Source: Lachnospiraceae bacterium (GTDB lineage Bacteria > Bacillota > Clostridia > Lachnospirales > Lachnospiraceae). From it: a stretch of DNA of 53,196 bases. The stretch covers positions 1 to 53,196 of the forward strand of contig SVEA01000126.1 in NCBI GenBank assembly GCA_015057615.1, read 5' to 3'. Shown here piece by piece: positions 1-53,196 of the stretch (position 1 is its first letter; each line of letters opens with the position of its first letter). Position numbers and translations under genes: made by a program. The notes under the pieces are model-generated. The model saw only the letters and a program-made list of their open reading frames with translations, had not been told where the DNA came from and searched no databases.

Positions 1-1458
1 ATTGCGAAGGAAATTGAACTGGAAGATCCATTTGAGAATATGGGTGCTCAGCTTGTAAAAGAAGTGGCAACAAAGACCAATGATGTTGCTGGTGATGGTA
101 CAACAACAGCTACCGTACTTGCTCAGGCAATGATCAGAGAAGGTATGAAGAATCTGGCAGCTGGTGCGAACCCGATTATCTTAAGAAAAGGTATGAAGAA
201 AGCTACCGATATCGCAGTTGATGCAATTACAAAGATGAGCTCTACCTTAAAGGGCAAGGAGCAGATCGCAAGAGTTGCCGCTATTTCCGCTGGTGATGAT
301 GAAGTAGGCGAATTAGTAGCCGATGCAATGGAAAAGGTTTCTGCAGACGGTGTTATCACCATTGAAGAATCTAAGACAATGAAGACCGAGCTTGACTTAG
401 TGGAAGGTATGCAGTTTGACCGTGGATATGTTTCCGCTTATATGTGTACCGATATGGATAAGATGGAAGCTTTATTAGAGAATCCATATATCTTAATTAC
501 CGACAAGAAGATCTCCAATGTTCAGGAAATCTTACCTCTTCTTGAGCAGATTGTTCAAAATGGATCCAGATTACTTATCATTGCAGAAGATGTAGAGGGC
601 GAAGCACTTACTACCTTAGTACTTAATAAGTTAAGAGGTACCTTCCAAGTAGTTGCTGTTAAGGCTCCTGGCTATGGTGATAGAAGAAAGGAAATGCTTC
701 AGGATATCGCGATCCTTACCGGCGGTACGGTAATTACAGATGAGTTAGGACTGGATCTGAAGGAAGCTACCTTAGAGCAATGCGGTCGTGCAAAATCGGT
801 TAAGGTTCAGAAGGAGAATACCATCATCGTTGACGGTGAAGGCGAGAAGGAAGAAATTCAGGCAAGAATTAATCAGATCAAAGCGCAGATCGAAGAGACT
901 ACCTCTGATTTTGATAAAGAAAAATTACAGGAAAGACTTGCGAAGCTTACCGGCGGTGTAGCTGTAATTCGCGTAGGTGCAGCAACCGAAACCGAGATGA
1001 AAGAGAACAAGCTTCGTATGGAAGACGCTCTTGCAGCTACGAAGGCAGCCGTAGAAGAAGGTATTATTGCAGGCGGTGGCTCTGCTTACATTCATGCTTC
1101 TAAGAAGATTGCTGAGTTTGCAGCAGGCTTAGAGGGGGATGAGAAGACCGGTGCGAATATTATCTTAAAGGCTCTGGAAGCTCCTCTTTACTGCATCGTA
1201 AATAATGGAGGTCTGGAAGGCTCCGTTGTTATCAACCGTATTCGCGAGAGCGAGGTTGGTACCGGATTTGATGCTTTAACCGAGCAGTACGTAGATATGG
1301 TGGAGGCAGGTATCCTGGATCCTACAAAGGTTACAAGAAGTGCGCTTCAAAACGCAACAAGTGTTGCTTCTACCTTATTAACAACCGAATCCGTGGTTGC
1401 TAATATTAAATCAGACGAACCTGCAATGCCAGCAGGCGGAAATATGGGTATGATGTAA
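1..1458 (+). CDS. groEL: Chaperonin GroEL, 5' end missing
   Basis: The reading frame is open from the first base ([13 protein letters not shown]) and runs to a stop at 1456-1458, so the gene begins outside the window and 485 residues are present. The visible protein carries the GroEL hallmarks [14 protein letters not shown] (ATP-binding equatorial domain), the apical-domain stretch with [23 protein letters not shown] (split here by reading only its core), [22 protein letters not shown], and a C-terminal Gly-Met tail (PAGGNMGMM). It forms the double-ring cytosolic ATP-dependent folding chaperone with GroES, whose gene is expected just upstream. The downstream hairpin at 1488-1638 probably ends the transcript. 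Confidence 0.98.
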
Positions 1459-1487
1459 TCATAACATTCTATCAAAATAAATATAAG

Positions 1488-1638
1488 AGGGTCTGTGACC
1501 TTCCTTTACACACAGATTGAAAAGACATTTCATTCACTTTGTATGCCATAATCGCACAAATAGGATTGCATTTGGCATACAAAATGAACAACTATCTTTC
1601 AAACAGTGTATTACAGGAAGGGCACAGACCCTTTTATT
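1488..1638 (+). terminator. Very long imperfect hairpin behind groEL
   Basis: Arms AGGGTCTGTG (1488) and CACAGACCCT (1623) pair, the following 15 bases of each arm continue with mismatches, and an inner stem TTGTATGCCA/TGGCATACAA closes the centre. The right arm is followed by TTTTATT. The fold spans about 150 bases, much longer than a normal terminator, and its right arm has a diverged solo copy in reverse orientation at about 7104-7140. It may be a terminator or a small palindromic repeat that supplies one. Confidence 0.6.
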
Positions 1639-1649
1639 CATCTTATGAT

Positions 1650-1724
1650 TGATATGAGTGTTAAAAATCTTCCTAACAAATAGCCTTCATCAATTGATAA
1701 ATCAGCTTTTTACACCTCATATCA
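1650..1724. repeat. Miniature copy of palindromic element A
   Basis: TGATATGAGTGTTAAAAATC at the left and GCTTTTTACACCTCATATCA at the right match the two ends of the 300-bp element at 51629-51928, including the inner TTCCTAACAAAT block. The middle is missing, leaving 75 bp. The last three bases supply the TGA stop of the amidase gene on the minus strand. Confidence 0.75.
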
Positions 1725-2849
1725 TGCTTCACTTTCCCCGAAATAATCTTCGATCCCGTCACAGATACCTTTGACGATTTTCTTTTGGTATTCTTTGGTC
1801 TGCATCAGCTTGTCCTCTTTATCATTTGTCATAAATCCCATCTCAATTATTGAAACCGGTATACCGCACCAATTGATGCCGCTCATATCATCCCTGGCGA
1901 TCGCTCCCCGGTTCTTGGTACCGGTACGATCCGAGAGAGAAGCTACGATCTTTTGCGAAAGGAGTTTGCTATCAGCGCTCAGCTCCGGGACATAGGGATT
2001 ATCCTTGGAGGGATACAGGGTGCTAGCACCGTAAGCCTTGGAATTTTCAGATCCATCCGCATGAATGCGGATAAAGATATCTGCACCGCTTTCATTTGCC
2101 ATTTCGGCTCGTTCCTTATTACTGTAGTTGACCTTGTGGGATTCGCGAACCATAAAGACCTCATAGCCTCTTTTTACTAGTTCTTTCTTCAGCTTTTTAG
2201 CGATCGTTAAGGTTAATTCATACTCATACACACCGGTGGCAATTCCTTTGGTACCGGAGCTTACTTTTGGCTTTGTTATTGAAGCTCCCGGTCCGATGGG
2301 TTCCTTTTCATAATTCCCCTTACTCTGATGACCGGCATCAATTGCAATCATTTTCTTTTTGGCGGTATCTTCTTTATCAACTTCTTCTATAACGGTTTTT
2401 CCCGGTTTGTCATCAACCTTATCGATATTGTCCTTTGCAGTATGCTTTGAGTCGATACGATCAGAATCGGGAGAATCGGATGTACCTCCGGATACCTCAG
2501 AAGCTTTATCACCGGATGTTTCGAAGGCATTACCAGTAGATGCTTCGAGCGAAGTATCGTCAGATGCATTGGATGATTTGCCATCAGATGCGTCGGGAAA
2601 ATCACCGTTGGTTGCTATAGAAGAATTATCACTGACTGCTCTGGAGGAAGTATCATCTGCTGTTCCCGTAGGATTGGTATCGGCTTCCTGATCCGCAGAA
2701 GCTGGTAGGTTCGTTTCTGTATTGTCAATACCGGTATCCTTTCCTTTGTATATCCGCTTACCGGAAGCATTCGAGAAGGCAAGGAAGAAGATCCCGGATG
2801 CCAAAAGAAGGAGCGCTCCTATCCGATATTTCTGTTTTTTATGATTCAA
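1722..2849 (-). CDS. N-acetylmuramoyl-L-alanine amidase (Amidase_3), secreted or membrane-anchored
   Basis: The protein has 375 residues. Residues 9-28 form an N-terminal hydrophobic segment after a basic start (signal peptide or anchor). Residues about 35-165 are a low-complexity Ser/Asp/Thr/Gly-rich linker made of degenerate SDASD-like units. The C-terminal 205 residues are an Amidase_3 catalytic domain. The zinc ligands expected for this family are visible: His in IDAGHQ, Glu in VYEYELT, His in IRIHADGS, and the catalytic Glu in SIIEMGFM. The enzyme should cleave the bond between MurNAc and the stem peptide in peptidoglycan outside the membrane, in cell separation, growth or sporulation. 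The stop codon lies in the end of a mobile palindrome (1650-1724), so the original C-terminus may have been slightly different. Confidence 0.92.
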   Translation of the reverse strand: MNHKKQKYRIGALLLLASGIFFLAFSNASGKRIYKGKDTGIDNTETNLPASADQEADTNPTGTADDTSSRAVSDNSSIATNGDFPDASDGKSSNASDDTSLEASTGNAFETSGDKASEVSGGTSDSPDSDRIDSKHTAKDNIDKVDDKPGKTVIEEVDKEDTAKKKMIAIDAGHQSKGNYEKEPIGPGASITKPKVSSGTKGIATGVYEYELTLTIAKKLKKELVKRGYEVFMVRESHKVNYSNKERAEMANESGADIFIRIHADGSENSKAYGASTLYPSKDNPYVPELSADSKLLSQKIVASLSDRTGTKNRGAIARDDMSGINWCGIPVSIIEMGFMTNDKEDKLMQTKEYQKKIVKGICDGIEDYFGESEA

Positions 2850-3024
2850 TTTATCACCTTCCTGTGTTTTTTACTAATATGACAATGCATGGATAAAACC
2901 CGGATTTAAGGGTCCGCTTTTCTTATCAGAGTGTGATTTTAGTATATAGAAGAACGCGGTAGAAAACAAGAAGTTGTTTTGATTTCCATATAATACTTAT
3001 CAAAACGGGCTTAATATATTATAC

Positions 3025-3053
3025 TTGACATTGTTTGATTTTTTGCGTATTAT
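3025..3053 (+). promoter_or_regulatory. Sigma-A promoter of the riboswitch-thiT transcript
   Basis: TTGACA at 3025-3030, a 17-base spacer and TATTAT at 3048-3053 place the start of transcription near 3060, just ahead of the TPP riboswitch. Confidence 0.75.
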
Positions 3054-3086
3054 AAAGCAGTACAATCAAATAACATATTATTATTA

Positions 3087-3176
3087 ATGCTAGGGGAGCC
3101 CACGGCTGAGAGGTATGCATATATTTACATACTGACCCTCACTACTTGATCCGGATAATACCGGCGTAAGGAAGCA
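3087..3176 (+). promoter_or_regulatory. TPP riboswitch (THI element)
   Basis: The conserved TPP aptamer blocks are present in order: AGGGGAGCC, CGGCTGAGAGG, a variable P3 hairpin (TATGCATATATTTACATA), GACCCTC, CTTGATCCGGATAATACCGG and CGTAAGGAAGC. The aptamer binds thiamine pyrophosphate. There is no clear intrinsic terminator before the gene. However, CCTCC at 3188-3192 is complementary to the GGAGG ribosome binding site at 3206-3210, so control is more likely at translation initiation. The regulated gene, thiT, fits the ligand. Confidence 0.95.
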
Positions 3177-3217
3177 ATCAAGTGGTCCCTCCAATGCAAT
3201 CCTAAGGAGGTTTTTTT

Positions 3218-3898
3218 ATGCTCAGAAATATTTTCGATTTCTTCATTTATACGGACACCAGCAGTACGCCGTATAGCTATTCACCAACAACAGCGGGCAA
3301 TATCGCTCTTGTTGTGATTATTCTTTTACTTCTGATAGTTATGCTGGCAATCAGCGGCTCCGGTAAAAAGATTCATGCAAAGCAATTGGCATTTTCTTCG
3401 TTAGCCATGACGCTTGCGGTAGTAACCTCTATTTATACCGTTTTTGAATTTCCGTTTGGCGGCTCCATCACGCTTTTCCGTATGTTCTTTCTCTGTCTGA
3501 TCGGCTATCTGTATGGTGCGAAAGCAGGTATCATAACTGGTGTAGCATATGGCTTACTGGATTTTATTTTGGATCCTTATGTGATTCATCCGGTTCAACT
3601 ATTATTAGATTATCCGGTTGCCTTTGGATGCTTAGGACTTGCAGGCTTAATGAATAAATCGAAATACGGAATTATAAAAGGATATCTCCTAGGAGTCACC
3701 GGAAGATATCTTTGCCATGTAATTACAGGAGTTATATTCTTCTCGGAATATGCCGGAGAGAAAAATCCAATCGTTTATTCCCTAATTTATAATGCATCCT
3801 ATATTGTACCGGAAGCAATTATGACGGCTCTACTTCTATTCCTTCCGGCAGTCCGTATAGGCTTGGCAGAAGTGAAAAAGATGGCTTTTGAAAGCTAA
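3218..3898 (+). CDS. thiT: Thiamine ECF transporter substrate-binding subunit ThiT
   Basis: The protein has 226 residues and about six hydrophobic helices. The ThiT signature regions are visible: FGGSITLFRM, HPVQLLLDYPVAFGCLGLAGL and GRYLCHVITGVIFF. It also has an N-terminal extension with an additional transmembrane segment (about residues 26-46) ahead of the usual six-helix core. ThiT captures thiamine at the outer face and works with the shared EcfT/EcfA energising module, which is not encoded in this window. The gene lies directly behind a TPP riboswitch with an AAGGAGG ribosome binding site 7 bases before the ATG, so it should be switched off when thiamine pyrophosphate is plentiful. Confidence 0.95.
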   Translation: MLRNIFDFFIYTDTSSTPYSYSPTTAGNIALVVIILLLLIVMLAISGSGKKIHAKQLAFSSLAMTLAVVTSIYTVFEFPFGGSITLFRMFFLCLIGYLYGAKAGIITGVAYGLLDFILDPYVIHPVQLLLDYPVAFGCLGLAGLMNKSKYGIIKGYLLGVTGRYLCHVITGVIFFSEYAGEKNPIVYSLIYNASYIVPEAIMTALLLFLPAVRIGLAEVKKMAFES

Positions 3899-3942
3899 AT
3901 AATGATTCACATCTGACGTTAGTAATATTAGCATTGTATCAA

Positions 3943-4003
3943 TAGGGCTGTTACAAAGCTTCGTTTGATATCGCACGGAAGCATTTTGTAATAGCCCTTT
4001 TTT
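3943..4003 (+). terminator. Intrinsic terminator of thiT
   Basis: AGGGCTGTTACAAA pairs with TTTGTAATAGCCCT around a ~28-base loop, followed by TTTTTTC. Confidence 0.8.
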
Positions 4004-4026
4004 CGTATAGAAATTACGTCCTATAC

Positions 4027-4131
4027 GGCAAAAAACCTCCATGCGAGCATAGTTCGCATTGGGATGGCGCACTCGCGCGCGTAAGGTATTTATCTGCCTG
4101 CGGCAGAACGCGCTCGGCGCGAGAGTTTGCC
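4027..4131. repeat. Hairpin array B1 (multi-branched inverted repeats)
   Basis: An outer stem GGCAAA/TTTGCC (4027-4032 with 4126-4131) encloses a hairpin ATGCGA/TCGCAT (4041-4059) and a second branch closed by CTCGCGC/GCGCGAG, which contains CTGCC/GGCAG. The left ~55 bases are clearly homologous, in reverse orientation, to part of the array at 7795-7845. The region lies between the convergent ends of thiT and the 4228-5517 gene. Confidence 0.65.
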
Positions 4132-4227
4132 AAGGCTTACTTTTTGTTTCCAACTACTAATTTGAAATTATTTAATTCCTTCGGTGCCCTTGATACGTTA
4201 AGAATTGTCTTGTTCTTTTCCTGCTTT

Positions 4228-5517
4228 TTATTGTGCCATTCTGGTTACTGCCACGTAGATACCGGATATCTTATACCAGGTAGGGAAATCTACAATTCCG
4301 CTCTGTGGTATATTAAATGTCTGCTGGAATAAACGGACAGAATTTGCTGTCTGCTCATTGTACTGCCCGTTCACTGCAACCTTCGGAACAGCAGAATAGG
4401 TATCCGCAATCCGGTTGAGCTGTTCCTGTATCATTCGGACATCCGCACCGGAGGAACCGATGTTAAGATTTTGACCCGGCCAGGAGGCGGGAACTCCGGA
4501 GACCTGCGGCGCCGTATTAATAAACATATCATTTCCATAAAAGTGCCGGATGATATCAATGGCAGAGTACCCTTGATCTCCCAGGTCTTTGGAACCCCAC
4601 TGGGTCATCCAATTTGGACATTGGGATTTGCGCCCATCGCAGTACTGCGTTAGAATGGGCTGTTTCACATTGGGTCTTGACAAATAATTAACGAATAACT
4701 GGTCAACCGCAAGGCTGATATTATCGTAAATATTTCTTCCCGGTATCCATTTATGATCAAAGGCAGTCGAAGAAGTAACGGTAAAATTGTACCCTTGATT
4801 TCGATACCATTCGGTAAATACACGGTTTAGGGCAAAGGATAGGATAGCAAGAATATTAGCGGTTATCGCTGCGTCCGGCCAGGTTGCATAAATCTCGCTG
4901 GAGGCAACATTTTTAATATAATCCTGGAACCTTACATAATGATTGGTAGCAGTGGAATCCGTCGGAGGCCCGTCATGGACGACGACAAATTCCGGTATTA
5001 TTACATTTTGTAATACGATTTCGCCGGTTTCCGCGATATCCTTAATTTCTGCTTCTGCTATCTTAGGAGGATAGTCTCCGAATAGGGTATGAGGAGGGAT
5101 GACATAGAGTCCACTCGTATCCTTGGCTTCCATCCCCGATAAAACGGCTTCCTGAATTGCCGTAACATCAGGAAATATTTCAGCGTTTTGGAAGGTTGCC
5201 GGCGCATAATTTGGTGCAGTAACCTGAATCGTATATTCGGAGTAAGGCTGTTCCTCCGAGGGAGTTAAGCTGTAATCAATGGAAGGCGCTTCTAATTCAA
5301 TTTCTTCTGTCTTGCCGGAGGCATCCGTCGTTAATTGCTCTATAGCAGAATTGGGCATACCGGAATAAGAAATCTTAACCTGGGCATTTTCCACCGGAGC
5401 GAAACCGGTATCTCTGCAGGTAACCTGCAGCCTGCCAAAATTTTGCGTTCCCATTTCCGCCGGGTAAATCCGGTAGGGATCGACCTCATTTCGATCTGTG
5501 TTTGGAAATAAATACAT
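4228..5517 (-). CDS. SpoIID-like protein with C-terminal peptidoglycan-binding domain (paralogue 1)
   Basis: The protein has 429 residues and no signal peptide. Residues about 15-130 look like a beta-sandwich of the carboxypeptidase-regulatory/CNA-B type (VENAQVKI, ASGKTEEIEL, YTIQVTAPNY). Residues about 175-345 resemble the SpoIID/LytB fold: VRFQDYIKNVASSEIYATWP aligns with the SpoIID block around its catalytic Glu, and GWMTQWGSKD-type sequence with DIIRHFYG aligns with the SpoIID end motif. Residues about 355-425 are a PG_binding_1 domain (GADVRMIQEQLN, VNGQYNEQTANSVRLFQQ). The likely role is binding or processing of spore or cell-wall peptidoglycan. The SpoIID assignment is inference from motifs. 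A close paralogue lies 57 bases upstream in the same direction, so the two probably form one transcript. Confidence 0.7.
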   Translation of the reverse strand: MYLFPNTDRNEVDPYRIYPAEMGTQNFGRLQVTCRDTGFAPVENAQVKISYSGMPNSAIEQLTTDASGKTEEIELEAPSIDYSLTPSEEQPYSEYTIQVTAPNYAPATFQNAEIFPDVTAIQEAVLSGMEAKDTSGLYVIPPHTLFGDYPPKIAEAEIKDIAETGEIVLQNVIIPEFVVVHDGPPTDSTATNHYVRFQDYIKNVASSEIYATWPDAAITANILAILSFALNRVFTEWYRNQGYNFTVTSSTAFDHKWIPGRNIYDNISLAVDQLFVNYLSRPNVKQPILTQYCDGRKSQCPNWMTQWGSKDLGDQGYSAIDIIRHFYGNDMFINTAPQVSGVPASWPGQNLNIGSSGADVRMIQEQLNRIADTYSAVPKVAVNGQYNEQTANSVRLFQQTFNIPQSGIVDFPTWYKISGIYVAVTRMAQ

Positions 5518-5573
5518 AAGATTACCTCAAATTATCATTTACTATTAAAATATGAATTAGAAATTGCCTTGTG

Positions 5574-6869
5574 CTATAATTCTGCCATACGTGTGACGGC
5601 AACATAAATAAATGATATTTTATACCAGGTAGGAAAATCAACAATACCATTTGCGGGCAAATCAAAAATTGATTGGAAGGTGCGAACGGCTTCCTCTGTA
5701 CTCGGACCGAAGACGCCGTCTACAGAAACGATTGGTATTGCAGGATAGGCTTTCGCAATGGCATTTAACTGTTCTTGAATGGTACGGACCGGTACTCCGC
5801 TGGATTCGGTGGTGAGGTTAAAGCCCGGCCAGGAAGAAGGAACGCCGGAGACTTCTGCTGCGGTGTTAATATAGATAGAATTTCCGTAAAAATTGCGCAG
5901 GATATCAATTGCACTATATCCCTGATCGCCCAAATTCTTGGAGCCCCATTGAGTCATCCAGCCTGGGCATTGCACCCGGTTGCCGTCACAGTATTGCGTC
6001 AGAATAGGCTGCTTTACATTCGGGCGGGACAAATAGTTGTTAAAGATAGAGTCCACAATAAAACTAATGTTATCAAAGATGTTTCTGCCATTGACCCATT
6101 TATGGTCATATGCAGTAGAGGAAGTAATCGTAAAATTATAACCCTGGCTGCGGTACCATTCGGTAAAAACACGATTCAGAGTAAACGAAAGGATCGCCAG
6201 TACATTGGCATAGATGGTGGATTCCGGCCAGGTCGAATAAATTTCACAGGAGGCAACATTTTTAATATAATCCCGGTATCTTACATAATAGTTCGCAGCA
6301 GAAGAATCGCTCGGCGGACCATCATGCACAATAACAAATTCAGGGACGACAACCTGCTGTAGGACAATTTCCCCGGTTTCTGCCATGGGCTTTATTTCAT
6401 CTTCGGGTATTTTAGGAGGGAAATCTCCAAATAGAGTATGGGGAGGTATCACATATAGTATGCCTGCCTCCGGTTCCGGCTCTGGAATTAAGGTTGCATT
6501 CTGCAAAGCAGTAACATTCGGAAATAATTCTGCACCATTCACCGTTACCGAACGATAATTTGGTGCGGTAATATCAATATTGTATATCGCATAGGGCTGT
6601 ACGGTCGAAGGTTCCATGCTGTACTCTTCCGAAGGAGCCGGAAGGGATATGGTATCCGTAAAACCGGATTCATTCGTAATTAATTGGTCAATAATCGTAT
6701 TCGGATTATCCGGAGCCGTAATCTTAACCGTTGCTTGTGTGATAGGTTCAAGTCTTGGATTTGTAGCACGAATCCGAAGATCACCAAAGGATTGTGTACC
6801 CATTTCCGTCGGATAAACTCGATAAGGATTCATGGATGTGTTGATGGGTTTCATGCGATTTGATTCCAT
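5574..6869 (-). CDS. SpoIID-like protein with C-terminal peptidoglycan-binding domain (paralogue 2)
   Basis: The 431-residue protein has the same layout as its neighbour at 4228-5517: N-terminal beta-sandwich (ITQATVKITA, YNIDITAPNY), a conserved linker IPPHTLFGDFPPKIPEDEIK, a SpoIID-like middle with the Glu in NVASCEIYSTWPE, and C-terminal PG_binding_1 (GVPVRTIQEQLN, VDGVFGPSTEEAVRTFQ). Similarity is high along the whole length, so this is a tandem duplication. The start is uncertain: the AGAAAGG ribosome binding site touches the ATG at 6869, and an ATG at 6854 (MKPINTS) is the alternative. Without a signal peptide, it may act inside the mother cell or in the spore coat rather than being secreted. 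That is inference. Confidence 0.7.
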   Translation of the reverse strand: MESNRMKPINTSMNPYRVYPTEMGTQSFGDLRIRATNPRLEPITQATVKITAPDNPNTIIDQLITNESGFTDTISLPAPSEEYSMEPSTVQPYAIYNIDITAPNYRSVTVNGAELFPNVTALQNATLIPEPEPEAGILYVIPPHTLFGDFPPKIPEDEIKPMAETGEIVLQQVVVPEFVIVHDGPPSDSSAANYYVRYRDYIKNVASCEIYSTWPESTIYANVLAILSFTLNRVFTEWYRSQGYNFTITSSTAYDHKWVNGRNIFDNISFIVDSIFNNYLSRPNVKQPILTQYCDGNRVQCPGWMTQWGSKNLGDQGYSAIDILRNFYGNSIYINTAAEVSGVPSSWPGFNLTTESSGVPVRTIQEQLNAIAKAYPAIPIVSVDGVFGPSTEEAVRTFQSIFDLPANGIVDFPTWYKISFIYVAVTRMAEL

Positions 6870-7012
6870 CCTTTCTTGTTTCTACTACTATATTGGTATG
6901 TAATGTAGAATATAAGTTGCCTATATTATTAAATTATGTTTCATATGAAAATCTGTGATTTGAGTCTGGGAAACGGTAAGTCTTTTTCGATACCGTATTC
7001 CAGAAAAAATGA

Positions 7013-7057
7013 CAAAAAAATAGGATTTAAGGGTTTGTCGCGGAGTCCTTAAATCCT
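7013..7057 (-). terminator. Intrinsic terminator of the VOC gene
   Basis: AGGATTTAAGG at 7022 pairs with CCTTAAATCCT at 7047-7057, and on the minus strand the stem is followed by ATTTTTTT. It lies downstream of the VOC gene and ahead of the tandem SpoIID-like genes. Confidence 0.8.
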
Positions 7058-7103
7058 AGAAGTCTAATTTGGAGGTTGTGGATATATACGAATACAGTAA
7101 GAG

Positions 7104-7140
7104 AGTCTGTGTTCTTCCTGTAATGCACGGTTTGAAAGAT
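7104..7140 (-). repeat. Solo arm of the groEL long hairpin
   Basis: AGAGTCTGTGTTCTTCCTGT followed by AATGCACGGTTTGAAAGAT is, in reverse orientation, a diverged copy of the right arm of the hairpin at 1488-1638 (which reads TTTCAAACAGTGTATTACAGG and on). No partner arm is seen nearby. Confidence 0.5.
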
Positions 7141-7153
7141 GACAACCCCTTGA

Positions 7154-7552
7154 TCAGCAGTTCATTCTTTTAAATTGTGGCTTGCTTTTTGAAGGTATAA
7201 TTTCTAACCAGTAACCATCCGGATCATTGATAAAGTAGATACCCATACCGGGATTTTCGTAACAGATGCAGTCCATGTCTTTATGCTTCTTATATGCGGC
7301 ATCATAGTCCTCGGTCTCAAAGGCTAAGTGGAACTCATTATCCCCGAGATTGTACGGACGGTTCCAATTTTTCAGCCAGGTAAGCTCAAGAAGATGATCC
7401 GAAATACCATCACCAAGGAATACAATAATAAAATCACCTGTTTCCGGCTCAATTCGTCTGGTTTCTTTCAGCCCGAGTGCTTTCTCATAAAACCTTAAAG
7501 ATTTCTGCAAATCAAGGACATTAATGTTATTATGAACAAACTTAAAATTCAT
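7154..7552 (-). CDS. VOC-family (glyoxalase I-like) protein
   Basis: The 132-residue protein starts at the ATG at 7552, chosen because AGGAGT lies 7 bases upstream; an ATG 13 codons earlier has no ribosome binding site. It has the vicinal-oxygen-chelate layout: KFVHNNINVLDLQKSLRFYE at the N-terminus with the first metal-ligand His, NEFHLAFETED in the middle, and YFINDPDGYWLEIIP with the last Glu. This pattern is closest to lactoylglutathione lyase (GloA), which converts the methylglyoxal-thiol adduct, but many VOC proteins share it. It is a single-gene unit with its own terminator at 7013-7057. Confidence 0.88.
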   Translation of the reverse strand: MNFKFVHNNINVLDLQKSLRFYEKALGLKETRRIEPETGDFIIVFLGDGISDHLLELTWLKNWNRPYNLGDNEFHLAFETEDYDAAYKKHKDMDCICYENPGMGIYFINDPDGYWLEIIPSKSKPQFKRMNC

Positions 7553-7703
7553 TCGTAGGACTCCTTTCTTTTTATAATAATGGTTAAGCAATGATATACT
7601 CTCTAGTTGAATTAGCTGTATATACTACAGATGCAAACACAATAGCTACAATACCGAAGTTTCGCAATAACTTATATAATGTAAGGTAAAGATTTACAAG
7701 CTA

Positions 7704-7867
7704 GAGTTTCGCTTACGAAACTCGAACGCCGAGCACGGCCAGCATCGCTGGCAAAATACTACGAATACATGTTTCAAGTATTCGTTACGTGCTGAGTGCG
7801 TCATCCAAATGCGAACTATATTCGCATGGAGCATTTTTCGTTGAATAGGATGAACTTTCCTATTCAA
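7704..7867. repeat. Hairpin array B2 (five inverted repeats)
   Basis: Successive perfect stems are GAGTTTC/GAAACTC (7704-7723), GCCAGC/GCTGGC (7738-7752), GAATAC/GTATTC (7763-7783), ATGCGA/TCGCAT (7809-7827) and TTGAATAGGA/TCCTATTCAA (7841-7867). An outer stem AGCACG/CGTGCT (7732 and 7788) encloses the second and third. The 7795-7845 part is homologous to array B1. The array fills the space between the 7932-8828 gene's terminator and the VOC gene. Confidence 0.65.
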
Positions 7868-7871
7868 TAAA

Positions 7872-7925
7872 AATAAGGCTGCCGTTCCACTAAGCAGTGA
7901 TCGGTTAGCGGTAAGCAGCCCTATT
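7872..7925 (-). terminator. Terminator of the Big_2 protein gene
   Basis: AGGGCTGC and GGCAGCCT (read on the minus strand) form the base, CCGCTAA/TTAGTGG an inner stem, and TATTTTTATTG follows. Confidence 0.7.
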
Positions 7926-7931
7926 TACTAT

Positions 7932-8828
7932 TTAAATCTTGTTTCCAGAAATTACCTCTATTTTCTGGTTGTCAGCTCCCTTTGTAGGTTTCGGAGTTTC
8001 CTCTTTATCTAAATCAAAATTCTCGGTTATAAACTTATCAAGAGCATCAACCAAACTGCCGGCTTTTACGGAGGAAGCGATGGCTTCCTTCTCAGAAGTT
8101 CCGTTAAAGAATTCTTCTAACGCACTCGAGAATCCCGTTAACATATCAAATTCAGGATGCGCACTAAGATAACTCTCTAAAGCGGAAGCATCCTCCGGGT
8201 TTGTTACAAGCAGAGTGCAAACGGCAAATTTGCTATTACCATTGGTGTCTTTGGCATCGATTTCAGCAAATAAATAAGTAAGTCCTAAATTATTCGCAGT
8301 AACCCGTCCACCAATACTGACAGAAGCAATGGAGGAGTTGTAACTGGAAAATCTGGCAAGCTCAGCGGTATTCGTTGGCTTTAAGATAACCTTTAATAAA
8401 TCACTGCGGTCTAAACCTAAAACAATACGTGACTTTGTAAGGCGGACACTGAATGCAGGCGGCCCTACCGTAACATCGCAGGTTAAGCTGACCGGAGTGT
8501 CACCGTCTTTTATTGTCACTATTATAGCAGTGGTTCCTACTTTTTTTGCAGTAATCTTACCATCCTCATTAACAGAAGCAATTTCCGAATCATTGGATTT
8601 AAAGCTGACCTTAGCATTTTCGCCTAAATTGTATACCCTTAACGTAAATGACTTATCGGTAACTAAGGTTATACTTTTTAAGTTTAGTTTGTAATCGTTC
8701 AGTTTCTCCTTCTCGATACTACCAGCCTTAACCGTATGAGTATTATAAGGCGTTAGCGGTGTAAGCAAGGTGAAAAAAAGAAGTAAGCCAAGGGTAATCA
8801 TAATTTTCTTAATCAATTTCTTTAACAT
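7932..8828 (-). CDS. Secreted protein with two bacterial Ig-like (Big_2) domains
   Basis: The protein has 298 residues. Residues 1-35 are a signal peptide (KKLIKKIMITLGLLLFFTLL, then cleavage near VKAGS). Residues about 45-125 and 130-215 are two Big_2 domains, shown by SFKSNDSEIASVNEDGKITA with KKVGTTAIIVT and SSYNSSIASVSIGGRVTANN. The remaining 80 residues are a helical, charged C-terminus of unknown function. Such proteins are usually displayed on or released from the cell surface, but no sorting motif or choline/SLH anchor is present. The GGAGG ribosome binding site lies 7 bases before the ATG. A perfect 18-bp palindrome overlaps the likely -10 box (see 8869-8890). Confidence 0.85.
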   Translation of the reverse strand: MLKKLIKKIMITLGLLLFFTLLTPLTPYNTHTVKAGSIEKEKLNDYKLNLKSITLVTDKSFTLRVYNLGENAKVSFKSNDSEIASVNEDGKITAKKVGTTAIIVTIKDGDTPVSLTCDVTVGPPAFSVRLTKSRIVLGLDRSDLLKVILKPTNTAELARFSSYNSSIASVSIGGRVTANNLGLTYLFAEIDAKDTNGNSKFAVCTLLVTNPEDASALESYLSAHPEFDMLTGFSSALEEFFNGTSEKEAIASSVKAGSLVDALDKFITENFDLDKEETPKPTKGADNQKIEVISGNKI

Positions 8829-8868
8829 GGCTATCCTCCGAATCTGGAAATTCCTTTTGTCACATCCT

Positions 8869-8890
8869 ATCTATTCTAGAATAGATTATA
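8869..8890 (-). promoter_or_regulatory. Palindromic operator candidate over the -10 box of the Big_2 gene
   Basis: On the minus strand TATAAT (8890-8885) is followed at once by the perfect palindrome ATCTATTCTAGAATAGAT (8886-8869). No good -35 box stands 17 bases upstream. The palindrome would cover the transcription start and is a plausible repressor or activator site. Confidence 0.5.
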
Positions 8891-9593
8891 GCAATACTTT
8901 TTGTCAGAAAAGTGTCATATATATAAAATTAATATGATTAATTAGGAAATGTTTCATAATATATGCGATAGGTATGGACACGTGAGGTATTACACGGTAA
9001 AATAATTACAAATTGGTGTATTTGGCGAGCGGGTATCCTACTCGTATTGCCATTTATCATTACGCGGGCTAATTTATGCAGGCATTACGATAAAAATGGT
9101 ATCAAACGCTCCGTATAAGTTCTATTTTAATTCATTTTACCACTTGTTTTCCATACAGAGTATCATATATAATAAAAGCAGAGTGTTTTTTTTACATTTA
9201 TATTTCCAGCAAGGCCGTGGTAGAAGCTTCTTGAAACCGGCTTCTCACCAATACCGATATGTTTTTTAACGGATGCCATATCATTATATTCTGCTTTACG
9301 ATACTTTTTTATACAAAGTGTCAGGTATAAAAAAGTAGTACATAATCGGTAAAAGGAGAAGAAATTAAAATTTATTAAAAAATTGAAACAAATCAGCCAG
9401 CTGTCTCGTCTAATATTGTGGTTTCTATAGGATATCGTGAAAGCGGAATGAAAAATGCGGGGTTTGCCTGCAATTTCCGATAGAAGTTACAAAATCATGA
9501 GCATACATTTTGCTCATGACATTATAGAATGTATGATACATACATTAACCTGCATATGAAAAAAGGGAAAATCTTTGAAAGGGGAATAGAATA
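8891..9593. other. 700-base intergenic region with inverted repeats, no convincing gene
   Basis: No full gene is visible. A possible promoter (TTGTTT 9144, 18-base spacer, TATAAT 9168-9173) points towards the response regulator. A perfect 13-base inverted repeat TACTTTTTTATAC/GTATAAAAAAGTA spans 9302-9337 and could be an operator or terminator. Behind it AAAAGGAG precedes a 20-codon stub reading KFIKKLKQISQLSRLILWFL without a proper start codon, possibly the remains of a signal peptide. ATGAGCA/TGCTCAT at 9496-9517 is another strong hairpin. The ~400-base leader before 9594 might include a small RNA, but nothing proves it. Confidence 0.4.
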
Positions 9594-10289
9594 ATGCAAC
9601 ATATATTAATCGCAGATGATAATCGTGATATTACGGATATCTTATCTACATACTCCAGGATGGAAGGATTTGAACCGGTCGTAGCGGGGGATGGAGAAGA
9701 AGCGATAAGGCTGTTTAGCCAGTATGAGCCAGATGTTGTATTACTGGATGTTATGATGCCCAAAGAGGATGGGTATGAAGTTTGCCGTAAAATTAGGAGC
9801 AAATCCAATGTACCGGTAATATTGATTACTGCCAGAGGAGAAGACTTTGATAAAATCATGGGTTTAGATATCGGCGCAGATGATTATATTGTAAAGCCGT
9901 TCAGCCCAAGAGAAGTAATGGCAAGAGTGAGGGCAGTATTAAGAAGAATGTCTAAGACTACGAAGGAAGAGACTTCAGACAATGTAATCAAGATGGATAA
10001 TCTGGAAATCAGCTTGGATGAATATACCTTACATATCAGCGGCAAGAAAATTGCACTTACTAAGAAAGAGATTGAAACCATGTGGACACTTGCCGGCAAT
10101 CCGAATAAAGTTTTTACAAGAGATAATCTACTTGACAGCTTATGGGGATTTGATTATTTCGGTGATAGCAGAACTGTTGATTCCCACATTAAGAGACTGC
10201 GCGCAAAATTAGACACGGTAGAGCATCCCTCCTGGTCAATAAAAACAATCTGGGGTGTTGGATATAAATTCGAAATTGATGAAAAATAA
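9594..10289 (+). CDS. OmpR/PhoB-family response regulator
   Basis: The 231-residue protein has a receiver domain (1-120) with the acidic pair D8-D9, phospho-acceptor D52 in VVLLDVMMPKEDG, the conserved Thr in ILITARGE and Lys in YIVKPFSPRE. It is followed by a winged-helix DNA-binding domain (about 132-228: LTKKEIETMWTLAGNPNKVF, DSRTVDSHIKRLRAKL, IKTIWGVGYKFE). It should bind promoter DNA after phosphorylation by a histidine kinase, most likely the one at 10694. The ribosome binding site is AAAGGGG. An intrinsic terminator directly follows, so the kinase is not simply co-transcribed. Confidence 0.95.
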   Translation: MQHILIADDNRDITDILSTYSRMEGFEPVVAGDGEEAIRLFSQYEPDVVLLDVMMPKEDGYEVCRKIRSKSNVPVILITARGEDFDKIMGLDIGADDYIVKPFSPREVMARVRAVLRRMSKTTKEETSDNVIKMDNLEISLDEYTLHISGKKIALTKKEIETMWTLAGNPNKVFTRDNLLDSLWGFDYFGDSRTVDSHIKRLRAKLDTVEHPSWSIKTIWGVGYKFEIDEK

Positions 10290-10303
10290 AAAAGATGAAT
10301 TGG

Positions 10304-10326
10304 AAAGGCCACTCAAGTGGCTTTTT
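10304..10326 (+). terminator. Terminator between response regulator and kinase
   Basis: AAAGGCCACT pairs with AGTGGCTTTTT around a very short loop, ending in a T run. Confidence 0.8.
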
Positions 10327-10353
10327 CTATGAGTTACGGCATAGGAATAACTT

Positions 10354-10677
10354 TGATTTGAGCGTCAAAAGCTGATTTGTAAACTAACTTTGTCGATTTG
10401 CACAATTTATGTAATGACAAGTAGTAATAGGAAACCTATTTTATTTGCAACACATTGTTTTCAAAATGCTGCATAAAGCGCAGCGCAAAGCATTGCAAAA
10501 AACGCAATACTTGGTTGAAGTTCGTAATGGTACGTATGACCACAAAATACGTGGTCTAAGTCCAACGACTTCAAACAGTTTCGTATTGAAATATTGCTTC
10601 CTATTACTTAAGTTTTTCCTTGCATTGTGCAAATTGATGAAGCCGATTTGTTAAGAAAGCTTTTGACCCTCAAATCA
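10354..10677. repeat. Palindromic element A, full copy A1
   Basis: The ends TGATTTGAGCGTCAAAAGC and GCTTTTGACCCTCAAATCA are inverted repeats, and the whole 324 bp is imperfectly palindromic about a centre near GACCACAAAATACGTGGTC (10538-10556). The inner blocks AATTTGCACAATT, AGTAATAGGAAAC, GCATTGCAAAAAACGCAATA and GTTTCGTATTGAAATA recur in copies at 45731, 47061 and, inverted, 51629. Open frames inside it on both strands are by-products of the palindrome. Confidence 0.8.
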
Positions 10678-10693
10678 AGAAAGCGAGGACAAA

Positions 10694-12169
10694 ATGGCGA
10701 AAGAAAATAAGGTACGAATCTACAACCGCCTGTTTTTTAAATTGTATCTGAATTATGCGATCATGCTTTTAGTTACGGCAGTCCTTATTTGTCTTATCTT
10801 TATGAAGCTATACTATGATTCCACGATGGACAACCATAGGAATCAGCTGGAGAGGCAAGCGCTCAAGGTATCCGAAAGAATGACGGAATTTATTGAATAT
10901 GGAAAAACAGATGAGTTTCTTGAATATTTGAGTACCTTGGAAGAAATCAATGAAATGGATGTATGGACCATAGCGAATCCGGCTGCTGTAAAGCCTATGG
11001 GCGAAAATTTGATTACAAATACATACGAAGAGTTTTTGGGATCTGAGGATTATGTTGATTATGCAAAAATTCTGCAAAGCGCATTTGGTAATGTTATGGA
11101 CAATCAGACAAACTATGATGAAATATACCAGATGCAAACAATTACGGTTGCGGTACCGGTATATGGTGTAAACCGGGATGTCGTCGGTGCGGTCTTACTT
11201 AAGTCGCCCGTGGAAGGTCAGCGTGCCATCATATCCACAAGCTTAAGTCTTATTGTTTTCAGTAGTGTTGTGGCGCTCGCAATTTCCTTTCTTATTGTCA
11301 TTGTATTTGCTACAGAATTATCCCTTCCGATTTCAAGAATGCGGGTCACCGCACTGGAGCTGGCGGCAAGCAATTACCATACTAAGACTGGAATCAGTCG
11401 GAACGACGAGATTGGTGATTTGGCAAGTACGATTGACGTTTTGTCCGAGAAATTATTAGAAAATGATATTCAAAGAAAGAATCTGGAGCAGACCAGATTG
11501 GATTTCTTCGCGAATGTATCCCATGAATTAAGAACGCCGATCACGGTTCTGCGGGCTTATACAGAAACTCTGATTGACGGAGTGGTAAAAGATGAGGATA
11601 AAATAGCGCAATACTACAACCGTATGCTTTCGGAGTGTAAAAGTATGGAGCGGCTCGTAGGTGACCTACTGGTATTATCTAAAATGCAGAACCCTGATTT
11701 TGCAATTGAAAAGGAGCCAGTGGAATTGATTCAGATCTTTGAGGATATTATACGAAGTGCGAGTACCATCGCAGCAAAGAAAAATATTACGATTGATGTT
11801 AAAAATGATCTGCCATTCTGTATGATGCTGGGAGACTATGATCGGCTCAGACAGATGTTTATGGTCATCTTAGATAATGCTATAAAGTTTACCAAGGAAA
11901 ATAAAACAGTTCACATAATAATATCAAAGACGGATAAAATAAGAATATCCATCCGAGATGAAGGCATTGGAATTGAAGCGGCTGATCTGGAACATATTTT
12001 TGATAAATTCTATAAGTCTAGCCTACGGCAGAATGCAAATGGCTCCGGTCTCGGACTGGCAATAGCGAAACAGATTGCATTAAAACATGATGGTGATATA
12101 GAAGTAGAATCACAGATAGGAAAAGGAAGTGAATTTATATTTACCTTTCCACCCTATGAGGTAGACTGA
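10694..12169 (+). CDS. Membrane sensor histidine kinase with HAMP domain
   Basis: The protein has 491 residues. TM1 is at about 19-39 and TM2 at about 183-208, and the extracytoplasmic sensor domain between them has no recognised fold. A HAMP linker follows (210-262), then HisKA with phospho-accepting H277 in NVSHELRTPITVLRAYTETL, and an HATPase_c domain (about 375-489) with the N box DNAIKFT, the G1 box IRDEGIGIE and the G2 box NGSGLGLAIAKQI. It should phosphorylate the OmpR-type regulator encoded at 9594-10289. The pair is split by a terminator and a 324-bp palindromic element, so the kinase either has its own promoter inside the element or depends on read-through. The usual GGAGG is replaced by GCGAGGAC before the ATG. 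Confidence 0.95.
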   Translation: MAKENKVRIYNRLFFKLYLNYAIMLLVTAVLICLIFMKLYYDSTMDNHRNQLERQALKVSERMTEFIEYGKTDEFLEYLSTLEEINEMDVWTIANPAAVKPMGENLITNTYEEFLGSEDYVDYAKILQSAFGNVMDNQTNYDEIYQMQTITVAVPVYGVNRDVVGAVLLKSPVEGQRAIISTSLSLIVFSSVVALAISFLIVIVFATELSLPISRMRVTALELAASNYHTKTGISRNDEIGDLASTIDVLSEKLLENDIQRKNLEQTRLDFFANVSHELRTPITVLRAYTETLIDGVVKDEDKIAQYYNRMLSECKSMERLVGDLLVLSKMQNPDFAIEKEPVELIQIFEDIIRSASTIAAKKNITIDVKNDLPFCMMLGDYDRLRQMFMVILDNAIKFTKENKTVHIIISKTDKIRISIRDEGIGIEAADLEHIFDKFYKSSLRQNANGSGLGLAIAKQIALKHDGDIEVESQIGKGSEFIFTFPPYEVD

Positions 12170-12214
12170 TTAATTATTTACAATATATCCCAAACAAAAA
12201 GAGCGATAAAAACC

Positions 12215-12243
12215 TTGAAATATAGCGGATAATAAACTATAAT
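12215..12243 (+). promoter_or_regulatory. Strong sigma-A promoter of the 6S RNA gene
   Basis: TTGAAA (12215-12220), a 17-base spacer and TATAAT (12238-12243) predict transcription from about 12250. Confidence 0.8.
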
Positions 12244-12249
12244 ACTATT

Positions 12250-12470
12250 AAAGATAATCATTCCTGAGGTGTTCGACACTCCTGTAATTTTGAACCTACG
12301 TGATATAAAACGGGATTCCTATATCTGTAAGTGGATGCCAAGCCGCCGTTTGCAGCGGAAGACAGAGATTTACATGCGGTTACCCACCTAGCCTGGCTAG
12401 GAGTCAAAATAACAGGAGCCGGCATTTTGGGTGATTACTAAAGAGAAAGGCGGCCTTGAGCCGCTTTTTT
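12250..12470 (+). ncRNA. ssrS: 6S RNA
   Basis: A strong promoter feeds about 185 bases of non-coding RNA and then a GCGGC/GCCGC terminator with six T. The ends can pair (AATCA near 12255 with TGATT near 12432, and CCTGTAATTTTGA near 12281 with TCAAAATAACAGG near 12403), enclosing an open region and a long apical arm. This is the elongated bubble-containing rod expected of 6S RNA, which mimics an open promoter and holds the sigma-A RNA polymerase in stationary phase. The CCTGAGGTGTTCG start is also as I remember it from clostridial 6S RNAs. The identity rests on structure and recall, not on a search. Confidence 0.75.
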
Positions 12471-12483
12471 GATTTAATATATT

Positions 12484-12566
12484 ATCTCCTATTACTTAAG
12501 TTTTTCCTTGATTTGTGCAAATGGAAGAAGATGATTTGACAGGAAAGATTTTGTCCTTCAAATCAG
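12484..12566. repeat. Element A, right-end fragment A2
   Basis: CTCCTATTACTTAAGTTTTT to CTTCAAATCA matches the right quarter of copy A1 (10594-10677). The left part is absent. It sits directly behind the 6S RNA terminator. Confidence 0.75.
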
Positions 12567-12587
12567 ATCTTTAAAGTTTACATCAAC

Positions 12588-13163
12588 TCAGCCAATGGTT
12601 TCCTTGGAATGCTGTATTTTATGGATAGTATCCTCATTGATGGCTTGCTTAAGTTCTTTCAGATATTTTGAAAATGCCACTTCTTTTTCTCCGTGTGTCA
12701 GATTTAATTCATATTCAAGAGGAATCCATGTTGAAAGATCAGCCTCGTTGTGCTGAATGAGTACCTCCATCTTATCAAGTGCTTTGTATATCTTAGATTC
12801 TATAGACTTTTGTTCCTGCATTTCTGAATATAGCATCGTAAGTTCCTGTTTATATGGCTCCGGTAAATCGCTTAGCAGCTGGTTAACTTTTTCGTTTTCT
12901 ACTATTTCATCATTTTCAGTCTTGTGAAAGGAAGGGATGTCACCTGTGATTGCTTCCCCTAAGTCATGACATATGCACATTAATATCACTTTATTAATAT
13001 CCGCATTAGGAAATTCATCCTTCACTAAGTATGCCATGAGAGATAATCTCCAGCTATGTTCCGCTACACTTTCCTGTCGATTAGAAGAAGTCCAGGAATG
13101 TCTTGTATTATTCTTTAGTTTTTCTGCTACCGACATAAGTTCTATGAGTTTTTTTGGGTTCAT
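12588..13163 (-). CDS. HD-domain phosphohydrolase (YfbR-like)
   Basis: The 191-residue protein starts at the ATG at 13163, chosen because GGGAGG lies 9 bases upstream; the ATG at 13184 overlaps that site. HD-domain metal residues are visible: the first His in SVAEHSWRLSLMAYL, the HD pair in MCICHDLGEAITGDIP, and the late Asp in ALDKMEVLIQHNEADL. The pattern matches the HD_3/YfbR group, whose characterised members are 5'-deoxynucleotidases. The exact substrate here is not certain. The gene is alone on its strand, with the element A fragment behind it. Confidence 0.88.
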   Translation of the reverse strand: MNPKKLIELMSVAEKLKNNTRHSWTSSNRQESVAEHSWRLSLMAYLVKDEFPNADINKVILMCICHDLGEAITGDIPSFHKTENDEIVENEKVNQLLSDLPEPYKQELTMLYSEMQEQKSIESKIYKALDKMEVLIQHNEADLSTWIPLEYELNLTHGEKEVAFSKYLKELKQAINEDTIHKIQHSKETIG

Positions 13164-13296
13164 TTTCCTATACCTCCCGATCATAAAATAGTTTGCTTTT
13201 TCGCGCTATTAATTTAAATGTTGATACTTAGATTATCATATAACATTCTGCACAGGCATACCCCTTTCTCAATGGGCAACCGTTCCCACTTAAAAC
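13164..13296. other. Upstream region of the HD-domain gene
   Basis: AT-rich sequence that should hold the promoter of the minus-strand gene. No clear -35/-10 pair was identified. Confidence 0.3.
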
Positions 13297-13477
13297 ATTA
13301 TATCATGAACCAAAAAACAGTTCATGATCTTTAGCTCCGATCGCATATTACAAGCAAGCTTGTATATGCTCACTACGCTTTTATTATATCATGAGTAACG
13401 AACACTCATGATCTTGGCACTCCACTCGGGAATTACAAGCAAGCTTGCATTTCCTCATTCCGTTTTTATTATATCAT
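13297..13477. repeat. Two tandem ~86-bp units with covarying hairpins
   Basis: Unit 1 begins at 13297 and unit 2 at 13383, each with ATTATATCATGA, and a third start appears at 13468. Each unit has two hairpins. In the first, ATCATGAAC/GTTCATGAT in unit 1 becomes ATCATGAGT/ACTCATGAT in unit 2. In the second, the core TTACAAGCAAGCTTG is kept while the outer pairs change from GCATA/TATGC to GGAA/TTCC. The stems therefore change sequence but keep pairing. Confidence 0.7.
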
Positions 13478-13566
13478 ACCATAAAATTACAGTAAAGTAT
13501 TATAAACAAGCAGTTAAATAGTTGATTTTACTTTAATAAATGTAACATACTATCATTATTCCCCCC

Positions 13567-13595
13567 TTGTCTTTTAATAAAGGAGAAACTATAAT
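13567..13595 (+). promoter_or_regulatory. Sigma-A promoter of nadE
   Basis: TTGTCT (13567-13572), 17 bases, TATAAT (13590-13595). Transcription should begin at about 13602, inside the hairpin array that forms the nadE leader. Confidence 0.75.
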
Positions 13596-13701
13596 GTAAG
13601 CAAACACGAATTCTGAAGGAATTCGTGCATAAGAAAAGCAAGGCTTTTCTTATGAGCAGCGAAGCTGCGTTTTGCTTAACGAACATTTGTGAAGCAAATG
13701 T
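13596..13701 (+). repeat. Hairpin array B3 (cloverleaf-like) in the nadE leader
   Basis: The outer stem TAAGCAAA/TTTGCTTA (13597 and 13671) encloses three hairpins in a row: CACGAATTC/GAATTCGTG (13605-13627), CATAAGAAAAGC/GCTTTTCTTATG (13628-13654) and GCAGC/GCTGC (13656-13668). A fourth, ACATTTG/CAAATGT (13683-13701), follows. The spacing between neighbouring stems is one base or less. No tRNA features (GTTCRA T-loop, CCA end) are present. Confidence 0.7.
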
Positions 13702-13767
13702 GAGTCTATCAACGGGAGAGATTCATATATACTTTTAGATAGCTTAGAGAATAGGAGATGAAATACA

Positions 13768-15756
13768 TTGAGCGGTTTTATAAATAACGGAATTATAGAA
13801 GTTGCTGCCGTAGCGCCTGCATCCATTCAAATTGGAAATCCAAGCTATAATGTAGATAGAATGTTAGAGCTTATAGGTGATATTAATAGAAAGAATAGTA
13901 TCGGTGAGAGACAGACAAGAATCGTAGTATTTCCGGAGCTTTGTATAACTGGATATACTTGCGGAGATTTATTTAATCATTCCATATTGATTAATAAAGC
14001 AATGGATGAATTGATGCGGTTTGTTGAAAAATCCAATCATGAATTTAATCCAATTATGTTCGTGGGAATTCCTTTACGAAAAGATAATCAATTATTTAAC
14101 TGTGCAGCTGTTATTCATAGGGGAAAAATTCTTGGCTTTGTGCCAAAAACCTATATTCCGAACTACAGTATCTTCTACGAATTAAGAAATTTTAAGCCTT
14201 CCTTTGATCGAATCAATGATGAAATTACGATAAAAGGTGCCCGGTATCCTTTTTTGCCCAATATCCTGATTGAAGATGAAGCATCCGGAGCGGTTATCGG
14301 TACGGATATCTGTGAGGATTTGTGGGCTCCCATTCCGCCGTCCTCGTATCATTGTTTACATGGTGCAAATATTATAGTAAATCTTTCGGCAAGTAATGAA
14401 ACCATTGGAAAATCGGATTACCGAAGAAATATGATTACGATGCACTCCGCAAAGTGTATGTGTGGTTATATCTATGCATCTGCGTCATCGGATGAATCTA
14501 CAACAGACAACGCATTTTCGGGGCATTGTATTATAGTAGAAAACGGCTATATAATCTCCGAATCGAAATCCTTTCATAACACAGAGATCACTTATGGTGA
14601 GATCGATATTGAAAAATGCTTAAATGAACGGACAAGGAACAGTTCCTATATGATTATCCATGAAAAACAGGAATATAAATACATTTATACAAAAACATTT
14701 GATCGATTGACCGATAAATTCAAATCAAACAAGGAATTACCCCTCTTACCCTTTGTTCCGCAAGATATTGACCGTCGTTCCGAGGAGATTATGAATATTC
14801 AGGTCACAGGACTAGCTCAAAGACTGAAAAAGATACATTGTGATAGGGCTGTCATAGGTATATCGGGCGGACTCGATTCGACCCTGGCGCTAATGGTAAC
14901 GGTAGAAGCATTTAAACGGAATAAATATGATCGAAAGGGAATCATAGGAATTACTATGCCGGGCTTTGGAACAACGGGCAGAACCTTAGAAAATTCAAAG
15001 AAGCTGATGAAGGCTTTAAATATCACCTTATTCGAAATACCGATTCGGGATGCCTGCATTCAGCATTATCAGGATATTCAACACGATATTAATGTGCATG
15101 ATGTAACCTATGAGAATGTGCAAGCAAGAGAAAGAACCCAAATTCTCATGGACATGGCTAATAAATATAATGGAATTGTTGTCGGAACAGGAGATTTATC
15201 TGAGCTGGCTCTCGGATGGTGTACTTATAATGGAGACCAAATGAGCATGTATGGGGTAAATGCATCCATTCCTAAGACACTCGTAAGAGGTATCGTAAAA
15301 TCCTATGCAAAGAAGCAGGAAGATGCGATTAAAGAGACGCTTCTTGATATCTGTGATACTCCGATAAGCCCGGAATTATTACCTCCAAATCCGGATGGTA
15401 CCATTGCTCAGAAAACGGAGGAAGTGATCGGCTCCTATGCAGTACATGATTTTGTTTTATATTACATGCTGCGGTATGGATTTGGACCGAAAAAGATTTA
15501 TGAATTGTATGTTAATTCGTTGAAGCTGCAAACAATTAGAAAGGGCGGAAATCCCAAAGAAATTGATAAGCAGAGAATATATAAAGATATGAAAACCTTC
15601 TATAGACGATTCTTTACACAGCAGTTTAAGCGCTCCTGTATGCCGGACGGTATTAAAGTCGGTTCCGTATCGCTATCTCCGAGGGGGGATTGGCGGATGC
15701 CAAGTGATGCTTCGGCAGAAATCTGGCTGAAAGAGCTTGCTATGGTTGAAGAATAA
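13768..15756 (+). CDS. nadE: Glutamine-dependent NAD(+) synthetase
   Basis: The 662-residue enzyme has two domains. The N-terminal nitrilase-type glutaminase (1-300) has catalytic E57 (VVFPELCITGY), K127 (FVPKTYIPNY) and C182 (GTDICEDLWAP). The C-terminal synthetase (330-660) has the ATP-pyrophosphatase loop SGGLDSTLAL near residue 366 and the conserved VVGTGDLSELALGWCTYNGD. It amidates nicotinic acid adenine dinucleotide to NAD with ammonia tunnelled from glutamine. The start is TTG at 13768, ten bases behind AGGAG. The gene stands alone between its own promoter with a structured ~165-base leader and a terminator. Confidence 0.97.
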   Translation: MSGFINNGIIEVAAVAPASIQIGNPSYNVDRMLELIGDINRKNSIGERQTRIVVFPELCITGYTCGDLFNHSILINKAMDELMRFVEKSNHEFNPIMFVGIPLRKDNQLFNCAAVIHRGKILGFVPKTYIPNYSIFYELRNFKPSFDRINDEITIKGARYPFLPNILIEDEASGAVIGTDICEDLWAPIPPSSYHCLHGANIIVNLSASNETIGKSDYRRNMITMHSAKCMCGYIYASASSDESTTDNAFSGHCIIVENGYIISESKSFHNTEITYGEIDIEKCLNERTRNSSYMIIHEKQEYKYIYTKTFDRLTDKFKSNKELPLLPFVPQDIDRRSEEIMNIQVTGLAQRLKKIHCDRAVIGISGGLDSTLALMVTVEAFKRNKYDRKGIIGITMPGFGTTGRTLENSKKLMKALNITLFEIPIRDACIQHYQDIQHDINVHDVTYENVQARERTQILMDMANKYNGIVVGTGDLSELALGWCTYNGDQMSMYGVNASIPKTLVRGIVKSYAKKQEDAIKETLLDICDTPISPELLPPNPDGTIAQKTEEVIGSYAVHDFVLYYMLRYGFGPKKIYELYVNSLKLQTIRKGGNPKEIDKQRIYKDMKTFYRRFFTQQFKRSCMPDGIKVGSVSLSPRGDWRMPSDASAEIWLKELAMVEE

Positions 15757-15766
15757 TCCTGATAAG

Positions 15767-15813
15767 AAACCCGATAAGGAAAGACTAGAGAACACTCCTT
15801 ACCGGGTTTTTTT
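15767..15813 (+). terminator. Terminator of nadE
   Basis: AAACCCGATAAGGA pairs with TCCTTACCGGGTTT and is followed by TTTTTTC. Confidence 0.85.
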
Positions 15814-15990
15814 CTACTTATAATTTCTGTTATACATCGTAAAGCTGTAGTGCCATTCTACCCTTTTAATGTTCTATTACTCTGGCTTAAATTTCGACAT
15901 AAAAAGAACTGAGAGGATTTCAGAAACAGTTTTGTAAGTTACTATAATTAATTACTTCATTATAATTAGTAATAAATAAACAAATACCTA

Positions 15991-16053
15991 TTGACTAGGC
16001 AGAGGGTATGTTATAATATGGACAAAATACATAATATTACATATGATGTAATA
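15991..16053 (+). promoter_or_regulatory. Promoter and operator candidate of the carbamoyltransferase operon
   Basis: TTGACT (15991) and an extended -10 TGTTATAAT (16009-16017) with a short 15-base spacer. The perfect inverted repeat TATTACAT-ATG-ATGTAATA (16035-16053) lies just after the start of transcription and could bind a repressor or act in the mRNA. Confidence 0.6.
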
Positions 16054-16085
16054 ATATAGTAATAAAAGTTGTAAGAGGTAAATAT

Positions 16086-17792
16086 ATGGGTAAAGATATC
16101 GTTTTAGGGGTTAAATGTGGTGGAAATCCAAATGGGAATGGACATGACTGTAATGTTGCCATCAAAGGAAAGGGTATAATAACTGCAATACAGGCAGAGA
16201 GATTAGATAGAATAAAAAAGTCCTCAGGTTGGAAAAAAGGAACAAAGAATTACTATAAAAAAGATATTACTAGCGAAGATTTTGTTGGTAGTAAGCTTTG
16301 TATTGAATATTGTATGAAAAATATATCTATGAAATGTAAAGATATCGATTTGATTGTAGTTGATGATTTAGGTGATAGACAATCCCAAATTAATGAAATG
16401 CATAAATATTTGAAAAAAGACATTAGAATTGTAAGAGTATCACATCATTTAGCACACGCTGCTAGTACTTTCTTTTGTTCACCATTTGAAGAAGCGGCAA
16501 TAGTCGTTGTTGATGGAGGAGGAGGTAGGCGCAAAAATAAATTATCAGGTGAATATGAATATGAAAGACAAAGCTTCTACCTAGGGACAAATAACAATAT
16601 TGAACTTCTTCATACGACATGGAGTAATAAGAAAGAAATTTGGGGACTTGGAGGAGCGTATGCTGCTCATCAACAAATTTTAGGATTAGAAGCTGGAAAA
16701 GTTATGGGGTTAGCTCCTTACGGAAAGGGAGAATTATATAATGATTTTAAGATTTTTAAAAGACTTTCGGATATTGATGTATTGATATATGATACAATAA
16801 TTTATGACGATAACTTAGAGAATTTTAATATAAATAAGAATAATAATATATATAATTTACTTAGAGATTGGGATGATAATCCGCTTGATCAAAAATGGGC
16901 AGATATGGCGTATAAAATTCAAAGTGAGATAGAGGAAGAAATGATATATTTATGTAATGAGTTATATAGAAAAACTTCAGTGGAAAATCTTTGTATAGCT
17001 GGAGGAGTTGGATTAAACAGTGTAGCAAATAAAAAAATACTAGATAATACACCTTTTAAAAATATATTTATTCAACCGGCAGCAGATGACGGTGGTATAG
17101 GTTTTGGGTGTGCACTATATGGGTATCATACTGTTTTAGGCCATACAAGGGATTATGTAATGACAAACGCATATTTGGGGAAAATATATTCTGAGGATAT
17201 TATTATTAATACATTAAATAGCTATAAAAATAAAATAATTTGGACATATAGCAATAATATTATAAGTACCACAGCTAAATATATTGCTGATGGTTTAATA
17301 ATTGGATGGTTTCAAGGAGCATCTGAATATGGACCTAGGGCTTTAGGTAATAGAAGCATTATATGCGATCCAAGATCTATAAACTTGAAAAACAAAATAA
17401 ATTTGAAAATTAAAGGGAGGGAATTTTGGAGACCACTTGCACCGAGCATTATGTTAGAGTATGTAAATGATTTCTTTGACATAAAAGAAGAAAGCCCATT
17501 TATGTTGCTAGTTGCGAATGCTAAAATTGACAAATTAGATGTTATTCCTGCTGTTATACATGTTGATAATACTGCGAGGGTGCAAACTATAAATCGCGAT
17601 CAAAATAAAGTTTATTATGATTTAATAAATGAATTCTATAAGTTAACTGGAATACCGCTTATATTAAACACATCGTTCAATCTTAATAATGAGCCAATAG
17701 TTGAAACACCAGAAGACGCTGTTGATACTTTTATAAGAGCAAAGCAGATGGATATATTGGTAATACATAACTATATTATTACAAGGTTGTGA
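16086..17792 (+). CDS. NodU/CmcH-family carbamoyltransferase
   Basis: The 568-residue protein has the two parts of this family. The N-terminal Kae1/ASKHA-like domain (1-380) has the metal-binding HHLAHAASTFF, VVVDGGGG, GLEAGKVMGLAPYG and CIAGGVGLNSVANKKI. The C-terminal carbamoyltransferase domain (about 395-568) has WFQGASEYGPRALGNRSI, FWRPLAPSI and LILNTSFNLNNEPIVETPEDA. Such enzymes use carbamoyl phosphate and ATP to carbamoylate a hydroxyl of an antibiotic, Nod factor or sugar. The substrate is unknown. Its stop overlaps the start of the TldD gene, so the two are coupled. The gene is much richer in ATA/AGA codons than its neighbours, which suggests horizontal transfer. Confidence 0.92.
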   Translation: MGKDIVLGVKCGGNPNGNGHDCNVAIKGKGIITAIQAERLDRIKKSSGWKKGTKNYYKKDITSEDFVGSKLCIEYCMKNISMKCKDIDLIVVDDLGDRQSQINEMHKYLKKDIRIVRVSHHLAHAASTFFCSPFEEAAIVVVDGGGGRRKNKLSGEYEYERQSFYLGTNNNIELLHTTWSNKKEIWGLGGAYAAHQQILGLEAGKVMGLAPYGKGELYNDFKIFKRLSDIDVLIYDTIIYDDNLENFNINKNNNIYNLLRDWDDNPLDQKWADMAYKIQSEIEEEMIYLCNELYRKTSVENLCIAGGVGLNSVANKKILDNTPFKNIFIQPAADDGGIGFGCALYGYHTVLGHTRDYVMTNAYLGKIYSEDIIINTLNSYKNKIIWTYSNNIISTTAKYIADGLIIGWFQGASEYGPRALGNRSIICDPRSINLKNKINLKIKGREFWRPLAPSIMLEYVNDFFDIKEESPFMLLVANAKIDKLDVIPAVIHVDNTARVQTINRDQNKVYYDLINEFYKLTGIPLILNTSFNLNNEPIVETPEDAVDTFIRAKQMDILVIHNYIITRL

Positions 17793-19135
17793 TAATTATG
17801 TTTGATTATATCAAGAAAATTAAAAATTGGAATAAGAATTATATAATAGAATTATTTATAGAAGAGTATAAAAGTTCTAGAATCAGGATAAGAGGAAAAA
17901 ACATTGAAGATATCAGTAAAAGTGATGGCGTTGGGGGACATATTAGAGTTACCAATAAAAATGGTGGGTATGGTTTTATAAGTTTTAATGATTTTAGAGA
18001 TATAGGTTATTATATTCAAAGTGCAATTGATATTGCTGACGTGTCAATGACATCTAAAAGAAGCATTACCCCTAGGGAAGCTATAAAGTTTGAAAGTGTA
18101 TTAAAAGTTAAAGAATCTTACCCATTCGAATATAAGGCGCATAAAATAAAGGAAATAAATGATAGAATCTTTAGAATGGCAGGCATAGATACTACTGTCA
18201 TATCATATGGAGAAAAATTCAAGAAAGTATATTATTATAATTCCTTTGGTAGTGAGATAATTCAGGAAAAGAACGATTTAATTGCTAGTTTTACACCAGT
18301 GATAAGAGATAATGGTAATGCTAATGTATATCCATTCTATTATGGGAGTACGGGGGATTTCAGTATAATTAATAAATCTGAAGAAACAATATATAGAAAC
18401 ATTGAAAATCTTCTCTCAAATAATGATGTTAATCTTATTGATGAAGGACATTATGCTGTTCTTATGGATCAAGAAATAGCAGGTTTATTTATGCATGAGA
18501 TAATTGGTCACTTAGTTGAGGCCGATCAATTAAGTGATAAGTTACATTTAAATACTCATATTGCATCAAATATCATAACAATCGAAGATCGTCCAGACTT
18601 AAAGGGTTTACGGGGGAGTTATGAGTTTGATGACGAAGGAACTAAGTCCCATGGAACGAAAATTATAACAGATGGAATATTGACAAATTTTCTCCATTCT
18701 CGCGATACTGCATATAAAAATAACAAAGTTTCTACTGCAAATGCAAGAACTGTAGGATATAGATTTAAGCCAATTGTTAGAATGAGCAATTTATTTATAA
18801 AAAAAGGCTTATCTTCGTTTAATGATATATTACAAGGCATTGATAATGGCATCTATGTAGTTGGGTCAAGAGGGGCCAGTACAAATTTAGATAAATTTAT
18901 TTTAAGGCCTAGAGAGGCGTATTTAATAAAGAACGGTACTATACGTAATAGATTATGTAATATTTATTTAACAGGTGATCTAGAAACATTTAATAAAATT
19001 GAAAAATTAAGTTGTGAAGAATATATTAATCAAGGGGTATCTTGCAGTAAACAAGATCAGAGAAATTTACCAATTAGTATATCATCCCCTCATATTTTTA
19101 TATCATCTTGTTTTGTTGGGAGGAGTATTTATTGA
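17789..19135 (+). CDS. TldD/PmbA-family metallopeptidase, TldD-type
   Basis: The 448-residue protein has the TldD catalytic zinc motif MHEIIGHLVEADQ (HExxxH) at about residues 235-240. It also shows the family blocks GLRGSYEFDDEGTKSHGT and YVVGSRGASTNLDKF, where the second differs from the usual Cys-containing end region. TldD pairs with TldE in a hetero-oligomeric protease that trims unfolded peptides, including the leader of microcin B17. An ATG at 17798 (MFDYIKK) is an alternative to 17789. It overlaps the upstream carbamoyltransferase by 4 bases and the downstream tldE-like stump by 4 bases, so all three form one operon. Codon use is AT-rich. Confidence 0.9.
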   Translation: MIIMFDYIKKIKNWNKNYIIELFIEEYKSSRIRIRGKNIEDISKSDGVGGHIRVTNKNGGYGFISFNDFRDIGYYIQSAIDIADVSMTSKRSITPREAIKFESVLKVKESYPFEYKAHKIKEINDRIFRMAGIDTTVISYGEKFKKVYYYNSFGSEIIQEKNDLIASFTPVIRDNGNANVYPFYYGSTGDFSIINKSEETIYRNIENLLSNNDVNLIDEGHYAVLMDQEIAGLFMHEIIGHLVEADQLSDKLHLNTHIASNIITIEDRPDLKGLRGSYEFDDEGTKSHGTKIITDGILTNFLHSRDTAYKNNKVSTANARTVGYRFKPIVRMSNLFIKKGLSSFNDILQGIDNGIYVVGSRGASTNLDKFILRPREAYLIKNGTIRNRLCNIYLTGDLETFNKIEKLSCEEYINQGVSCSKQDQRNLPISISSPHIFISSCFVGRSIY

Positions 19136-19311
19136 ATGAAAAAATTTTAGAATTACATAATGAGAGTAAAAAAAAGTTTGACTTATCAGAAATATATTCT
19201 TTTAATAGAAAAGAATTACTAATTAAATTTTCAAATCGTGAAGTTGTTAATATTTGTGAAAGACAATTCTCGCAAGATTCTTTAAGAATAGTAATGGATT
19301 GTCAACAGTAA
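19132..19311 (+). pseudogene. TldE/PmbA-like gene, 5' stump
   Basis: The TTG at 19132 overlaps the tldD stop and follows the ribosome binding site TGGGAGGAG. The 59 residues (NEKILELHNESKKKFDLSE.. to ..SQDSLRIVMDCQQ) match only the first strands of a TldD/TldE N-terminal domain, against the ~440 residues expected. It ends at the border of the IS3 element. The stop TAA at 19309-19311 lies on the host side of the border, and no continuation is recognisable beyond the IS (20504 on), so the rest was lost by deletion, not just interrupted. Confidence 0.7.
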
Positions 19312-19312
19312 T

Positions 19313-20146
19313 CTAGACAACTTTTTTAAGGTTATTCATCCGGTACTCTCGCGGGGTTAGGTATCCCAGCGAGGAATGAATCCGGTGATTGTTAAACCAA
19401 TTCACGTAGTCTGCCAGCTTGTACTTTAGTTCATATAGATTTGAAAAAGTCTGATTACGCACAAACTCGGTCTTTATGATTTTGAAGGTCGCTTCTGCGA
19501 CAGCATTATCATATGGGCATCCTTTGTGGCTCAGGGATCGAGTGATTTCAAAGGTTTTGAGTGTTTCTTCGATTAGCTCGTTCTTGAACTCATTGCCTCG
19601 ATCTGTATGGAAAATCTGGATATCTTTCAGGTTACCATTAATGGTCTGAAATGCTTGCTTTACGAGTAAAGCCGTTTTATTTGGTCCAGCACTATAACCT
19701 ATGATTTCTCTGTTAAAGAGATCAATAAGAACACATATATAGTTCCAGCTCATGCCGACTCTGACATATGTTAAATCGCTTACCACCACGTTTCGGAAGG
19801 GTTGTTTGTTGAACTGTCGATCAACGATATTTTCAATCTTTGATTCGTTGCAAGTATCCTTCTGTGGACGGAACTGGGCTGTAGTATAGTTTGAAACCAG
19901 TCCCTCCTGCTTCATGATTCTGCCTATCCGGCGACGTGAAACAATGATGTTTCTTTCTTTCAGTTTTACTTTTATTTTCCGCGTTCCGTAATTATTACGG
20001 CTTGCTGCAAATATATCAACTATTGCAGCTACTAGCTCAGTTTCATCTGGTTTTGCCTTAGCTTCATAGTAGTATGTGCTTCTTGGGATTTGTAGGACTT
20101 TACACATTGCTGACACAGAGTATTTGTGGGCATTAGCCTTAATCAC
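19313..20146 (-). CDS. IS3-family transposase OrfB (DDE integrase domain)
   Basis: The 277-residue frame carries an HTH_21 segment (SRNNYGTRKIKVKLKERN with SRRRIGRIMKQEGL) and an rve integrase core with the DDE triad: Asp in VSDLTYVRV, Asp in FHTDRGNEF and Glu in DNAVAEATFKIIKTE. The GTG at 20146 follows the OrfA stop by two bases. In IS3 elements OrfB is normally made as an OrfAB fusion by -1 frameshifting, and the open frame does extend back into the end of orfA. It appears intact. Confidence 0.93.
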   Translation of the reverse strand: MIKANAHKYSVSAMCKVLQIPRSTYYYEAKAKPDETELVAAIVDIFAASRNNYGTRKIKVKLKERNIIVSRRRIGRIMKQEGLVSNYTTAQFRPQKDTCNESKIENIVDRQFNKQPFRNVVVSDLTYVRVGMSWNYICVLIDLFNREIIGYSAGPNKTALLVKQAFQTINGNLKDIQIFHTDRGNEFKNELIEETLKTFEITRSLSHKGCPYDNAVAEATFKIIKTEFVRNQTFSNLYELKYKLADYVNWFNNHRIHSSLGYLTPREYRMNNLKKVV

Positions 20147-20148
20147 AT

Positions 20149-20445
20149 TTACTTTCGTCCTAAGATCAGCGCTGCTTGTTTTAAAATGTCGTTCTCCATC
20201 TTAAGCTGTTGGTTTTCTTTGCGAAGGCGAAGTAGCTCCGCATCTTCTGGAGAACGGTTATCTTTCTCCTTGAAAGATCCAGTATTTGTTGCCTGGGTTA
20301 TCCATTTATCAAGGAGGGAACCTGAAATATCGTATTCACGTATGATATCGCACTTTCTCTTACCGCTACGGTAGAGATCAACGATTTGTTGTTTGAATTC
20401 AGGTGTAAATGTACGACGTTTTCTTGCTTGATTGTTTTGAGACAT
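20149..20445 (-). CDS. IS3-family transposase OrfA (helix-turn-helix)
   Basis: The 98-residue protein has an HTH_Tnp_1 domain (FTPEFKQQIVDLYRSGKRKC, IIREYDISGSLLDKWI) and a C-terminal leucine zipper-like coiled coil (ELLRLRKENQQLKMENDILKQ read in two halves). It binds the element ends and dimerises. AGGATGATGCCCC lies before the ATG. Confidence 0.92.
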   Translation of the reverse strand: MSQNNQARKRRTFTPEFKQQIVDLYRSGKRKCDIIREYDISGSLLDKWITQATNTGSFKEKDNRSPEDAELLRLRKENQQLKMENDILKQAALILGRK

Positions 20446-20663
20446 GGGGCATCATCCTTTCTTCATTAAGAATATCATATATGCCCTTAAAAATTCTGTC
20501 TAGTTAATTATAGCCGATCCAGACACATGATAAAATATCATGAATTATTAAATACTTATCAGCACCTTTTGGGTGAACATACTACCGTTTGCTCGGTAAA
20601 CTTTTCACTTTTTATGGTTTTCAATATTAACATATCCTCTTAATTTAAATATGCTTTGAATTT

Positions 20664-20703
20664 AACAAACAACCCACTGCAATGACGTAGTGGGTTGTTT
20701 GTT
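20664..20703. terminator. Bidirectional terminator
   Basis: Perfect 15-base arms AACAAACAACCCACT/AGTGGGTTGTTTGTT around a 10-base loop. It now follows the IS with no clear gene to end, and may be left over from the lost part of the tldE-like operon. Confidence 0.65.
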
Positions 20704-20729
20704 ATGAAATCAAGTGGGTTTTTAACCCC

Positions 20730-20909
20730 ATGGCAATGGCATCATGGGCAATTCGAATCACGCTGCTTTCAATCACTCGTGAAAGGATTTACGTAGCCGA
20801 TACTACCAGTACAATAGAAGCACAAATTTCCCGGCCTTCCTTTATTGCCTTTTGTAGACAGTGTACTGAAAAGGTGTGCCTAAGACAATGTAGATTTGGA
20901 GTACCGTAA
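20730..20909 (+). other. Small open frame of doubtful status in the 20.5-21.0 kb gap
   Basis: A 59-codon frame (MAMASWAIRITLLSITRERI... to ...LRQCRFGVP) is Cys- and Arg-rich and has no ribosome binding site. It could be a remnant or a chance frame. I see nothing else in 20504-21048 except the terminator at 20664. Confidence 0.2.
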
Positions 20910-21048
20910 ATAGATTATATAGTATCCTCATCTATTTTACAGCACTCCTGTTATGCAAATCAAAAAGCCTCTTCCGGCAGTGTACATCCCGACAGCTATC
21001 TTGACCCGTATTTTATCGGATGTTATCGGATGTATTCTTTATTATTAA

Positions 21049-22416
21049 TTACTTACTCAATGAGATACTAACAGGATGCTCAAGCCCGGTAACAGGAGCC
21101 TTCATTCTCTCCAATACCACCTGATTATCCTCAGGCCAGATTACTGTTATATAGTATTGTGTTTTACCACCTATCTGCGATGCCCTCTCATAATCTGACA
21201 TATGATAAACATTGCCCTGCAGATCCTCATAGCGTGTATCGAATGTACCTGAGATGTCATGCACGCTCAGACCTGCAACAGTTGATTCAAAGGTAATATC
21301 AGCCGTATCTCCATTTCTTTTAATACTCTTGATATACAGATCGGAGATAACCGGTATCGTTGTCTGATTTAATAAATCAACTGTAACCGCCTGATCTTCC
21401 TTCATGAACATACCAGCTCCCGTAATCTCCAACCTATCCAGTGATTCCTCATTGAAGTAATCATTTTCTAGATAATATATTATATCCACAGCGTCACCAT
21501 AATAAGTAACCGCGGGTATGGTTCCCTCCGGAATACCCCATGTATTACCGTTTTTATCGATTCCTTTGAACTGTAGGCCACTTATGATTGCGGTATTGTT
21601 GTTAGGTGCTGTTGCTTTGATTTCTACACCGGTAGGATATTCCGTAATTGACTGAAGTATTACGGTTTGATCAAGCACCTGTACTTCCTGATTTAATACA
21701 GTTGTTATCGGTTCCTGATATTCATTCAAATGGAGGTTAAATTCATAGGTGCCCAAAATCGTTGGGTCATACTCCCCTTCTATTTCCATGTTTACTGGTA
21801 CTTCATTTGTTGTACTACATAATTTTACCAGCGAAACCGGTATCGTTATGTCCTGAGGAATATCTGCTTCATCGGAACGTATACTGATTACCTGCAATCC
21901 ATTGGGACCTGTTTCATTATTAAATTCCCTTAATTCAACACTTCTTACGTCCAACTTTTCCAAAGCACTGTCACCTAATGTAACCTGATATTTATGAAAA
22001 TTATTCTCGTCAAATAAACTCTCCGGCAATTGGAAGAACAGTACTAGACGTTTTCTGTCAGCAATTACATAAGGCATCTTCAGAGTGAGGTCATTTACTT
22101 CCTGCTCCAGATTTACCTCCTGAGCGTATTGATTTTTAACAGCATTTTGCAGTCCTTTGTCAAACTTGACATACTCGGCAAATTCACCGATGACAGGGAT
22201 GTGCTCTATTGTTTGTGCAATTACCGTAGATGTATTGACTGCTGCAGTAAATAATGCGACTGCTCCAACAAAAACCCCCATGCCGGTTAAGAAGCGTCTT
22301 TCCACCCTCTGCCGGATTTTTTTGTTAAGGCGGCTATTCATATGATCCAGCTCCGGGGGATAATCACTTGCATTCCTCATAGTATCCTTGTATTCCGTAT
22401 AACGAACTTGATTCAT
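21049..22416 (-). CDS. DUF4179-type membrane protein, putative anti-sigma factor
   Basis: The 455-residue protein has a cytoplasmic N-terminus (1-38), one transmembrane helix at about 44-67 (FLTGMGVFVGAVALFTAAVN), a DUF4179 region just outside the membrane (IPVIGEFAEYVKFDKGLQNA) and a large extracytoplasmic beta-rich part (about 110-455) of the DUF5643 type. This layout, directly behind an ECF sigma gene (15-base gap), is typical of Firmicutes anti-sigma/sensor partners that hold the sigma factor until an envelope signal arrives. The GGAG ribosome binding site is strong. There is no zinc-binding ZAS motif, so binding must be of another type. Confidence 0.8.
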   Translation of the reverse strand: MNQVRYTEYKDTMRNASDYPPELDHMNSRLNKKIRQRVERRFLTGMGVFVGAVALFTAAVNTSTVIAQTIEHIPVIGEFAEYVKFDKGLQNAVKNQYAQEVNLEQEVNDLTLKMPYVIADRKRLVLFFQLPESLFDENNFHKYQVTLGDSALEKLDVRSVELREFNNETGPNGLQVISIRSDEADIPQDITIPVSLVKLCSTTNEVPVNMEIEGEYDPTILGTYEFNLHLNEYQEPITTVLNQEVQVLDQTVILQSITEYPTGVEIKATAPNNNTAIISGLQFKGIDKNGNTWGIPEGTIPAVTYYGDAVDIIYYLENDYFNEESLDRLEITGAGMFMKEDQAVTVDLLNQTTIPVISDLYIKSIKRNGDTADITFESTVAGLSVHDISGTFDTRYEDLQGNVYHMSDYERASQIGGKTQYYITVIWPEDNQVVLERMKAPVTGLEHPVSISLSK

Positions 22417-22431
22417 AAATATTCTCCTTCC

Positions 22432-22896
22432 TTATTCCTCCAATTCCAATTTTAATAATGCCAGTGCCTTCCGTTCTCTTGTGGCTACCGTGCCCTGCGG
22501 TACCTTCAAAATTGCAGCTGTTTCCGCTAGGGTATAACCGCCAAAAAACCGTAGATAAATAATGCTTGCCAACTCCTGTGAAAGCTTACCGAGGGCATCC
22601 CTGATTGGGAGAGTATCAAATGCTTCTGTCGCTTCCTCCGGAATCTCGTCAATCAATACCTCTCGCTTATTCTTGCGCAGAAGCTGTAAGCATTCATTTA
22701 CAACAATCCGCGTAAGCCATGTTTTGAAACACTCCTCATTCTTTAATTTACCGCGGTTGATATATCCTTTATAAATGGCTTCATCCAACGCATCAAGAGC
22801 AAGAGTTTTATCATTCATATAACTGTAGGCGACTCGGTATAAGCACTTTTTATACTTCTCCATTTGTGTAACATAATTTCGTTTACTTATTCCCAT
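22432..22896 (-). CDS. ECF-type RNA polymerase sigma factor
   Basis: The 154-residue protein has region 2 (CLYRVAYSYMNDKTLALDAL, CFKTWLTRIVVNECLQLLRK) and region 4 (LGKLSQELASIIYLRFFGGY, TLAETAAILKVPQGTVATRE). It directs RNA polymerase to a small set of promoters, usually including its own. The ATG follows GGGAGG. The downstream DUF4179 protein is its probable anti-sigma factor. No typical AAC/CGT autoregulatory promoter was recognised in the AT-rich upstream region. Confidence 0.93.
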   Translation of the reverse strand: MGISKRNYVTQMEKYKKCLYRVAYSYMNDKTLALDALDEAIYKGYINRGKLKNEECFKTWLTRIVVNECLQLLRKNKREVLIDEIPEEATEAFDTLPIRDALGKLSQELASIIYLRFFGGYTLAETAAILKVPQGTVATRERKALALLKLELEE

Positions 22897-23122
22897 CTGT
22901 TTCCTCCCCTCTATTAATAAAGATGCATCAGATTGTCTTTTTTATTGCATAAAAATATTTTTCCAACATTTTTATAATAATTTACCATTTTTAGCGCAAA
23001 AAAGCCCCATCCAAAGATAAAGGCAATTTTACTAATTTTTTATAATTCTAATAAAATATAAATGTCCAGTTTACAATCTTGGTTATTTTTAAAGAGTAAA
23101 TTTCAAGAGGATCCATTTCTGC
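22897..23122. other. AT-rich upstream region of the ECF sigma gene
   Basis: The sequence holds poly-A/T tracts and no recognisable gene. It should contain the promoter of the sigma/anti-sigma operon. Confidence 0.3.
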
Positions 23123-23330
23123 TTATTCATTAACAATTAATTCAATAGCTGGGCCACTCAATTTTCTCTTTATTATATATTTTTTAATGGCTTTCCCCAT
23201 AAATCCTGAAATATTCGATAAAAATAAGTTGTTGAATACCTAAATTGCTTAATTTGCGTATATCAATATCTTCTTTTATATTCTTTTCAATATAATCAAT
23301 TGATTTCTGAATATTTTTACAGTAATTCAT
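23123..23330 (-). pseudogene. Frameshifted AraC-family DNA-binding domain fragment
   Basis: From an ATG at 23330 with GGAGG upstream, the frame reads NYCKNIQKSIDYIEKNIKED and goes on to ..DIRKLSNLGI, the first half of an AraC helix-turn-helix pair. It ends early at a stop. A second frame then continues as GFMGKAIKKYIIKRKLSGPA and IELIVNE to 23123, which matches the end of the first AraC HTH. At least one frameshift and the loss of the second HTH make this a decayed regulator. Confidence 0.65.
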
Positions 23331-23398
23331 TACTTAATCCTCCACTTTAATACGGCAATTGCATTATGACTATTATCTCATACCTTGGTAGCCAAAAC

Positions 23399-23557
23399 TC
23401 AGTTTAATATTCCATTTTTCGAATCATTATATGGAGGATACAATTCCATCTCTGGCGTATTCCCATGCTCGTATTTATAAAATAATATCGGTCTTTCATT
23501 GCAAATAATCAACTCCAATAAAATCTCTCCATGCAAATATTTACATATATTTTTCAT
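23399..23557 (-). other. Small open frame next to the AraC fragment
   Basis: A 52-codon frame (MKNICKYLHGEILLELIICN... to ...PYNDSKNGILN) lies upstream of the AraC fragment on the same strand. It may be another piece of the same lost locus. No family was recognised. Confidence 0.25.
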
Positions 23558-23598
23558 ATCCCAAACTCATAATAATTAAGTGTAAAGATAATAAAAGC

Positions 23599-23632
23599 AA
23601 ATAGCCTGCTACAATAAAGTAACAGGCTATTG
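23599..23632 (-). terminator. Terminator of the Cys-repeat protein gene
   Basis: AATAGCCTG/CAGGCTATT arms with a ~15-base loop; on the minus strand it is followed by TGCTTTTATT. Confidence 0.65.
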
Positions 23633-23660
23633 TTTTTAAATCGGATTACTTATTATATGA

Positions 23661-23954
23661 TTACCAAACATTCTTTTTGCACTTATCACAAAAGATATTT
23701 ACCTGAACGCAAAATTCTTCTTCCTTACGTTCTTTTTTACAATCATCTTCTTTGTGTTCCTTTTTATTCTCATCACAGAAGATATTTACCTGTACACAAA
23801 ATTCTTCTTCCTTACGTTCTTTTTTACAATCATCTTCTTTGTGTTCCTTTTTATTCTCATCACAAAAGATATTTACTTGAACGCAAAATTCTTCTTCCTT
23901 AAGTTCTCTTTTTTTCTCTTCCCTGTAATCATAGTTATCATTATACATATACAT
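23661..23954 (-). CDS. Small charged protein with three FCVQVNIFCD repeats
   Basis: The 97-residue protein begins MYMYNDNYDYREEKK and then repeats a ~29-residue unit: KEEEFCVQVNIFCDENKKEH followed by KEDDCKKER. The block EEEFCVQVNIFCD occurs three times and the last copy ends CDKCKKNVW. Each unit holds a hydrophobic core with two Cys seven residues apart, plus a third Cys in the linker. There is no signal peptide. The repeats are almost identical in DNA, so they are recent. GGGAGG precedes the ATG and a terminator follows, which argues for a real gene. The function is unknown. Metal binding or disulphide-linked assembly, as in spore coat proteins, is possible but is inference. Confidence 0.75.
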   Translation of the reverse strand: MYMYNDNYDYREEKKRELKEEEFCVQVNIFCDENKKEHKEDDCKKERKEEEFCVQVNIFCDENKKEHKEDDCKKERKEEEFCVQVNIFCDKCKKNVW

Positions 23955-24557
23955 AAATGCCTCCCTTCTTTCTTTGACACTATATAATATGCATAATTCG
24001 ACAAAACGTTATATAAAATTCATCAAATTCTTTCGCAATTAATTCAAGCATTTTTAAATCATTTATTAAAATTAATGTAATCGAATAGATTAATGACTCA
24101 ACTTTCCCACCAGCATAGCTGGTGAAATGCATGATTCTTCAAGCATAATTATTACTTTAATTGGTTCCTTGTTTTGTAAAAATTTTTTCCGCTCTCATTC
24201 ACAGGTTTAAAATTAGTCTGCCTTTGATATGCTTGTATTGAATTTTCAATATACCGGGTCCATATTCAGTTTGATTTCATTAATATACCTTTTTCCCATC
24301 CTTTTCTCGGTCGCTATTCGTTGGTGTAATTTCTCATATCATAAATTTTACATTATTTTTCATATTACAACATTCTATATATGATGTGTAAATAATATTG
24401 TAACTCTTATGTGAATTTGGTCAATTGTAACAATGAAAATGAGTATTTTCCTTTATAATTAAAATTATCTTCCTGACTATGGATTAAAACAAAATACCTC
24501 ATATAACACACAATGAAACTCCATGAAATCCCGAATGTTTATCCTCCCCTTTTTATC
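23955..24557. other. 600-base AT-rich region without a convincing gene
   Basis: The minus strand holds short frames such as IWTRYIENSIQAYQRQTNFK near 24190-24260 and a 50-codon frame near 23990-24133, but none has a ribosome binding site or a recognisable family. The 23955-24100 part should hold the promoter of the Cys-repeat gene. Confidence 0.3.
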
Positions 24558-24592
24558 AAAAAGCCTGTTGCAAAGACGCAACAGGCTTTTTG
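24558..24592. terminator. Bidirectional terminator
   Basis: AAAAAGCCTGTTG/CAACAGGCTTTTT is a perfect stem with T runs on both strands. It ends the sigma/anti-sigma fusion gene on the minus strand. Confidence 0.85.
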
Positions 24593-24604
24593 CCCTTCAT
24601 TAGT

Positions 24605-26011
24605 TTAGTGAAAAGAATCAATAATCCTTTTTAGTTCTGACAACTCAACCTTTCCCCTTAAAGAATACTTTATATTGTTATCATAAAAATATGCAATATA
24701 CTCATTTATTCTACCGGAATTATTTCCAATAATCTGCACTTCTCTTCCATCTGAACTTGTATACGTTTCATGGTGAGTAAATGACAAGCCTGAATAATCT
24801 ACATTTGCTTGCGAAGTTTGCCGTTTTGTACCGGTGATAAAGAATTCGATTTCAAGACTTATTGTTGAAGCATATTTATCTTCGTCTGTTTGCGGCGTCT
24901 TATAGACGGCACCAGTGCCTTGTCGCTCAAACTCCTTTAGGTCACCAATAATATACATAAAATCCTTGATTGATACCCCATTTGTTCCAAACTTCTCATC
25001 ACCATCAAGAGGAAATGTCAGTTCAACCTTCCCCTCATAACTCTCATCATATGCCAAATCACTTGTTAATATATTGATACCAAGTTCATCCATGCATTCC
25101 TTTAAGGAAGAATAGCTCTTGCCACCGACATAGGTTCCATAATGATCCAATCTCTCTGGCTTATTAACCGTAATAAGCTTCATATTCTCATCGGGCAATA
25201 TTATATCCTGCGACATTGCCGTACTCCTAGTAAAAAACTCAGATGCATAAGTGTAAATACCCTTCCAATTAATTGCTACAGCCAGAGCAAAACATGCTGC
25301 TATAGCAGCATAAGCTTTCCTTCTTTTTATGGATTTTTTCTTATCGGAAGCCACTTTACTATAAAACAATTTCAATATGTGATCTGTAGATAATTGTATC
25401 TGGTCTTCCTGTATACTGATTTGTTCTATCTCATCAAGCATCGTTTGATTTGTTTTACAAATTTTCATAAGAATATCCCCTTTCAAATAATTGTTTTTTA
25501 GCTTCTTTCTACTTCTAGCCAGCTTCGATTTCACCGTATTAGGATTCAGTTGCATTTCTTCAGCTATCACCTTCACTGTTTCTCCGTATATATGATATTT
25601 TGTAAAAATCTCTATATCTGGATATTTTAGTGTATCAACTTCACATTTCAGAATATCCATTGTCTCTCTGTTTATTATCTCAAGCTCTGGTGAAGCATCA
25701 TCCGGAATCTCCATATCATCTACCGCCAGTAACATTTCATGATTCGCCCGCAGTTTATTAATCGCCATATTTCTTGCTAGTATACCGAGGTAATTCTTAA
25801 TGGTTCCTTTCTTTGAATCTAGCTTACCACTTTGCTTCCATAGCGCAAAGAAGACGTCAGCAACAACTTCCTCCACATCTTCAAGCCCCATTGATGTGGA
25901 AATTCTGTTTTTTACAATTGCTCCGACATAATTTTTATATGTGGCAATTACTTCTTCGAAAGCATTCATATCCCGCCGCTTTAACCTATTGATTAGAATT
26001 TCATCCTGCAA
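24605..26011 (-). CDS. ECF sigma factor fused in frame to a DUF4179-type anti-sigma protein
   Basis: A single 468-codon frame holds two normally separate proteins. Residues 1-178 are an ECF sigma factor (region 2: VEEVVADVFFALWKQSGKLD, IKNYLGILARNMAINKLRAN; region 4: TVKVIAEEMQLNPNTVKSKL). Residues 182-468 begin MKICKTNQTMLDEIEQ, have one transmembrane helix (about 229-248, RKAYAAIAACFALAVAIN), and continue as an extracytoplasmic DUF4179-like domain. Before Met182 (ATG at 25468) lies AAAGGGG with 8-base spacing, so the anti-sigma part can probably also be made alone. The sigma start is TTG at 26011 behind GGGAGG. The fusion would tether the sigma factor to the membrane. Confidence 0.85.
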   Translation of the reverse strand: MQDEILINRLKRRDMNAFEEVIATYKNYVGAIVKNRISTSMGLEDVEEVVADVFFALWKQSGKLDSKKGTIKNYLGILARNMAINKLRANHEMLLAVDDMEIPDDASPELEIINRETMDILKCEVDTLKYPDIEIFTKYHIYGETVKVIAEEMQLNPNTVKSKLARSRKKLKNNYLKGDILMKICKTNQTMLDEIEQISIQEDQIQLSTDHILKLFYSKVASDKKKSIKRRKAYAAIAACFALAVAINWKGIYTYASEFFTRSTAMSQDIILPDENMKLITVNKPERLDHYGTYVGGKSYSSLKECMDELGINILTSDLAYDESYEGKVELTFPLDGDEKFGTNGVSIKDFMYIIGDLKEFERQGTGAVYKTPQTDEDKYASTISLEIEFFITGTKRQTSQANVDYSGLSFTHHETYTSSDGREVQIIGNNSGRINEYIAYFYDNNIKYSLRGKVELSELKRIIDSFH

Positions 26012-26365
26012 TTATCTCCCTCCCATATGTGTTTATCAATGAATAATGCATTTATTTCATCTTACATTAATATAATCACATAGCAATGCACTTTGGTTGC
26101 ATATTAAGCCTAATTACCACCGTCACCTTTTATTTCACCACATATTCCCTATCGATGCAATATTAATTCTATTTCTTTTTCTATATTATTTTCTGTCTAT
26201 ATGCCACTTTATCTGAAGGAATTTTCCCCCCATTAATTTACATTCACTTCATCACATTTTCCTGAAGAAGCAACTGCATAATAATATTATTAAAGAAGTT
26301 ATTTAATATATTTAATTTAAATATTAATTATTTTAACTTGTTAATTAATATTATTAATTTAAGTG
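26012..26365. other. AT-rich divergent promoter region
   Basis: No gene seen. The sequence becomes extremely AT-rich (26275-26365, almost all A/T). ATATTTAATTTAAA occurs here at about 26312 and again at 26371 over the downstream promoter, a direct repeat that could be a regulator site. Confidence 0.35.
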
Positions 26366-26394
26366 TTGACATATTTAATTTAAAGTTGTATATT
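26366..26394 (+). promoter_or_regulatory. Sigma-A promoter of the yvl-like operon
   Basis: TTGACA (26366-26371), a 17-base spacer made of TATTTAATTTAAAGTTG, and TATATT (26389-26394). The spacer repeats the upstream ATATTTAATTTAAA motif, suggesting that a regulator covers the promoter. Confidence 0.75.
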
Positions 26395-26404
26395 ATAAGT
26401 CAAA

Positions 26405-26519
26405 GCGGATATTCGCAATCCGCTTACGCTACTTGCTCATAACCTCATTGCCACTGCATGGCATTTTAGCAGGAGCTTGAACTCCTGCCAAAACAGGCAA
26501 GTCCTTACCTGATGAGGTT
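26405..26519 (+). repeat. Hairpin array B4: cloverleaf-like leader of the yvl-like operon
   Basis: A first hairpin GCGGAT/ATCCGC (26405-26423) is followed by an outer stem AACCTCAT/ATGAGGTT (26441 and 26512). This encloses three hairpins: TGCCA/TGGCA (26449-26463), GCAGGAG/CTCCTGC (26469-26488) and CAGGCAAG/CTTACCTG (26494-26511). It lies wholly in the mRNA leader, ending ~27 bases before the first start codon. Confidence 0.7.
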
Positions 26520-26546
26520 AAATAATACATCAGGATGGTGAAAAGA

Positions 26547-26936
26547 ATGAAATACAAAGCTCCAGGTAAATGCCCTGTATGTGGTGAAAAGCTTTCCATA
26601 ACCAAGCTTGGCTGCCCTAAGTGCTCCACATCCATTGAAGGAGATTTCCAGCCTTGTGAATTTTGCCGTCTTCCAGAAGAAGATCTCGAATTTGTCAAGA
26701 TCTTTATAAAATGTCGCGGTAATATCAAGGATGTTGAGAAAGAACTAGGCATCTCTTATCCCACGGTTCGCGGTAAACTGGATTCGGTCATTAGAGGTCT
26801 TGGATATGAAGTATCATCAAAAGAATTAATTAAGGAAAACGAAGATAAAACAGCAGCTAAAAATGAAATTCTTGACCAATTGTCAAAGGGTGAAATCTCC
26901 CCAAAAGAAGCAACAGAACGGATTAAAAATCTATAA
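26547..26936 (+). CDS. DUF2089 family protein (zinc-ribbon plus HTH-like)
   Basis: The 129-residue protein has two Cys pairs at the N-terminus (CPVCGEK and CPKCSTS) forming a probable zinc ribbon, another CEFC pair, then a helix-turn-helix-like DVEKELGISYPTVRGKLDSV. A charged tail carries a SHOCT-like motif (LDQLSKGEISPKEATERI). This is the DUF2089 pattern, probably a DNA-binding regulator of its own operon. The ATG at 26547 is preferred over 26535 because GGATGGTG then serves as ribosome binding site. Confidence 0.85.
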   Translation: MKYKAPGKCPVCGEKLSITKLGCPKCSTSIEGDFQPCEFCRLPEEDLEFVKIFIKCRGNIKDVEKELGISYPTVRGKLDSVIRGLGYEVSSKELIKENEDKTAAKNEILDQLSKGEISPKEATERIKNL

Positions 26937-26954
26937 TAATAGGAGGTCTAATCT

Positions 26955-27398
26955 ATGAGTGAACAGCAAAGAATTTTAGAAATGATTGAAAAAGGGCAGA
27001 TTACCGCTGCCGAAGGTATGGAGCTTTTGGAAGCTCTAAACGTGACGAAGGAAGCAGAAACGCTTCAGAAGGTTGAAACCGTAACTACCGCAAAACGGAA
27101 CTATAAGTTCCTTAGGGTAAAGGTTACATCAGATGACAATTCCGTTAATGTTAATGTAAATGTCCCGATACGCCTGCTGACAACGATCGGTGAAATTGCT
27201 GACAAGATGACTACGATAGTTCCTGCGGATGCCAGAAGGGAAATGGAAGCGAAAGGTATCGACATTTCCAGCATCGATTTTGCAAGAATAATCGAGGAGA
27301 TCATAAACGGTACCTTGGATGATCCGAATATCGTTGATGTGGAGGCCTGGGATGAAAGCCATAAAGCAATGGTAAAGGTGAAAGTATATGTCGATTAA
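26955..27398 (+). CDS. SHOCT-like domain protein (YvlB-related)
   Basis: The 147-residue protein begins with the helical motif ILEMIEKGQITAAEGMELLE, the short C-terminal/SHOCT-like oligomerisation module common in yvlB-like proteins. A beta-rich part follows (YKFLRVKVTSDDNSVNVNVN) and ends in IVDVEAWDESHKAMVKVKVYV. It has no transmembrane segment. The start follows AGGAGG. It overlaps the next gene by 11 bases and belongs to a probable envelope-stress operon with DUF2089 and PF04020 proteins. Its biochemical role is unknown. Confidence 0.8.
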   Translation: MSEQQRILEMIEKGQITAAEGMELLEALNVTKEAETLQKVETVTTAKRNYKFLRVKVTSDDNSVNVNVNVPIRLLTTIGEIADKMTTIVPADARREMEAKGIDISSIDFARIIEEIINGTLDDPNIVDVEAWDESHKAMVKVKVYVD

Positions 27399-27702
27399 AG
27401 GCTTTCGTTTATTGTGTATCCAGCTCCAGATCGAGGGCAAAAAGTTCCTTCGCATTCCCTTCCCGGTCCCCTTGTTTATCTTTCAAGAATTATTGGACTG
27501 TTTTCTGGACTTATTGACCATCGCATGTTTCTTTGCACCGAAAGTGCCCGATCTGGATTCATCCTCCCGAATCACTATTTCTTCAGCAAAGGTACTTGTT
27601 ACCATGGTCATGAAACTGCTGGATTCTTTAACTGGGGATGACCCCTATGATCTTGTCGATGTTACAACGAATAAAGTCAAGGTCCTAATTCAGGTCAGAT
27701 AA
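27388..27702 (+). CDS. Conserved small hypothetical protein of the yvl-like operon
   Basis: The 104-residue protein has a hydrophobic central part (FPVPLFIFQELLDCFLDLLT, then IACFFAP) that may bind the membrane, and a C-terminal DDPYDLVDVTTNKVKVLIQV strand region similar to the end of the preceding protein. The start overlaps the upstream gene and uses AAGGTGAAAG as ribosome binding site. I recognise no named family. Its place between the SHOCT-like and PF04020 genes suggests a partner role in the same membrane-linked process. Confidence 0.75.
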   Translation: MSIKGFRLLCIQLQIEGKKFLRIPFPVPLFIFQELLDCFLDLLTIACFFAPKVPDLDSSSRITISSAKVLVTMVMKLLDSLTGDDPYDLVDVTTNKVKVLIQVR

Positions 27703-27711
27703 AGAATGTCT

Positions 27712-27820
27712 AATGGAGGTAAGGTTGAAAGAAATACACTTTCAACCACAAATTTTGTGCCTGCGAAATCCTCGGCACAAATTCGGATGCACAGAAATAC
27801 ATGTGCAGGAATGGAGGTAA
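27712..27820 (+). repeat. Hairpin array B5 flanked by an 11-bp direct repeat containing the ribosome binding site
   Basis: AATGGAGGTAA occurs exactly at 27712-27722 and again at 27810-27820. Between them are GGTTGAAA/TTTCAACC (27723-27747), TTTGTGCC/GGCACAAA (27754-27781) and TGCACA/TGTGCA (27788-27807); the first and last share the loop sequence GAAATACA. The right-hand copy of the repeat is the working Shine-Dalgarno site of the next gene. The arrangement looks like an insertion with target duplication. Confidence 0.8.
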
Positions 27821-27822
27821 AA

Positions 27823-28170
27823 ATGACAAAACTGTTCATGAAATATATATCTATCATATTAACGATATATCTGCTGTCATTTGTATCACACACGATTCAA
27901 ATCGACAGTATCCCGGCACTTCTTATCATGGGATTGGTGCTGTTGGTAGTAAATCTTATTTTAAAACCAATTCTGCTCTTGATTACCTTACCGTTCAGCC
28001 TGCTGACCTTAGGATTATTCAGCTTTATTGTAAATGCCTGGACGATCATGATTGCAGATCATTTCGTAGCAAACATAAGCATGGGCGGCTTTCTTAATTC
28101 GCTTCTTGCCGCCTTCCTCATTGTTGTCTTTAATCATCTGTTCAAGGATATAAATAAAGTTTCCGATTAA
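27823..28170 (+). CDS. PF04020 (YvlD-like) four-helix membrane protein
   Basis: The 115-residue protein is almost entirely membrane helices: ISIILTIYLLSFVSHTIQI, IPALLIMGLVLLVVNLILKP, ILLLITLPFSLLTLGLFSFI and FLNSLLAAFLIVVFNHLF. The KPILLLITLPFSLLTLGLF signature fits the 'holin superfamily IV' PF04020 proteins such as B. subtilis YvlD. These often sit in envelope-stress operons. A start at 27706 would run through the hairpin array and lacks a good site, while 27823 follows GGAGGTAAAA. It ends the operon. Confidence 0.88.
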   Translation: MTKLFMKYISIILTIYLLSFVSHTIQIDSIPALLIMGLVLLVVNLILKPILLLITLPFSLLTLGLFSFIVNAWTIMIADHFVANISMGGFLNSLLAAFLIVVFNHLFKDINKVSD

Positions 28171-28265
28171 GGAAGCTCAAGTCCTCATATATCCCTACTT
28201 CGAGTACCATATTACACATATTGAAACACTATAACACTTTAACTTCATAATCTCCCTTTTTTAGG

Positions 28266-28302
28266 AAAGCACCCCACTACAATGCGTAATGGGGTGCTTC
28301 TT
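28266..28302. terminator. Bidirectional terminator
   Basis: AAGCACCCCA/TGGGGTGCTT around a short loop. It serves the yvl-like operon on the plus strand and the 28366-28749 gene on the minus strand. Confidence 0.8.
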
Positions 28303-28365
28303 TCCTTCTATAATTTTATGAAGCTTGATATTATAGCAAGCCGCATAATATGTAACTGGCGTTAT

Positions 28366-28749
28366 CTATTCCGACATTGCCAATACTATAGTGTAGTTAA
28401 AAGAGCTTTTTTTACTGCCTTTAAAAACTTTAACATAGTAGGTTCCTTTGGAATACTCTCCGTTCATCCAAAAACGATAAAATCCTTCCGGTAGTTCTCC
28501 CTCTTCATCGCTATCATATACTATTTTCCCTTTTGAATCCAGTATCTGATATGAGATATCTCCATCAAGCATATAGTAAAGTGTAAGTCCAACATGCTGA
28601 CCGGGTGCTGGAACTGAAAACTTATACCAATCAACTTTTGAGACTTTATCTGATATTGTAAAATATCCTTCGGCTTCACTACCTTTGGTTTTTAATAGTT
28701 TAGCCTTAGATTTACTGGACCCAGCCTGTCTTTTAACATTACTAGACAT
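28366..28749 (-). CDS. Hypothetical beta-rich protein (PPC-like fold suspected)
   Basis: The 127-residue protein has a basic N-terminus without a signal peptide, then strand-rich sequence: VDWYKFSVPAPGQHVGLTLY, ISYQILDSKGKIVYDSDE, and GTYYVKVFKGSKKSSFNYTI. This order (aromatic-rich strand, GK-turn, GTYYVKV) recalls bacterial pre-peptidase C-terminal (PPC) domains, usually the tail of secreted proteases. The lack of a signal peptide and the weak ribosome binding site suggest it may be a fragment of a longer secreted protein, or a cytosolic stand-alone domain. Confidence 0.6.
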   Translation of the reverse strand: MSSNVKRQAGSSKSKAKLLKTKGSEAEGYFTISDKVSKVDWYKFSVPAPGQHVGLTLYYMLDGDISYQILDSKGKIVYDSDEEGELPEGFYRFWMNGEYSKGTYYVKVFKGSKKSSFNYTIVLAMSE

Positions 28750-28911
28750 ACTTTCTAATTGATAAAACGAACAATTGGCACTGATAACTACTTAATCCCA
28801 AAACAATCTCAGAAATTCAATTAATTATATTCCGCTTTAGCCTACAATACCTCGCTTCAAAAGCAAATCTATAAATATCATTTTTTGTCATAAGTTTCCG
28901 GTTAGCTTCTC

Positions 28912-28965
28912 TTTACAGAAACGCATAATCGTATTATAATAAGCACATAATACAAACATATGTTC
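28912..28965 (+). promoter_or_regulatory. SOS promoter: sigma-A boxes and LexA box before the Y-family polymerase
   Basis: TTTACA (28912-28917), 17 bases, TATAAT (28935-28940). The inverted repeat AAACATATGTTC (28954-28965) fits the Firmicutes LexA site (GAAC-N4-GTTC) with one mismatch and lies just after the transcription start, where LexA binding would block the polymerase. Confidence 0.75.
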
Positions 28966-29103
28966 CCCGTTTTGTCGGAGGGCTATATATTATAGAAGAT
29001 ATAGCATTTTGTTGTAAAGCATAATGATAAATCAATTGCGATTTTAGTGAAATAAGATACCTCCGCATTTGACGAAGGAGTGATATAAGGGAAGTGAGCC
29101 AAT

Positions 29104-30369
29104 ATGGAAAGAGTCATATTTCACATTGATGTTAACTCAGCCTTTTTAAGCTGGGAAGCCGCTTATCGAATACATGTGTTGGGTGATCGACAAGATTTAT
29201 GTAAGATTGCATCTGCTGTTGGAGGCGATATCAAAAAACGTCATGGAATTATCCTGGCAAAATCTATACCTGCTAAAAAGTCAGGTGTCCGAACCGGTGA
29301 CACTATCGCTGACGCTCTTAAGTGCTGCCCTGGTCTCGTAACCGTGCCGCCTCATTATGATTTATACGAAAAATGTTCAAATGCATTTATTGAAATGCTT
29401 CGTGAATTTTCTCCATGCGTAGAGCAATATTCAATTGATGAAGCTTATTGTGATATGACGGGCACGGAGTTACTCTTTGGAACACCTTTAGCTGCTGCGC
29501 ACAAATTAAAAGACAAAATCCGGGATGAACTTGGATTTACAGTTAATGTCGGCATATCCTCCAATAAACTGCTTGCCAAAATGGCTGGAGATTTTAAAAA
29601 ACCAGATCTCGTGCATACTTTATTTCCATATGAAATCGAAGAGAAAATGTGGCCTCTGCCGGTAGGAGATCTACTCTTTGTAGGTCATTCTACCAAGCAT
29701 AAATTATATAATCTTGGAATCTATACCATCGGTGATCTGGCAAAGACCGACTTAAATATACTGAGATCTTATTTTGGAAAAATCGGAAATGTATTATACT
29801 CATTTGCAAATGGTATTGATGTATCCATCGTAGCCACCGAGGCACCGCCAAACAAAGGATATGGCAACTCTTCTGTTATTCCTTTTGATGTAGATCGAGC
29901 CGATGTTGCCAGAATGATATTACTTTCCTTAGCAGAAACCGTATGCACCCGATTACGTGCAGATTCCGTTATGGCTAATGTTGTAGCTATCAGCATCGTT
30001 GACTTTGCTTTTCATCATTCATCACATCAGTTAACCTTATTTGCGCCTACAAATATTACGAATGAAATCCATAAAGCCGCATGCCAGCTCCTTAACGAAC
30101 TATGGGATGGCAGGACGCCGATCCGAAATTTAGGCATCCATACCAGTAAAATAGTGCCCGCTACACCTGTTCGTCAATTAAATCTTTTTGATACGCATAA
30201 TTATGAACATTTATTAGCAATGGATAGTACGATTGATAAAATAAGGGATCGGTACGGAAAGGACTCTGTAATGCGCGCCGTATTTATTAATAATCCAATT
30301 TATCATATGAGCGGTGGAATAAGTATAGATAAACGCAAACCCGATTATGGAGGAGGCATTATCGAATGA
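29104..30369 (+). CDS. Y-family DNA polymerase (DinB/UmuC-like)
   Basis: The 421-residue enzyme has the Y-family catalytic motifs: Asp in FHIDVNSAFLSWEA, the YSIDEAYCDMTGTE block with its Asp-Glu pair, and VNVGISSNKLLAKMAGDFKK. The thumb region has helix-hairpin-helix sequence (LYNLGIYTIGDLAKTDLNIL) and a little-finger domain ends the protein. It lacks a clear C-terminal beta-clamp motif except QLNLFD at about residue 359, which fits the QxxLF-type clamp-binding box. It performs error-prone bypass of damaged template. The promoter carries a LexA box, and a small gene overlaps its stop codon. Confidence 0.95.
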   Translation: MERVIFHIDVNSAFLSWEAAYRIHVLGDRQDLCKIASAVGGDIKKRHGIILAKSIPAKKSGVRTGDTIADALKCCPGLVTVPPHYDLYEKCSNAFIEMLREFSPCVEQYSIDEAYCDMTGTELLFGTPLAAAHKLKDKIRDELGFTVNVGISSNKLLAKMAGDFKKPDLVHTLFPYEIEEKMWPLPVGDLLFVGHSTKHKLYNLGIYTIGDLAKTDLNILRSYFGKIGNVLYSFANGIDVSIVATEAPPNKGYGNSSVIPFDVDRADVARMILLSLAETVCTRLRADSVMANVVAISIVDFAFHHSSHQLTLFAPTNITNEIHKAACQLLNELWDGRTPIRNLGIHTSKIVPATPVRQLNLFDTHNYEHLLAMDSTIDKIRDRYGKDSVMRAVFINNPIYHMSGGISIDKRKPDYGGGIIE

Positions 30370-30620
30370 ATAATAAAACCGTAGACGTTATCGTTACTTT
30401 TAATAAAGCCGGTAAAATAAAACCAAATTATATACGGCTTGAAGATGATGACCAATTAATGCACACCTATAAAATATATAATCCCAGATTTGACCGCGAA
30501 GAAAAATTTGCCGGTACTGCTGCATTATTGTTCAGCTGCTATATTATTAATAATGGCTGTAAGCAAATGATAAAAATAAAATACCACGCCAATACTTATC
30601 AATGGATCTTAGTCAGCTAA
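30366..30620 (+). CDS. Small hypothetical protein coupled to the Y-family polymerase
   Basis: The 84-residue protein starts at an ATG overlapping the polymerase stop (ATGA), so it is translationally coupled and SOS-controlled. It is beta-rich and basic: VDVIVTFNKAGKIKPNYIRL, then HTYKIYNPRFDREEKFAGTA and a KIKYHANTYQWILV end. It plays the positional role of YolD/UmuD-like partners of Y-family polymerases but shows no clear family signature. A link to polymerase function is inference from operon context. Confidence 0.8.
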   Translation: MNNKTVDVIVTFNKAGKIKPNYIRLEDDDQLMHTYKIYNPRFDREEKFAGTAALLFSCYIINNGCKQMIKIKYHANTYQWILVS

Positions 30621-30669
30621 CGGCCATTGCTCAGAATTCGAGCAATGGCATATGTTTGTGGCAGGTATT

Positions 30670-31125
30670 CTATTTTGCCCGTAAAACAAATCTTTGGTTA
30701 GGATATCCAAAGCTTTCAATCAATTCTGCAGGCTCAAATCCCAAACTGGTATACAAAGCTCTTGGTGCAATACCCTTGGGATCTTCTTCCCGAAAAGTAT
30801 CCACAATTATGTCTCTGCTTTTATCTAAATTACTTATCATTTCTTTAATCATTCGTTTCGCTATTCCTCTTTTACGGTAATCAGGATGTACCGCCATGCA
30901 GCATAACATATTATATTTTATAGAAAATAATAAAATTCCAACAACCTTATCTTCGCTGATAGCACATATTGCACTTTTTCGATTTATATTTTTAATCACC
31001 GTATTTTTATACGCATCCAATAATTCTTCTGTTTCCAGACCAGGAAAATTCCATGAAACCAAGCGAACAAGTTTTATCCATGAATTTAACTCATCCATTG
31101 TTGCATATTTAATTTTATATTTCAT
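30670..31125 (-). CDS. GNAT-family N-acetyltransferase
   Basis: The 151-residue protein has the GNAT acetyl-CoA core: VGILLFSIKYNMLCCMAVHP for strands 3-4, then the motif A loop YRKRGIAKRMIKEM (R/Q-x-x-G-x-A), and the C-terminal LYTSLGFEPAELIESFGYP. It transfers an acetyl group from acetyl-CoA to an unknown amine. It is convergent with the SOS operon and stands alone, with GAGGAA before the ATG. Confidence 0.92.
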   Translation of the reverse strand: MKYKIKYATMDELNSWIKLVRLVSWNFPGLETEELLDAYKNTVIKNINRKSAICAISEDKVVGILLFSIKYNMLCCMAVHPDYRKRGIAKRMIKEMISNLDKSRDIIVDTFREEDPKGIAPRALYTSLGFEPAELIESFGYPNQRFVLRAK

Positions 31126-31468
31126 ATTTCCTCACATTCCTCCGCCAACAAGCGGCACAAATATTACCCATATGATTTTCAATCGAGCATATTATTAACT
31201 TTTATCACAAAAATGCGCTATTTCCCCTTACCCTCCCCCACAAGCATTTCATGCTGATTTCCTTAATCCACGCGGCTCAGCAAATATTCAAATGACTTAT
31301 GTATCTTATTCTTACTAAAGTTTCAATACCGTTACAGGCTCATTTTCAGACATCTCTCCGTTATCATGCGGAAGTGGACATCCGCCGTTGGTTAAAGGAT
31401 GCGGCAGTGCTCCATCCTATTCTCCTCTGGTGCTTAATAGCATAATGGGTTCGATACCCAGGTTCCGG
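31126..31468. other. Decayed remains behind the truncated ABC permease
   Basis: No intact gene. On the minus strand, downstream of the 31469-31765 fragment, a frame reads NLGIEPIMLLSTRGE, stop, DGALPHPLTNGGCPLPHDNG and on to ..ENEPVTVLKL. It may be leftover coding sequence of the same permease after deletion. Confidence 0.35.
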
Positions 31469-31765
31469 TTAACAAGAATCAAATTCCAGGACTGCTTCCG
31501 GTATTATAGTATTATAAACAAGGTGAGTAAAATTTGTATAGCTTTGTGATGCAGCATCCCACATACCGGTAATCTCTATGGAATCCTCCCTTTGGGCAAT
31601 CGTTGCAATTGTGGTAAAGGTTTCTTCCATGGCATTTAGTTTCTGGGTCGTATCACTCCATAGATGAATCCCCAATACCAGCAGTGCTGTGCTCATAGAG
31701 GCAAGCAAAAAAAACAAAATTAACTTGAATAGGGTGCGTAAGAGCTGCTTTATGCTATTTATCAT
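31469..31765 (-). pseudogene. FtsX-type ABC permease, N-terminal fragment only
   Basis: The 98 residues comprise a basic start (MINSIKQLLRTLFKL), a first transmembrane helix (ILFFLLASMSTALLVLGIHL) and the beginning of the extracytoplasmic part (AMEETFTTIATIAQREDSIE, YNTIIPEAVLEFD). Full-length MacB/FtsX-like permeases of this kind run to several hundred residues with three or four helices. The ribosome binding site (TGAGGTG) and the coupling to the ABC ATPase gene 8 bases upstream are intact, so the 3' part was lost later. The transporter probably lacks one permease. Confidence 0.7.
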
Positions 31766-31773
31766 ATTTCACC

Positions 31774-32508
31774 TCATTTCTGCGCTGCCTTTTGCGCATT
31801 ACAAGTTTGTGGATGCAGCGCAGACACAAATTTGCTGAGTTCCTCCATTTTTAATTTCCCGTCCGTCATCCGGTAGACGATATCAGCCTGTGCAGCAATA
31901 CCCAAATCATGTGTTACCACGATCACACAATAGCTTTCTTCGCACACAAGTTGTTTCAAAATATCAATGACAATTCTTCCATTTTCTGTATCCAGATTTC
32001 CCGTAGGTTCATCTGCAAGTATTACTTTTGCATTGGACGCTAAAGCCCGTGCAATAGCTACCCGCTGCTGTTCCCCGCCGCTAAGCATTGCAGGGAATTT
32101 TTTGTATTGTGTTTCATTAATTCTGACACTATCTAATAACACTTTTGCCCGTTTGGCTGCATCCTTTTTTTGCTTGTGGACAATCTGCATCGGATACATA
32201 ACATTTTCAAGAACCGTTAATGCCGGGAACAAATTGAATGCCTGATAAATAACAGAAACATTTTCACGGCGGTGCCGTTCTGTTCCTGCTTCCTTAAGAT
32301 CTTTACCATCCACATAGACCGTTCCCTCGGTTGGTATTCCTAAACCTGCCAGCATCGATAAAAGTGTGGTTTTCCCGCTGCCGGAATGTCCGACAATCGC
32401 ATAAAATTTCTGCTTTTCAAAGGTACATGAGACATTTTTCAATGCTTGTACTTTTTGATACTTTCCCTGATATGTATAGCTTACATTTTCTACCGTTAAT
32501 TTTTCCAT
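31774..32508 (-). CDS. ABC transporter ATP-binding protein (MacB/LolD type)
   Basis: The 244-residue ATPase has Walker A GHSGSGKTTLLSML, the Q loop VSVIYQAFNLFPALTVLENV, the ABC signature LSGGEQQRVAIARALASN, Walker B VILADEPTGNLD and the switch His in VVTHD. The DEPTGNLD form is typical of MacB/FtsE-type exporters. The ATG at 32508 is chosen because GGAGA precedes it; an upstream in-frame ATG at 32532 lacks a site. It works with the permease at 32631-33848 and the truncated permease at 31469-31765. Confidence 0.95.
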   Translation of the reverse strand: MEKLTVENVSYTYQGKYQKVQALKNVSCTFEKQKFYAIVGHSGSGKTTLLSMLAGLGIPTEGTVYVDGKDLKEAGTERHRRENVSVIYQAFNLFPALTVLENVMYPMQIVHKQKKDAAKRAKVLLDSVRINETQYKKFPAMLSGGEQQRVAIARALASNAKVILADEPTGNLDTENGRIVIDILKQLVCEESYCVIVVTHDLGIAAQADIVYRMTDGKLKMEELSKFVSALHPQTCNAQKAAQK

Positions 32509-32630
32509 AGTAATCTCCATTCTGCCAAACACCGCACATTAGGAATTAGTATAATGTTTTGCATAACGAATTACAAACCATTCACTTCTAACTGCCCTTC
32601 TGCCGCACGCTCTGGTACCAATTATCAGAA

Positions 32631-33848
32631 TTAATCGATCTTTGTTAAAAGTGCTATTGTATCAAACCGTAATAGCAAGAGAAGTGCAACCCATATCCCG
32701 ATGCATGCGCATATAAAAAACAACAGGAAAATCAACATCATATTTGCAAAACCGATTCCTGCCACACCCATCAGCATTGGCAGAACCAATATGCAGCCTG
32801 ACAGGTATAAAAACATAGTTTCTAAAAAATACGATGCTGCTCCGGATAATTTCGGGTGCCCCAGGGAGCTTGCAATCGCCATTTCCTGCCGGTAGCTTCG
32901 CAAAATCAGAAAGGACACTAGTTGGATCAACAAAATAATTATTAAGAAAAATGGGATCTGAAACCATCGGAACGTTTTTATATTTTCCTGAAGCTTGGAG
33001 GCTGTTTCAATAAATATCCTATCCTGGACTATCAGCTCATCGCCGCTGCGTCTGTCATCCGCTTTCGGAACTGCTTCACCAAAATGTTTTTCCTTCATAT
33101 ATGCTTTAAAGTCATTCAGATATAATGGGTTTTTAATGGTGCAGCGAGCCGAGTCATAATAAAAGGTATTTCCGCTTTCCTCCACGAATAAGCGGAGCCA
33201 ATTGATGGGAACAATCATATTCTGTGTATCTGACGAATCGCTTCCTTGCTGGAATGTGCCGATGACCGTTAAGGACGGTTCTCCCACTTTAATAAAATTA
33301 AAGGTATAGCCATCCTTATTAAACTTATAGATATACATTGGAAATGATAAGGTATCTCCTATGGAAATGTCATGCCGTGCAGCATAGGATTCGCTGACCA
33401 CACACACAGGCTCTTTCCCTTCTAAATAAGTTTCATCCCAGCCATCCGCAAAGATGATTTCTTCGCCGCTGACCGATAGCAATGCCTGAAGAGAATTTGC
33501 TCCAATGATTGTTGTGTCGCAAGCCTTTACAAACTCTACCCGGTTGATCAGTTCCAGATTTCCACCCGCCTGCGCCGTATAAAGCGGCTCCGTAATATCA
33601 GCAGAAAGCAATGCATCCAAGCGGTTTGTCATAATTTCCAATCCAATCAGCCTGGAACCATTTTGATTAGTTATCTGCGCAGTAACCGTAATCGTATCCG
33701 CAAGACTTTTCAGTGCTACTTCATTTTTCCGGATGTTCCCTATGTATATCCCTACAAACGATACTAGCAGTGCAGCAATCCCTACAGACAGCAGGCTGCG
33801 GCCTTTATTACGCCATATATGGCGCCGAATTTCAGATAGGAAAAACAA
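32631..33848 (-). CDS. FtsX/MacB-family ABC transporter permease
   Basis: The 405-residue protein has one N-terminal transmembrane helix (about 17-37, GRSLLSVGIAALLVSFVGIY), a large extracytoplasmic MacB-PCD-like domain (about 40-285) and three C-terminal helices (about 293-316, 335-365, 370-395), the FtsX layout. It starts at TTG 33848 behind GAGAGG. It forms the membrane part of an exporter or mechanotransmission complex with the ATPase encoded 122 bases downstream. The substrate is unknown; related systems export peptides or lipoproteins or give antimicrobial-peptide resistance. Confidence 0.9.
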   Translation of the reverse strand: MFFLSEIRRHIWRNKGRSLLSVGIAALLVSFVGIYIGNIRKNEVALKSLADTITVTAQITNQNGSRLIGLEIMTNRLDALLSADITEPLYTAQAGGNLELINRVEFVKACDTTIIGANSLQALLSVSGEEIIFADGWDETYLEGKEPVCVVSESYAARHDISIGDTLSFPMYIYKFNKDGYTFNFIKVGEPSLTVIGTFQQGSDSSDTQNMIVPINWLRLFVEESGNTFYYDSARCTIKNPLYLNDFKAYMKEKHFGEAVPKADDRRSGDELIVQDRIFIETASKLQENIKTFRWFQIPFFLIIILLIQLVSFLILRSYRQEMAIASSLGHPKLSGAASYFLETMFLYLSGCILVLPMLMGVAGIGFANMMLIFLLFFICACIGIWVALLLLLRFDTIALLTKID

Positions 33849-33981
33849 TAAGCATCATCCTCTCATTATTAGGTGTATAAATGACGGTAATATCCACGGT
33901 ATATAGGTTCAATAAAAGCTGATCTCATCCGATAATGATTCTATTTTAAAACTTTGAAATCTCAGTTGTTTATGGCATGAA

Positions 33982-34059
33982 TGTCATAAGCTATCTTAAG
34001 ATTTTGCCATGAATAGGAACTTATATATATTCATGAAATGTTTTTAATAGCTTATGGCA
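33982..34059. repeat. Nested inverted repeat D1
   Basis: TGTCATAAGCTAT (33982) pairs with ATAGCTTATGGCA (34047), and inside it CATGAATA (34008) with TATTCATG (34028). No ORF inside. Confidence 0.6.
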
Positions 34060-34077
34060 CTCATATTTGTTTATTAT

Positions 34078-34175
34078 ATAATTTGGGTATCATACGTCAG
34101 ATTTACATGAAGAGGAATATGTTTAAATATATATTCATTGCTTCATTTACAAGTGACTTATGATACCCAAATTAT
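34078..34175. repeat. Inverted-repeat element D2 with perfect 17-bp ends
   Basis: ATAATTTGGGTATCATA (34078-34094) and TATGATACCCAAATTAT (34159-34175) are exact inverted repeats, and inside ATTTACATGAAG pairs imperfectly with CTTCATTTACA. The 98-bp unit has no coding capacity and resembles a miniature transposable element or large hairpin. Confidence 0.65.
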
Positions 34176-34305
34176 TATGTAATATTTAGTAAATATTATT
34201 TTAACATTCTTGTCTGTATTTTCAATCAACGACAAATCCTTACTGTCTGATATCTGATAACTTCATGTATTTTAAATTTCTCGTTTTATTTGGAGTAGTC
34301 TTTAG

Positions 34306-34719
34306 TTATCCTTCCCTACGTTTCTTTGTAACAATGATCTGTATAACAATTCCAATTACAACAGATACAAGAATTACTCCCATCCAAATTTCAAATCCGG
34401 GGTTATGCTGAAGTCTATATACTTCTTCTGCCTTCATGCCTTCCATAATCTTACCTTCATTAAGCCCCTTAATGAACCTTCCAAGATAATTTCCGGCAAA
34501 AATACCGACAACGATTCCTGCGGTCATAAATACTGAAACAAATTGCTGATTTAAGAAAATCAGTAATAGGGTAATCAATCCCAGAACCAAATAGAACTTC
34601 CAGTTATGTGCCGCCCACTGAAACAAATATTCTGTGTTCAAAACGGTAAATGCTAACCCTGCAACGACCGCTAGAATAACAGCCTCGATCACCGCATATA
34701 CATATTTTTTTCTATTCAT
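34306..34719 (-). CDS. Membrane protein of unknown function
   Basis: The 137-residue protein has four probable transmembrane helices: AVIEAVILAVVAGLAFTVLN, FYLVLGLITLLLIFLNQQFV, VFMTAGIVVGIFAGNYLGRF and WMGVILVSVVIGIVIQIIVT, with a charged loop (KGLNEGKIMEGMKAEEVYRL) before the last. I recognise no family. It has GGAAGGA before the ATG and stands alone between an inverted-repeat element and element C1. Confidence 0.75.
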   Translation of the reverse strand: MNRKKYVYAVIEAVILAVVAGLAFTVLNTEYLFQWAAHNWKFYLVLGLITLLLIFLNQQFVSVFMTAGIVVGIFAGNYLGRFIKGLNEGKIMEGMKAEEVYRLQHNPGFEIWMGVILVSVVIGIVIQIIVTKKRREG

Positions 34720-34918
34720 CGTTTTATCCTTCCATTCATTTCTCTAAAGGTACTAACAAGGTATGAAAATACTAATTTAAAATAATGATGCCTGGGATGA
34801 AGTTAAGTAATTCACATTATAATAAATGAATGTGAATATACTTACTGTTATATTATAATCTAAACTTGTATATATTTCCAGCTTTGTTTCCCAATACATA
34901 GTGGGTTACTTGCTTCTT

Positions 34919-35120
34919 GTTACTGTTCACACATGGACAAAGTCTATAATATGATTTCGACAAATGATATTCGATAAGGAGTATTTGCATTCGTTGGTAC
35001 TTTGGCTCCGTATTTTGGAGCCTTATGTACCGCTACGTAATGCAACTAAGCGAAAGCGTCTCCGATTCGGATACAATTGACGAAATCATAGCATGGTATA
35101 CTTGGGGTGTGAACAGTAAC
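34919..35120. repeat. Palindromic element C, copy C1
   Basis: Ends GTTACTGTTCACAC and GTGTGAACAGTAAC, 202 bp in total, nearly identical to the copy at 43693-43896. The internal sequence is palindromic too (TTGGCTCC..GGAGCCTTA, GATTTCGACAAAT..ATTGACGAAATCAT). No flanking direct repeat was found for this copy. Confidence 0.8.
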
Positions 35121-35160
35121 ACTTTTTAATTTATCCCTTGTTATAACCATGCTCCTTTCA

Positions 35161-35221
35161 AAGTCTGGAGACTTTGTGCGTAGCACAAATCTCCGGTTGA
35201 AAGAATGAAATTCTTTCAACC
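35161..35221. repeat. Hairpin array B6
   Basis: AAGTC/GACTT (35161-35174), TTTGTGC/GCACAAA (35173-35189) and GGTTGAAAGAA/TTCTTTCAACC (35195-35221); an alternative outer stem CTGGAGA/TCTCCGG encloses the second hairpin. It directly follows the stop codon of the lipoprotein gene on the minus strand and may act as its terminator. Confidence 0.6.
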
Positions 35222-35242
35222 TTCTACTGCAGAAATTAGATA

Positions 35243-38146
35243 TTACTTTGTTACAGTAACTTTTATTGCCTTATGAAGGCCTGAAGTTCTTGTATAAGCA
35301 ACTATATAAGCTGTGCCCTCCTTTTTCGCTGTTACTGCACCTTTACTGGATACCTTTACGATATCTTCATCAGATGACATCCAATATACATTTTCATTGG
35401 ATCCCTTTGTTAATTTCGCGGTTATAGCAGTAGTTTCATCTTTAACCAAGGAAAGCTTACTTTTATTTAATGTGATTTTTGTAGCTTTTACAATATCTTT
35501 CGCATTTACAACTGTTGCTTTACTGCCGATTACTTTTTTATAAGCTGACGCTGCAGATTTATTGACTTTAACCGTGGTCTCCTCTCCAAGTGCTGATTTA
35601 ATATTAGATATTGGCTTTTTATTCAGAAATGTTACCAGCTTAAAATCAGATAGGGAACCTCTTTCCAGCTTCTTAATCGTAGAAGGTAAGATAATACTTC
35701 CTGATTTCATTCCAAAATTAAATGCATCCCGTGAGATCGTTGTAACTCCTTCCGGTACGTACATAAATTCTACATAACTGTAAGTTCCATAATAAAACAG
35801 CCATCCGGGAAGTTCTTTACAATTTTTAGAAAAGAAAATCAATTGTGCACCTGGTGAAAAGATGCCCCCATCCATCTTGGTAACCGTATCAGGAATCACT
35901 ATAATTTTAGCTTTACTATTTATTAACCCGGACGAATCAATCGCTGTTAATTTATAAGTATATCCGTTATTGGTAACTGTTTCAGGTAAAGATAAATAAG
36001 TATCTTTATGTACTCCCTCTCCCTGAAGTCCTATCAAAGTAACCTCACCGGTTTTATCCTTTCCTGATTTTGTAACCTGATAAATAATTTTATTTTTATC
36101 AAAAATACCATATTCTATATCTTCTGTTACCTTAGACACAATAGTAGGATTTAAGGTTACTGATTTCTCTGTAAGGTCCCCTCCATTTTCATACCCTAGA
36201 CTGGAAGAAATGATACTCTTGTATGCACTCTCCAATCCCTTGGGAACCAGTATAAGAATATCTAGTGGTCCTATACCGTTCCTCACTCCCAAATACACTC
36301 TTTTAGGTAATTTTCTTCCTAAAAATTCGATGGTATCTACGTTAGGAAAATCATAGCTGCTATGGACTAATTCTCCTGTAAAAGAATCTAAAACAATCAT
36401 TTTTCTTACGCTACCGCTTTTTTCTTGATCGATAAGATTATACTCTGCTATTTTGTATTCAGAATCATGGATATAAACTTCTCCGGGTATTTCAATTGTA
36501 TCCTTATTCTCCGGTACATCAATTTTTACCAGCCTCACTTCTTTCTTGGCTTCATCAATAATTTCATAGTGATAAATTCCATTTTGATACTCTATACTAT
36601 CGTCAACGGACTTTACAGTAATCTCTCCTCCTAATAAATGTTCCAGCTTTGAAATCTCACTTCGTCCATACTCATATGAACCCAGCAGGTTTCCCTCACA
36701 ATCATATTTGGAGAATTTGCAATAATAGACGTACTCTCCCTCCACATCAATGCTGCTGGGAATATAATATCCTCCCTCGAATTTGATGGTAGATTTATCC
36801 TTAAGATCAATTAAGTAAGTCTCAGCTGGGTCCTCATCACAGTCAAATACAACCTTAAGATAGCCTCCGTCTATATCACCTTTCATGAAGTAAGCAGAGG
36901 GGTTTATTCCCTTTATATCAAATGCGTTTAGATAAAGGCCATGATTCTTTCCGTCAGTTCCAACAGAATATATATTCATTGTCTTACCATTATTAAAGTC
37001 AACGCCATAATATACCTGGGTCGCATTCGCTGCAAGAAGGGTGAAGGTATTACTTTCAAACCAACTACAACCTTGAGCTTCTAATTCCTTTCTGCTTAAG
37101 CTATGTATTGTTGTCACCTTATGATTATTTATCTTATTTAACTTCATTACTTCCGGTTCCTTAGAAATTGCAAGAAAAAACAATTCGTTTTTTTCATTCG
37201 ACTTCAAATCAAAAATATCCAGCGACTCATGCATTTTTGTTTTGTTCTTTCCATCAAAATTAATGAAATACAATCGATCTATAGGGTCATTCCCGTCTAA
37301 GGTATTATTGACGCTTTTACTGATGTAATAGATTCCATCCGGTACCATAACTGCCTCAAGAGGATCAATAGATTTTAGCTTAACCAGAGATGTCTTTTCA
37401 CCGGTCCTGCCAATTCGTATAATCTCTCGAGCCTTTTTGTCCAATGCAAAGATATCATCATTCTGAAATCCCAGTATGGTTGCCGTGCCTTTAAAAAGCC
37501 TGGTCTTATTCTTTCCATCCACTCCAATTCGGTAGATATCACCATTTACCAGATAGTAAATATCACTTCCCTTTAGGTAAAAGTCACTATTATGAAAATT
37601 GTAATCTTCTACTGTAGTAAGCTCTGTTACCTTCGAGGTTTTTAAATTCTTTGAAACAATCGCGGTTTTATTTTGCTTTCCGGACTTATAAAAGAGATAA
37701 TTTCCCTGAGTAAAAGCTGTCGTACTATGAACCACCTCTTCCGAAGGAATAAAATCTGAAATCGGTGTCGGTTCAGTAGTCGAAGCAGGCTTCTTGCTTG
37801 CCAGTTTTACTGTAGGTTCAGACTTCCCAATATATAACAGCTCTGCGGTGGGATCAAATTCCCCCATCTGTACCAGCTGCGCAGTGGGCTCCGGCGCTTT
37901 GTCTGTTGTTGGCTCCGCGGCGGGGTCCAGCTCCTCGGTTCCTGTTGGCTCTGCGGTCAACGAATCCGATGGCTGATTTATCGCATCCTCCGTGTTGTTA
38001 TTTTCACCGATGCTCCCTTTGGTTGATTTGCTACACGCTGCAGATGCCATAAGCACCATAAGCAGTAAGCACACCAGCCCTGTTTTCTTTACCATCCTAT
38101 AGTTCTGCGGTTTTCGCAAACCTTTCAAGTCGTAATTCATCCTCAT
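35243..38146 (-). CDS. Large lipoprotein with DUF5050-like, LRR-like and Big_2 regions
   Basis: The 967-residue protein has a type II signal peptide with lipobox (VCLLLMVLMASAACSK), so it should be anchored in the outer face of the membrane. A Pro/Thr/Glu-rich linker (about 45-130) follows. Next come repeated beta units of the DUF5050 type (LYFINFDGKNKTKM, IYSVGTDGKNHGLYLNAF, DIYRIGVDGKNKTRLF), then leucine-rich, BspA-like units (KAKIIVIPDTVTKMDGGIF, YVPEGVTTISRDAFNFG), and a C-terminal Big_2 domain (ITLNKSKLSLVKDETTAITA, VSSKGAVTAKKEGTAYIVAY). The start at 38146 follows GGAG with 6-base spacing. The role is probably surface binding or adhesion. It is flanked by hairpin arrays on both sides. 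Confidence 0.88.
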   Translation of the reverse strand: MRMNYDLKGLRKPQNYRMVKKTGLVCLLLMVLMASAACSKSTKGSIGENNNTEDAINQPSDSLTAEPTGTEELDPAAEPTTDKAPEPTAQLVQMGEFDPTAELLYIGKSEPTVKLASKKPASTTEPTPISDFIPSEEVVHSTTAFTQGNYLFYKSGKQNKTAIVSKNLKTSKVTELTTVEDYNFHNSDFYLKGSDIYYLVNGDIYRIGVDGKNKTRLFKGTATILGFQNDDIFALDKKAREIIRIGRTGEKTSLVKLKSIDPLEAVMVPDGIYYISKSVNNTLDGNDPIDRLYFINFDGKNKTKMHESLDIFDLKSNEKNELFFLAISKEPEVMKLNKINNHKVTTIHSLSRKELEAQGCSWFESNTFTLLAANATQVYYGVDFNNGKTMNIYSVGTDGKNHGLYLNAFDIKGINPSAYFMKGDIDGGYLKVVFDCDEDPAETYLIDLKDKSTIKFEGGYYIPSSIDVEGEYVYYCKFSKYDCEGNLLGSYEYGRSEISKLEHLLGGEITVKSVDDSIEYQNGIYHYEIIDEAKKEVRLVKIDVPENKDTIEIPGEVYIHDSEYKIAEYNLIDQEKSGSVRKMIVLDSFTGELVHSSYDFPNVDTIEFLGRKLPKRVYLGVRNGIGPLDILILVPKGLESAYKSIISSSLGYENGGDLTEKSVTLNPTIVSKVTEDIEYGIFDKNKIIYQVTKSGKDKTGEVTLIGLQGEGVHKDTYLSLPETVTNNGYTYKLTAIDSSGLINSKAKIIVIPDTVTKMDGGIFSPGAQLIFFSKNCKELPGWLFYYGTYSYVEFMYVPEGVTTISRDAFNFGMKSGSIILPSTIKKLERGSLSDFKLVTFLNKKPISNIKSALGEETTVKVNKSAASAYKKVIGSKATVVNAKDIVKATKITLNKSKLSLVKDETTAITAKLTKGSNENVYWMSSDEDIVKVSSKGAVTAKKEGTAYIVAYTRTSGLHKAIKVTVTK

Positions 38147-38164
38147 GTTAATCTCCATACCCTT

Positions 38165-38230
38165 TCTTCGCAACCTGCAAACTTTGGGCTGCAAACACAA
38201 AGTTGCGTGTGAAAGATTTATCTTTCACAC
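38165..38230. repeat. Hairpin array B7 in the lipoprotein leader
   Basis: GTGTGAAAGA/TCTTTCACAC (38207-38230) stands beside a stem formed by CGCAAC/GTTGCG (38169 and 38202). On the minus strand TAAGGAGGTA lies just upstream of the array and TATGGAGATTA, the working ribosome binding site, just downstream. They may be a decayed direct repeat like that around array B5. Confidence 0.55.
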
Positions 38231-38367
38231 TACCTCCTTATGCGACCTACTATGTTTCCATGCAATATTATAGACGAAACAATCAGACAAATTGTTCCAC
38301 ATTTTCATTATTTTCCTCGTTTTTTATGGGGTTTATGCAAAATCAATGTAACAGCCCCTTTCTTCCC

Positions 38368-39288
38368 TTATCTATTTACCTTTAATTTATTATAGATTAG
38401 GGATCTTAACGTAGCAATACTATCGATTTCATCCATATGGCCAATATTATCCTGTATAATATTCAAACCAAAATTATGAAGCAATAATCCATTCAGGCAT
38501 TTCTCCGTGATCTCTGCCAAATCTACTGTTTCAAAAAAGCCTTCAAGATACGGTCCTGCAAATTTAAATGCTTCACATATCAATACGGTAAGTTCATACT
38601 CTTTGGGTGCTAGTAAGGAATCAGCGAAATCAATAATTGTCACCGTATTATTATCATCTACCAAAATATTGTCTTCCGTTAAGTCACCATGGACATATAC
38701 CAAGTCATTCATAGCTAAGGATTGTACATAGTCCTGCCTTTCCTTGACAAAATTAGCTGGCAATACATTCCATCTTGTATTTCTTAAAGCACTTTCTTTG
38801 ACCTCTATATTGTTAAAAGCTTCACAATGGGTATTCCATCGATCTGTGATATCGCGCAGCTGCTTTCCTATACCTCTTTTATCCTCATCGCTCAACCTTG
38901 TCTTGATATCTGCCAGCTCAATACCACACGCATATTCCATTATTATATATTTGAAAACATATTTATCCTCAATTTCGCCTTTTGCTATCACAGCAGGTAC
39001 ATGAATACCTAATTTTTTTGCTCTTTCCATAGAAAAGAGCTCCGTAAAATAGTCACTTTCCATTTGCATACCCGATTCTTTGGGAGCATATACTTTAACC
39101 ACATAGCTTCCTGCCTTAAAAACTGCATTGGTTCCCGGTTTACATTCTTCCAGTTTCACTACTGGCAGATTTTCTTTCTTTAAAATATACTGCACCAAAG
39201 GTTCAAATGCCTCCATACTATGGAATACCACACTCCACGTTTCCCAATTGGATATCTCATTTTTAAATAAATTTCCTTCTCCCTGCAT
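38368..39288 (-). CDS. Aminoglycoside phosphotransferase (APH)-family kinase-like protein
   Basis: The 306-residue protein has the kinase fold with the ATP-lobe Lys in SYVVKVYAPKES, the catalytic Brenner motif YVHGDLTEDNILVDD and the metal-binding IIDFADSLLAPKEYEL. It probably phosphorylates a small molecule; family members act on antibiotics, choline, or sugars, so resistance is not implied. The start at 39288 (MQGEGNLFK) is preferred because the longer frame to 39363 would overlap the terminator of the upstream gene. AAAGGA lies 12 bases before it. Confidence 0.85.
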   Translation of the reverse strand: MQGEGNLFKNEISNWETWSVVFHSMEAFEPLVQYILKKENLPVVKLEECKPGTNAVFKAGSYVVKVYAPKESGMQMESDYFTELFSMERAKKLGIHVPAVIAKGEIEDKYVFKYIIMEYACGIELADIKTRLSDEDKRGIGKQLRDITDRWNTHCEAFNNIEVKESALRNTRWNVLPANFVKERQDYVQSLAMNDLVYVHGDLTEDNILVDDNNTVTIIDFADSLLAPKEYELTVLICEAFKFAGPYLEGFFETVDLAEITEKCLNGLLLHNFGLNIIQDNIGHMDEIDSIATLRSLIYNKLKVNR

Positions 39289-39334
39289 ATCAATTCTTAA
39301 TCCTTTCTTTTTCCTACGTTTGTCAAAAATACAC

Positions 39335-39386
39335 GATAAAAAATGATTATCCTGCGCCACCAAAAGCAGCAGCGGATAATCATTTT
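39335..39386 (-). terminator. Terminator of the methyltransferase-like gene
   Basis: AAATGATTATCC/GGATAATCATTT with a loop of about 20 bases; on the minus strand TTTTTTATCG follows. Confidence 0.8.
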
Positions 39387-39398
39387 ATGCTATTTATA

Positions 39399-40238
39399 CT
39401 AATTTTTCTTTTTTAAAAACATCCACCAATTTGAATCGAAGCCCTCAAAAAACACCTCTTCACATTCATCCAATTCCGATATCCATTGCCTTACCATAGG
39501 GATTATGTTCGCAAACAGATCTGACGGATACCCCCAATCCAGGTCCAGTTGAAACATATAATGATTCATAGCAATCATGCCGTCTTTCTTTAACACCTGG
39601 AATAAGGTTTTTATCAATCCTAAAAAAGGAGCTTTTCCATGCTGCTCTAACGTATTCTGTTTCGTTTCTTTTTGCAGAATTTCAATCATTTTAGGCAGAG
39701 TCTCCATCCAGTCGGAATATATTGTGTCTATGCCCTCTCTGTCGCATAATATTGCTTGAATGACATCATTAACCGCATGTTGAAACGCTATAACATCCAC
39801 ACTTTCCTTGCCTATATGCTTTTCAATAAATGCTGCATCGTCTTCAATTATTTCCATTTTTAAATTCAAATCTTTTGTTTTTCCAAGTAAGCTTTTATTT
39901 AAGATTTTATTCATGTTCGCTGTAATATAATGACTGCCAGGGTGTGTGAAACTGATTACCTGCGGAATCATATCAGCGTCACCCGTTGCTATTTCCAAAA
40001 GACTCAAATCATTTCCATGATAGATCGTATTTAATACTTCCGCCCATCTGGCTCTAAAATATAGCTCATTTACTACTGAAAACTCTGCTATCGGCTTCTC
40101 TAATAAGTTTTTCAGCTGTTGTTTTACAGTAGCTTCCGGAAGCTGAGAAAACTCCTCATATTCTTCTTTGCTTAGATATAACTGTGCACTATCTTCTAAT
40201 AAGGGAAACCATTTTTGATAATTATCTAAGGGTATCAT
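39399..40238 (-). CDS. SAM-dependent methyltransferase-like protein
   Basis: The 279-residue protein shows a Rossmann-type pattern: SLLEIATGDADMIPQVISF for motif I (ExxxGxA), YITANMNKILNKSLLG for motif II, ESVDVIAFQHAVNDVIQAIL for motif IV, and LKKDGMIAMNHYMFQLDLDW. The first glycine-rich loop is less canonical than usual, so the activity is inferred. ATG 40238 (MIPLDNYQ) has AAAGG at the right distance, while 40247 and 40268 do not. The gene shares direction with the APH protein, and a terminator separates the two. Confidence 0.7.
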   Translation of the reverse strand: MIPLDNYQKWFPLLEDSAQLYLSKEEYEEFSQLPEATVKQQLKNLLEKPIAEFSVVNELYFRARWAEVLNTIYHGNDLSLLEIATGDADMIPQVISFTHPGSHYITANMNKILNKSLLGKTKDLNLKMEIIEDDAAFIEKHIGKESVDVIAFQHAVNDVIQAILCDREGIDTIYSDWMETLPKMIEILQKETKQNTLEQHGKAPFLGLIKTLFQVLKKDGMIAMNHYMFQLDLDWGYPSDLFANIIPMVRQWISELDECEEVFFEGFDSNWWMFLKKKN

Positions 40239-40528
40239 TCGTGTCATCCTTTCCGGTAAACAAGACAAATCAGCAAATCACTCCGCTTGTCCCCAATAAG
40301 TTAATTTGTACAACCGTTTTTAATTCCTTCAACTTTTATCCTATGTCCAGATAAATACAATTGCATTCGGATAATAATTTTATATACTTGTGCTTTCTTT
40401 TCCCATAAGTTACAATGAAAATCCTCCACTGTAACCAGACTTCCCTATGTTAATATTATGGTGTAATAGAATGGTAATGATAAATGAAAATGGCTATCGG
40501 ATTTTTACCGATTTTCATATGGAGCAAA

Positions 40529-40876
40529 TTAAGCCGGTGCTGTGATTTCCAGATGATTTCCCTCACTATCTCTAAATTCTGCAACCCAGTTGTCTTTTAT
40601 CTTCGTGAGTGGAAATACAAGCTGTACTTTATCCAGAGTTTTCTTTAGAACCTCCAAATTCTCAACCTCTATACTTGGTAAGCAATTGGTTCCGTAGGTA
40701 TGCGGTTCCTCCACCTCTTCATATGCAAATAACCCCAAGCGAAATCCATTGATATCAAATATACTGTAAATCCGGTCTTTCACCATTACCGGCTGTTCGA
40801 AAAATTCTTCATAAAACCGGATCGCTCTATCCATATCTTTCACACAGAGATATAATGATCTAATCATCCACTCCAT
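40529..40876 (-). CDS. VOC-family (glyoxalase/bleomycin-resistance-like) protein
   Basis: The 115-residue protein carries a compact VOC domain: SLYLCVKDMDRAIRFYEEFF, YSIFDINGFRLGLFAYEEV and the last ligand in WVAEFRDSEGNHLEITAPA. The first His ligand position is occupied by Tyr (SLYLCV), so it may bind another substrate rather than a catalytic metal. GGAGGAA precedes the ATG. Confidence 0.85.
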   Translation of the reverse strand: MEWMIRSLYLCVKDMDRAIRFYEEFFEQPVMVKDRIYSIFDINGFRLGLFAYEEVEEPHTYGTNCLPSIEVENLEVLKKTLDKVQLVFPLTKIKDNWVAEFRDSEGNHLEITAPA

Positions 40877-41018
40877 AAAATTCCTCCATAATTCTTAACT
40901 TACCCGCTTATCCTATTTATCCTGCAAATAGAACCATCTATAAAAATCAGAAGATAAAATTCCTGTATAATTTAGTTAAAAGTCTTACCTTCCTGTAGTA
41001 TTATAATTTTCCCCTTCA

Positions 41019-41888
41019 TTATGAAAGGCAATGATCGATGAACTCCTTAATCAGTCCCAGAAGCTCATTGCTCCAGAAGGATCCTTCATGGGGAGCCCCA
41101 TCCACACAAATCATGGAAGCATCCGCACCTGCATCCAATAGCCTGTGGTAGATCAATTCACTTTGTGAATAATCTACCATATCATCCTGGTTTCCCTGTA
41201 AAATTAGAAATGGCGGATATTCTTTTCCATATTGAATATGATTGATTGGATTAATATCCCGTAGCTTCTCTATGTTTCCTTCTGTGTCCTCGCCCCTTAA
41301 GCCTTCAAAAATCGGTTTCATATCCTCCGGTATTAGCGCAATATTATTAATTATTTCCGTTAAATCTGTCGGGCCGAAGCAGTCTACTACCATTCTGACC
41401 GCATCGGAATATTCACTGTATTCCTCGGTTTTATAACGTATCGCATCCCCGGTCAGCCCAACCAGAAGTGCTGTATTACCTCCAGAAGAGGTTCCCCAGA
41501 TCCCGACTTTCTCCGGGTCAATCTGGTATTGCTCGGCATGCTTTCTTAAGAAACGGATTCCGGTTTTCACATCCTCTAAAAATGCCGGGAAAGGATGACC
41601 TTCCAAAGAATTTCTATGGGTTAATGTTGCTACAACATACCCTTCTCTTGCAAATTGCGCAAGCTGCGGTATTTCATAATAAACATCAGGGAAGGTCCAT
41701 GCACTGCCTTGTACAAACACAATTAAAGGATATCTTATCTGCTCATTCTCCGGTGATTCCCATGGTTTAAAAATCTGCATTTTCAATTCGACTCCCTGTG
41801 CTGTAGAAAAAACAACGTCCGGAATCATACGTGCCATCCCCTTTAGGGTTGGATTGTTTTTTATTACCTTGATTTCTTTATATGGCAT
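41019..41888 (-). CDS. Alpha/beta-hydrolase esterase (BD-FAE-like)
   Basis: The 289-residue enzyme has the nucleophile elbow GIWGTSSGGNTALLVGL (Ser in GTSSGG), a catalytic Asp in LILQGNQDDMVDYSQSELIY and His in VDGAPHEGSFW. Oxyanion-hole residues are in VFVQGSAWTFPDV. The order matches acetyl-esterase/feruloyl-esterase-type alpha/beta hydrolases, so it probably acts on acylated carbohydrate or small esters in the cytoplasm, as no signal peptide is present. AGGAGG precedes the ATG. Confidence 0.9.
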   Translation of the reverse strand: MPYKEIKVIKNNPTLKGMARMIPDVVFSTAQGVELKMQIFKPWESPENEQIRYPLIVFVQGSAWTFPDVYYEIPQLAQFAREGYVVATLTHRNSLEGHPFPAFLEDVKTGIRFLRKHAEQYQIDPEKVGIWGTSSGGNTALLVGLTGDAIRYKTEEYSEYSDAVRMVVDCFGPTDLTEIINNIALIPEDMKPIFEGLRGEDTEGNIEKLRDINPINHIQYGKEYPPFLILQGNQDDMVDYSQSELIYHRLLDAGADASMICVDGAPHEGSFWSNELLGLIKEFIDHCLS

Positions 41889-42133
41889 TCTTTTCCCTCC
41901 TGAATTATTGATTTAACTGCTATCCTCTCTGTTTTGCTATCACTTTCTCTATAATCCATATTTTATGTAAATCCAATCTCTATAGATGTTACCTTTAACC
42001 AAAAAAGTATAAACGCAATTTCTTTGATTCTATTTTATCATATCATCCATATAATTACACTCCAAAGGTAATGATTTAGCAAGTCAATTTAATGAATGTA
42101 ATCTATAATTAATTGGAATGTTTTATTAACCTG

Positions 42134-42177
42134 TAAAAGGGCTCCTGAAAGCACCTTTCGTTTACTTTCAGAAGCCC
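42134..42177 (-). terminator. Terminator of the P450 gene
   Basis: GGGCTCCTGAAAG/CTTTCAGAAGCCC with a 13-base loop; CTTTTACAGG follows on the minus strand. Confidence 0.75.
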
Positions 42178-42201
42178 GGATACATAATTATATCTATTGT
42201 T

Positions 42202-43458
42202 TTATTTTCTTCGAACATGACTTATTACAAATCTGCTTTTCGGTAATGTTGGAATTCTCCTTAAGCTGTATTTCATATTCTGCCTCGGAACTTTATAATC
42301 GATCTTTCCTGCAAGATAAAGAAAGCTTTCCTTCATAACTTCAACCGTTACCATCTCACCTGCACACCGGTGTCCCTTCGACGCATTACCACCGCCTTGC
42401 GGTATGAATTCATAGGGTCCCTCCATATGATCAGAAAATCGTTCCGGATAGAATGCATTCGGCCAGTCCCAGATTCTTGGATCGTGATCAATTCCATATA
42501 CATCAAGGAGTACCAGAGTCCCTTTCTTAAATAAATGGTTCTTCCAGAAAAAGCTCTCCTTCACTAGTGCACCAACAAAGGGGGTAAATGGATAATAACG
42601 CCGGACTTCCTGAACAAACATATCCGTATACCGCTCATCCCTTAACTTCAGCTTTTTACGGCACACCGGATGCTTATACATGGCATGAGCCCCAAACGTA
42701 ACATACGTGGCAATCGCTGCTATCGGTCTTATAATATTAATCAATTCAACAGTGGCAATTTGCAAGTCAAGCAGTCCCCCGGTTAGATTATACTGCCATG
42801 CGATAGTATAAGCCGCACTCCCGATTCTTGGACGAAGCTTATAGGAGCGTATTTGTTCAATTATATTTCTAATCCAGGCTTCCGTTCTCTTACGGGCGCA
42901 TCTTCCCTCCCAGTAGCGCGGCCCAATTGCGCCAAAACCGTCTATCATCTTGCCTAAGTCATCCGCACGAAGTTTTACTTCACTCTTTTTTAGCGGTACT
43001 CCAGCCCATTTGCAGGCGACCTTACATAGGAGCTCCTGTACCTCATCAAAGAGTATGATTTGCTCCTTCTGCTCCCATCTTCTGCTGCTTATCTCCCACT
43101 GCTTTAGCAATATTTTTTTTAGCAATTCCATATTGGTGGGATTCATGATCGATAAAAACATCATCTTTCTCTGACGGTGCTCTACTCCGTCCAGACCCTG
43201 AACCCCATTCTCACCGGTTAATGTCTTTTGAACCCGCTTTGGCATAGCATCTTTCCTTTCGAAAAAACGCTCATCGTAGAATACCTCTGCTGCCTCTGGT
43301 CCTCTGATGCAGGTCGCCTTTTTCCCCATAATCCGAGTCTCAATTATATCCGTTCCTGATTTACGCCCCTGGTTACCAATGAATTTATATCCTTCCCATA
43401 ACAGCATTGGACTGCTTTCCAAATATTTCATACACTTTATTTGATTATTTTTCTTCAT
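42202..43458 (-). CDS. Cytochrome P450 of the CYP152 peroxygenase type
   Basis: The 418-residue protein has the heme-ligand region FIPQGGGNASKGHRCAGEMV with the proximal Cys at residue 365. It also has an Arg-Pro pair (IIRPIAAIATYV, R244-P245) where ordinary P450s have the acid-alcohol pair. That Arg-Pro and the GHRCAGE motif are marks of CYP152 fatty-acid peroxygenases (BSbeta/CypC), which use H2O2 instead of O2 and a reductase and hydroxylate or decarboxylate fatty acids. There is no membrane anchor and no redox partner gene nearby. AGGAGAG precedes the ATG. A hydrogen-peroxide-driven P450 is notable in a likely anaerobe. Confidence 0.9.
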   Translation of the reverse strand: MKKNNQIKCMKYLESSPMLLWEGYKFIGNQGRKSGTDIIETRIMGKKATCIRGPEAAEVFYDERFFERKDAMPKRVQKTLTGENGVQGLDGVEHRQRKMMFLSIMNPTNMELLKKILLKQWEISSRRWEQKEQIILFDEVQELLCKVACKWAGVPLKKSEVKLRADDLGKMIDGFGAIGPRYWEGRCARKRTEAWIRNIIEQIRSYKLRPRIGSAAYTIAWQYNLTGGLLDLQIATVELINIIRPIAAIATYVTFGAHAMYKHPVCRKKLKLRDERYTDMFVQEVRRYYPFTPFVGALVKESFFWKNHLFKKGTLVLLDVYGIDHDPRIWDWPNAFYPERFSDHMEGPYEFIPQGGGNASKGHRCAGEMVTVEVMKESFLYLAGKIDYKVPRQNMKYSLRRIPTLPKSRFVISHVRRK

Positions 43459-43684
43459 ATGACGCTCTCCTGATTTTATAGATATCGCTGATTTCTCTCT
43501 GCTACTATTATGGATTTATAGATACGTTTATATTCGATAGTGGATCGATAAATTGGGATAAATTATAGATTTTTTCTTTCCCATTGCTTTTTATGTATCT
43601 GGTATAATATAATTAAGAAAACAGAAGATTGCGTTTTTGAGCCCATTAAATAATAATAAAATGTGATTTTATTAAGCAGAAGGA

Positions 43685-43904
43685 TAAGTTTCGTTACTGT
43701 TCACACCCCTACAAAGTCTATAATATGATTTCGACAAATGATATCTGATAAGGAGTATTTGCATTCGTCGGTACTTTGGCTCCGTATTTTGGAGCCTTAT
43801 GTACCGCTACGTAATGCAACTAAGCGGAAGCGTCTCCGAATCAGATACATTTGTCGAAATCATAACATGGTATACATGTTGGGTGTGAATAGTAACTAAG
43901 TTTC
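43685..43904. repeat. Palindromic element C, copy C2, with 8-bp direct repeats
   Basis: The 204-bp body (43693-43896) starts GTTACTGTTCACACC and ends GGTGTGAATAGTAAC, and matches copy C1 at 34919 almost throughout. TAAGTTTC lies directly before (43685-43692) and directly after it (43897-43904), an exact 8-bp repeat as left by transposition. Confidence 0.88.
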
Positions 43905-43968
43905 ATAAGTCATATGAAAACCATGAGCATGAAAACAATCTCATATCAAAGTCTTAAGATGACTTATG
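43904..43968. repeat. Small inverted repeat next to element C2
   Basis: CATAAGTCAT (43904) and ATGACTTATG (43959) are exact inverted repeats 45 bases apart, directly behind element C2 and in the leader of the 44021 gene. Confidence 0.5.
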
Positions 43969-44020
43969 ACACTCTCTTATCACAGAATGCACTTATAACA
44001 TCTATAGAAAGGAAAGTCTT

Positions 44021-44260
44021 ATGAAAAAAATCAAACGTATTTCTGCCATTATCGGTGTCATCTTGATTGCCTCCATGTATCTTATATCATTGTTATCCGC
44101 CTTTTTTGCAACCGAAAAAACGCCCGGACTTTTTTTAGCGAGTATTTTCAGCACCGTTGTTATACCGATCATGATTTACGGCTTTATTGCTACTTATAAA
44201 TGGGTACATCGAAATGATCCAGACGTTTCTAAGGAGACCGATAAACCTGACAATATATAG
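44021..44260 (+). CDS. Small membrane protein of unknown function
   Basis: The 79-residue protein has two transmembrane helices (SAIIGVILIASMYLISLLSA and FLASIFSTVVIPIMIYGFIA) and a charged C-terminal tail (VHRNDPDVSKETDKPDNI), probably cytoplasmic. GAAAGGAAAG lies before the ATG. No family name can be given. No terminator hairpin directly follows. Confidence 0.75.
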   Translation: MKKIKRISAIIGVILIASMYLISLLSAFFATEKTPGLFLASIFSTVVIPIMIYGFIATYKWVHRNDPDVSKETDKPDNI

Positions 44261-44365
44261 AACCCCTGCCAGGGAAAAGTTCGATTAACGTAAAATGTTC
44301 TGTAAACAAGATGAAATTGGCAGGCCAACCTTCTTGCCATGATTTGAGCAGGAAATGTAAAAGAA

Positions 44366-44395
44366 AGGAGGCTGTATCTGTATATTAAGCCTCCT
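44366..44395 (-). terminator. Terminator of rarA, overlapping its stop codon
   Basis: AGGAGGCT (44366) pairs with AGCCTCCT (44388); on the minus strand CTTTCTTTTAC follows. The gene's last codons form one arm. Confidence 0.75.
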
Positions 44396-45707
44396 CTTTT
44401 ATTTTTTTAAAATACTCCTGTATCTTCTTCTCATATCCGCTGTCGGAGGGAACATAGAACGTTCTATCTTTGATTTCCTCCGGAAGGTACTGCTGCTTAA
44501 CATAGTGATTCTTATAATCATGCGCATACTTATAGCCGATGCCATGCCCCAATTGTGCTGCCCCTTTATAATGGGCATCCATCAGATGGGAAGGAATTGT
44601 CGCTGTCTTCTCCTTTGCCACGACCTCCATGGCATCATCAATGGCACAGATGGCAGAATTGCTCTTCGGCGCACAGGCCACGTAAGCAGCCGCCTGCGCA
44701 AGGACAATTCTTGCTTCGGGCATTCCCAGCCGCTCCACAGCCAGAGCTGCATTCGTTGCTACCACCAGAGCATTCGGATCGGCATTGGATACATCCTCCG
44801 CCGCACAAATCATAATTCTACGTGCGATGAATGCGACCTCTTCGCCGGCGTACAGCATTCTCGCAAGGTAGTAGATTGCCGCATCTGGATCGGATCCCCG
44901 CATACTTTTGATAAAGGCAGAAATCGTATCGTAATGATTATCTCCTCCCTTATCATATTTCAAAACTCTCTTTTGAATACATTCGGATGCAACGCCGAGA
45001 GTAATATGAATGAGGCCGTCCTCCGCCCGCTCCGTCGTCAGCACACCAAGCTCAATCGCATTTAATGCCGATCTTGCATCCCCGTTGGCAATGTCCGCCA
45101 GAAATTCCAATGCATCCTCCTCGATGACAGCCTTATACACACCCAGTCCTTTTTCTCTATCATTAAGGGCGCGAAGAATCAAGGTTTTAATATCCTCTTT
45201 GCCCAAAGGCTTTAATTCAAAGATAATGGAGCGGGAAATCAGAGCGGAATTCACCTCAAAATAGGGATTTTCCGTCGTTGCACCAATTAGTATCACGGTG
45301 CCGTCCTCGACAAACGGCAGCAAATAATCCTGCTGTCCTTTATTAAAACGATGGATTTCATCGATAAAAAGAATGGTTTTCTTTCCATACATCCCCAGAT
45401 TATTTTTCGCCTCTTCGATTACGGCTTCCATATCCTTTTTCCCCGCAACCGTAGCATTTATCTGCGTAAAAAGAGCACTGGTCGTATTCGCAATCACTTT
45501 GGCAAGCGTTGTTTTTCCCGTGCCGGGAGGACCATAGAAAATGATAGAGCTTAATTTATCCGCCTTAATAGCACGATAAAGTAATTTATCCTTCCCAATC
45601 ATATGCCCCTGTCCCACAACATCCTCCAAGGAATCCGGACGCATCCTGGAAGCTAAGGGAGCTTCCTTCTTCATCGTATTATTTCTCATATAATCAAACA
45701 AATCCAT
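44385..45707 (-). CDS. rarA: Replication-associated recombination protein A (AAA+ ATPase)
   Basis: The 440-residue protein has Walker A GPPGTGKTTLAKVIANTT, Walker B KTILFIDEIHRFNKGQQDYL, sensor 1 VILIGATTENPYF and the C-terminal MgsA/RarA tetramerisation domain (FIKSMRGSDPDAAIYYLARM, AMEVVAKEKTATIPSHLMDA, LGHGIGYKYAHDYKNHYV). RarA is related to clamp-loader subunits and acts at stalled replication forks. GGAGG precedes the ATG. Element A3 begins 24 bases upstream of the start codon, so any promoter must lie in or beyond it. Confidence 0.97.
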   Translation of the reverse strand: MDLFDYMRNNTMKKEAPLASRMRPDSLEDVVGQGHMIGKDKLLYRAIKADKLSSIIFYGPPGTGKTTLAKVIANTTSALFTQINATVAGKKDMEAVIEEAKNNLGMYGKKTILFIDEIHRFNKGQQDYLLPFVEDGTVILIGATTENPYFEVNSALISRSIIFELKPLGKEDIKTLILRALNDREKGLGVYKAVIEEDALEFLADIANGDARSALNAIELGVLTTERAEDGLIHITLGVASECIQKRVLKYDKGGDNHYDTISAFIKSMRGSDPDAAIYYLARMLYAGEEVAFIARRIMICAAEDVSNADPNALVVATNAALAVERLGMPEARIVLAQAAAYVACAPKSNSAICAIDDAMEVVAKEKTATIPSHLMDAHYKGAAQLGHGIGYKYAHDYKNHYVKQQYLPEEIKDRTFYVPSDSGYEKKIQEYFKKIKEEA

Positions 45708-45730
45708 ACCAACACCTCCGTAGGAAAAGA

Positions 45731-46026
45731 TGATTCAAGTGTCAAAAGCCGATTTATAAAACTAACTTCATCAATTTGTACTATTTATACATTGATAAGT
45801 AATAGGATACATATTTCATTCGCAATACGTTTTTCCACAAAGCGCTGTACAATGTAGCGCTTAGATTGAAGTACGTAATGGTACATAAGACTACAAAATA
45901 CGTGGTCTAAATACCAACGACTGCAAACAGCTGCGCATAAAATATTGTTTCTTATTACTAGGTTTTTTCTTGATTGTGCAAATTGAAGAAGACGATTTGC
46001 TAGGAAAGCTTTTAACACTCATATCA
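45731..46026. repeat. Palindromic element A, copy A3
   Basis: Ends TGATTCAAGTGTCAAAAGC and GCTTTTAACACTCATATCA; 296 bp, with the central hairpin GACTACAAAATACGTGGTC and the same inner blocks as A1. It separates the divergent rarA and DUF4250 genes and must hold or sit beside their promoters. Confidence 0.8.
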
Positions 46027-46161
46027 AGATCGTTTTACAAAACCGGTAAAATCGTGCATAATAAGAAAGCAACCCTGAAACCTCTCACCCGAGAGTTCGC
46101 GTCCGTGCGGCATTCGCAAGCCTCGGAAGATGTAAAAAGCCGCGCAGAAATGAGGAAATCT

Positions 46162-46344
46162 ATGAATATACCAAAGGACCCAGTAATCCTGCTAAGCTTT
46201 GTTAACACAAAATTAAGAGATGAGTACCCTTCCTTAGACGATTTATGCCTAAGTTTAAATATTGACCGGACACAGCTTGAAGCCACGCTTTCCACGATTG
46301 CCTATACCTATAACCCGGAAACGAATCATTTTATTTCAGTTTAA
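46162..46344 (+). CDS. DUF4250 family small protein
   Basis: The 60-residue protein (MNIPKDPVILLSFVNTKLRD... to ...AYTYNPETNHFISV) has the pattern of DUF4250: a short all-helical protein with a helix-turn-helix-like LDDLCLSLNIDRTQLEATLS. The ATG at 46162 follows GAGGA with 5-base spacing. The open frame extends upstream into element A3, but that part is not protein-like. Function unknown. Confidence 0.85.
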   Translation: MNIPKDPVILLSFVNTKLRDEYPSLDDLCLSLNIDRTQLEATLSTIAYTYNPETNHFISV

Positions 46345-46398
46345 TCACCGGGTGGCAGATCATTATCCGGTAGCGAATGTACACCGGATACCGGATAT

Positions 46399-46893
46399 TC
46401 ACTGGGAACCGGCTCTCTCCTGATTATTTTTTATACGCTCTATTAAAATTAATAGGAAATAAAACAGGAAGGCACCGGTAACTGCTCCGGCTGTATCAAT
46501 CATAACATCCTTTAATTCTCCGCTCCTGCCCGGAACAAATAACTGGTGAAATTCGTCGGAAGCCGCATAGAGGGCGGAAAATAAAATCGGCAGAAATACA
46601 TACCGGCTTCCCTTCCTTTTTGTGATCCAGTAATGAAATTCAAATGCAAAGGCTAATGCGGCATATTCCATGAAATGTGCTGTTTTTCTTACGATATGAT
46701 CTACGGAATTAAGGATACCATCCCGGTCTTCTTGCACCAGCGTAGGATCAATGAAATTCTCCGCAATATTTAAAACTGCATTTGCGATCGTCCTGCTGCT
46801 TTCGGCAGAATTAACCGCCGGCTTCGCAGAAAACAAAAAAATAATGATCATTATGATCGCTGCCGGCAGCCACGATAATTTTCTTATTGTCAT
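46399..46893 (-). CDS. VanZ-like family membrane protein
   Basis: The 164-residue protein has four hydrophobic helices and the VanZ pattern: IIFLFSAKPAVNSAESSRT near the N-terminus, VRKTAHFMEYAALAFAFEFH, FSALYAASDEFHQLFVPGRS and DVMIDTAGAVTGAFLFYFLL. VanZ-like proteins are linked to glycopeptide tolerance or phosphate-polymer handling in the envelope, but most members are uncharacterised, so no resistance is implied. The gene stands alone. The ribosome binding site is weak (AGGAAAACGC). Confidence 0.92.
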   Translation of the reverse strand: MTIRKLSWLPAAIIMIIIFLFSAKPAVNSAESSRTIANAVLNIAENFIDPTLVQEDRDGILNSVDHIVRKTAHFMEYAALAFAFEFHYWITKRKGSRYVFLPILFSALYAASDEFHQLFVPGRSGELKDVMIDTAGAVTGAFLFYFLLILIERIKNNQERAGSQ

Positions 46894-47060
46894 AATTTAT
46901 AGCCAGCGTTTTCCTCAGCAAAAAGGGAAATTCGCTTTTCTCCTTGATTCAAAATATATAAACATTTGATACCTTACTAATAATAACATTTGAAGGATAA
47001 AATAGCAACTGTTTAGAACAACTGTTTTGTTGCGGCGGCACCCATCGCTTGCTATAATTA

Positions 47061-47367
47061 GATATAATATAAATCAACTTCACCAATTTGCACCTTTTAT
47101 GCATTGATAAGTAATTTGAATCATATTTCCTTCACAACACATTGTTCCCAAGGTGCTGCATACAATGCAGTGCAAAGCATTGCAAAAAACGCAATACTTG
47201 GATTGAAGTACGTAATGGTAATATAAGACCACAAAATACGTGGTCTAAATATCAACGACTTTAAACAGTTACGCATTAAAATACGTTTCAAATTACTTGG
47301 TTTTTCTTTGATATGTGCAAATTTAAAAAGACGATTTGATTAGGAATGCTTAGGATACTCATATCAA
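47061..47367. repeat. Palindromic element A, copy A4 (left end eroded)
   Basis: The right end ATACTCATATCA and all inner blocks (CAATTTGCACC, GCATTGCAAAAAACGCAATA, GACCACAAAATACGTGGTC) match A1 and A3. The left ~25 bases with the GTCAAAAGC end are missing or too changed to see. Confidence 0.75.
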
Positions 47368-47432
47368 AGTAAGATGGCTTTGGCACTCATTTCACAATTA
47401 AAATACAGAGTTTCAGAAAGGAGTTTCATCGG

Positions 47433-48083
47433 ATGGTGGAAGCATATAAGACAATATTGGAGGGCGGTTCCGGTGAAATCGTCATGAAAAAATCAAGATT
47501 TATAGCAACCGTTCATCCGGTTGAGACCGAGGAAGCCGCACTTGAATTCATTGATGCCATGAAAAAGAAGTATTGGGATGCCACGCATAATTGCTCTGCC
47601 TATATCATAGGAACAAAGAATTCCATTATGCATTGCTCGGATGACGGAGAGCCCAGTAAGACTGCTGGAAGACCGATGCTTGATATCCTGATTAATCATG
47701 AGCTTACGAATCTTGTCGTCGTGGTAACCCGCTATTTTGGAGGAACGCTCTTGGGAACCGGAGGATTAGTTAAAGCATACCAGTCTGCTGCTATCGAGGG
47801 CTTAAGTCAAAGCAAAGTAATTACGAAGCAGCTCGGCAGCCGTATTCAGATTGTGACTGATTACAATTATATCGGTAAGATTCAATATTATCTTGCGCAG
47901 GCTAATATCCCGACGCTATCCTCCGAATATCTGGATGTCGTCAAGCTCAATGTCCTCGTACCGCCCAGTCTGTCAAAGAAATTAAGTCAAAAAATCGCAG
48001 AGCTTACCAACGGTTCCGCGGCCTTGGAAGATAACGGATCGGTATATTATGCCTTGCTTGGTGACGAAGTCCGCCTATTCTAG
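47433..48083 (+). CDS. YigZ/IMPACT family protein
   Basis: The 216-residue protein has the UPF0029/Impact N-terminal domain (residues 10-125: KSRFIATVHPVETEEAALEF, ATHNCSAYIIG, CSDDGEPSKTAGRPMLDIL, VVVVTRYFGGTLLGTGGLVK) and a C-terminal DUF1949 domain (about 145-205). The bacterial members may act in translation or RNA handling; the function is not settled. GAAAGGAG precedes the ATG. Confidence 0.95.
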   Translation: MVEAYKTILEGGSGEIVMKKSRFIATVHPVETEEAALEFIDAMKKKYWDATHNCSAYIIGTKNSIMHCSDDGEPSKTAGRPMLDILINHELTNLVVVVTRYFGGTLLGTGGLVKAYQSAAIEGLSQSKVITKQLGSRIQIVTDYNYIGKIQYYLAQANIPTLSSEYLDVVKLNVLVPPSLSKKLSQKIAELTNGSAALEDNGSVYYALLGDEVRLF

Positions 48084-48143
48084 TCAAAGGCAAAGGTCAA
48101 AATCAACTTACCTAATAGACTACTTAATTGGCTTATCTAAAAT

Positions 48144-48187
48144 TGGCAAAAACAGACTGCTGCATTTTTACTATGCAGCAGTCTGTT
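48144..48187 (-). terminator. Strong terminator of the DUF6514-like gene
   Basis: Perfect 14-base arms AACAGACTGCTGCA/TGCAGCAGTCTGTT; the minus strand continues TTTTGCC. It can also stop transcripts coming from yigZ. Confidence 0.8.
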
Positions 48188-48227
48188 CCAAATATTATCT
48201 GAAATATCTAATTATTAACAGTTTACT

Positions 48228-48524
48228 TCATAATAAAACACCTTGTGTAACAAAATCATCTACAATCTCCACTAAATGTATGGGTGTAACTTCATACTGG
48301 AATAGCTTTTTTATCATGGACATTACCCTCTCCTTTGAATAGGAAATGCCACAAACCTCTTCAGTTTCCTCCAGATTTTCAAAATGTTTTGTAATTCGTA
48401 TTCCATAATAGGGTACCGGTTGTCCTGCTTGAGCATAATCCGCTGTCAGACAGTAATCAAGTTGCATTTTTCTCTCATCCTCTAAACAAACCTCATTGCT
48501 AAATAGTAGCTGTAACTGCTTCAT
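48228..48524 (-). CDS. Small conserved protein, DUF6514-like
   Basis: The 98-residue protein (MKQLQLLFSNEVCLEDERKM... ending YEVTPIHLVEIVDDFVTQGVLL) has the pattern I associate with DUF6514: an N-terminal strand region, YYGIRITKHFENLEETEEVC in the middle, and a C-terminal V-x-P-x-H-L-x-E-I-V-x-D-F helix. The function is unknown. AGGGGG precedes the ATG, and a strong terminator lies 41 bases beyond the stop. Confidence 0.75.
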   Translation of the reverse strand: MKQLQLLFSNEVCLEDERKMQLDYCLTADYAQAGQPVPYYGIRITKHFENLEETEEVCGISYSKERVMSMIKKLFQYEVTPIHLVEIVDDFVTQGVLL

Positions 48525-48876
48525 TTCTCTATTACCCCCTTAAGTATAATAAAAACTGAAAATAACTGACAAAATACATTATACACAGAAAATAACAAGA
48601 AATAAAGTGTAATACAGCGCATCAAACTATCGAGTTCGTTATATTTCGACAAATATTCATAAATTGTGTATTATCTCATGTCGTTTCCGGTTTTTGTATG
48701 CCTTATCATGTAGACTAATTACTAATTACAGAATTCTTGGTGTGCATTTTCCTACCCGCCGATTGCATTAATATTCCACATTATGGTTAAAATTAAGGAA
48801 GGTATTTTTATCTTTATTTCATAGCTTGTATTTGATATAATAAGGGAGCATGATATATGCGAATGGAGGTTATACC
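48525..48876. other. Divergent promoter region of the DUF6514-like gene and the penicillin-binding protein
   Basis: AT-rich sequence, no gene. TTGTAT..TATAAT-like sequence near 48826-48843 may be the promoter of the penicillin-binding protein; spacing is poor, so this is tentative. Confidence 0.3.
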
Positions 48877-51618
48877 ATGAATTATAGCAAAAAAGGAATC
48901 GATAATAAACAGCATAATATAAAGTCTACTTCAAAACGTCTGGTATCAAAAACCAGAATATCACTTTTCCGGTTTTTAATTGCGTTCGTTGTCTTTCTGG
49001 CAATCGTTGGCGTATTTACCGGATTAGGTCTAGTGAAGGGACTGATTGACAGCGCTCCTGACATTTCACAGATCGATGTTATCCCTACCGGTTACACTAC
49101 CACCGTTTACGACCGGGAAGGAAATGACATTGAGCATTTAATCGGCGCACATTCCAACCGTGTCTACGTCGGCATGGATCAAATTCCGGAATATGTTCAA
49201 AAGGCTTTCGTTGCAATTGAAGATGAGCGTTTCTACGAGCATGACGGAATTGATGTAAGAGGTATTATACGTGCCGCTGTGAATGGTTTGACAACGGGAA
49301 AATTCAACCAGGGTGCCAGTACCATTACCCAGCAGCTTCTTAAGAATCAGATTTTCGGAGGCGGAAGGGAAAAAACCTTCATGGATCGTGCGGAACGTAA
49401 GATACAGGAGCAATACCTTGCGATCCAATTAGAAGATAAGCTGGATAAGGACACGATACTGGAGTATTATCTTAATACCATCAACTTAGGATCCGGAACC
49501 TATGGTGTACAGACGGCATCCAAACGTTATTTTAATAAAAATGTCAGTGAACTAAATCTTTCGGAAGCAGCTTGTATTGCAGCAATTGCGCAGCTGCCGG
49601 TATACCATAATCCAATTACCCACCCGGATTATAATGCAGCACGTCGTAAAAACGTCTTGGACAAAATGCTGGAGTTTAAGTATTGTACCCAGCAGGAATA
49701 TGACGAAGCAATCGCAGATGACGTCTATTCCCGTATTCAATCCGTCAATGAAGAAATGGATACGACTTCCTATTATAGCTATTTTGTAGATGAGTTAATC
49801 GACCAGATCATGAAAGATCTTCAGACGGAGCTTGGCTATACCCAGACGCAGGCTTCTAACCTAATCTACAGCGGCGGCCTTTCCATTTATACAACACAGG
49901 ACTCCACCGTCCAGGGAATTATCGATGATATTTACGCAGACGAATCCTACTTTCCTGCAATGGGCACCTCCTACTGGGAATTAACCTATGCTCTATCCAT
50001 TCAAAAGGGGGATGCGGAAGGTACCGTGATTCACTATCATGGCGATGATCTGGTAAAGTTCTATAAAGATTTTAAAGATCCGAAGGGCTACTATGTGGAT
50101 GAGGGTTCCAGTAAGTTCTCCTTACTTTTTACGAATAAGGAAGATATGCTGGAAAAAATAGATGCTTTCCGCGAGGCAATGGTTGAGGAAGGCGATACCA
50201 TCCTGGGCAACGAGAAGATCACCATGACCATACAGCCGCAATCCTCCTTCGTTGTTATGGATCAGCACATCGGTCATGTGGTTGCGATCATCGGCGGGCG
50301 GGGAGAGAAGGAAGGTAACCGTACCTTAAACCGTGCAACAGATACGGTAAGGCAGCCGGGTTCTACCTTCAAGGTATTGTCCACTTATCTGCCGGCACTA
50401 GATACAGGTAAATTCACCTTAGCAAGCCCCATGGACGATTCCGGTCCTTACTACTATCCGGGAACGAAAACAGAGGTTAATAACTGGACCTCCTCGAAGA
50501 AGTACGAAGGATTGACGCCTCTTCGAAGAGCAATCTATAACTCAATGAATATTATTACGGTAAAAACGTTAAATGAGGTAACTCCTCAGCTTTCCTATGA
50601 CAACTATCTTTTGAAATTAGGCTTCACCTCTTTGGTAGATTCCCGTGTGGAAGAGGATGGCAGGGTATTCAGCGACATCAAGCTTCCCATGGCTCTCGGC
50701 GGACTGACGGATGGTGTAAGTAATCTGGAATTAACTGCTGCCTATGCGGCGATCGCCAATAGCGGTGTTTATACAAAACCGGTCTTCTATACAAAAGTTC
50801 TTGATCACGATGGGAAGGTTCTGCTGGAAAACACTCCAAAGACGGAACAGGTAATGAAGGAATCCACCGCATTTCTGCTGACCAATGCGATGGAGGATGT
50901 TGTTAAAAAAGGTACCGGTAAGAGCTATAAGCTTACGACAATCAATATGCCGATTGCAGGTAAGACCGGATCTACCTCCGATTATAACGATTTGTGGTTC
51001 AGCGGCTATTCTCCTTACTATACCGCAACCATCTGGTCCGGATTTGATAACAACCGTCCGCAGAGAGAGCGCAACTATCAGAAGAAATTATGGCGTACAA
51101 TCATGGAACGAATTCATACGGAGCTTAATCTGGAGACCAAGTCCTTTTCGATACCGGACTCCATTGTTACCGCAAAGGTATGCTCTAAATCCGGTAAACT
51201 TGCTGTACCAGGCTTATGCGACCACTATCTCGGCGGCAGTACCGTATATACCGAATATTTTGCAAAAGGTACAGAGCCGACTGAAAAATGTGATATTCAT
51301 GTAAAAGCAACCATTTGTACTGAATCAAACGCTTTAGCAACCGAATATTGCCCTATCGGCAAGCAGAAAGAATCGGTTTACTTAAATAAATCAGAGACAG
51401 GAAAAACAGCAGATTCCCAGTATCTTCTGCCATCAAAAAGCTGTAACATACACAAAGCAGGCAGCTCATCGATTTTCGATGATGATTCCCTGTATGAAGA
51501 TGACCCGCTCTATGAGGATGAACCATACGATAACGATGATCCGAATTCGGAGGATAATTCTTATCCCCCGGATGATTCTCAAATCAATGATTTCTATTCC
51601 TACTTTAATCATTGGTAA
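48877..51618 (+). CDS. Class A penicillin-binding protein (PBP1a-like)
   Basis: The 913-residue protein has one membrane anchor (about residues 28-54), a GT51 glycosyltransferase domain (about 80-260: FVAIEDERFYEHDGIDVRGI, GASTITQQLLKNQIF) and a transpeptidase domain (about 450-745) with SxxK in RQPGSTFKVLSTY, SxN in YNSMNIITVKT and KTG in AGKTGSTSDYND. The C-terminal tail is Cys-containing (KAVCSKSGKL-like block, CDHYLG) and ends in a very acidic stretch (DDDSLYEDDPLYEDEPYDND). It polymerises and cross-links peptidoglycan outside the membrane. The ATG at 48877 follows GGAGG; an earlier in-frame ATG at 48850 would include that site. Confidence 0.95.
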   Translation: MNYSKKGIDNKQHNIKSTSKRLVSKTRISLFRFLIAFVVFLAIVGVFTGLGLVKGLIDSAPDISQIDVIPTGYTTTVYDREGNDIEHLIGAHSNRVYVGMDQIPEYVQKAFVAIEDERFYEHDGIDVRGIIRAAVNGLTTGKFNQGASTITQQLLKNQIFGGGREKTFMDRAERKIQEQYLAIQLEDKLDKDTILEYYLNTINLGSGTYGVQTASKRYFNKNVSELNLSEAACIAAIAQLPVYHNPITHPDYNAARRKNVLDKMLEFKYCTQQEYDEAIADDVYSRIQSVNEEMDTTSYYSYFVDELIDQIMKDLQTELGYTQTQASNLIYSGGLSIYTTQDSTVQGIIDDIYADESYFPAMGTSYWELTYALSIQKGDAEGTVIHYHGDDLVKFYKDFKDPKGYYVDEGSSKFSLLFTNKEDMLEKIDAFREAMVEEGDTILGNEKITMTIQPQSSFVVMDQHIGHVVAIIGGRGEKEGNRTLNRATDTVRQPGSTFKVLSTYLPALDTGKFTLASPMDDSGPYYYPGTKTEVNNWTSSKKYEGLTPLRRAIYNSMNIITVKTLNEVTPQLSYDNYLLKLGFTSLVDSRVEEDGRVFSDIKLPMALGGLTDGVSNLELTAAYAAIANSGVYTKPVFYTKVLDHDGKVLLENTPKTEQVMKESTAFLLTNAMEDVVKKGTGKSYKLTTINMPIAGKTGSTSDYNDLWFSGYSPYYTATIWSGFDNNRPQRERNYQKKLWRTIMERIHTELNLETKSFSIPDSIVTAKVCSKSGKLAVPGLCDHYLGGSTVYTEYFAKGTEPTEKCDIHVKATICTESNALATEYCPIGKQKESVYLNKSETGKTADSQYLLPSKSCNIHKAGSSSIFDDDSLYEDDPLYEDEPYDNDDPNSEDNSYPPDDSQINDFYSYFNHW

Positions 51619-51623
51619 ATCGA

Positions 51624-51933
51624 TAAAATGATATGAGCGACAAAAGCCTTCCTAACAAATTGTCTTTGGCAATTTGCACAAAGCAACGTAAAACTTAAGT
51701 AATAGGAAACAATATTTTACTGCGCAACTGTTTGAAGTCGTTGGTACTTAGATCATGTGTTTTATGATCTTATGTACCATTACGTACTTCAATCTAAGTA
51801 CTGCGTTTTATGCAGTGCTTTGGGAATAACGTGTTGCGAATGAAATTTGTTTCCTATTACTTGTCAACACATAAATTGTGCAACTTGACGAAGTCAAGTT
51901 TATAAATCAGCTTTTGTCGCTCATATCATAAAA
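51624..51933. repeat. Palindromic element A, copy A5 (best-preserved ends), inverted
   Basis: TGATATGAGCGACAAAAGC (51629) and GCTTTTGTCGCTCATATCA (51910-51928) are perfect 19-base inverted repeats bounding 300 bp. TAAAA stands directly outside both ends (51624-51628 and 51929-51933), a 5-bp direct repeat that fits a target duplication. The interior matches A1 in the opposite orientation. Confidence 0.85.
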
Positions 51934-51958
51934 TATAAGTAAATAAAGATTTTAAAAG

Positions 51959-51981
51959 AAGGGCTGTTGCATACAGCCCTT
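51959..51981. terminator. Short hairpin terminator
   Basis: AAGGGCTGT/ACAGCCCTT; on the minus strand TCTTTTAAAATC follows, so it may end transcripts of the spoVA operon after the 14-bp repeats. Confidence 0.55.
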
Positions 51982-52094
51982 CATCTATATAAAAAAACCG
52001 GTAGTTCCGCCAGGTAATATAACTTCAGACAAACTATTTACAAGAAAGGAATCGTCCAGCTAACCACCGATTTTTTCGCACTTTGTTCTTATCA

Positions 52095-52385
52095 CTCCAT
52101 CTTTTTTTAATCTATCTTCTCGATCTATCTTTACATTACATCTTTCGTAATTCATTTTCCGTAATCTATCTTCTACAATTCATCTTTCGCAATCCATCGT
52201 TCTTGATCTATTTTCCGCAATCTAACTTTCGCTAACTATATCTCACGATCTATCTTTCGCTATCTTTTTTTGGCAATTAGTCTTATGTTATCTATCTTCT
52301 GCAATTCATTATTCTCGATTCTTCTTTCGTAATCCATCTCCAAAATCGTCTTCTCGATTCATCTTCTGCTATCCATTTTTCTTTT
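52095..52385 (-). repeat. Degenerate ~14-bp tandem repeats downstream of spoVAE
   Basis: Read on the minus strand, about twenty units of consensus GATRRATTRCGRAA follow each other (for example GATGGATTGCGAAA, GATGAATTGTAGAA, GATAGATTACGGAA). The strand is strongly purine-rich. The period is not a multiple of three and all frames are broken, so it is not coding. It lies in the 3' region of the spoVA transcript. Confidence 0.7.
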
Positions 52386-52402
52386 TGCTAAGATATCATT
52401 TA

Positions 52403-52759
52403 CTAGGATTTCATCTTTGAATTAAAGAACCACGACGCAATATAACTAAAGATCAAGGTAGAGGAAATTCCCACCGCAGAAGCGGTAAACCCTCCTTTAA
52501 AAATTCCGAGAAATCCATCCTTGTCTATGGCATCTTTTACCCCTTTAAATAAGGTATTTCCAAAACCGGTTAGGGGTACTCCAGCTCCTGCTCCTGCCCA
52601 TTCTGCAAACGGTTCATAGATCCCCAAAGCTCCAAGAACCGCACCCGTACATACCAGAATAACCATTACTCTGCCGGGCATTAATTTTGTTTTATCTAAT
52701 AAAATCTGGACGGCGGCACAGATTGCGCCTCCCACGAGAAAAGCTTTTATATATTCCAT
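52403..52759 (-). CDS. spoVAE: Stage V sporulation protein AE
   Basis: The 118-residue membrane protein has four hydrophobic helices and the SpoVAE/SpoVAEb pattern: FLVGGAICAAVQILLDKTKL, GRVMVILVCTGAVLGALGIY, GAGAGVPLTGFGNTLFKGVK and FTASAVGISSTLIFSYIASW. With SpoVAC and SpoVAD it forms the channel that loads calcium-dipicolinate into the forespore and releases it in germination. It starts 12 bases behind spoVAD with AAGGAG as ribosome binding site. Expression is expected in the forespore under sigma G. Confidence 0.96.
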   Translation of the reverse strand: MEYIKAFLVGGAICAAVQILLDKTKLMPGRVMVILVCTGAVLGALGIYEPFAEWAGAGAGVPLTGFGNTLFKGVKDAIDKDGFLGIFKGGFTASAVGISSTLIFSYIASWFFNSKMKS

Positions 52760-52771
52760 ATCGTCATCTCC

Positions 52772-53196
52772 TTACCAATTTGGCTCTTCCGCCTCCACGA
52801 TAACCGCATGGGAAATACCGGGCATCGAATTTCCTTCATTGTAGCTTACCTTTGAATGCAATGATCCGGTTGGTAAAAACAGAACCTTCTTCCAGCTTCC
52901 TTCCCTCAATTGTTTTAAAACATAGCTGGTAAATGTTATTGCAGAGCACGCACAACCGCTTCCTCCAGCATGCGTATCCTGGCTCTCCTGGTCAAAGATT
53001 TCCTTACCGCAATCCATATGATTGCCGCTGATATCGATCTTATATTCCTTTAACAAATCAATCAGAATCTCACTTCCGACATAACCCAGATCCCCGGTAA
53101 TGATTCGATCGTAATAATCCGGTTCTCGATTCAGATCCTCCAGATGTGTCTTTATCGTATCGCAGGCTGCCGGTGCCATAGCCGCTCCCATATTCA
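52772..53196 (-). CDS. spoVAD: Stage V sporulation protein AD, C-terminal part
   Basis: The frame is open past the window edge, so only the last 140 residues or so are seen (about 335 expected). The thiolase-fold end of SpoVAD is recognisable: YYDRIITGDLGYVGSEILID, QDTHAGGSGCACSAITFTSY and KVLFLPTGSLHSKVSYNEGN. SpoVAD binds dipicolinic acid and is needed for its uptake into spores. The preceding gene outside the window is probably spoVAC. Confidence 0.96.
   Translation of the reverse strand, partial: NMGAAMAPAACDTIKTHLEDLNREPDYYDRIITGDLGYVGSEILIDLLKEYKIDISGNHMDCGKEIFDQESQDTHAGGSGCACSAITFTSYVLKQLREGSWKKVLFLPTGSLHSKVSYNEGNSMPGISHAVIVEAEEPNW

Follow-up and report, generated by a model that had tools for sequence, protein, structure and literature searches.

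Short, hairpin-rich elements of at least five families occupy two kinds of landing site, namely the gap between a Shine-Dalgarno (SD) sequence and its ATG and the tail of intrinsic terminators, in a Lachnospiraceae genome (G000) of 4,073,244 bases in 215 contigs, of which the window analysed here, i.e., the whole stretch of 53,196 nt, constitutes contig C109. These elements move, as copies lie in unrelated places, 2b copies are near-identical within one genome, empty sites exist and stacks have formed before one ATG. They are probably non-autonomous elements moved in trans by a putative enzyme targeting SD-AA-NN-ATG and tolerated through the restored ribosome-binding site. On balance, we lean towards a broader scheme for the Lachnospiraceae, where elements targeting SD-AA-NN-ATG would split and restore the ribosome-binding site and stack anew, and a second kind would sit behind terminators, the insertions being harmless by design at both ends of the transcription unit.

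Hairpin arrays of the window and their families

The sequence-only reading had pointed out rows of hairpins at seven sites of the window, and arrays are indeed present at all seven, each being more stable than the mean of 200 dinucleotide shuffles of its own sequence, as judged by z-score and by the number of shuffles folding at least as well. The z-score was -6.0 at 13594-13715, -5.5 at 26400-26530 and -4.8 at 7690-7835, 35150-35240 and 38160-38250 (minus strand for these three), with none of the 200 shuffles at least as stable in each case, then -3.0 at 27710-27830 (3/200 shuffles) and -1.9 at 4020-4155 (7/200), so that, judged only by its folding, the array at 4027 is weak. When non-overlapping 120-nt windows from the whole stretch were ranked by stability, the top 30 included five of the arrays, those at 27723 and 38165 being absent, and 21 of the 30 corresponded neither to arrays nor to other labelled elements. 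What singles out the arrays is copy number, not stability alone.

Separate searches of the 4.07-Mb genome placed six of the seven sites in five multi-copy families. The earlier proposal had been made dependent on further copies in the genome, which were found for these six sites and not for the array at 13596 (one match, itself, out of 17 candidates). The homology of the arrays at 4027 and 7795 in opposite orientations was confirmed by sequence comparison; the statement that the others share architecture only turned out to be wrong, those at 26405, 27723, 35161 and 38165 each belonging to a separate multi-copy family. The separate searches thus speak against a single family for all seven arrays, i.e., the one dispersed family first suggested; there are no fewer than five, and their landing sites are of two kinds. 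The single-copy array (13597-13704, plus strand) stands in the leader of the gene for NAD synthase (13768-15756); upstream of it, at 13300-13475, stand two similar tandem hairpin units (ATATCATGA...TCATGATC...GCAAGCTTG).

As for the families, family 4 (26400-26521, plus strand, upstream of a DUF2089 gene starting at about 26547) gave 11 matches in the genome including the window copy, eight of which cover most of the length. Family 2 (27721-27816, plus strand) is inserted between the host SD and the ATG at 27823 of a gene for a Phage_holin_4_2 family protein and gave 18 matches, query and partials included, 11 of them with E <= 4e-28. Counted likewise with query and partials, family 2b (35141-35223, minus strand) gave 32 matches and family 2c (38149-38230, minus strand, between the SD AAGGAGG and the ATG at 38146-38144 of the gene for a 967-aa Big_2 protein) at least 42, with 40 of 64 candidates scored. 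The 2c core pattern, allowing up to two mismatches, occurs at 65 places in the genome and its reversed pattern at none. Family 1 (4003-4150, plus strand, and 7701-7868, minus strand) occupies at least 41 places, as found with the 4027 query and 40 of 128 candidates scored.

Register at start codons and behind terminators

Families 2b and 2c are 80-90 bp long and lie in sense orientation between the SD and the start codon of a gene, and most of them leave 2 nt between their end and the ATG; the same gap holds family 2, at a slightly variable distance from the ATG. All three are built of a first hairpin (often TGAAAG...CTTTCA) and a second one (TTTGTGC...GCACAAA or similar), followed by an SD and the start codon, 2b terminating in AAAGGAGCATGGTTATAA, 2c in AAAGG(G)CATGGTTATTA and family 2 in GCAGGAATGGAG. 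As the element carries this terminal SD, the split ribosome-binding site is replaced. Neither 2b nor 2c exhibits terminal inverted repeats by eye, the left end being the hairpin and the right end, CATGGTTATWA, not its reverse complement. Two family 2 copies (L039 and L042) have the first hairpin in two or three tandem repeats.

The register is sharpest for 2b, six of whose 21 copies match the window copy without mismatch along 83 nt. The ATG begins exactly 2 nt past the element end in 19/21 copies, the remaining two being one copy with an ATG but an altered end and the window copy, the only one of the 21 with neither an adjacent ATG nor an adjacent SD match. A frame of at least 99 aa begins at 17/21 copies, and frames of 48, 5 and 2 aa begin at L070, L065 and L063, respectively. 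On the upstream side, a 5-nt SD match is found within 14 nt in 14/21 copies, as against 9.1% of 5000 random positions, and a match of at least 4 nt in 19/21, as against 31% of random positions. The dinucleotide AA stands at the left junction in 20/21 copies and at the right junction in 18/21, whereas, among the native genes with SD and ATG from the same loci, AA occupies -4,-3 in only 13/94 cases.

Such a register could also arise if insertion were random and only those insertions splitting a ribosome-binding site without harm survived, since elements carrying an SD would find a harmless place in or near a gene and the survivors would look targeted. We consider this explanation quite improbable, because the identical, hence recent, 2b copies are already in register, all but one, because the AA preference far exceeds that of the native genes, and because neutral intergenic sites should hold many copies when only the window copy among the 21 lies in one. 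Moreover, look-alike sites that are no gene start, i.e., L065, where the 3' end of another gene contains the start of a 5-codon frame, and L063, with a frame of 2 codons, hold 2b in the same register, so that it is the sequence, not the gene, that appears to be read.

The 2c junction is less sharp than that of 2b. An ORF (at least 40 aa or open at the locus end) begins 24-46 nt past the core in 80/96 copies, the control being 18%. The left end is recognisable in 56/96 copies, with the dinucleotide TA in 35, CA in 10 and another in 11, the flank presenting a G at -7 in 46/56 and an A at -1 in 50/56. Where the right end was recognised (50/96), the ATG follows at 2 nt in 36 copies, at 1 nt in 4 and at 3 nt in 2, and 8 have none within 12 nt.

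Family 1 lands at the opposite end of genes, mostly directly behind the T-run of intrinsic terminators and in one orientation. Over about 147 nt, it comprises a left palindrome, at least three internal hairpins, a right hairpin and TTTGCTAC; one extra internal hairpin occurs in copies L019, L023, L028 and L029 as well as in the window variant at 7704. In the window, the plus-strand copy sits directly behind the terminator, with its T-run, of the thiamine-transporter gene 3218-3898 (Thia_YuaJ), and the minus-strand copy behind that of the minus-strand gene 7932-8828 (Big_2 domains); elsewhere, copy L019 sits after a T-box leader. A T-run of at least 4 flanks 25/31 copies on the left, as against 7.3% of 6000 random positions, and a T-run together with a hairpin of -8 kcal/mol or lower is found at 18/31 copies, as against 1.6% of random positions. 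The ends are palindromic but, by eye, form no matching inverted-repeat pair.

Mobility, mobilising machinery and RNA structure

Four relatives were searched for thirty joined empty sites, 19 of 2b and 11 of family 1. Five of the 19 2b sites were matched across the junction in the close relative G024, cleanly for L052, L061 and L053 and only within a few bases for L062 and L058. Judging by the clean empty sites, about 81 bp were gained at a dinucleotide AA that is present once in the empties (GTGGTG-AA-TTATG for L052, GGT-AA-GTATG for L061, and L053) and on both sides of the element in the filled sites; instead of being duplicated, this AA could belong to the element itself. For family 1, the site corresponding to L025 in G024 has the terminator with its T-run but not the element, and leaves the precise boundary ambiguous.

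Leader-bearing genes include, by eye, such core genes as those for prolyl-tRNA synthetase, triosephosphate isomerase, GatB, FlhB and the pyruvate-formate-lyase activating enzyme, and these leaders are present in one strain and absent from relatives, except that some relatives have 2c-like sequence at tpiA and flhB. For pflA, all seven relatives fetched are without 2c. For tpiA, which bears a 5'-truncated 2b copy in the own genome, inspection by eye of 18 relatives revealed 2c-like sequence before the gene in G024 and G020 and its absence from the other 16. For flhB, 2c-like sequence is common to the own genome, G024 and G017, shortened or degenerate in the last two, so that this insertion is the older one.

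Of 61 genomes searched for 2b, G000 alone gave strong matches, those in G024 and G013 being weak and partial. Family 2c occurs in at least 96 stretches of GTDB-220 contigs, before unrelated genes; among the matches listed, nearly all titles name Lachnospiraceae or the genera Herbinix, Anaerocolumna, Roseburia, Lachnoclostridium and Blautia, and a few only Clostridiales, Bacillota, Clostridium sp. KNHs205 or an uncultured bacterium. When 145 further genomes from the order were searched, 14 of them from the same family, in a draw holding no other species of the own genus, none had the 2c pattern, which counts against a general spread.

Elements also stack on one another; with its own SD, an element would restore the site where new ones could insert before the same ATG. 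At gatB (L088), several SD-ending units, terminating in CAGAAATGAG(G/A)AT, stand in a row before the start codon, apparently as a stack. A further SD-ending element, family 3 (GAGTTTGTGTCTGCG...GCGCAGAAATGAGG), which is not in the window, lies upstream of several 2b and 2c copies, e.g., at L004, L020, L022, L056, L078 and L088, with 17 entries in 110 loci of the own genome, some being repeats or weak. Transposon-like elements with terminal inverted repeats, overlooked by the sequence-only reading, are also found in the window: one at 34918-35122 adjoins the 2b copy and has a branched core between the ends TGTTACTGTTCACAC and GTGTGAACAGTAACA, with a second copy, having the same ends, at about 43694-43897; two others, at 51628-51929 and 10353-10678, are related, with arms of 54 and 21 nt. 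The latter two share a branched core around GTTGGTACTT...GTACC, whose stems, by eye, have changed on either side, and the core of the former pair is of this same kind.

The first proposal is supported as far as it takes the arrays for dispersed, structured, non-autonomous mobile DNA, often situated in mRNA leaders beside ribosome-binding sites. Mechanistically, the elements would encode nothing and a strand-specific trans-acting enzyme would move their DNA, recognising SD-AA-NN-ATG or, for family 1, the terminator tail; the two hairpins might be what this enzyme binds, perhaps as single-stranded DNA. The elements would be tolerated because insertion restores an SD or sits past the end of the transcript.

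The mobilising enzyme was not found in the own genome by Y1_Tnp and RVT_1 searches. Y1_Tnp gave one partial match, at a contig end of the 215-contig assembly, whose flank bears no likeness to the elements by eye. As for reverse transcriptase, group II intron sequence and broken frames occur on contig C162 (L331); group II sequence was also seen by C164, and a 520-aa protein on C46 (L336) has a weak reverse transcriptase match. With only pieces or broken frames and no visible link to the elements, both Y1 transposase and reverse transcriptase were set aside as mobiliser. An autonomous copy was sought in the collected loci as a left hairpin without the usual second part, yielding eight entries with no gene between the ends by eye, i.e., the window copy twice and otherwise variants or reverse complements. 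Carriage of 2c by phages or plasmids was likewise rejected, with one match in 50,697 phage records (a faecal record of 5.3 kb, unannotated), two partial matches in 72,556 plasmid records and one IMG/VR contig (L317, 8086 bp). The latter encodes three tandem large serine recombinases and carries 2c at the start of the second, which, as a single case, we take to be one more insertion, not the source.

The main rival to movement as DNA, on account of 5'-short copies beside an SD, is RNA templating, where element RNA would be copied at the target by a reverse transcriptase, the 3' end being fixed and the 5' end sometimes truncated. About 10 of the 96 2c copies have no first hairpin (L153, L175, L156, L101 and L111 among them) but start directly beside SD-like sequence, and so does one 2b copy (L071); the group II and reverse transcriptase remnants on C162, by C164 and on C46 agree with this possibility, as does the position of family 1, which is the landing place of group IIC introns. 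Nonetheless, the left end is intact in 20/21 2b copies, the truncated ones could be explained by internal or left deletions after insertion, which do occur (flhB in G024; L072 and L080), and no reverse transcriptase was detected in G030 or in G024 (61% complete), although G024 carries 2c-like sequence. We therefore regard RNA templating as unlikely.

The alternative of a stable or regulatory RNA class, also raised by the sequence-only reading, did not gain support. No Rfam family scored above threshold on any array or element, low-scoring chance matches aside; TPP, 6S and a T-box were only nearby, and the best match over the 2b array, TD-2, reached 22.6 bits against a threshold of 48.7. Regarding group II introns, no intron family reached the gathering threshold in the window, and none matched over the elements in six loci at E <= 5. 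The 96 proteins downstream of 2b and 2c fall into 86 groups and, being unrelated, make no regulon visible.

A leader switch controlling translation of the genes behind it could nevertheless draw on several structural features, namely the conserved sequence of hairpin 2 in 2c, the SD within the leader, two-sided stem changes in 2c and a mismatch retained in hairpin 2. Of 16 pairs predicted from the 2c alignment, 7 are kept although both partners change, all of them in the first hairpin, with a small covariation term (-0.57 kcal/mol). In the second hairpin, a 1x1 position is mismatched in 44/45 copies, one being paired against 6.8 expected if independent, a figure uncorrected for relatedness. 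The predicted probability that the SD of the element is unpaired averages 0.64 for 2b (n=18, min 0.34) and 0.73 for 2c (n=46, min 0.12), that for the native SD region in joined empty sites being 0.50; on average, the element SD is at least not predicted to be buried. For 2c, an H-type pseudoknot (CCTGC with GCAGG) was rejected, the pairing being predicted as one of two alternative hairpins, with loops that look too short for both at once. Given the diversity of the downstream proteins, the Rfam result, the confinement of near-identical copies to one species and the position of family 1 behind genes, a cis-regulatory class appears very improbable, and individual copies may have been recruited for regulation.

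Relation to known mobile elements

If the targeting of SD-AA-NN-ATG holds true, a mobile element copes with the density of a bacterial genome by inserting at the start signal of genes and supplying anew what it has broken, and a site-specific insertion machine is worth looking for. The insertion of such elements alters 5' leaders wholesale and can mislead start-codon annotation. We know of no bacterial element with a translation-start target, and in the open-access literature no described bacterial element targeting the SD-to-ATG start signal was found.

Other non-autonomous, hairpin-rich and dispersed sequences, probably moved in trans, are the MITEs and REP/BIME. To our knowledge, REP sites have no requirement for SD and ATG, and, of a REP transposase, one piece at a contig end was all that was found in the own genome. 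Unlike MITEs, 2b and 2c show no terminal inverted repeat by eye. The arrays resemble both in being non-autonomous, hairpin-rich, dispersed and probably moved in trans, with MITEs as defined in PMC3049150. Group IIC introns (PMC7923331) are also among the closest known systems, but a group II intron is a ribozyme that has a domain V and encodes a reverse transcriptase, whereas the arrays are too short and have no Rfam intron match.

Compared by description, there is a close likeness to BOX, RUP and SPRITE of Streptococcus pneumoniae, which, in the available part of their account, are short (mostly <200 bp), present in many copies, strongly folded and non-autonomous, as are the present elements; BOX is modular with repeated internal hairpins, and SPRITE shows an enrichment close to gene 3' ends (PMC3049150). 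SPRITE is itself terminator-like, whereas family 1 sits behind the terminator of its host (PMC3049150). BOX and RUP are described there as having terminal inverted repeats and as duplicating their target, while the SD-gap elements have neither feature, except for the AA, and no fixed distance from start codons is described there for BOX, RUP or SPRITE, unlike that kept by the SD-gap elements (PMC3049150).
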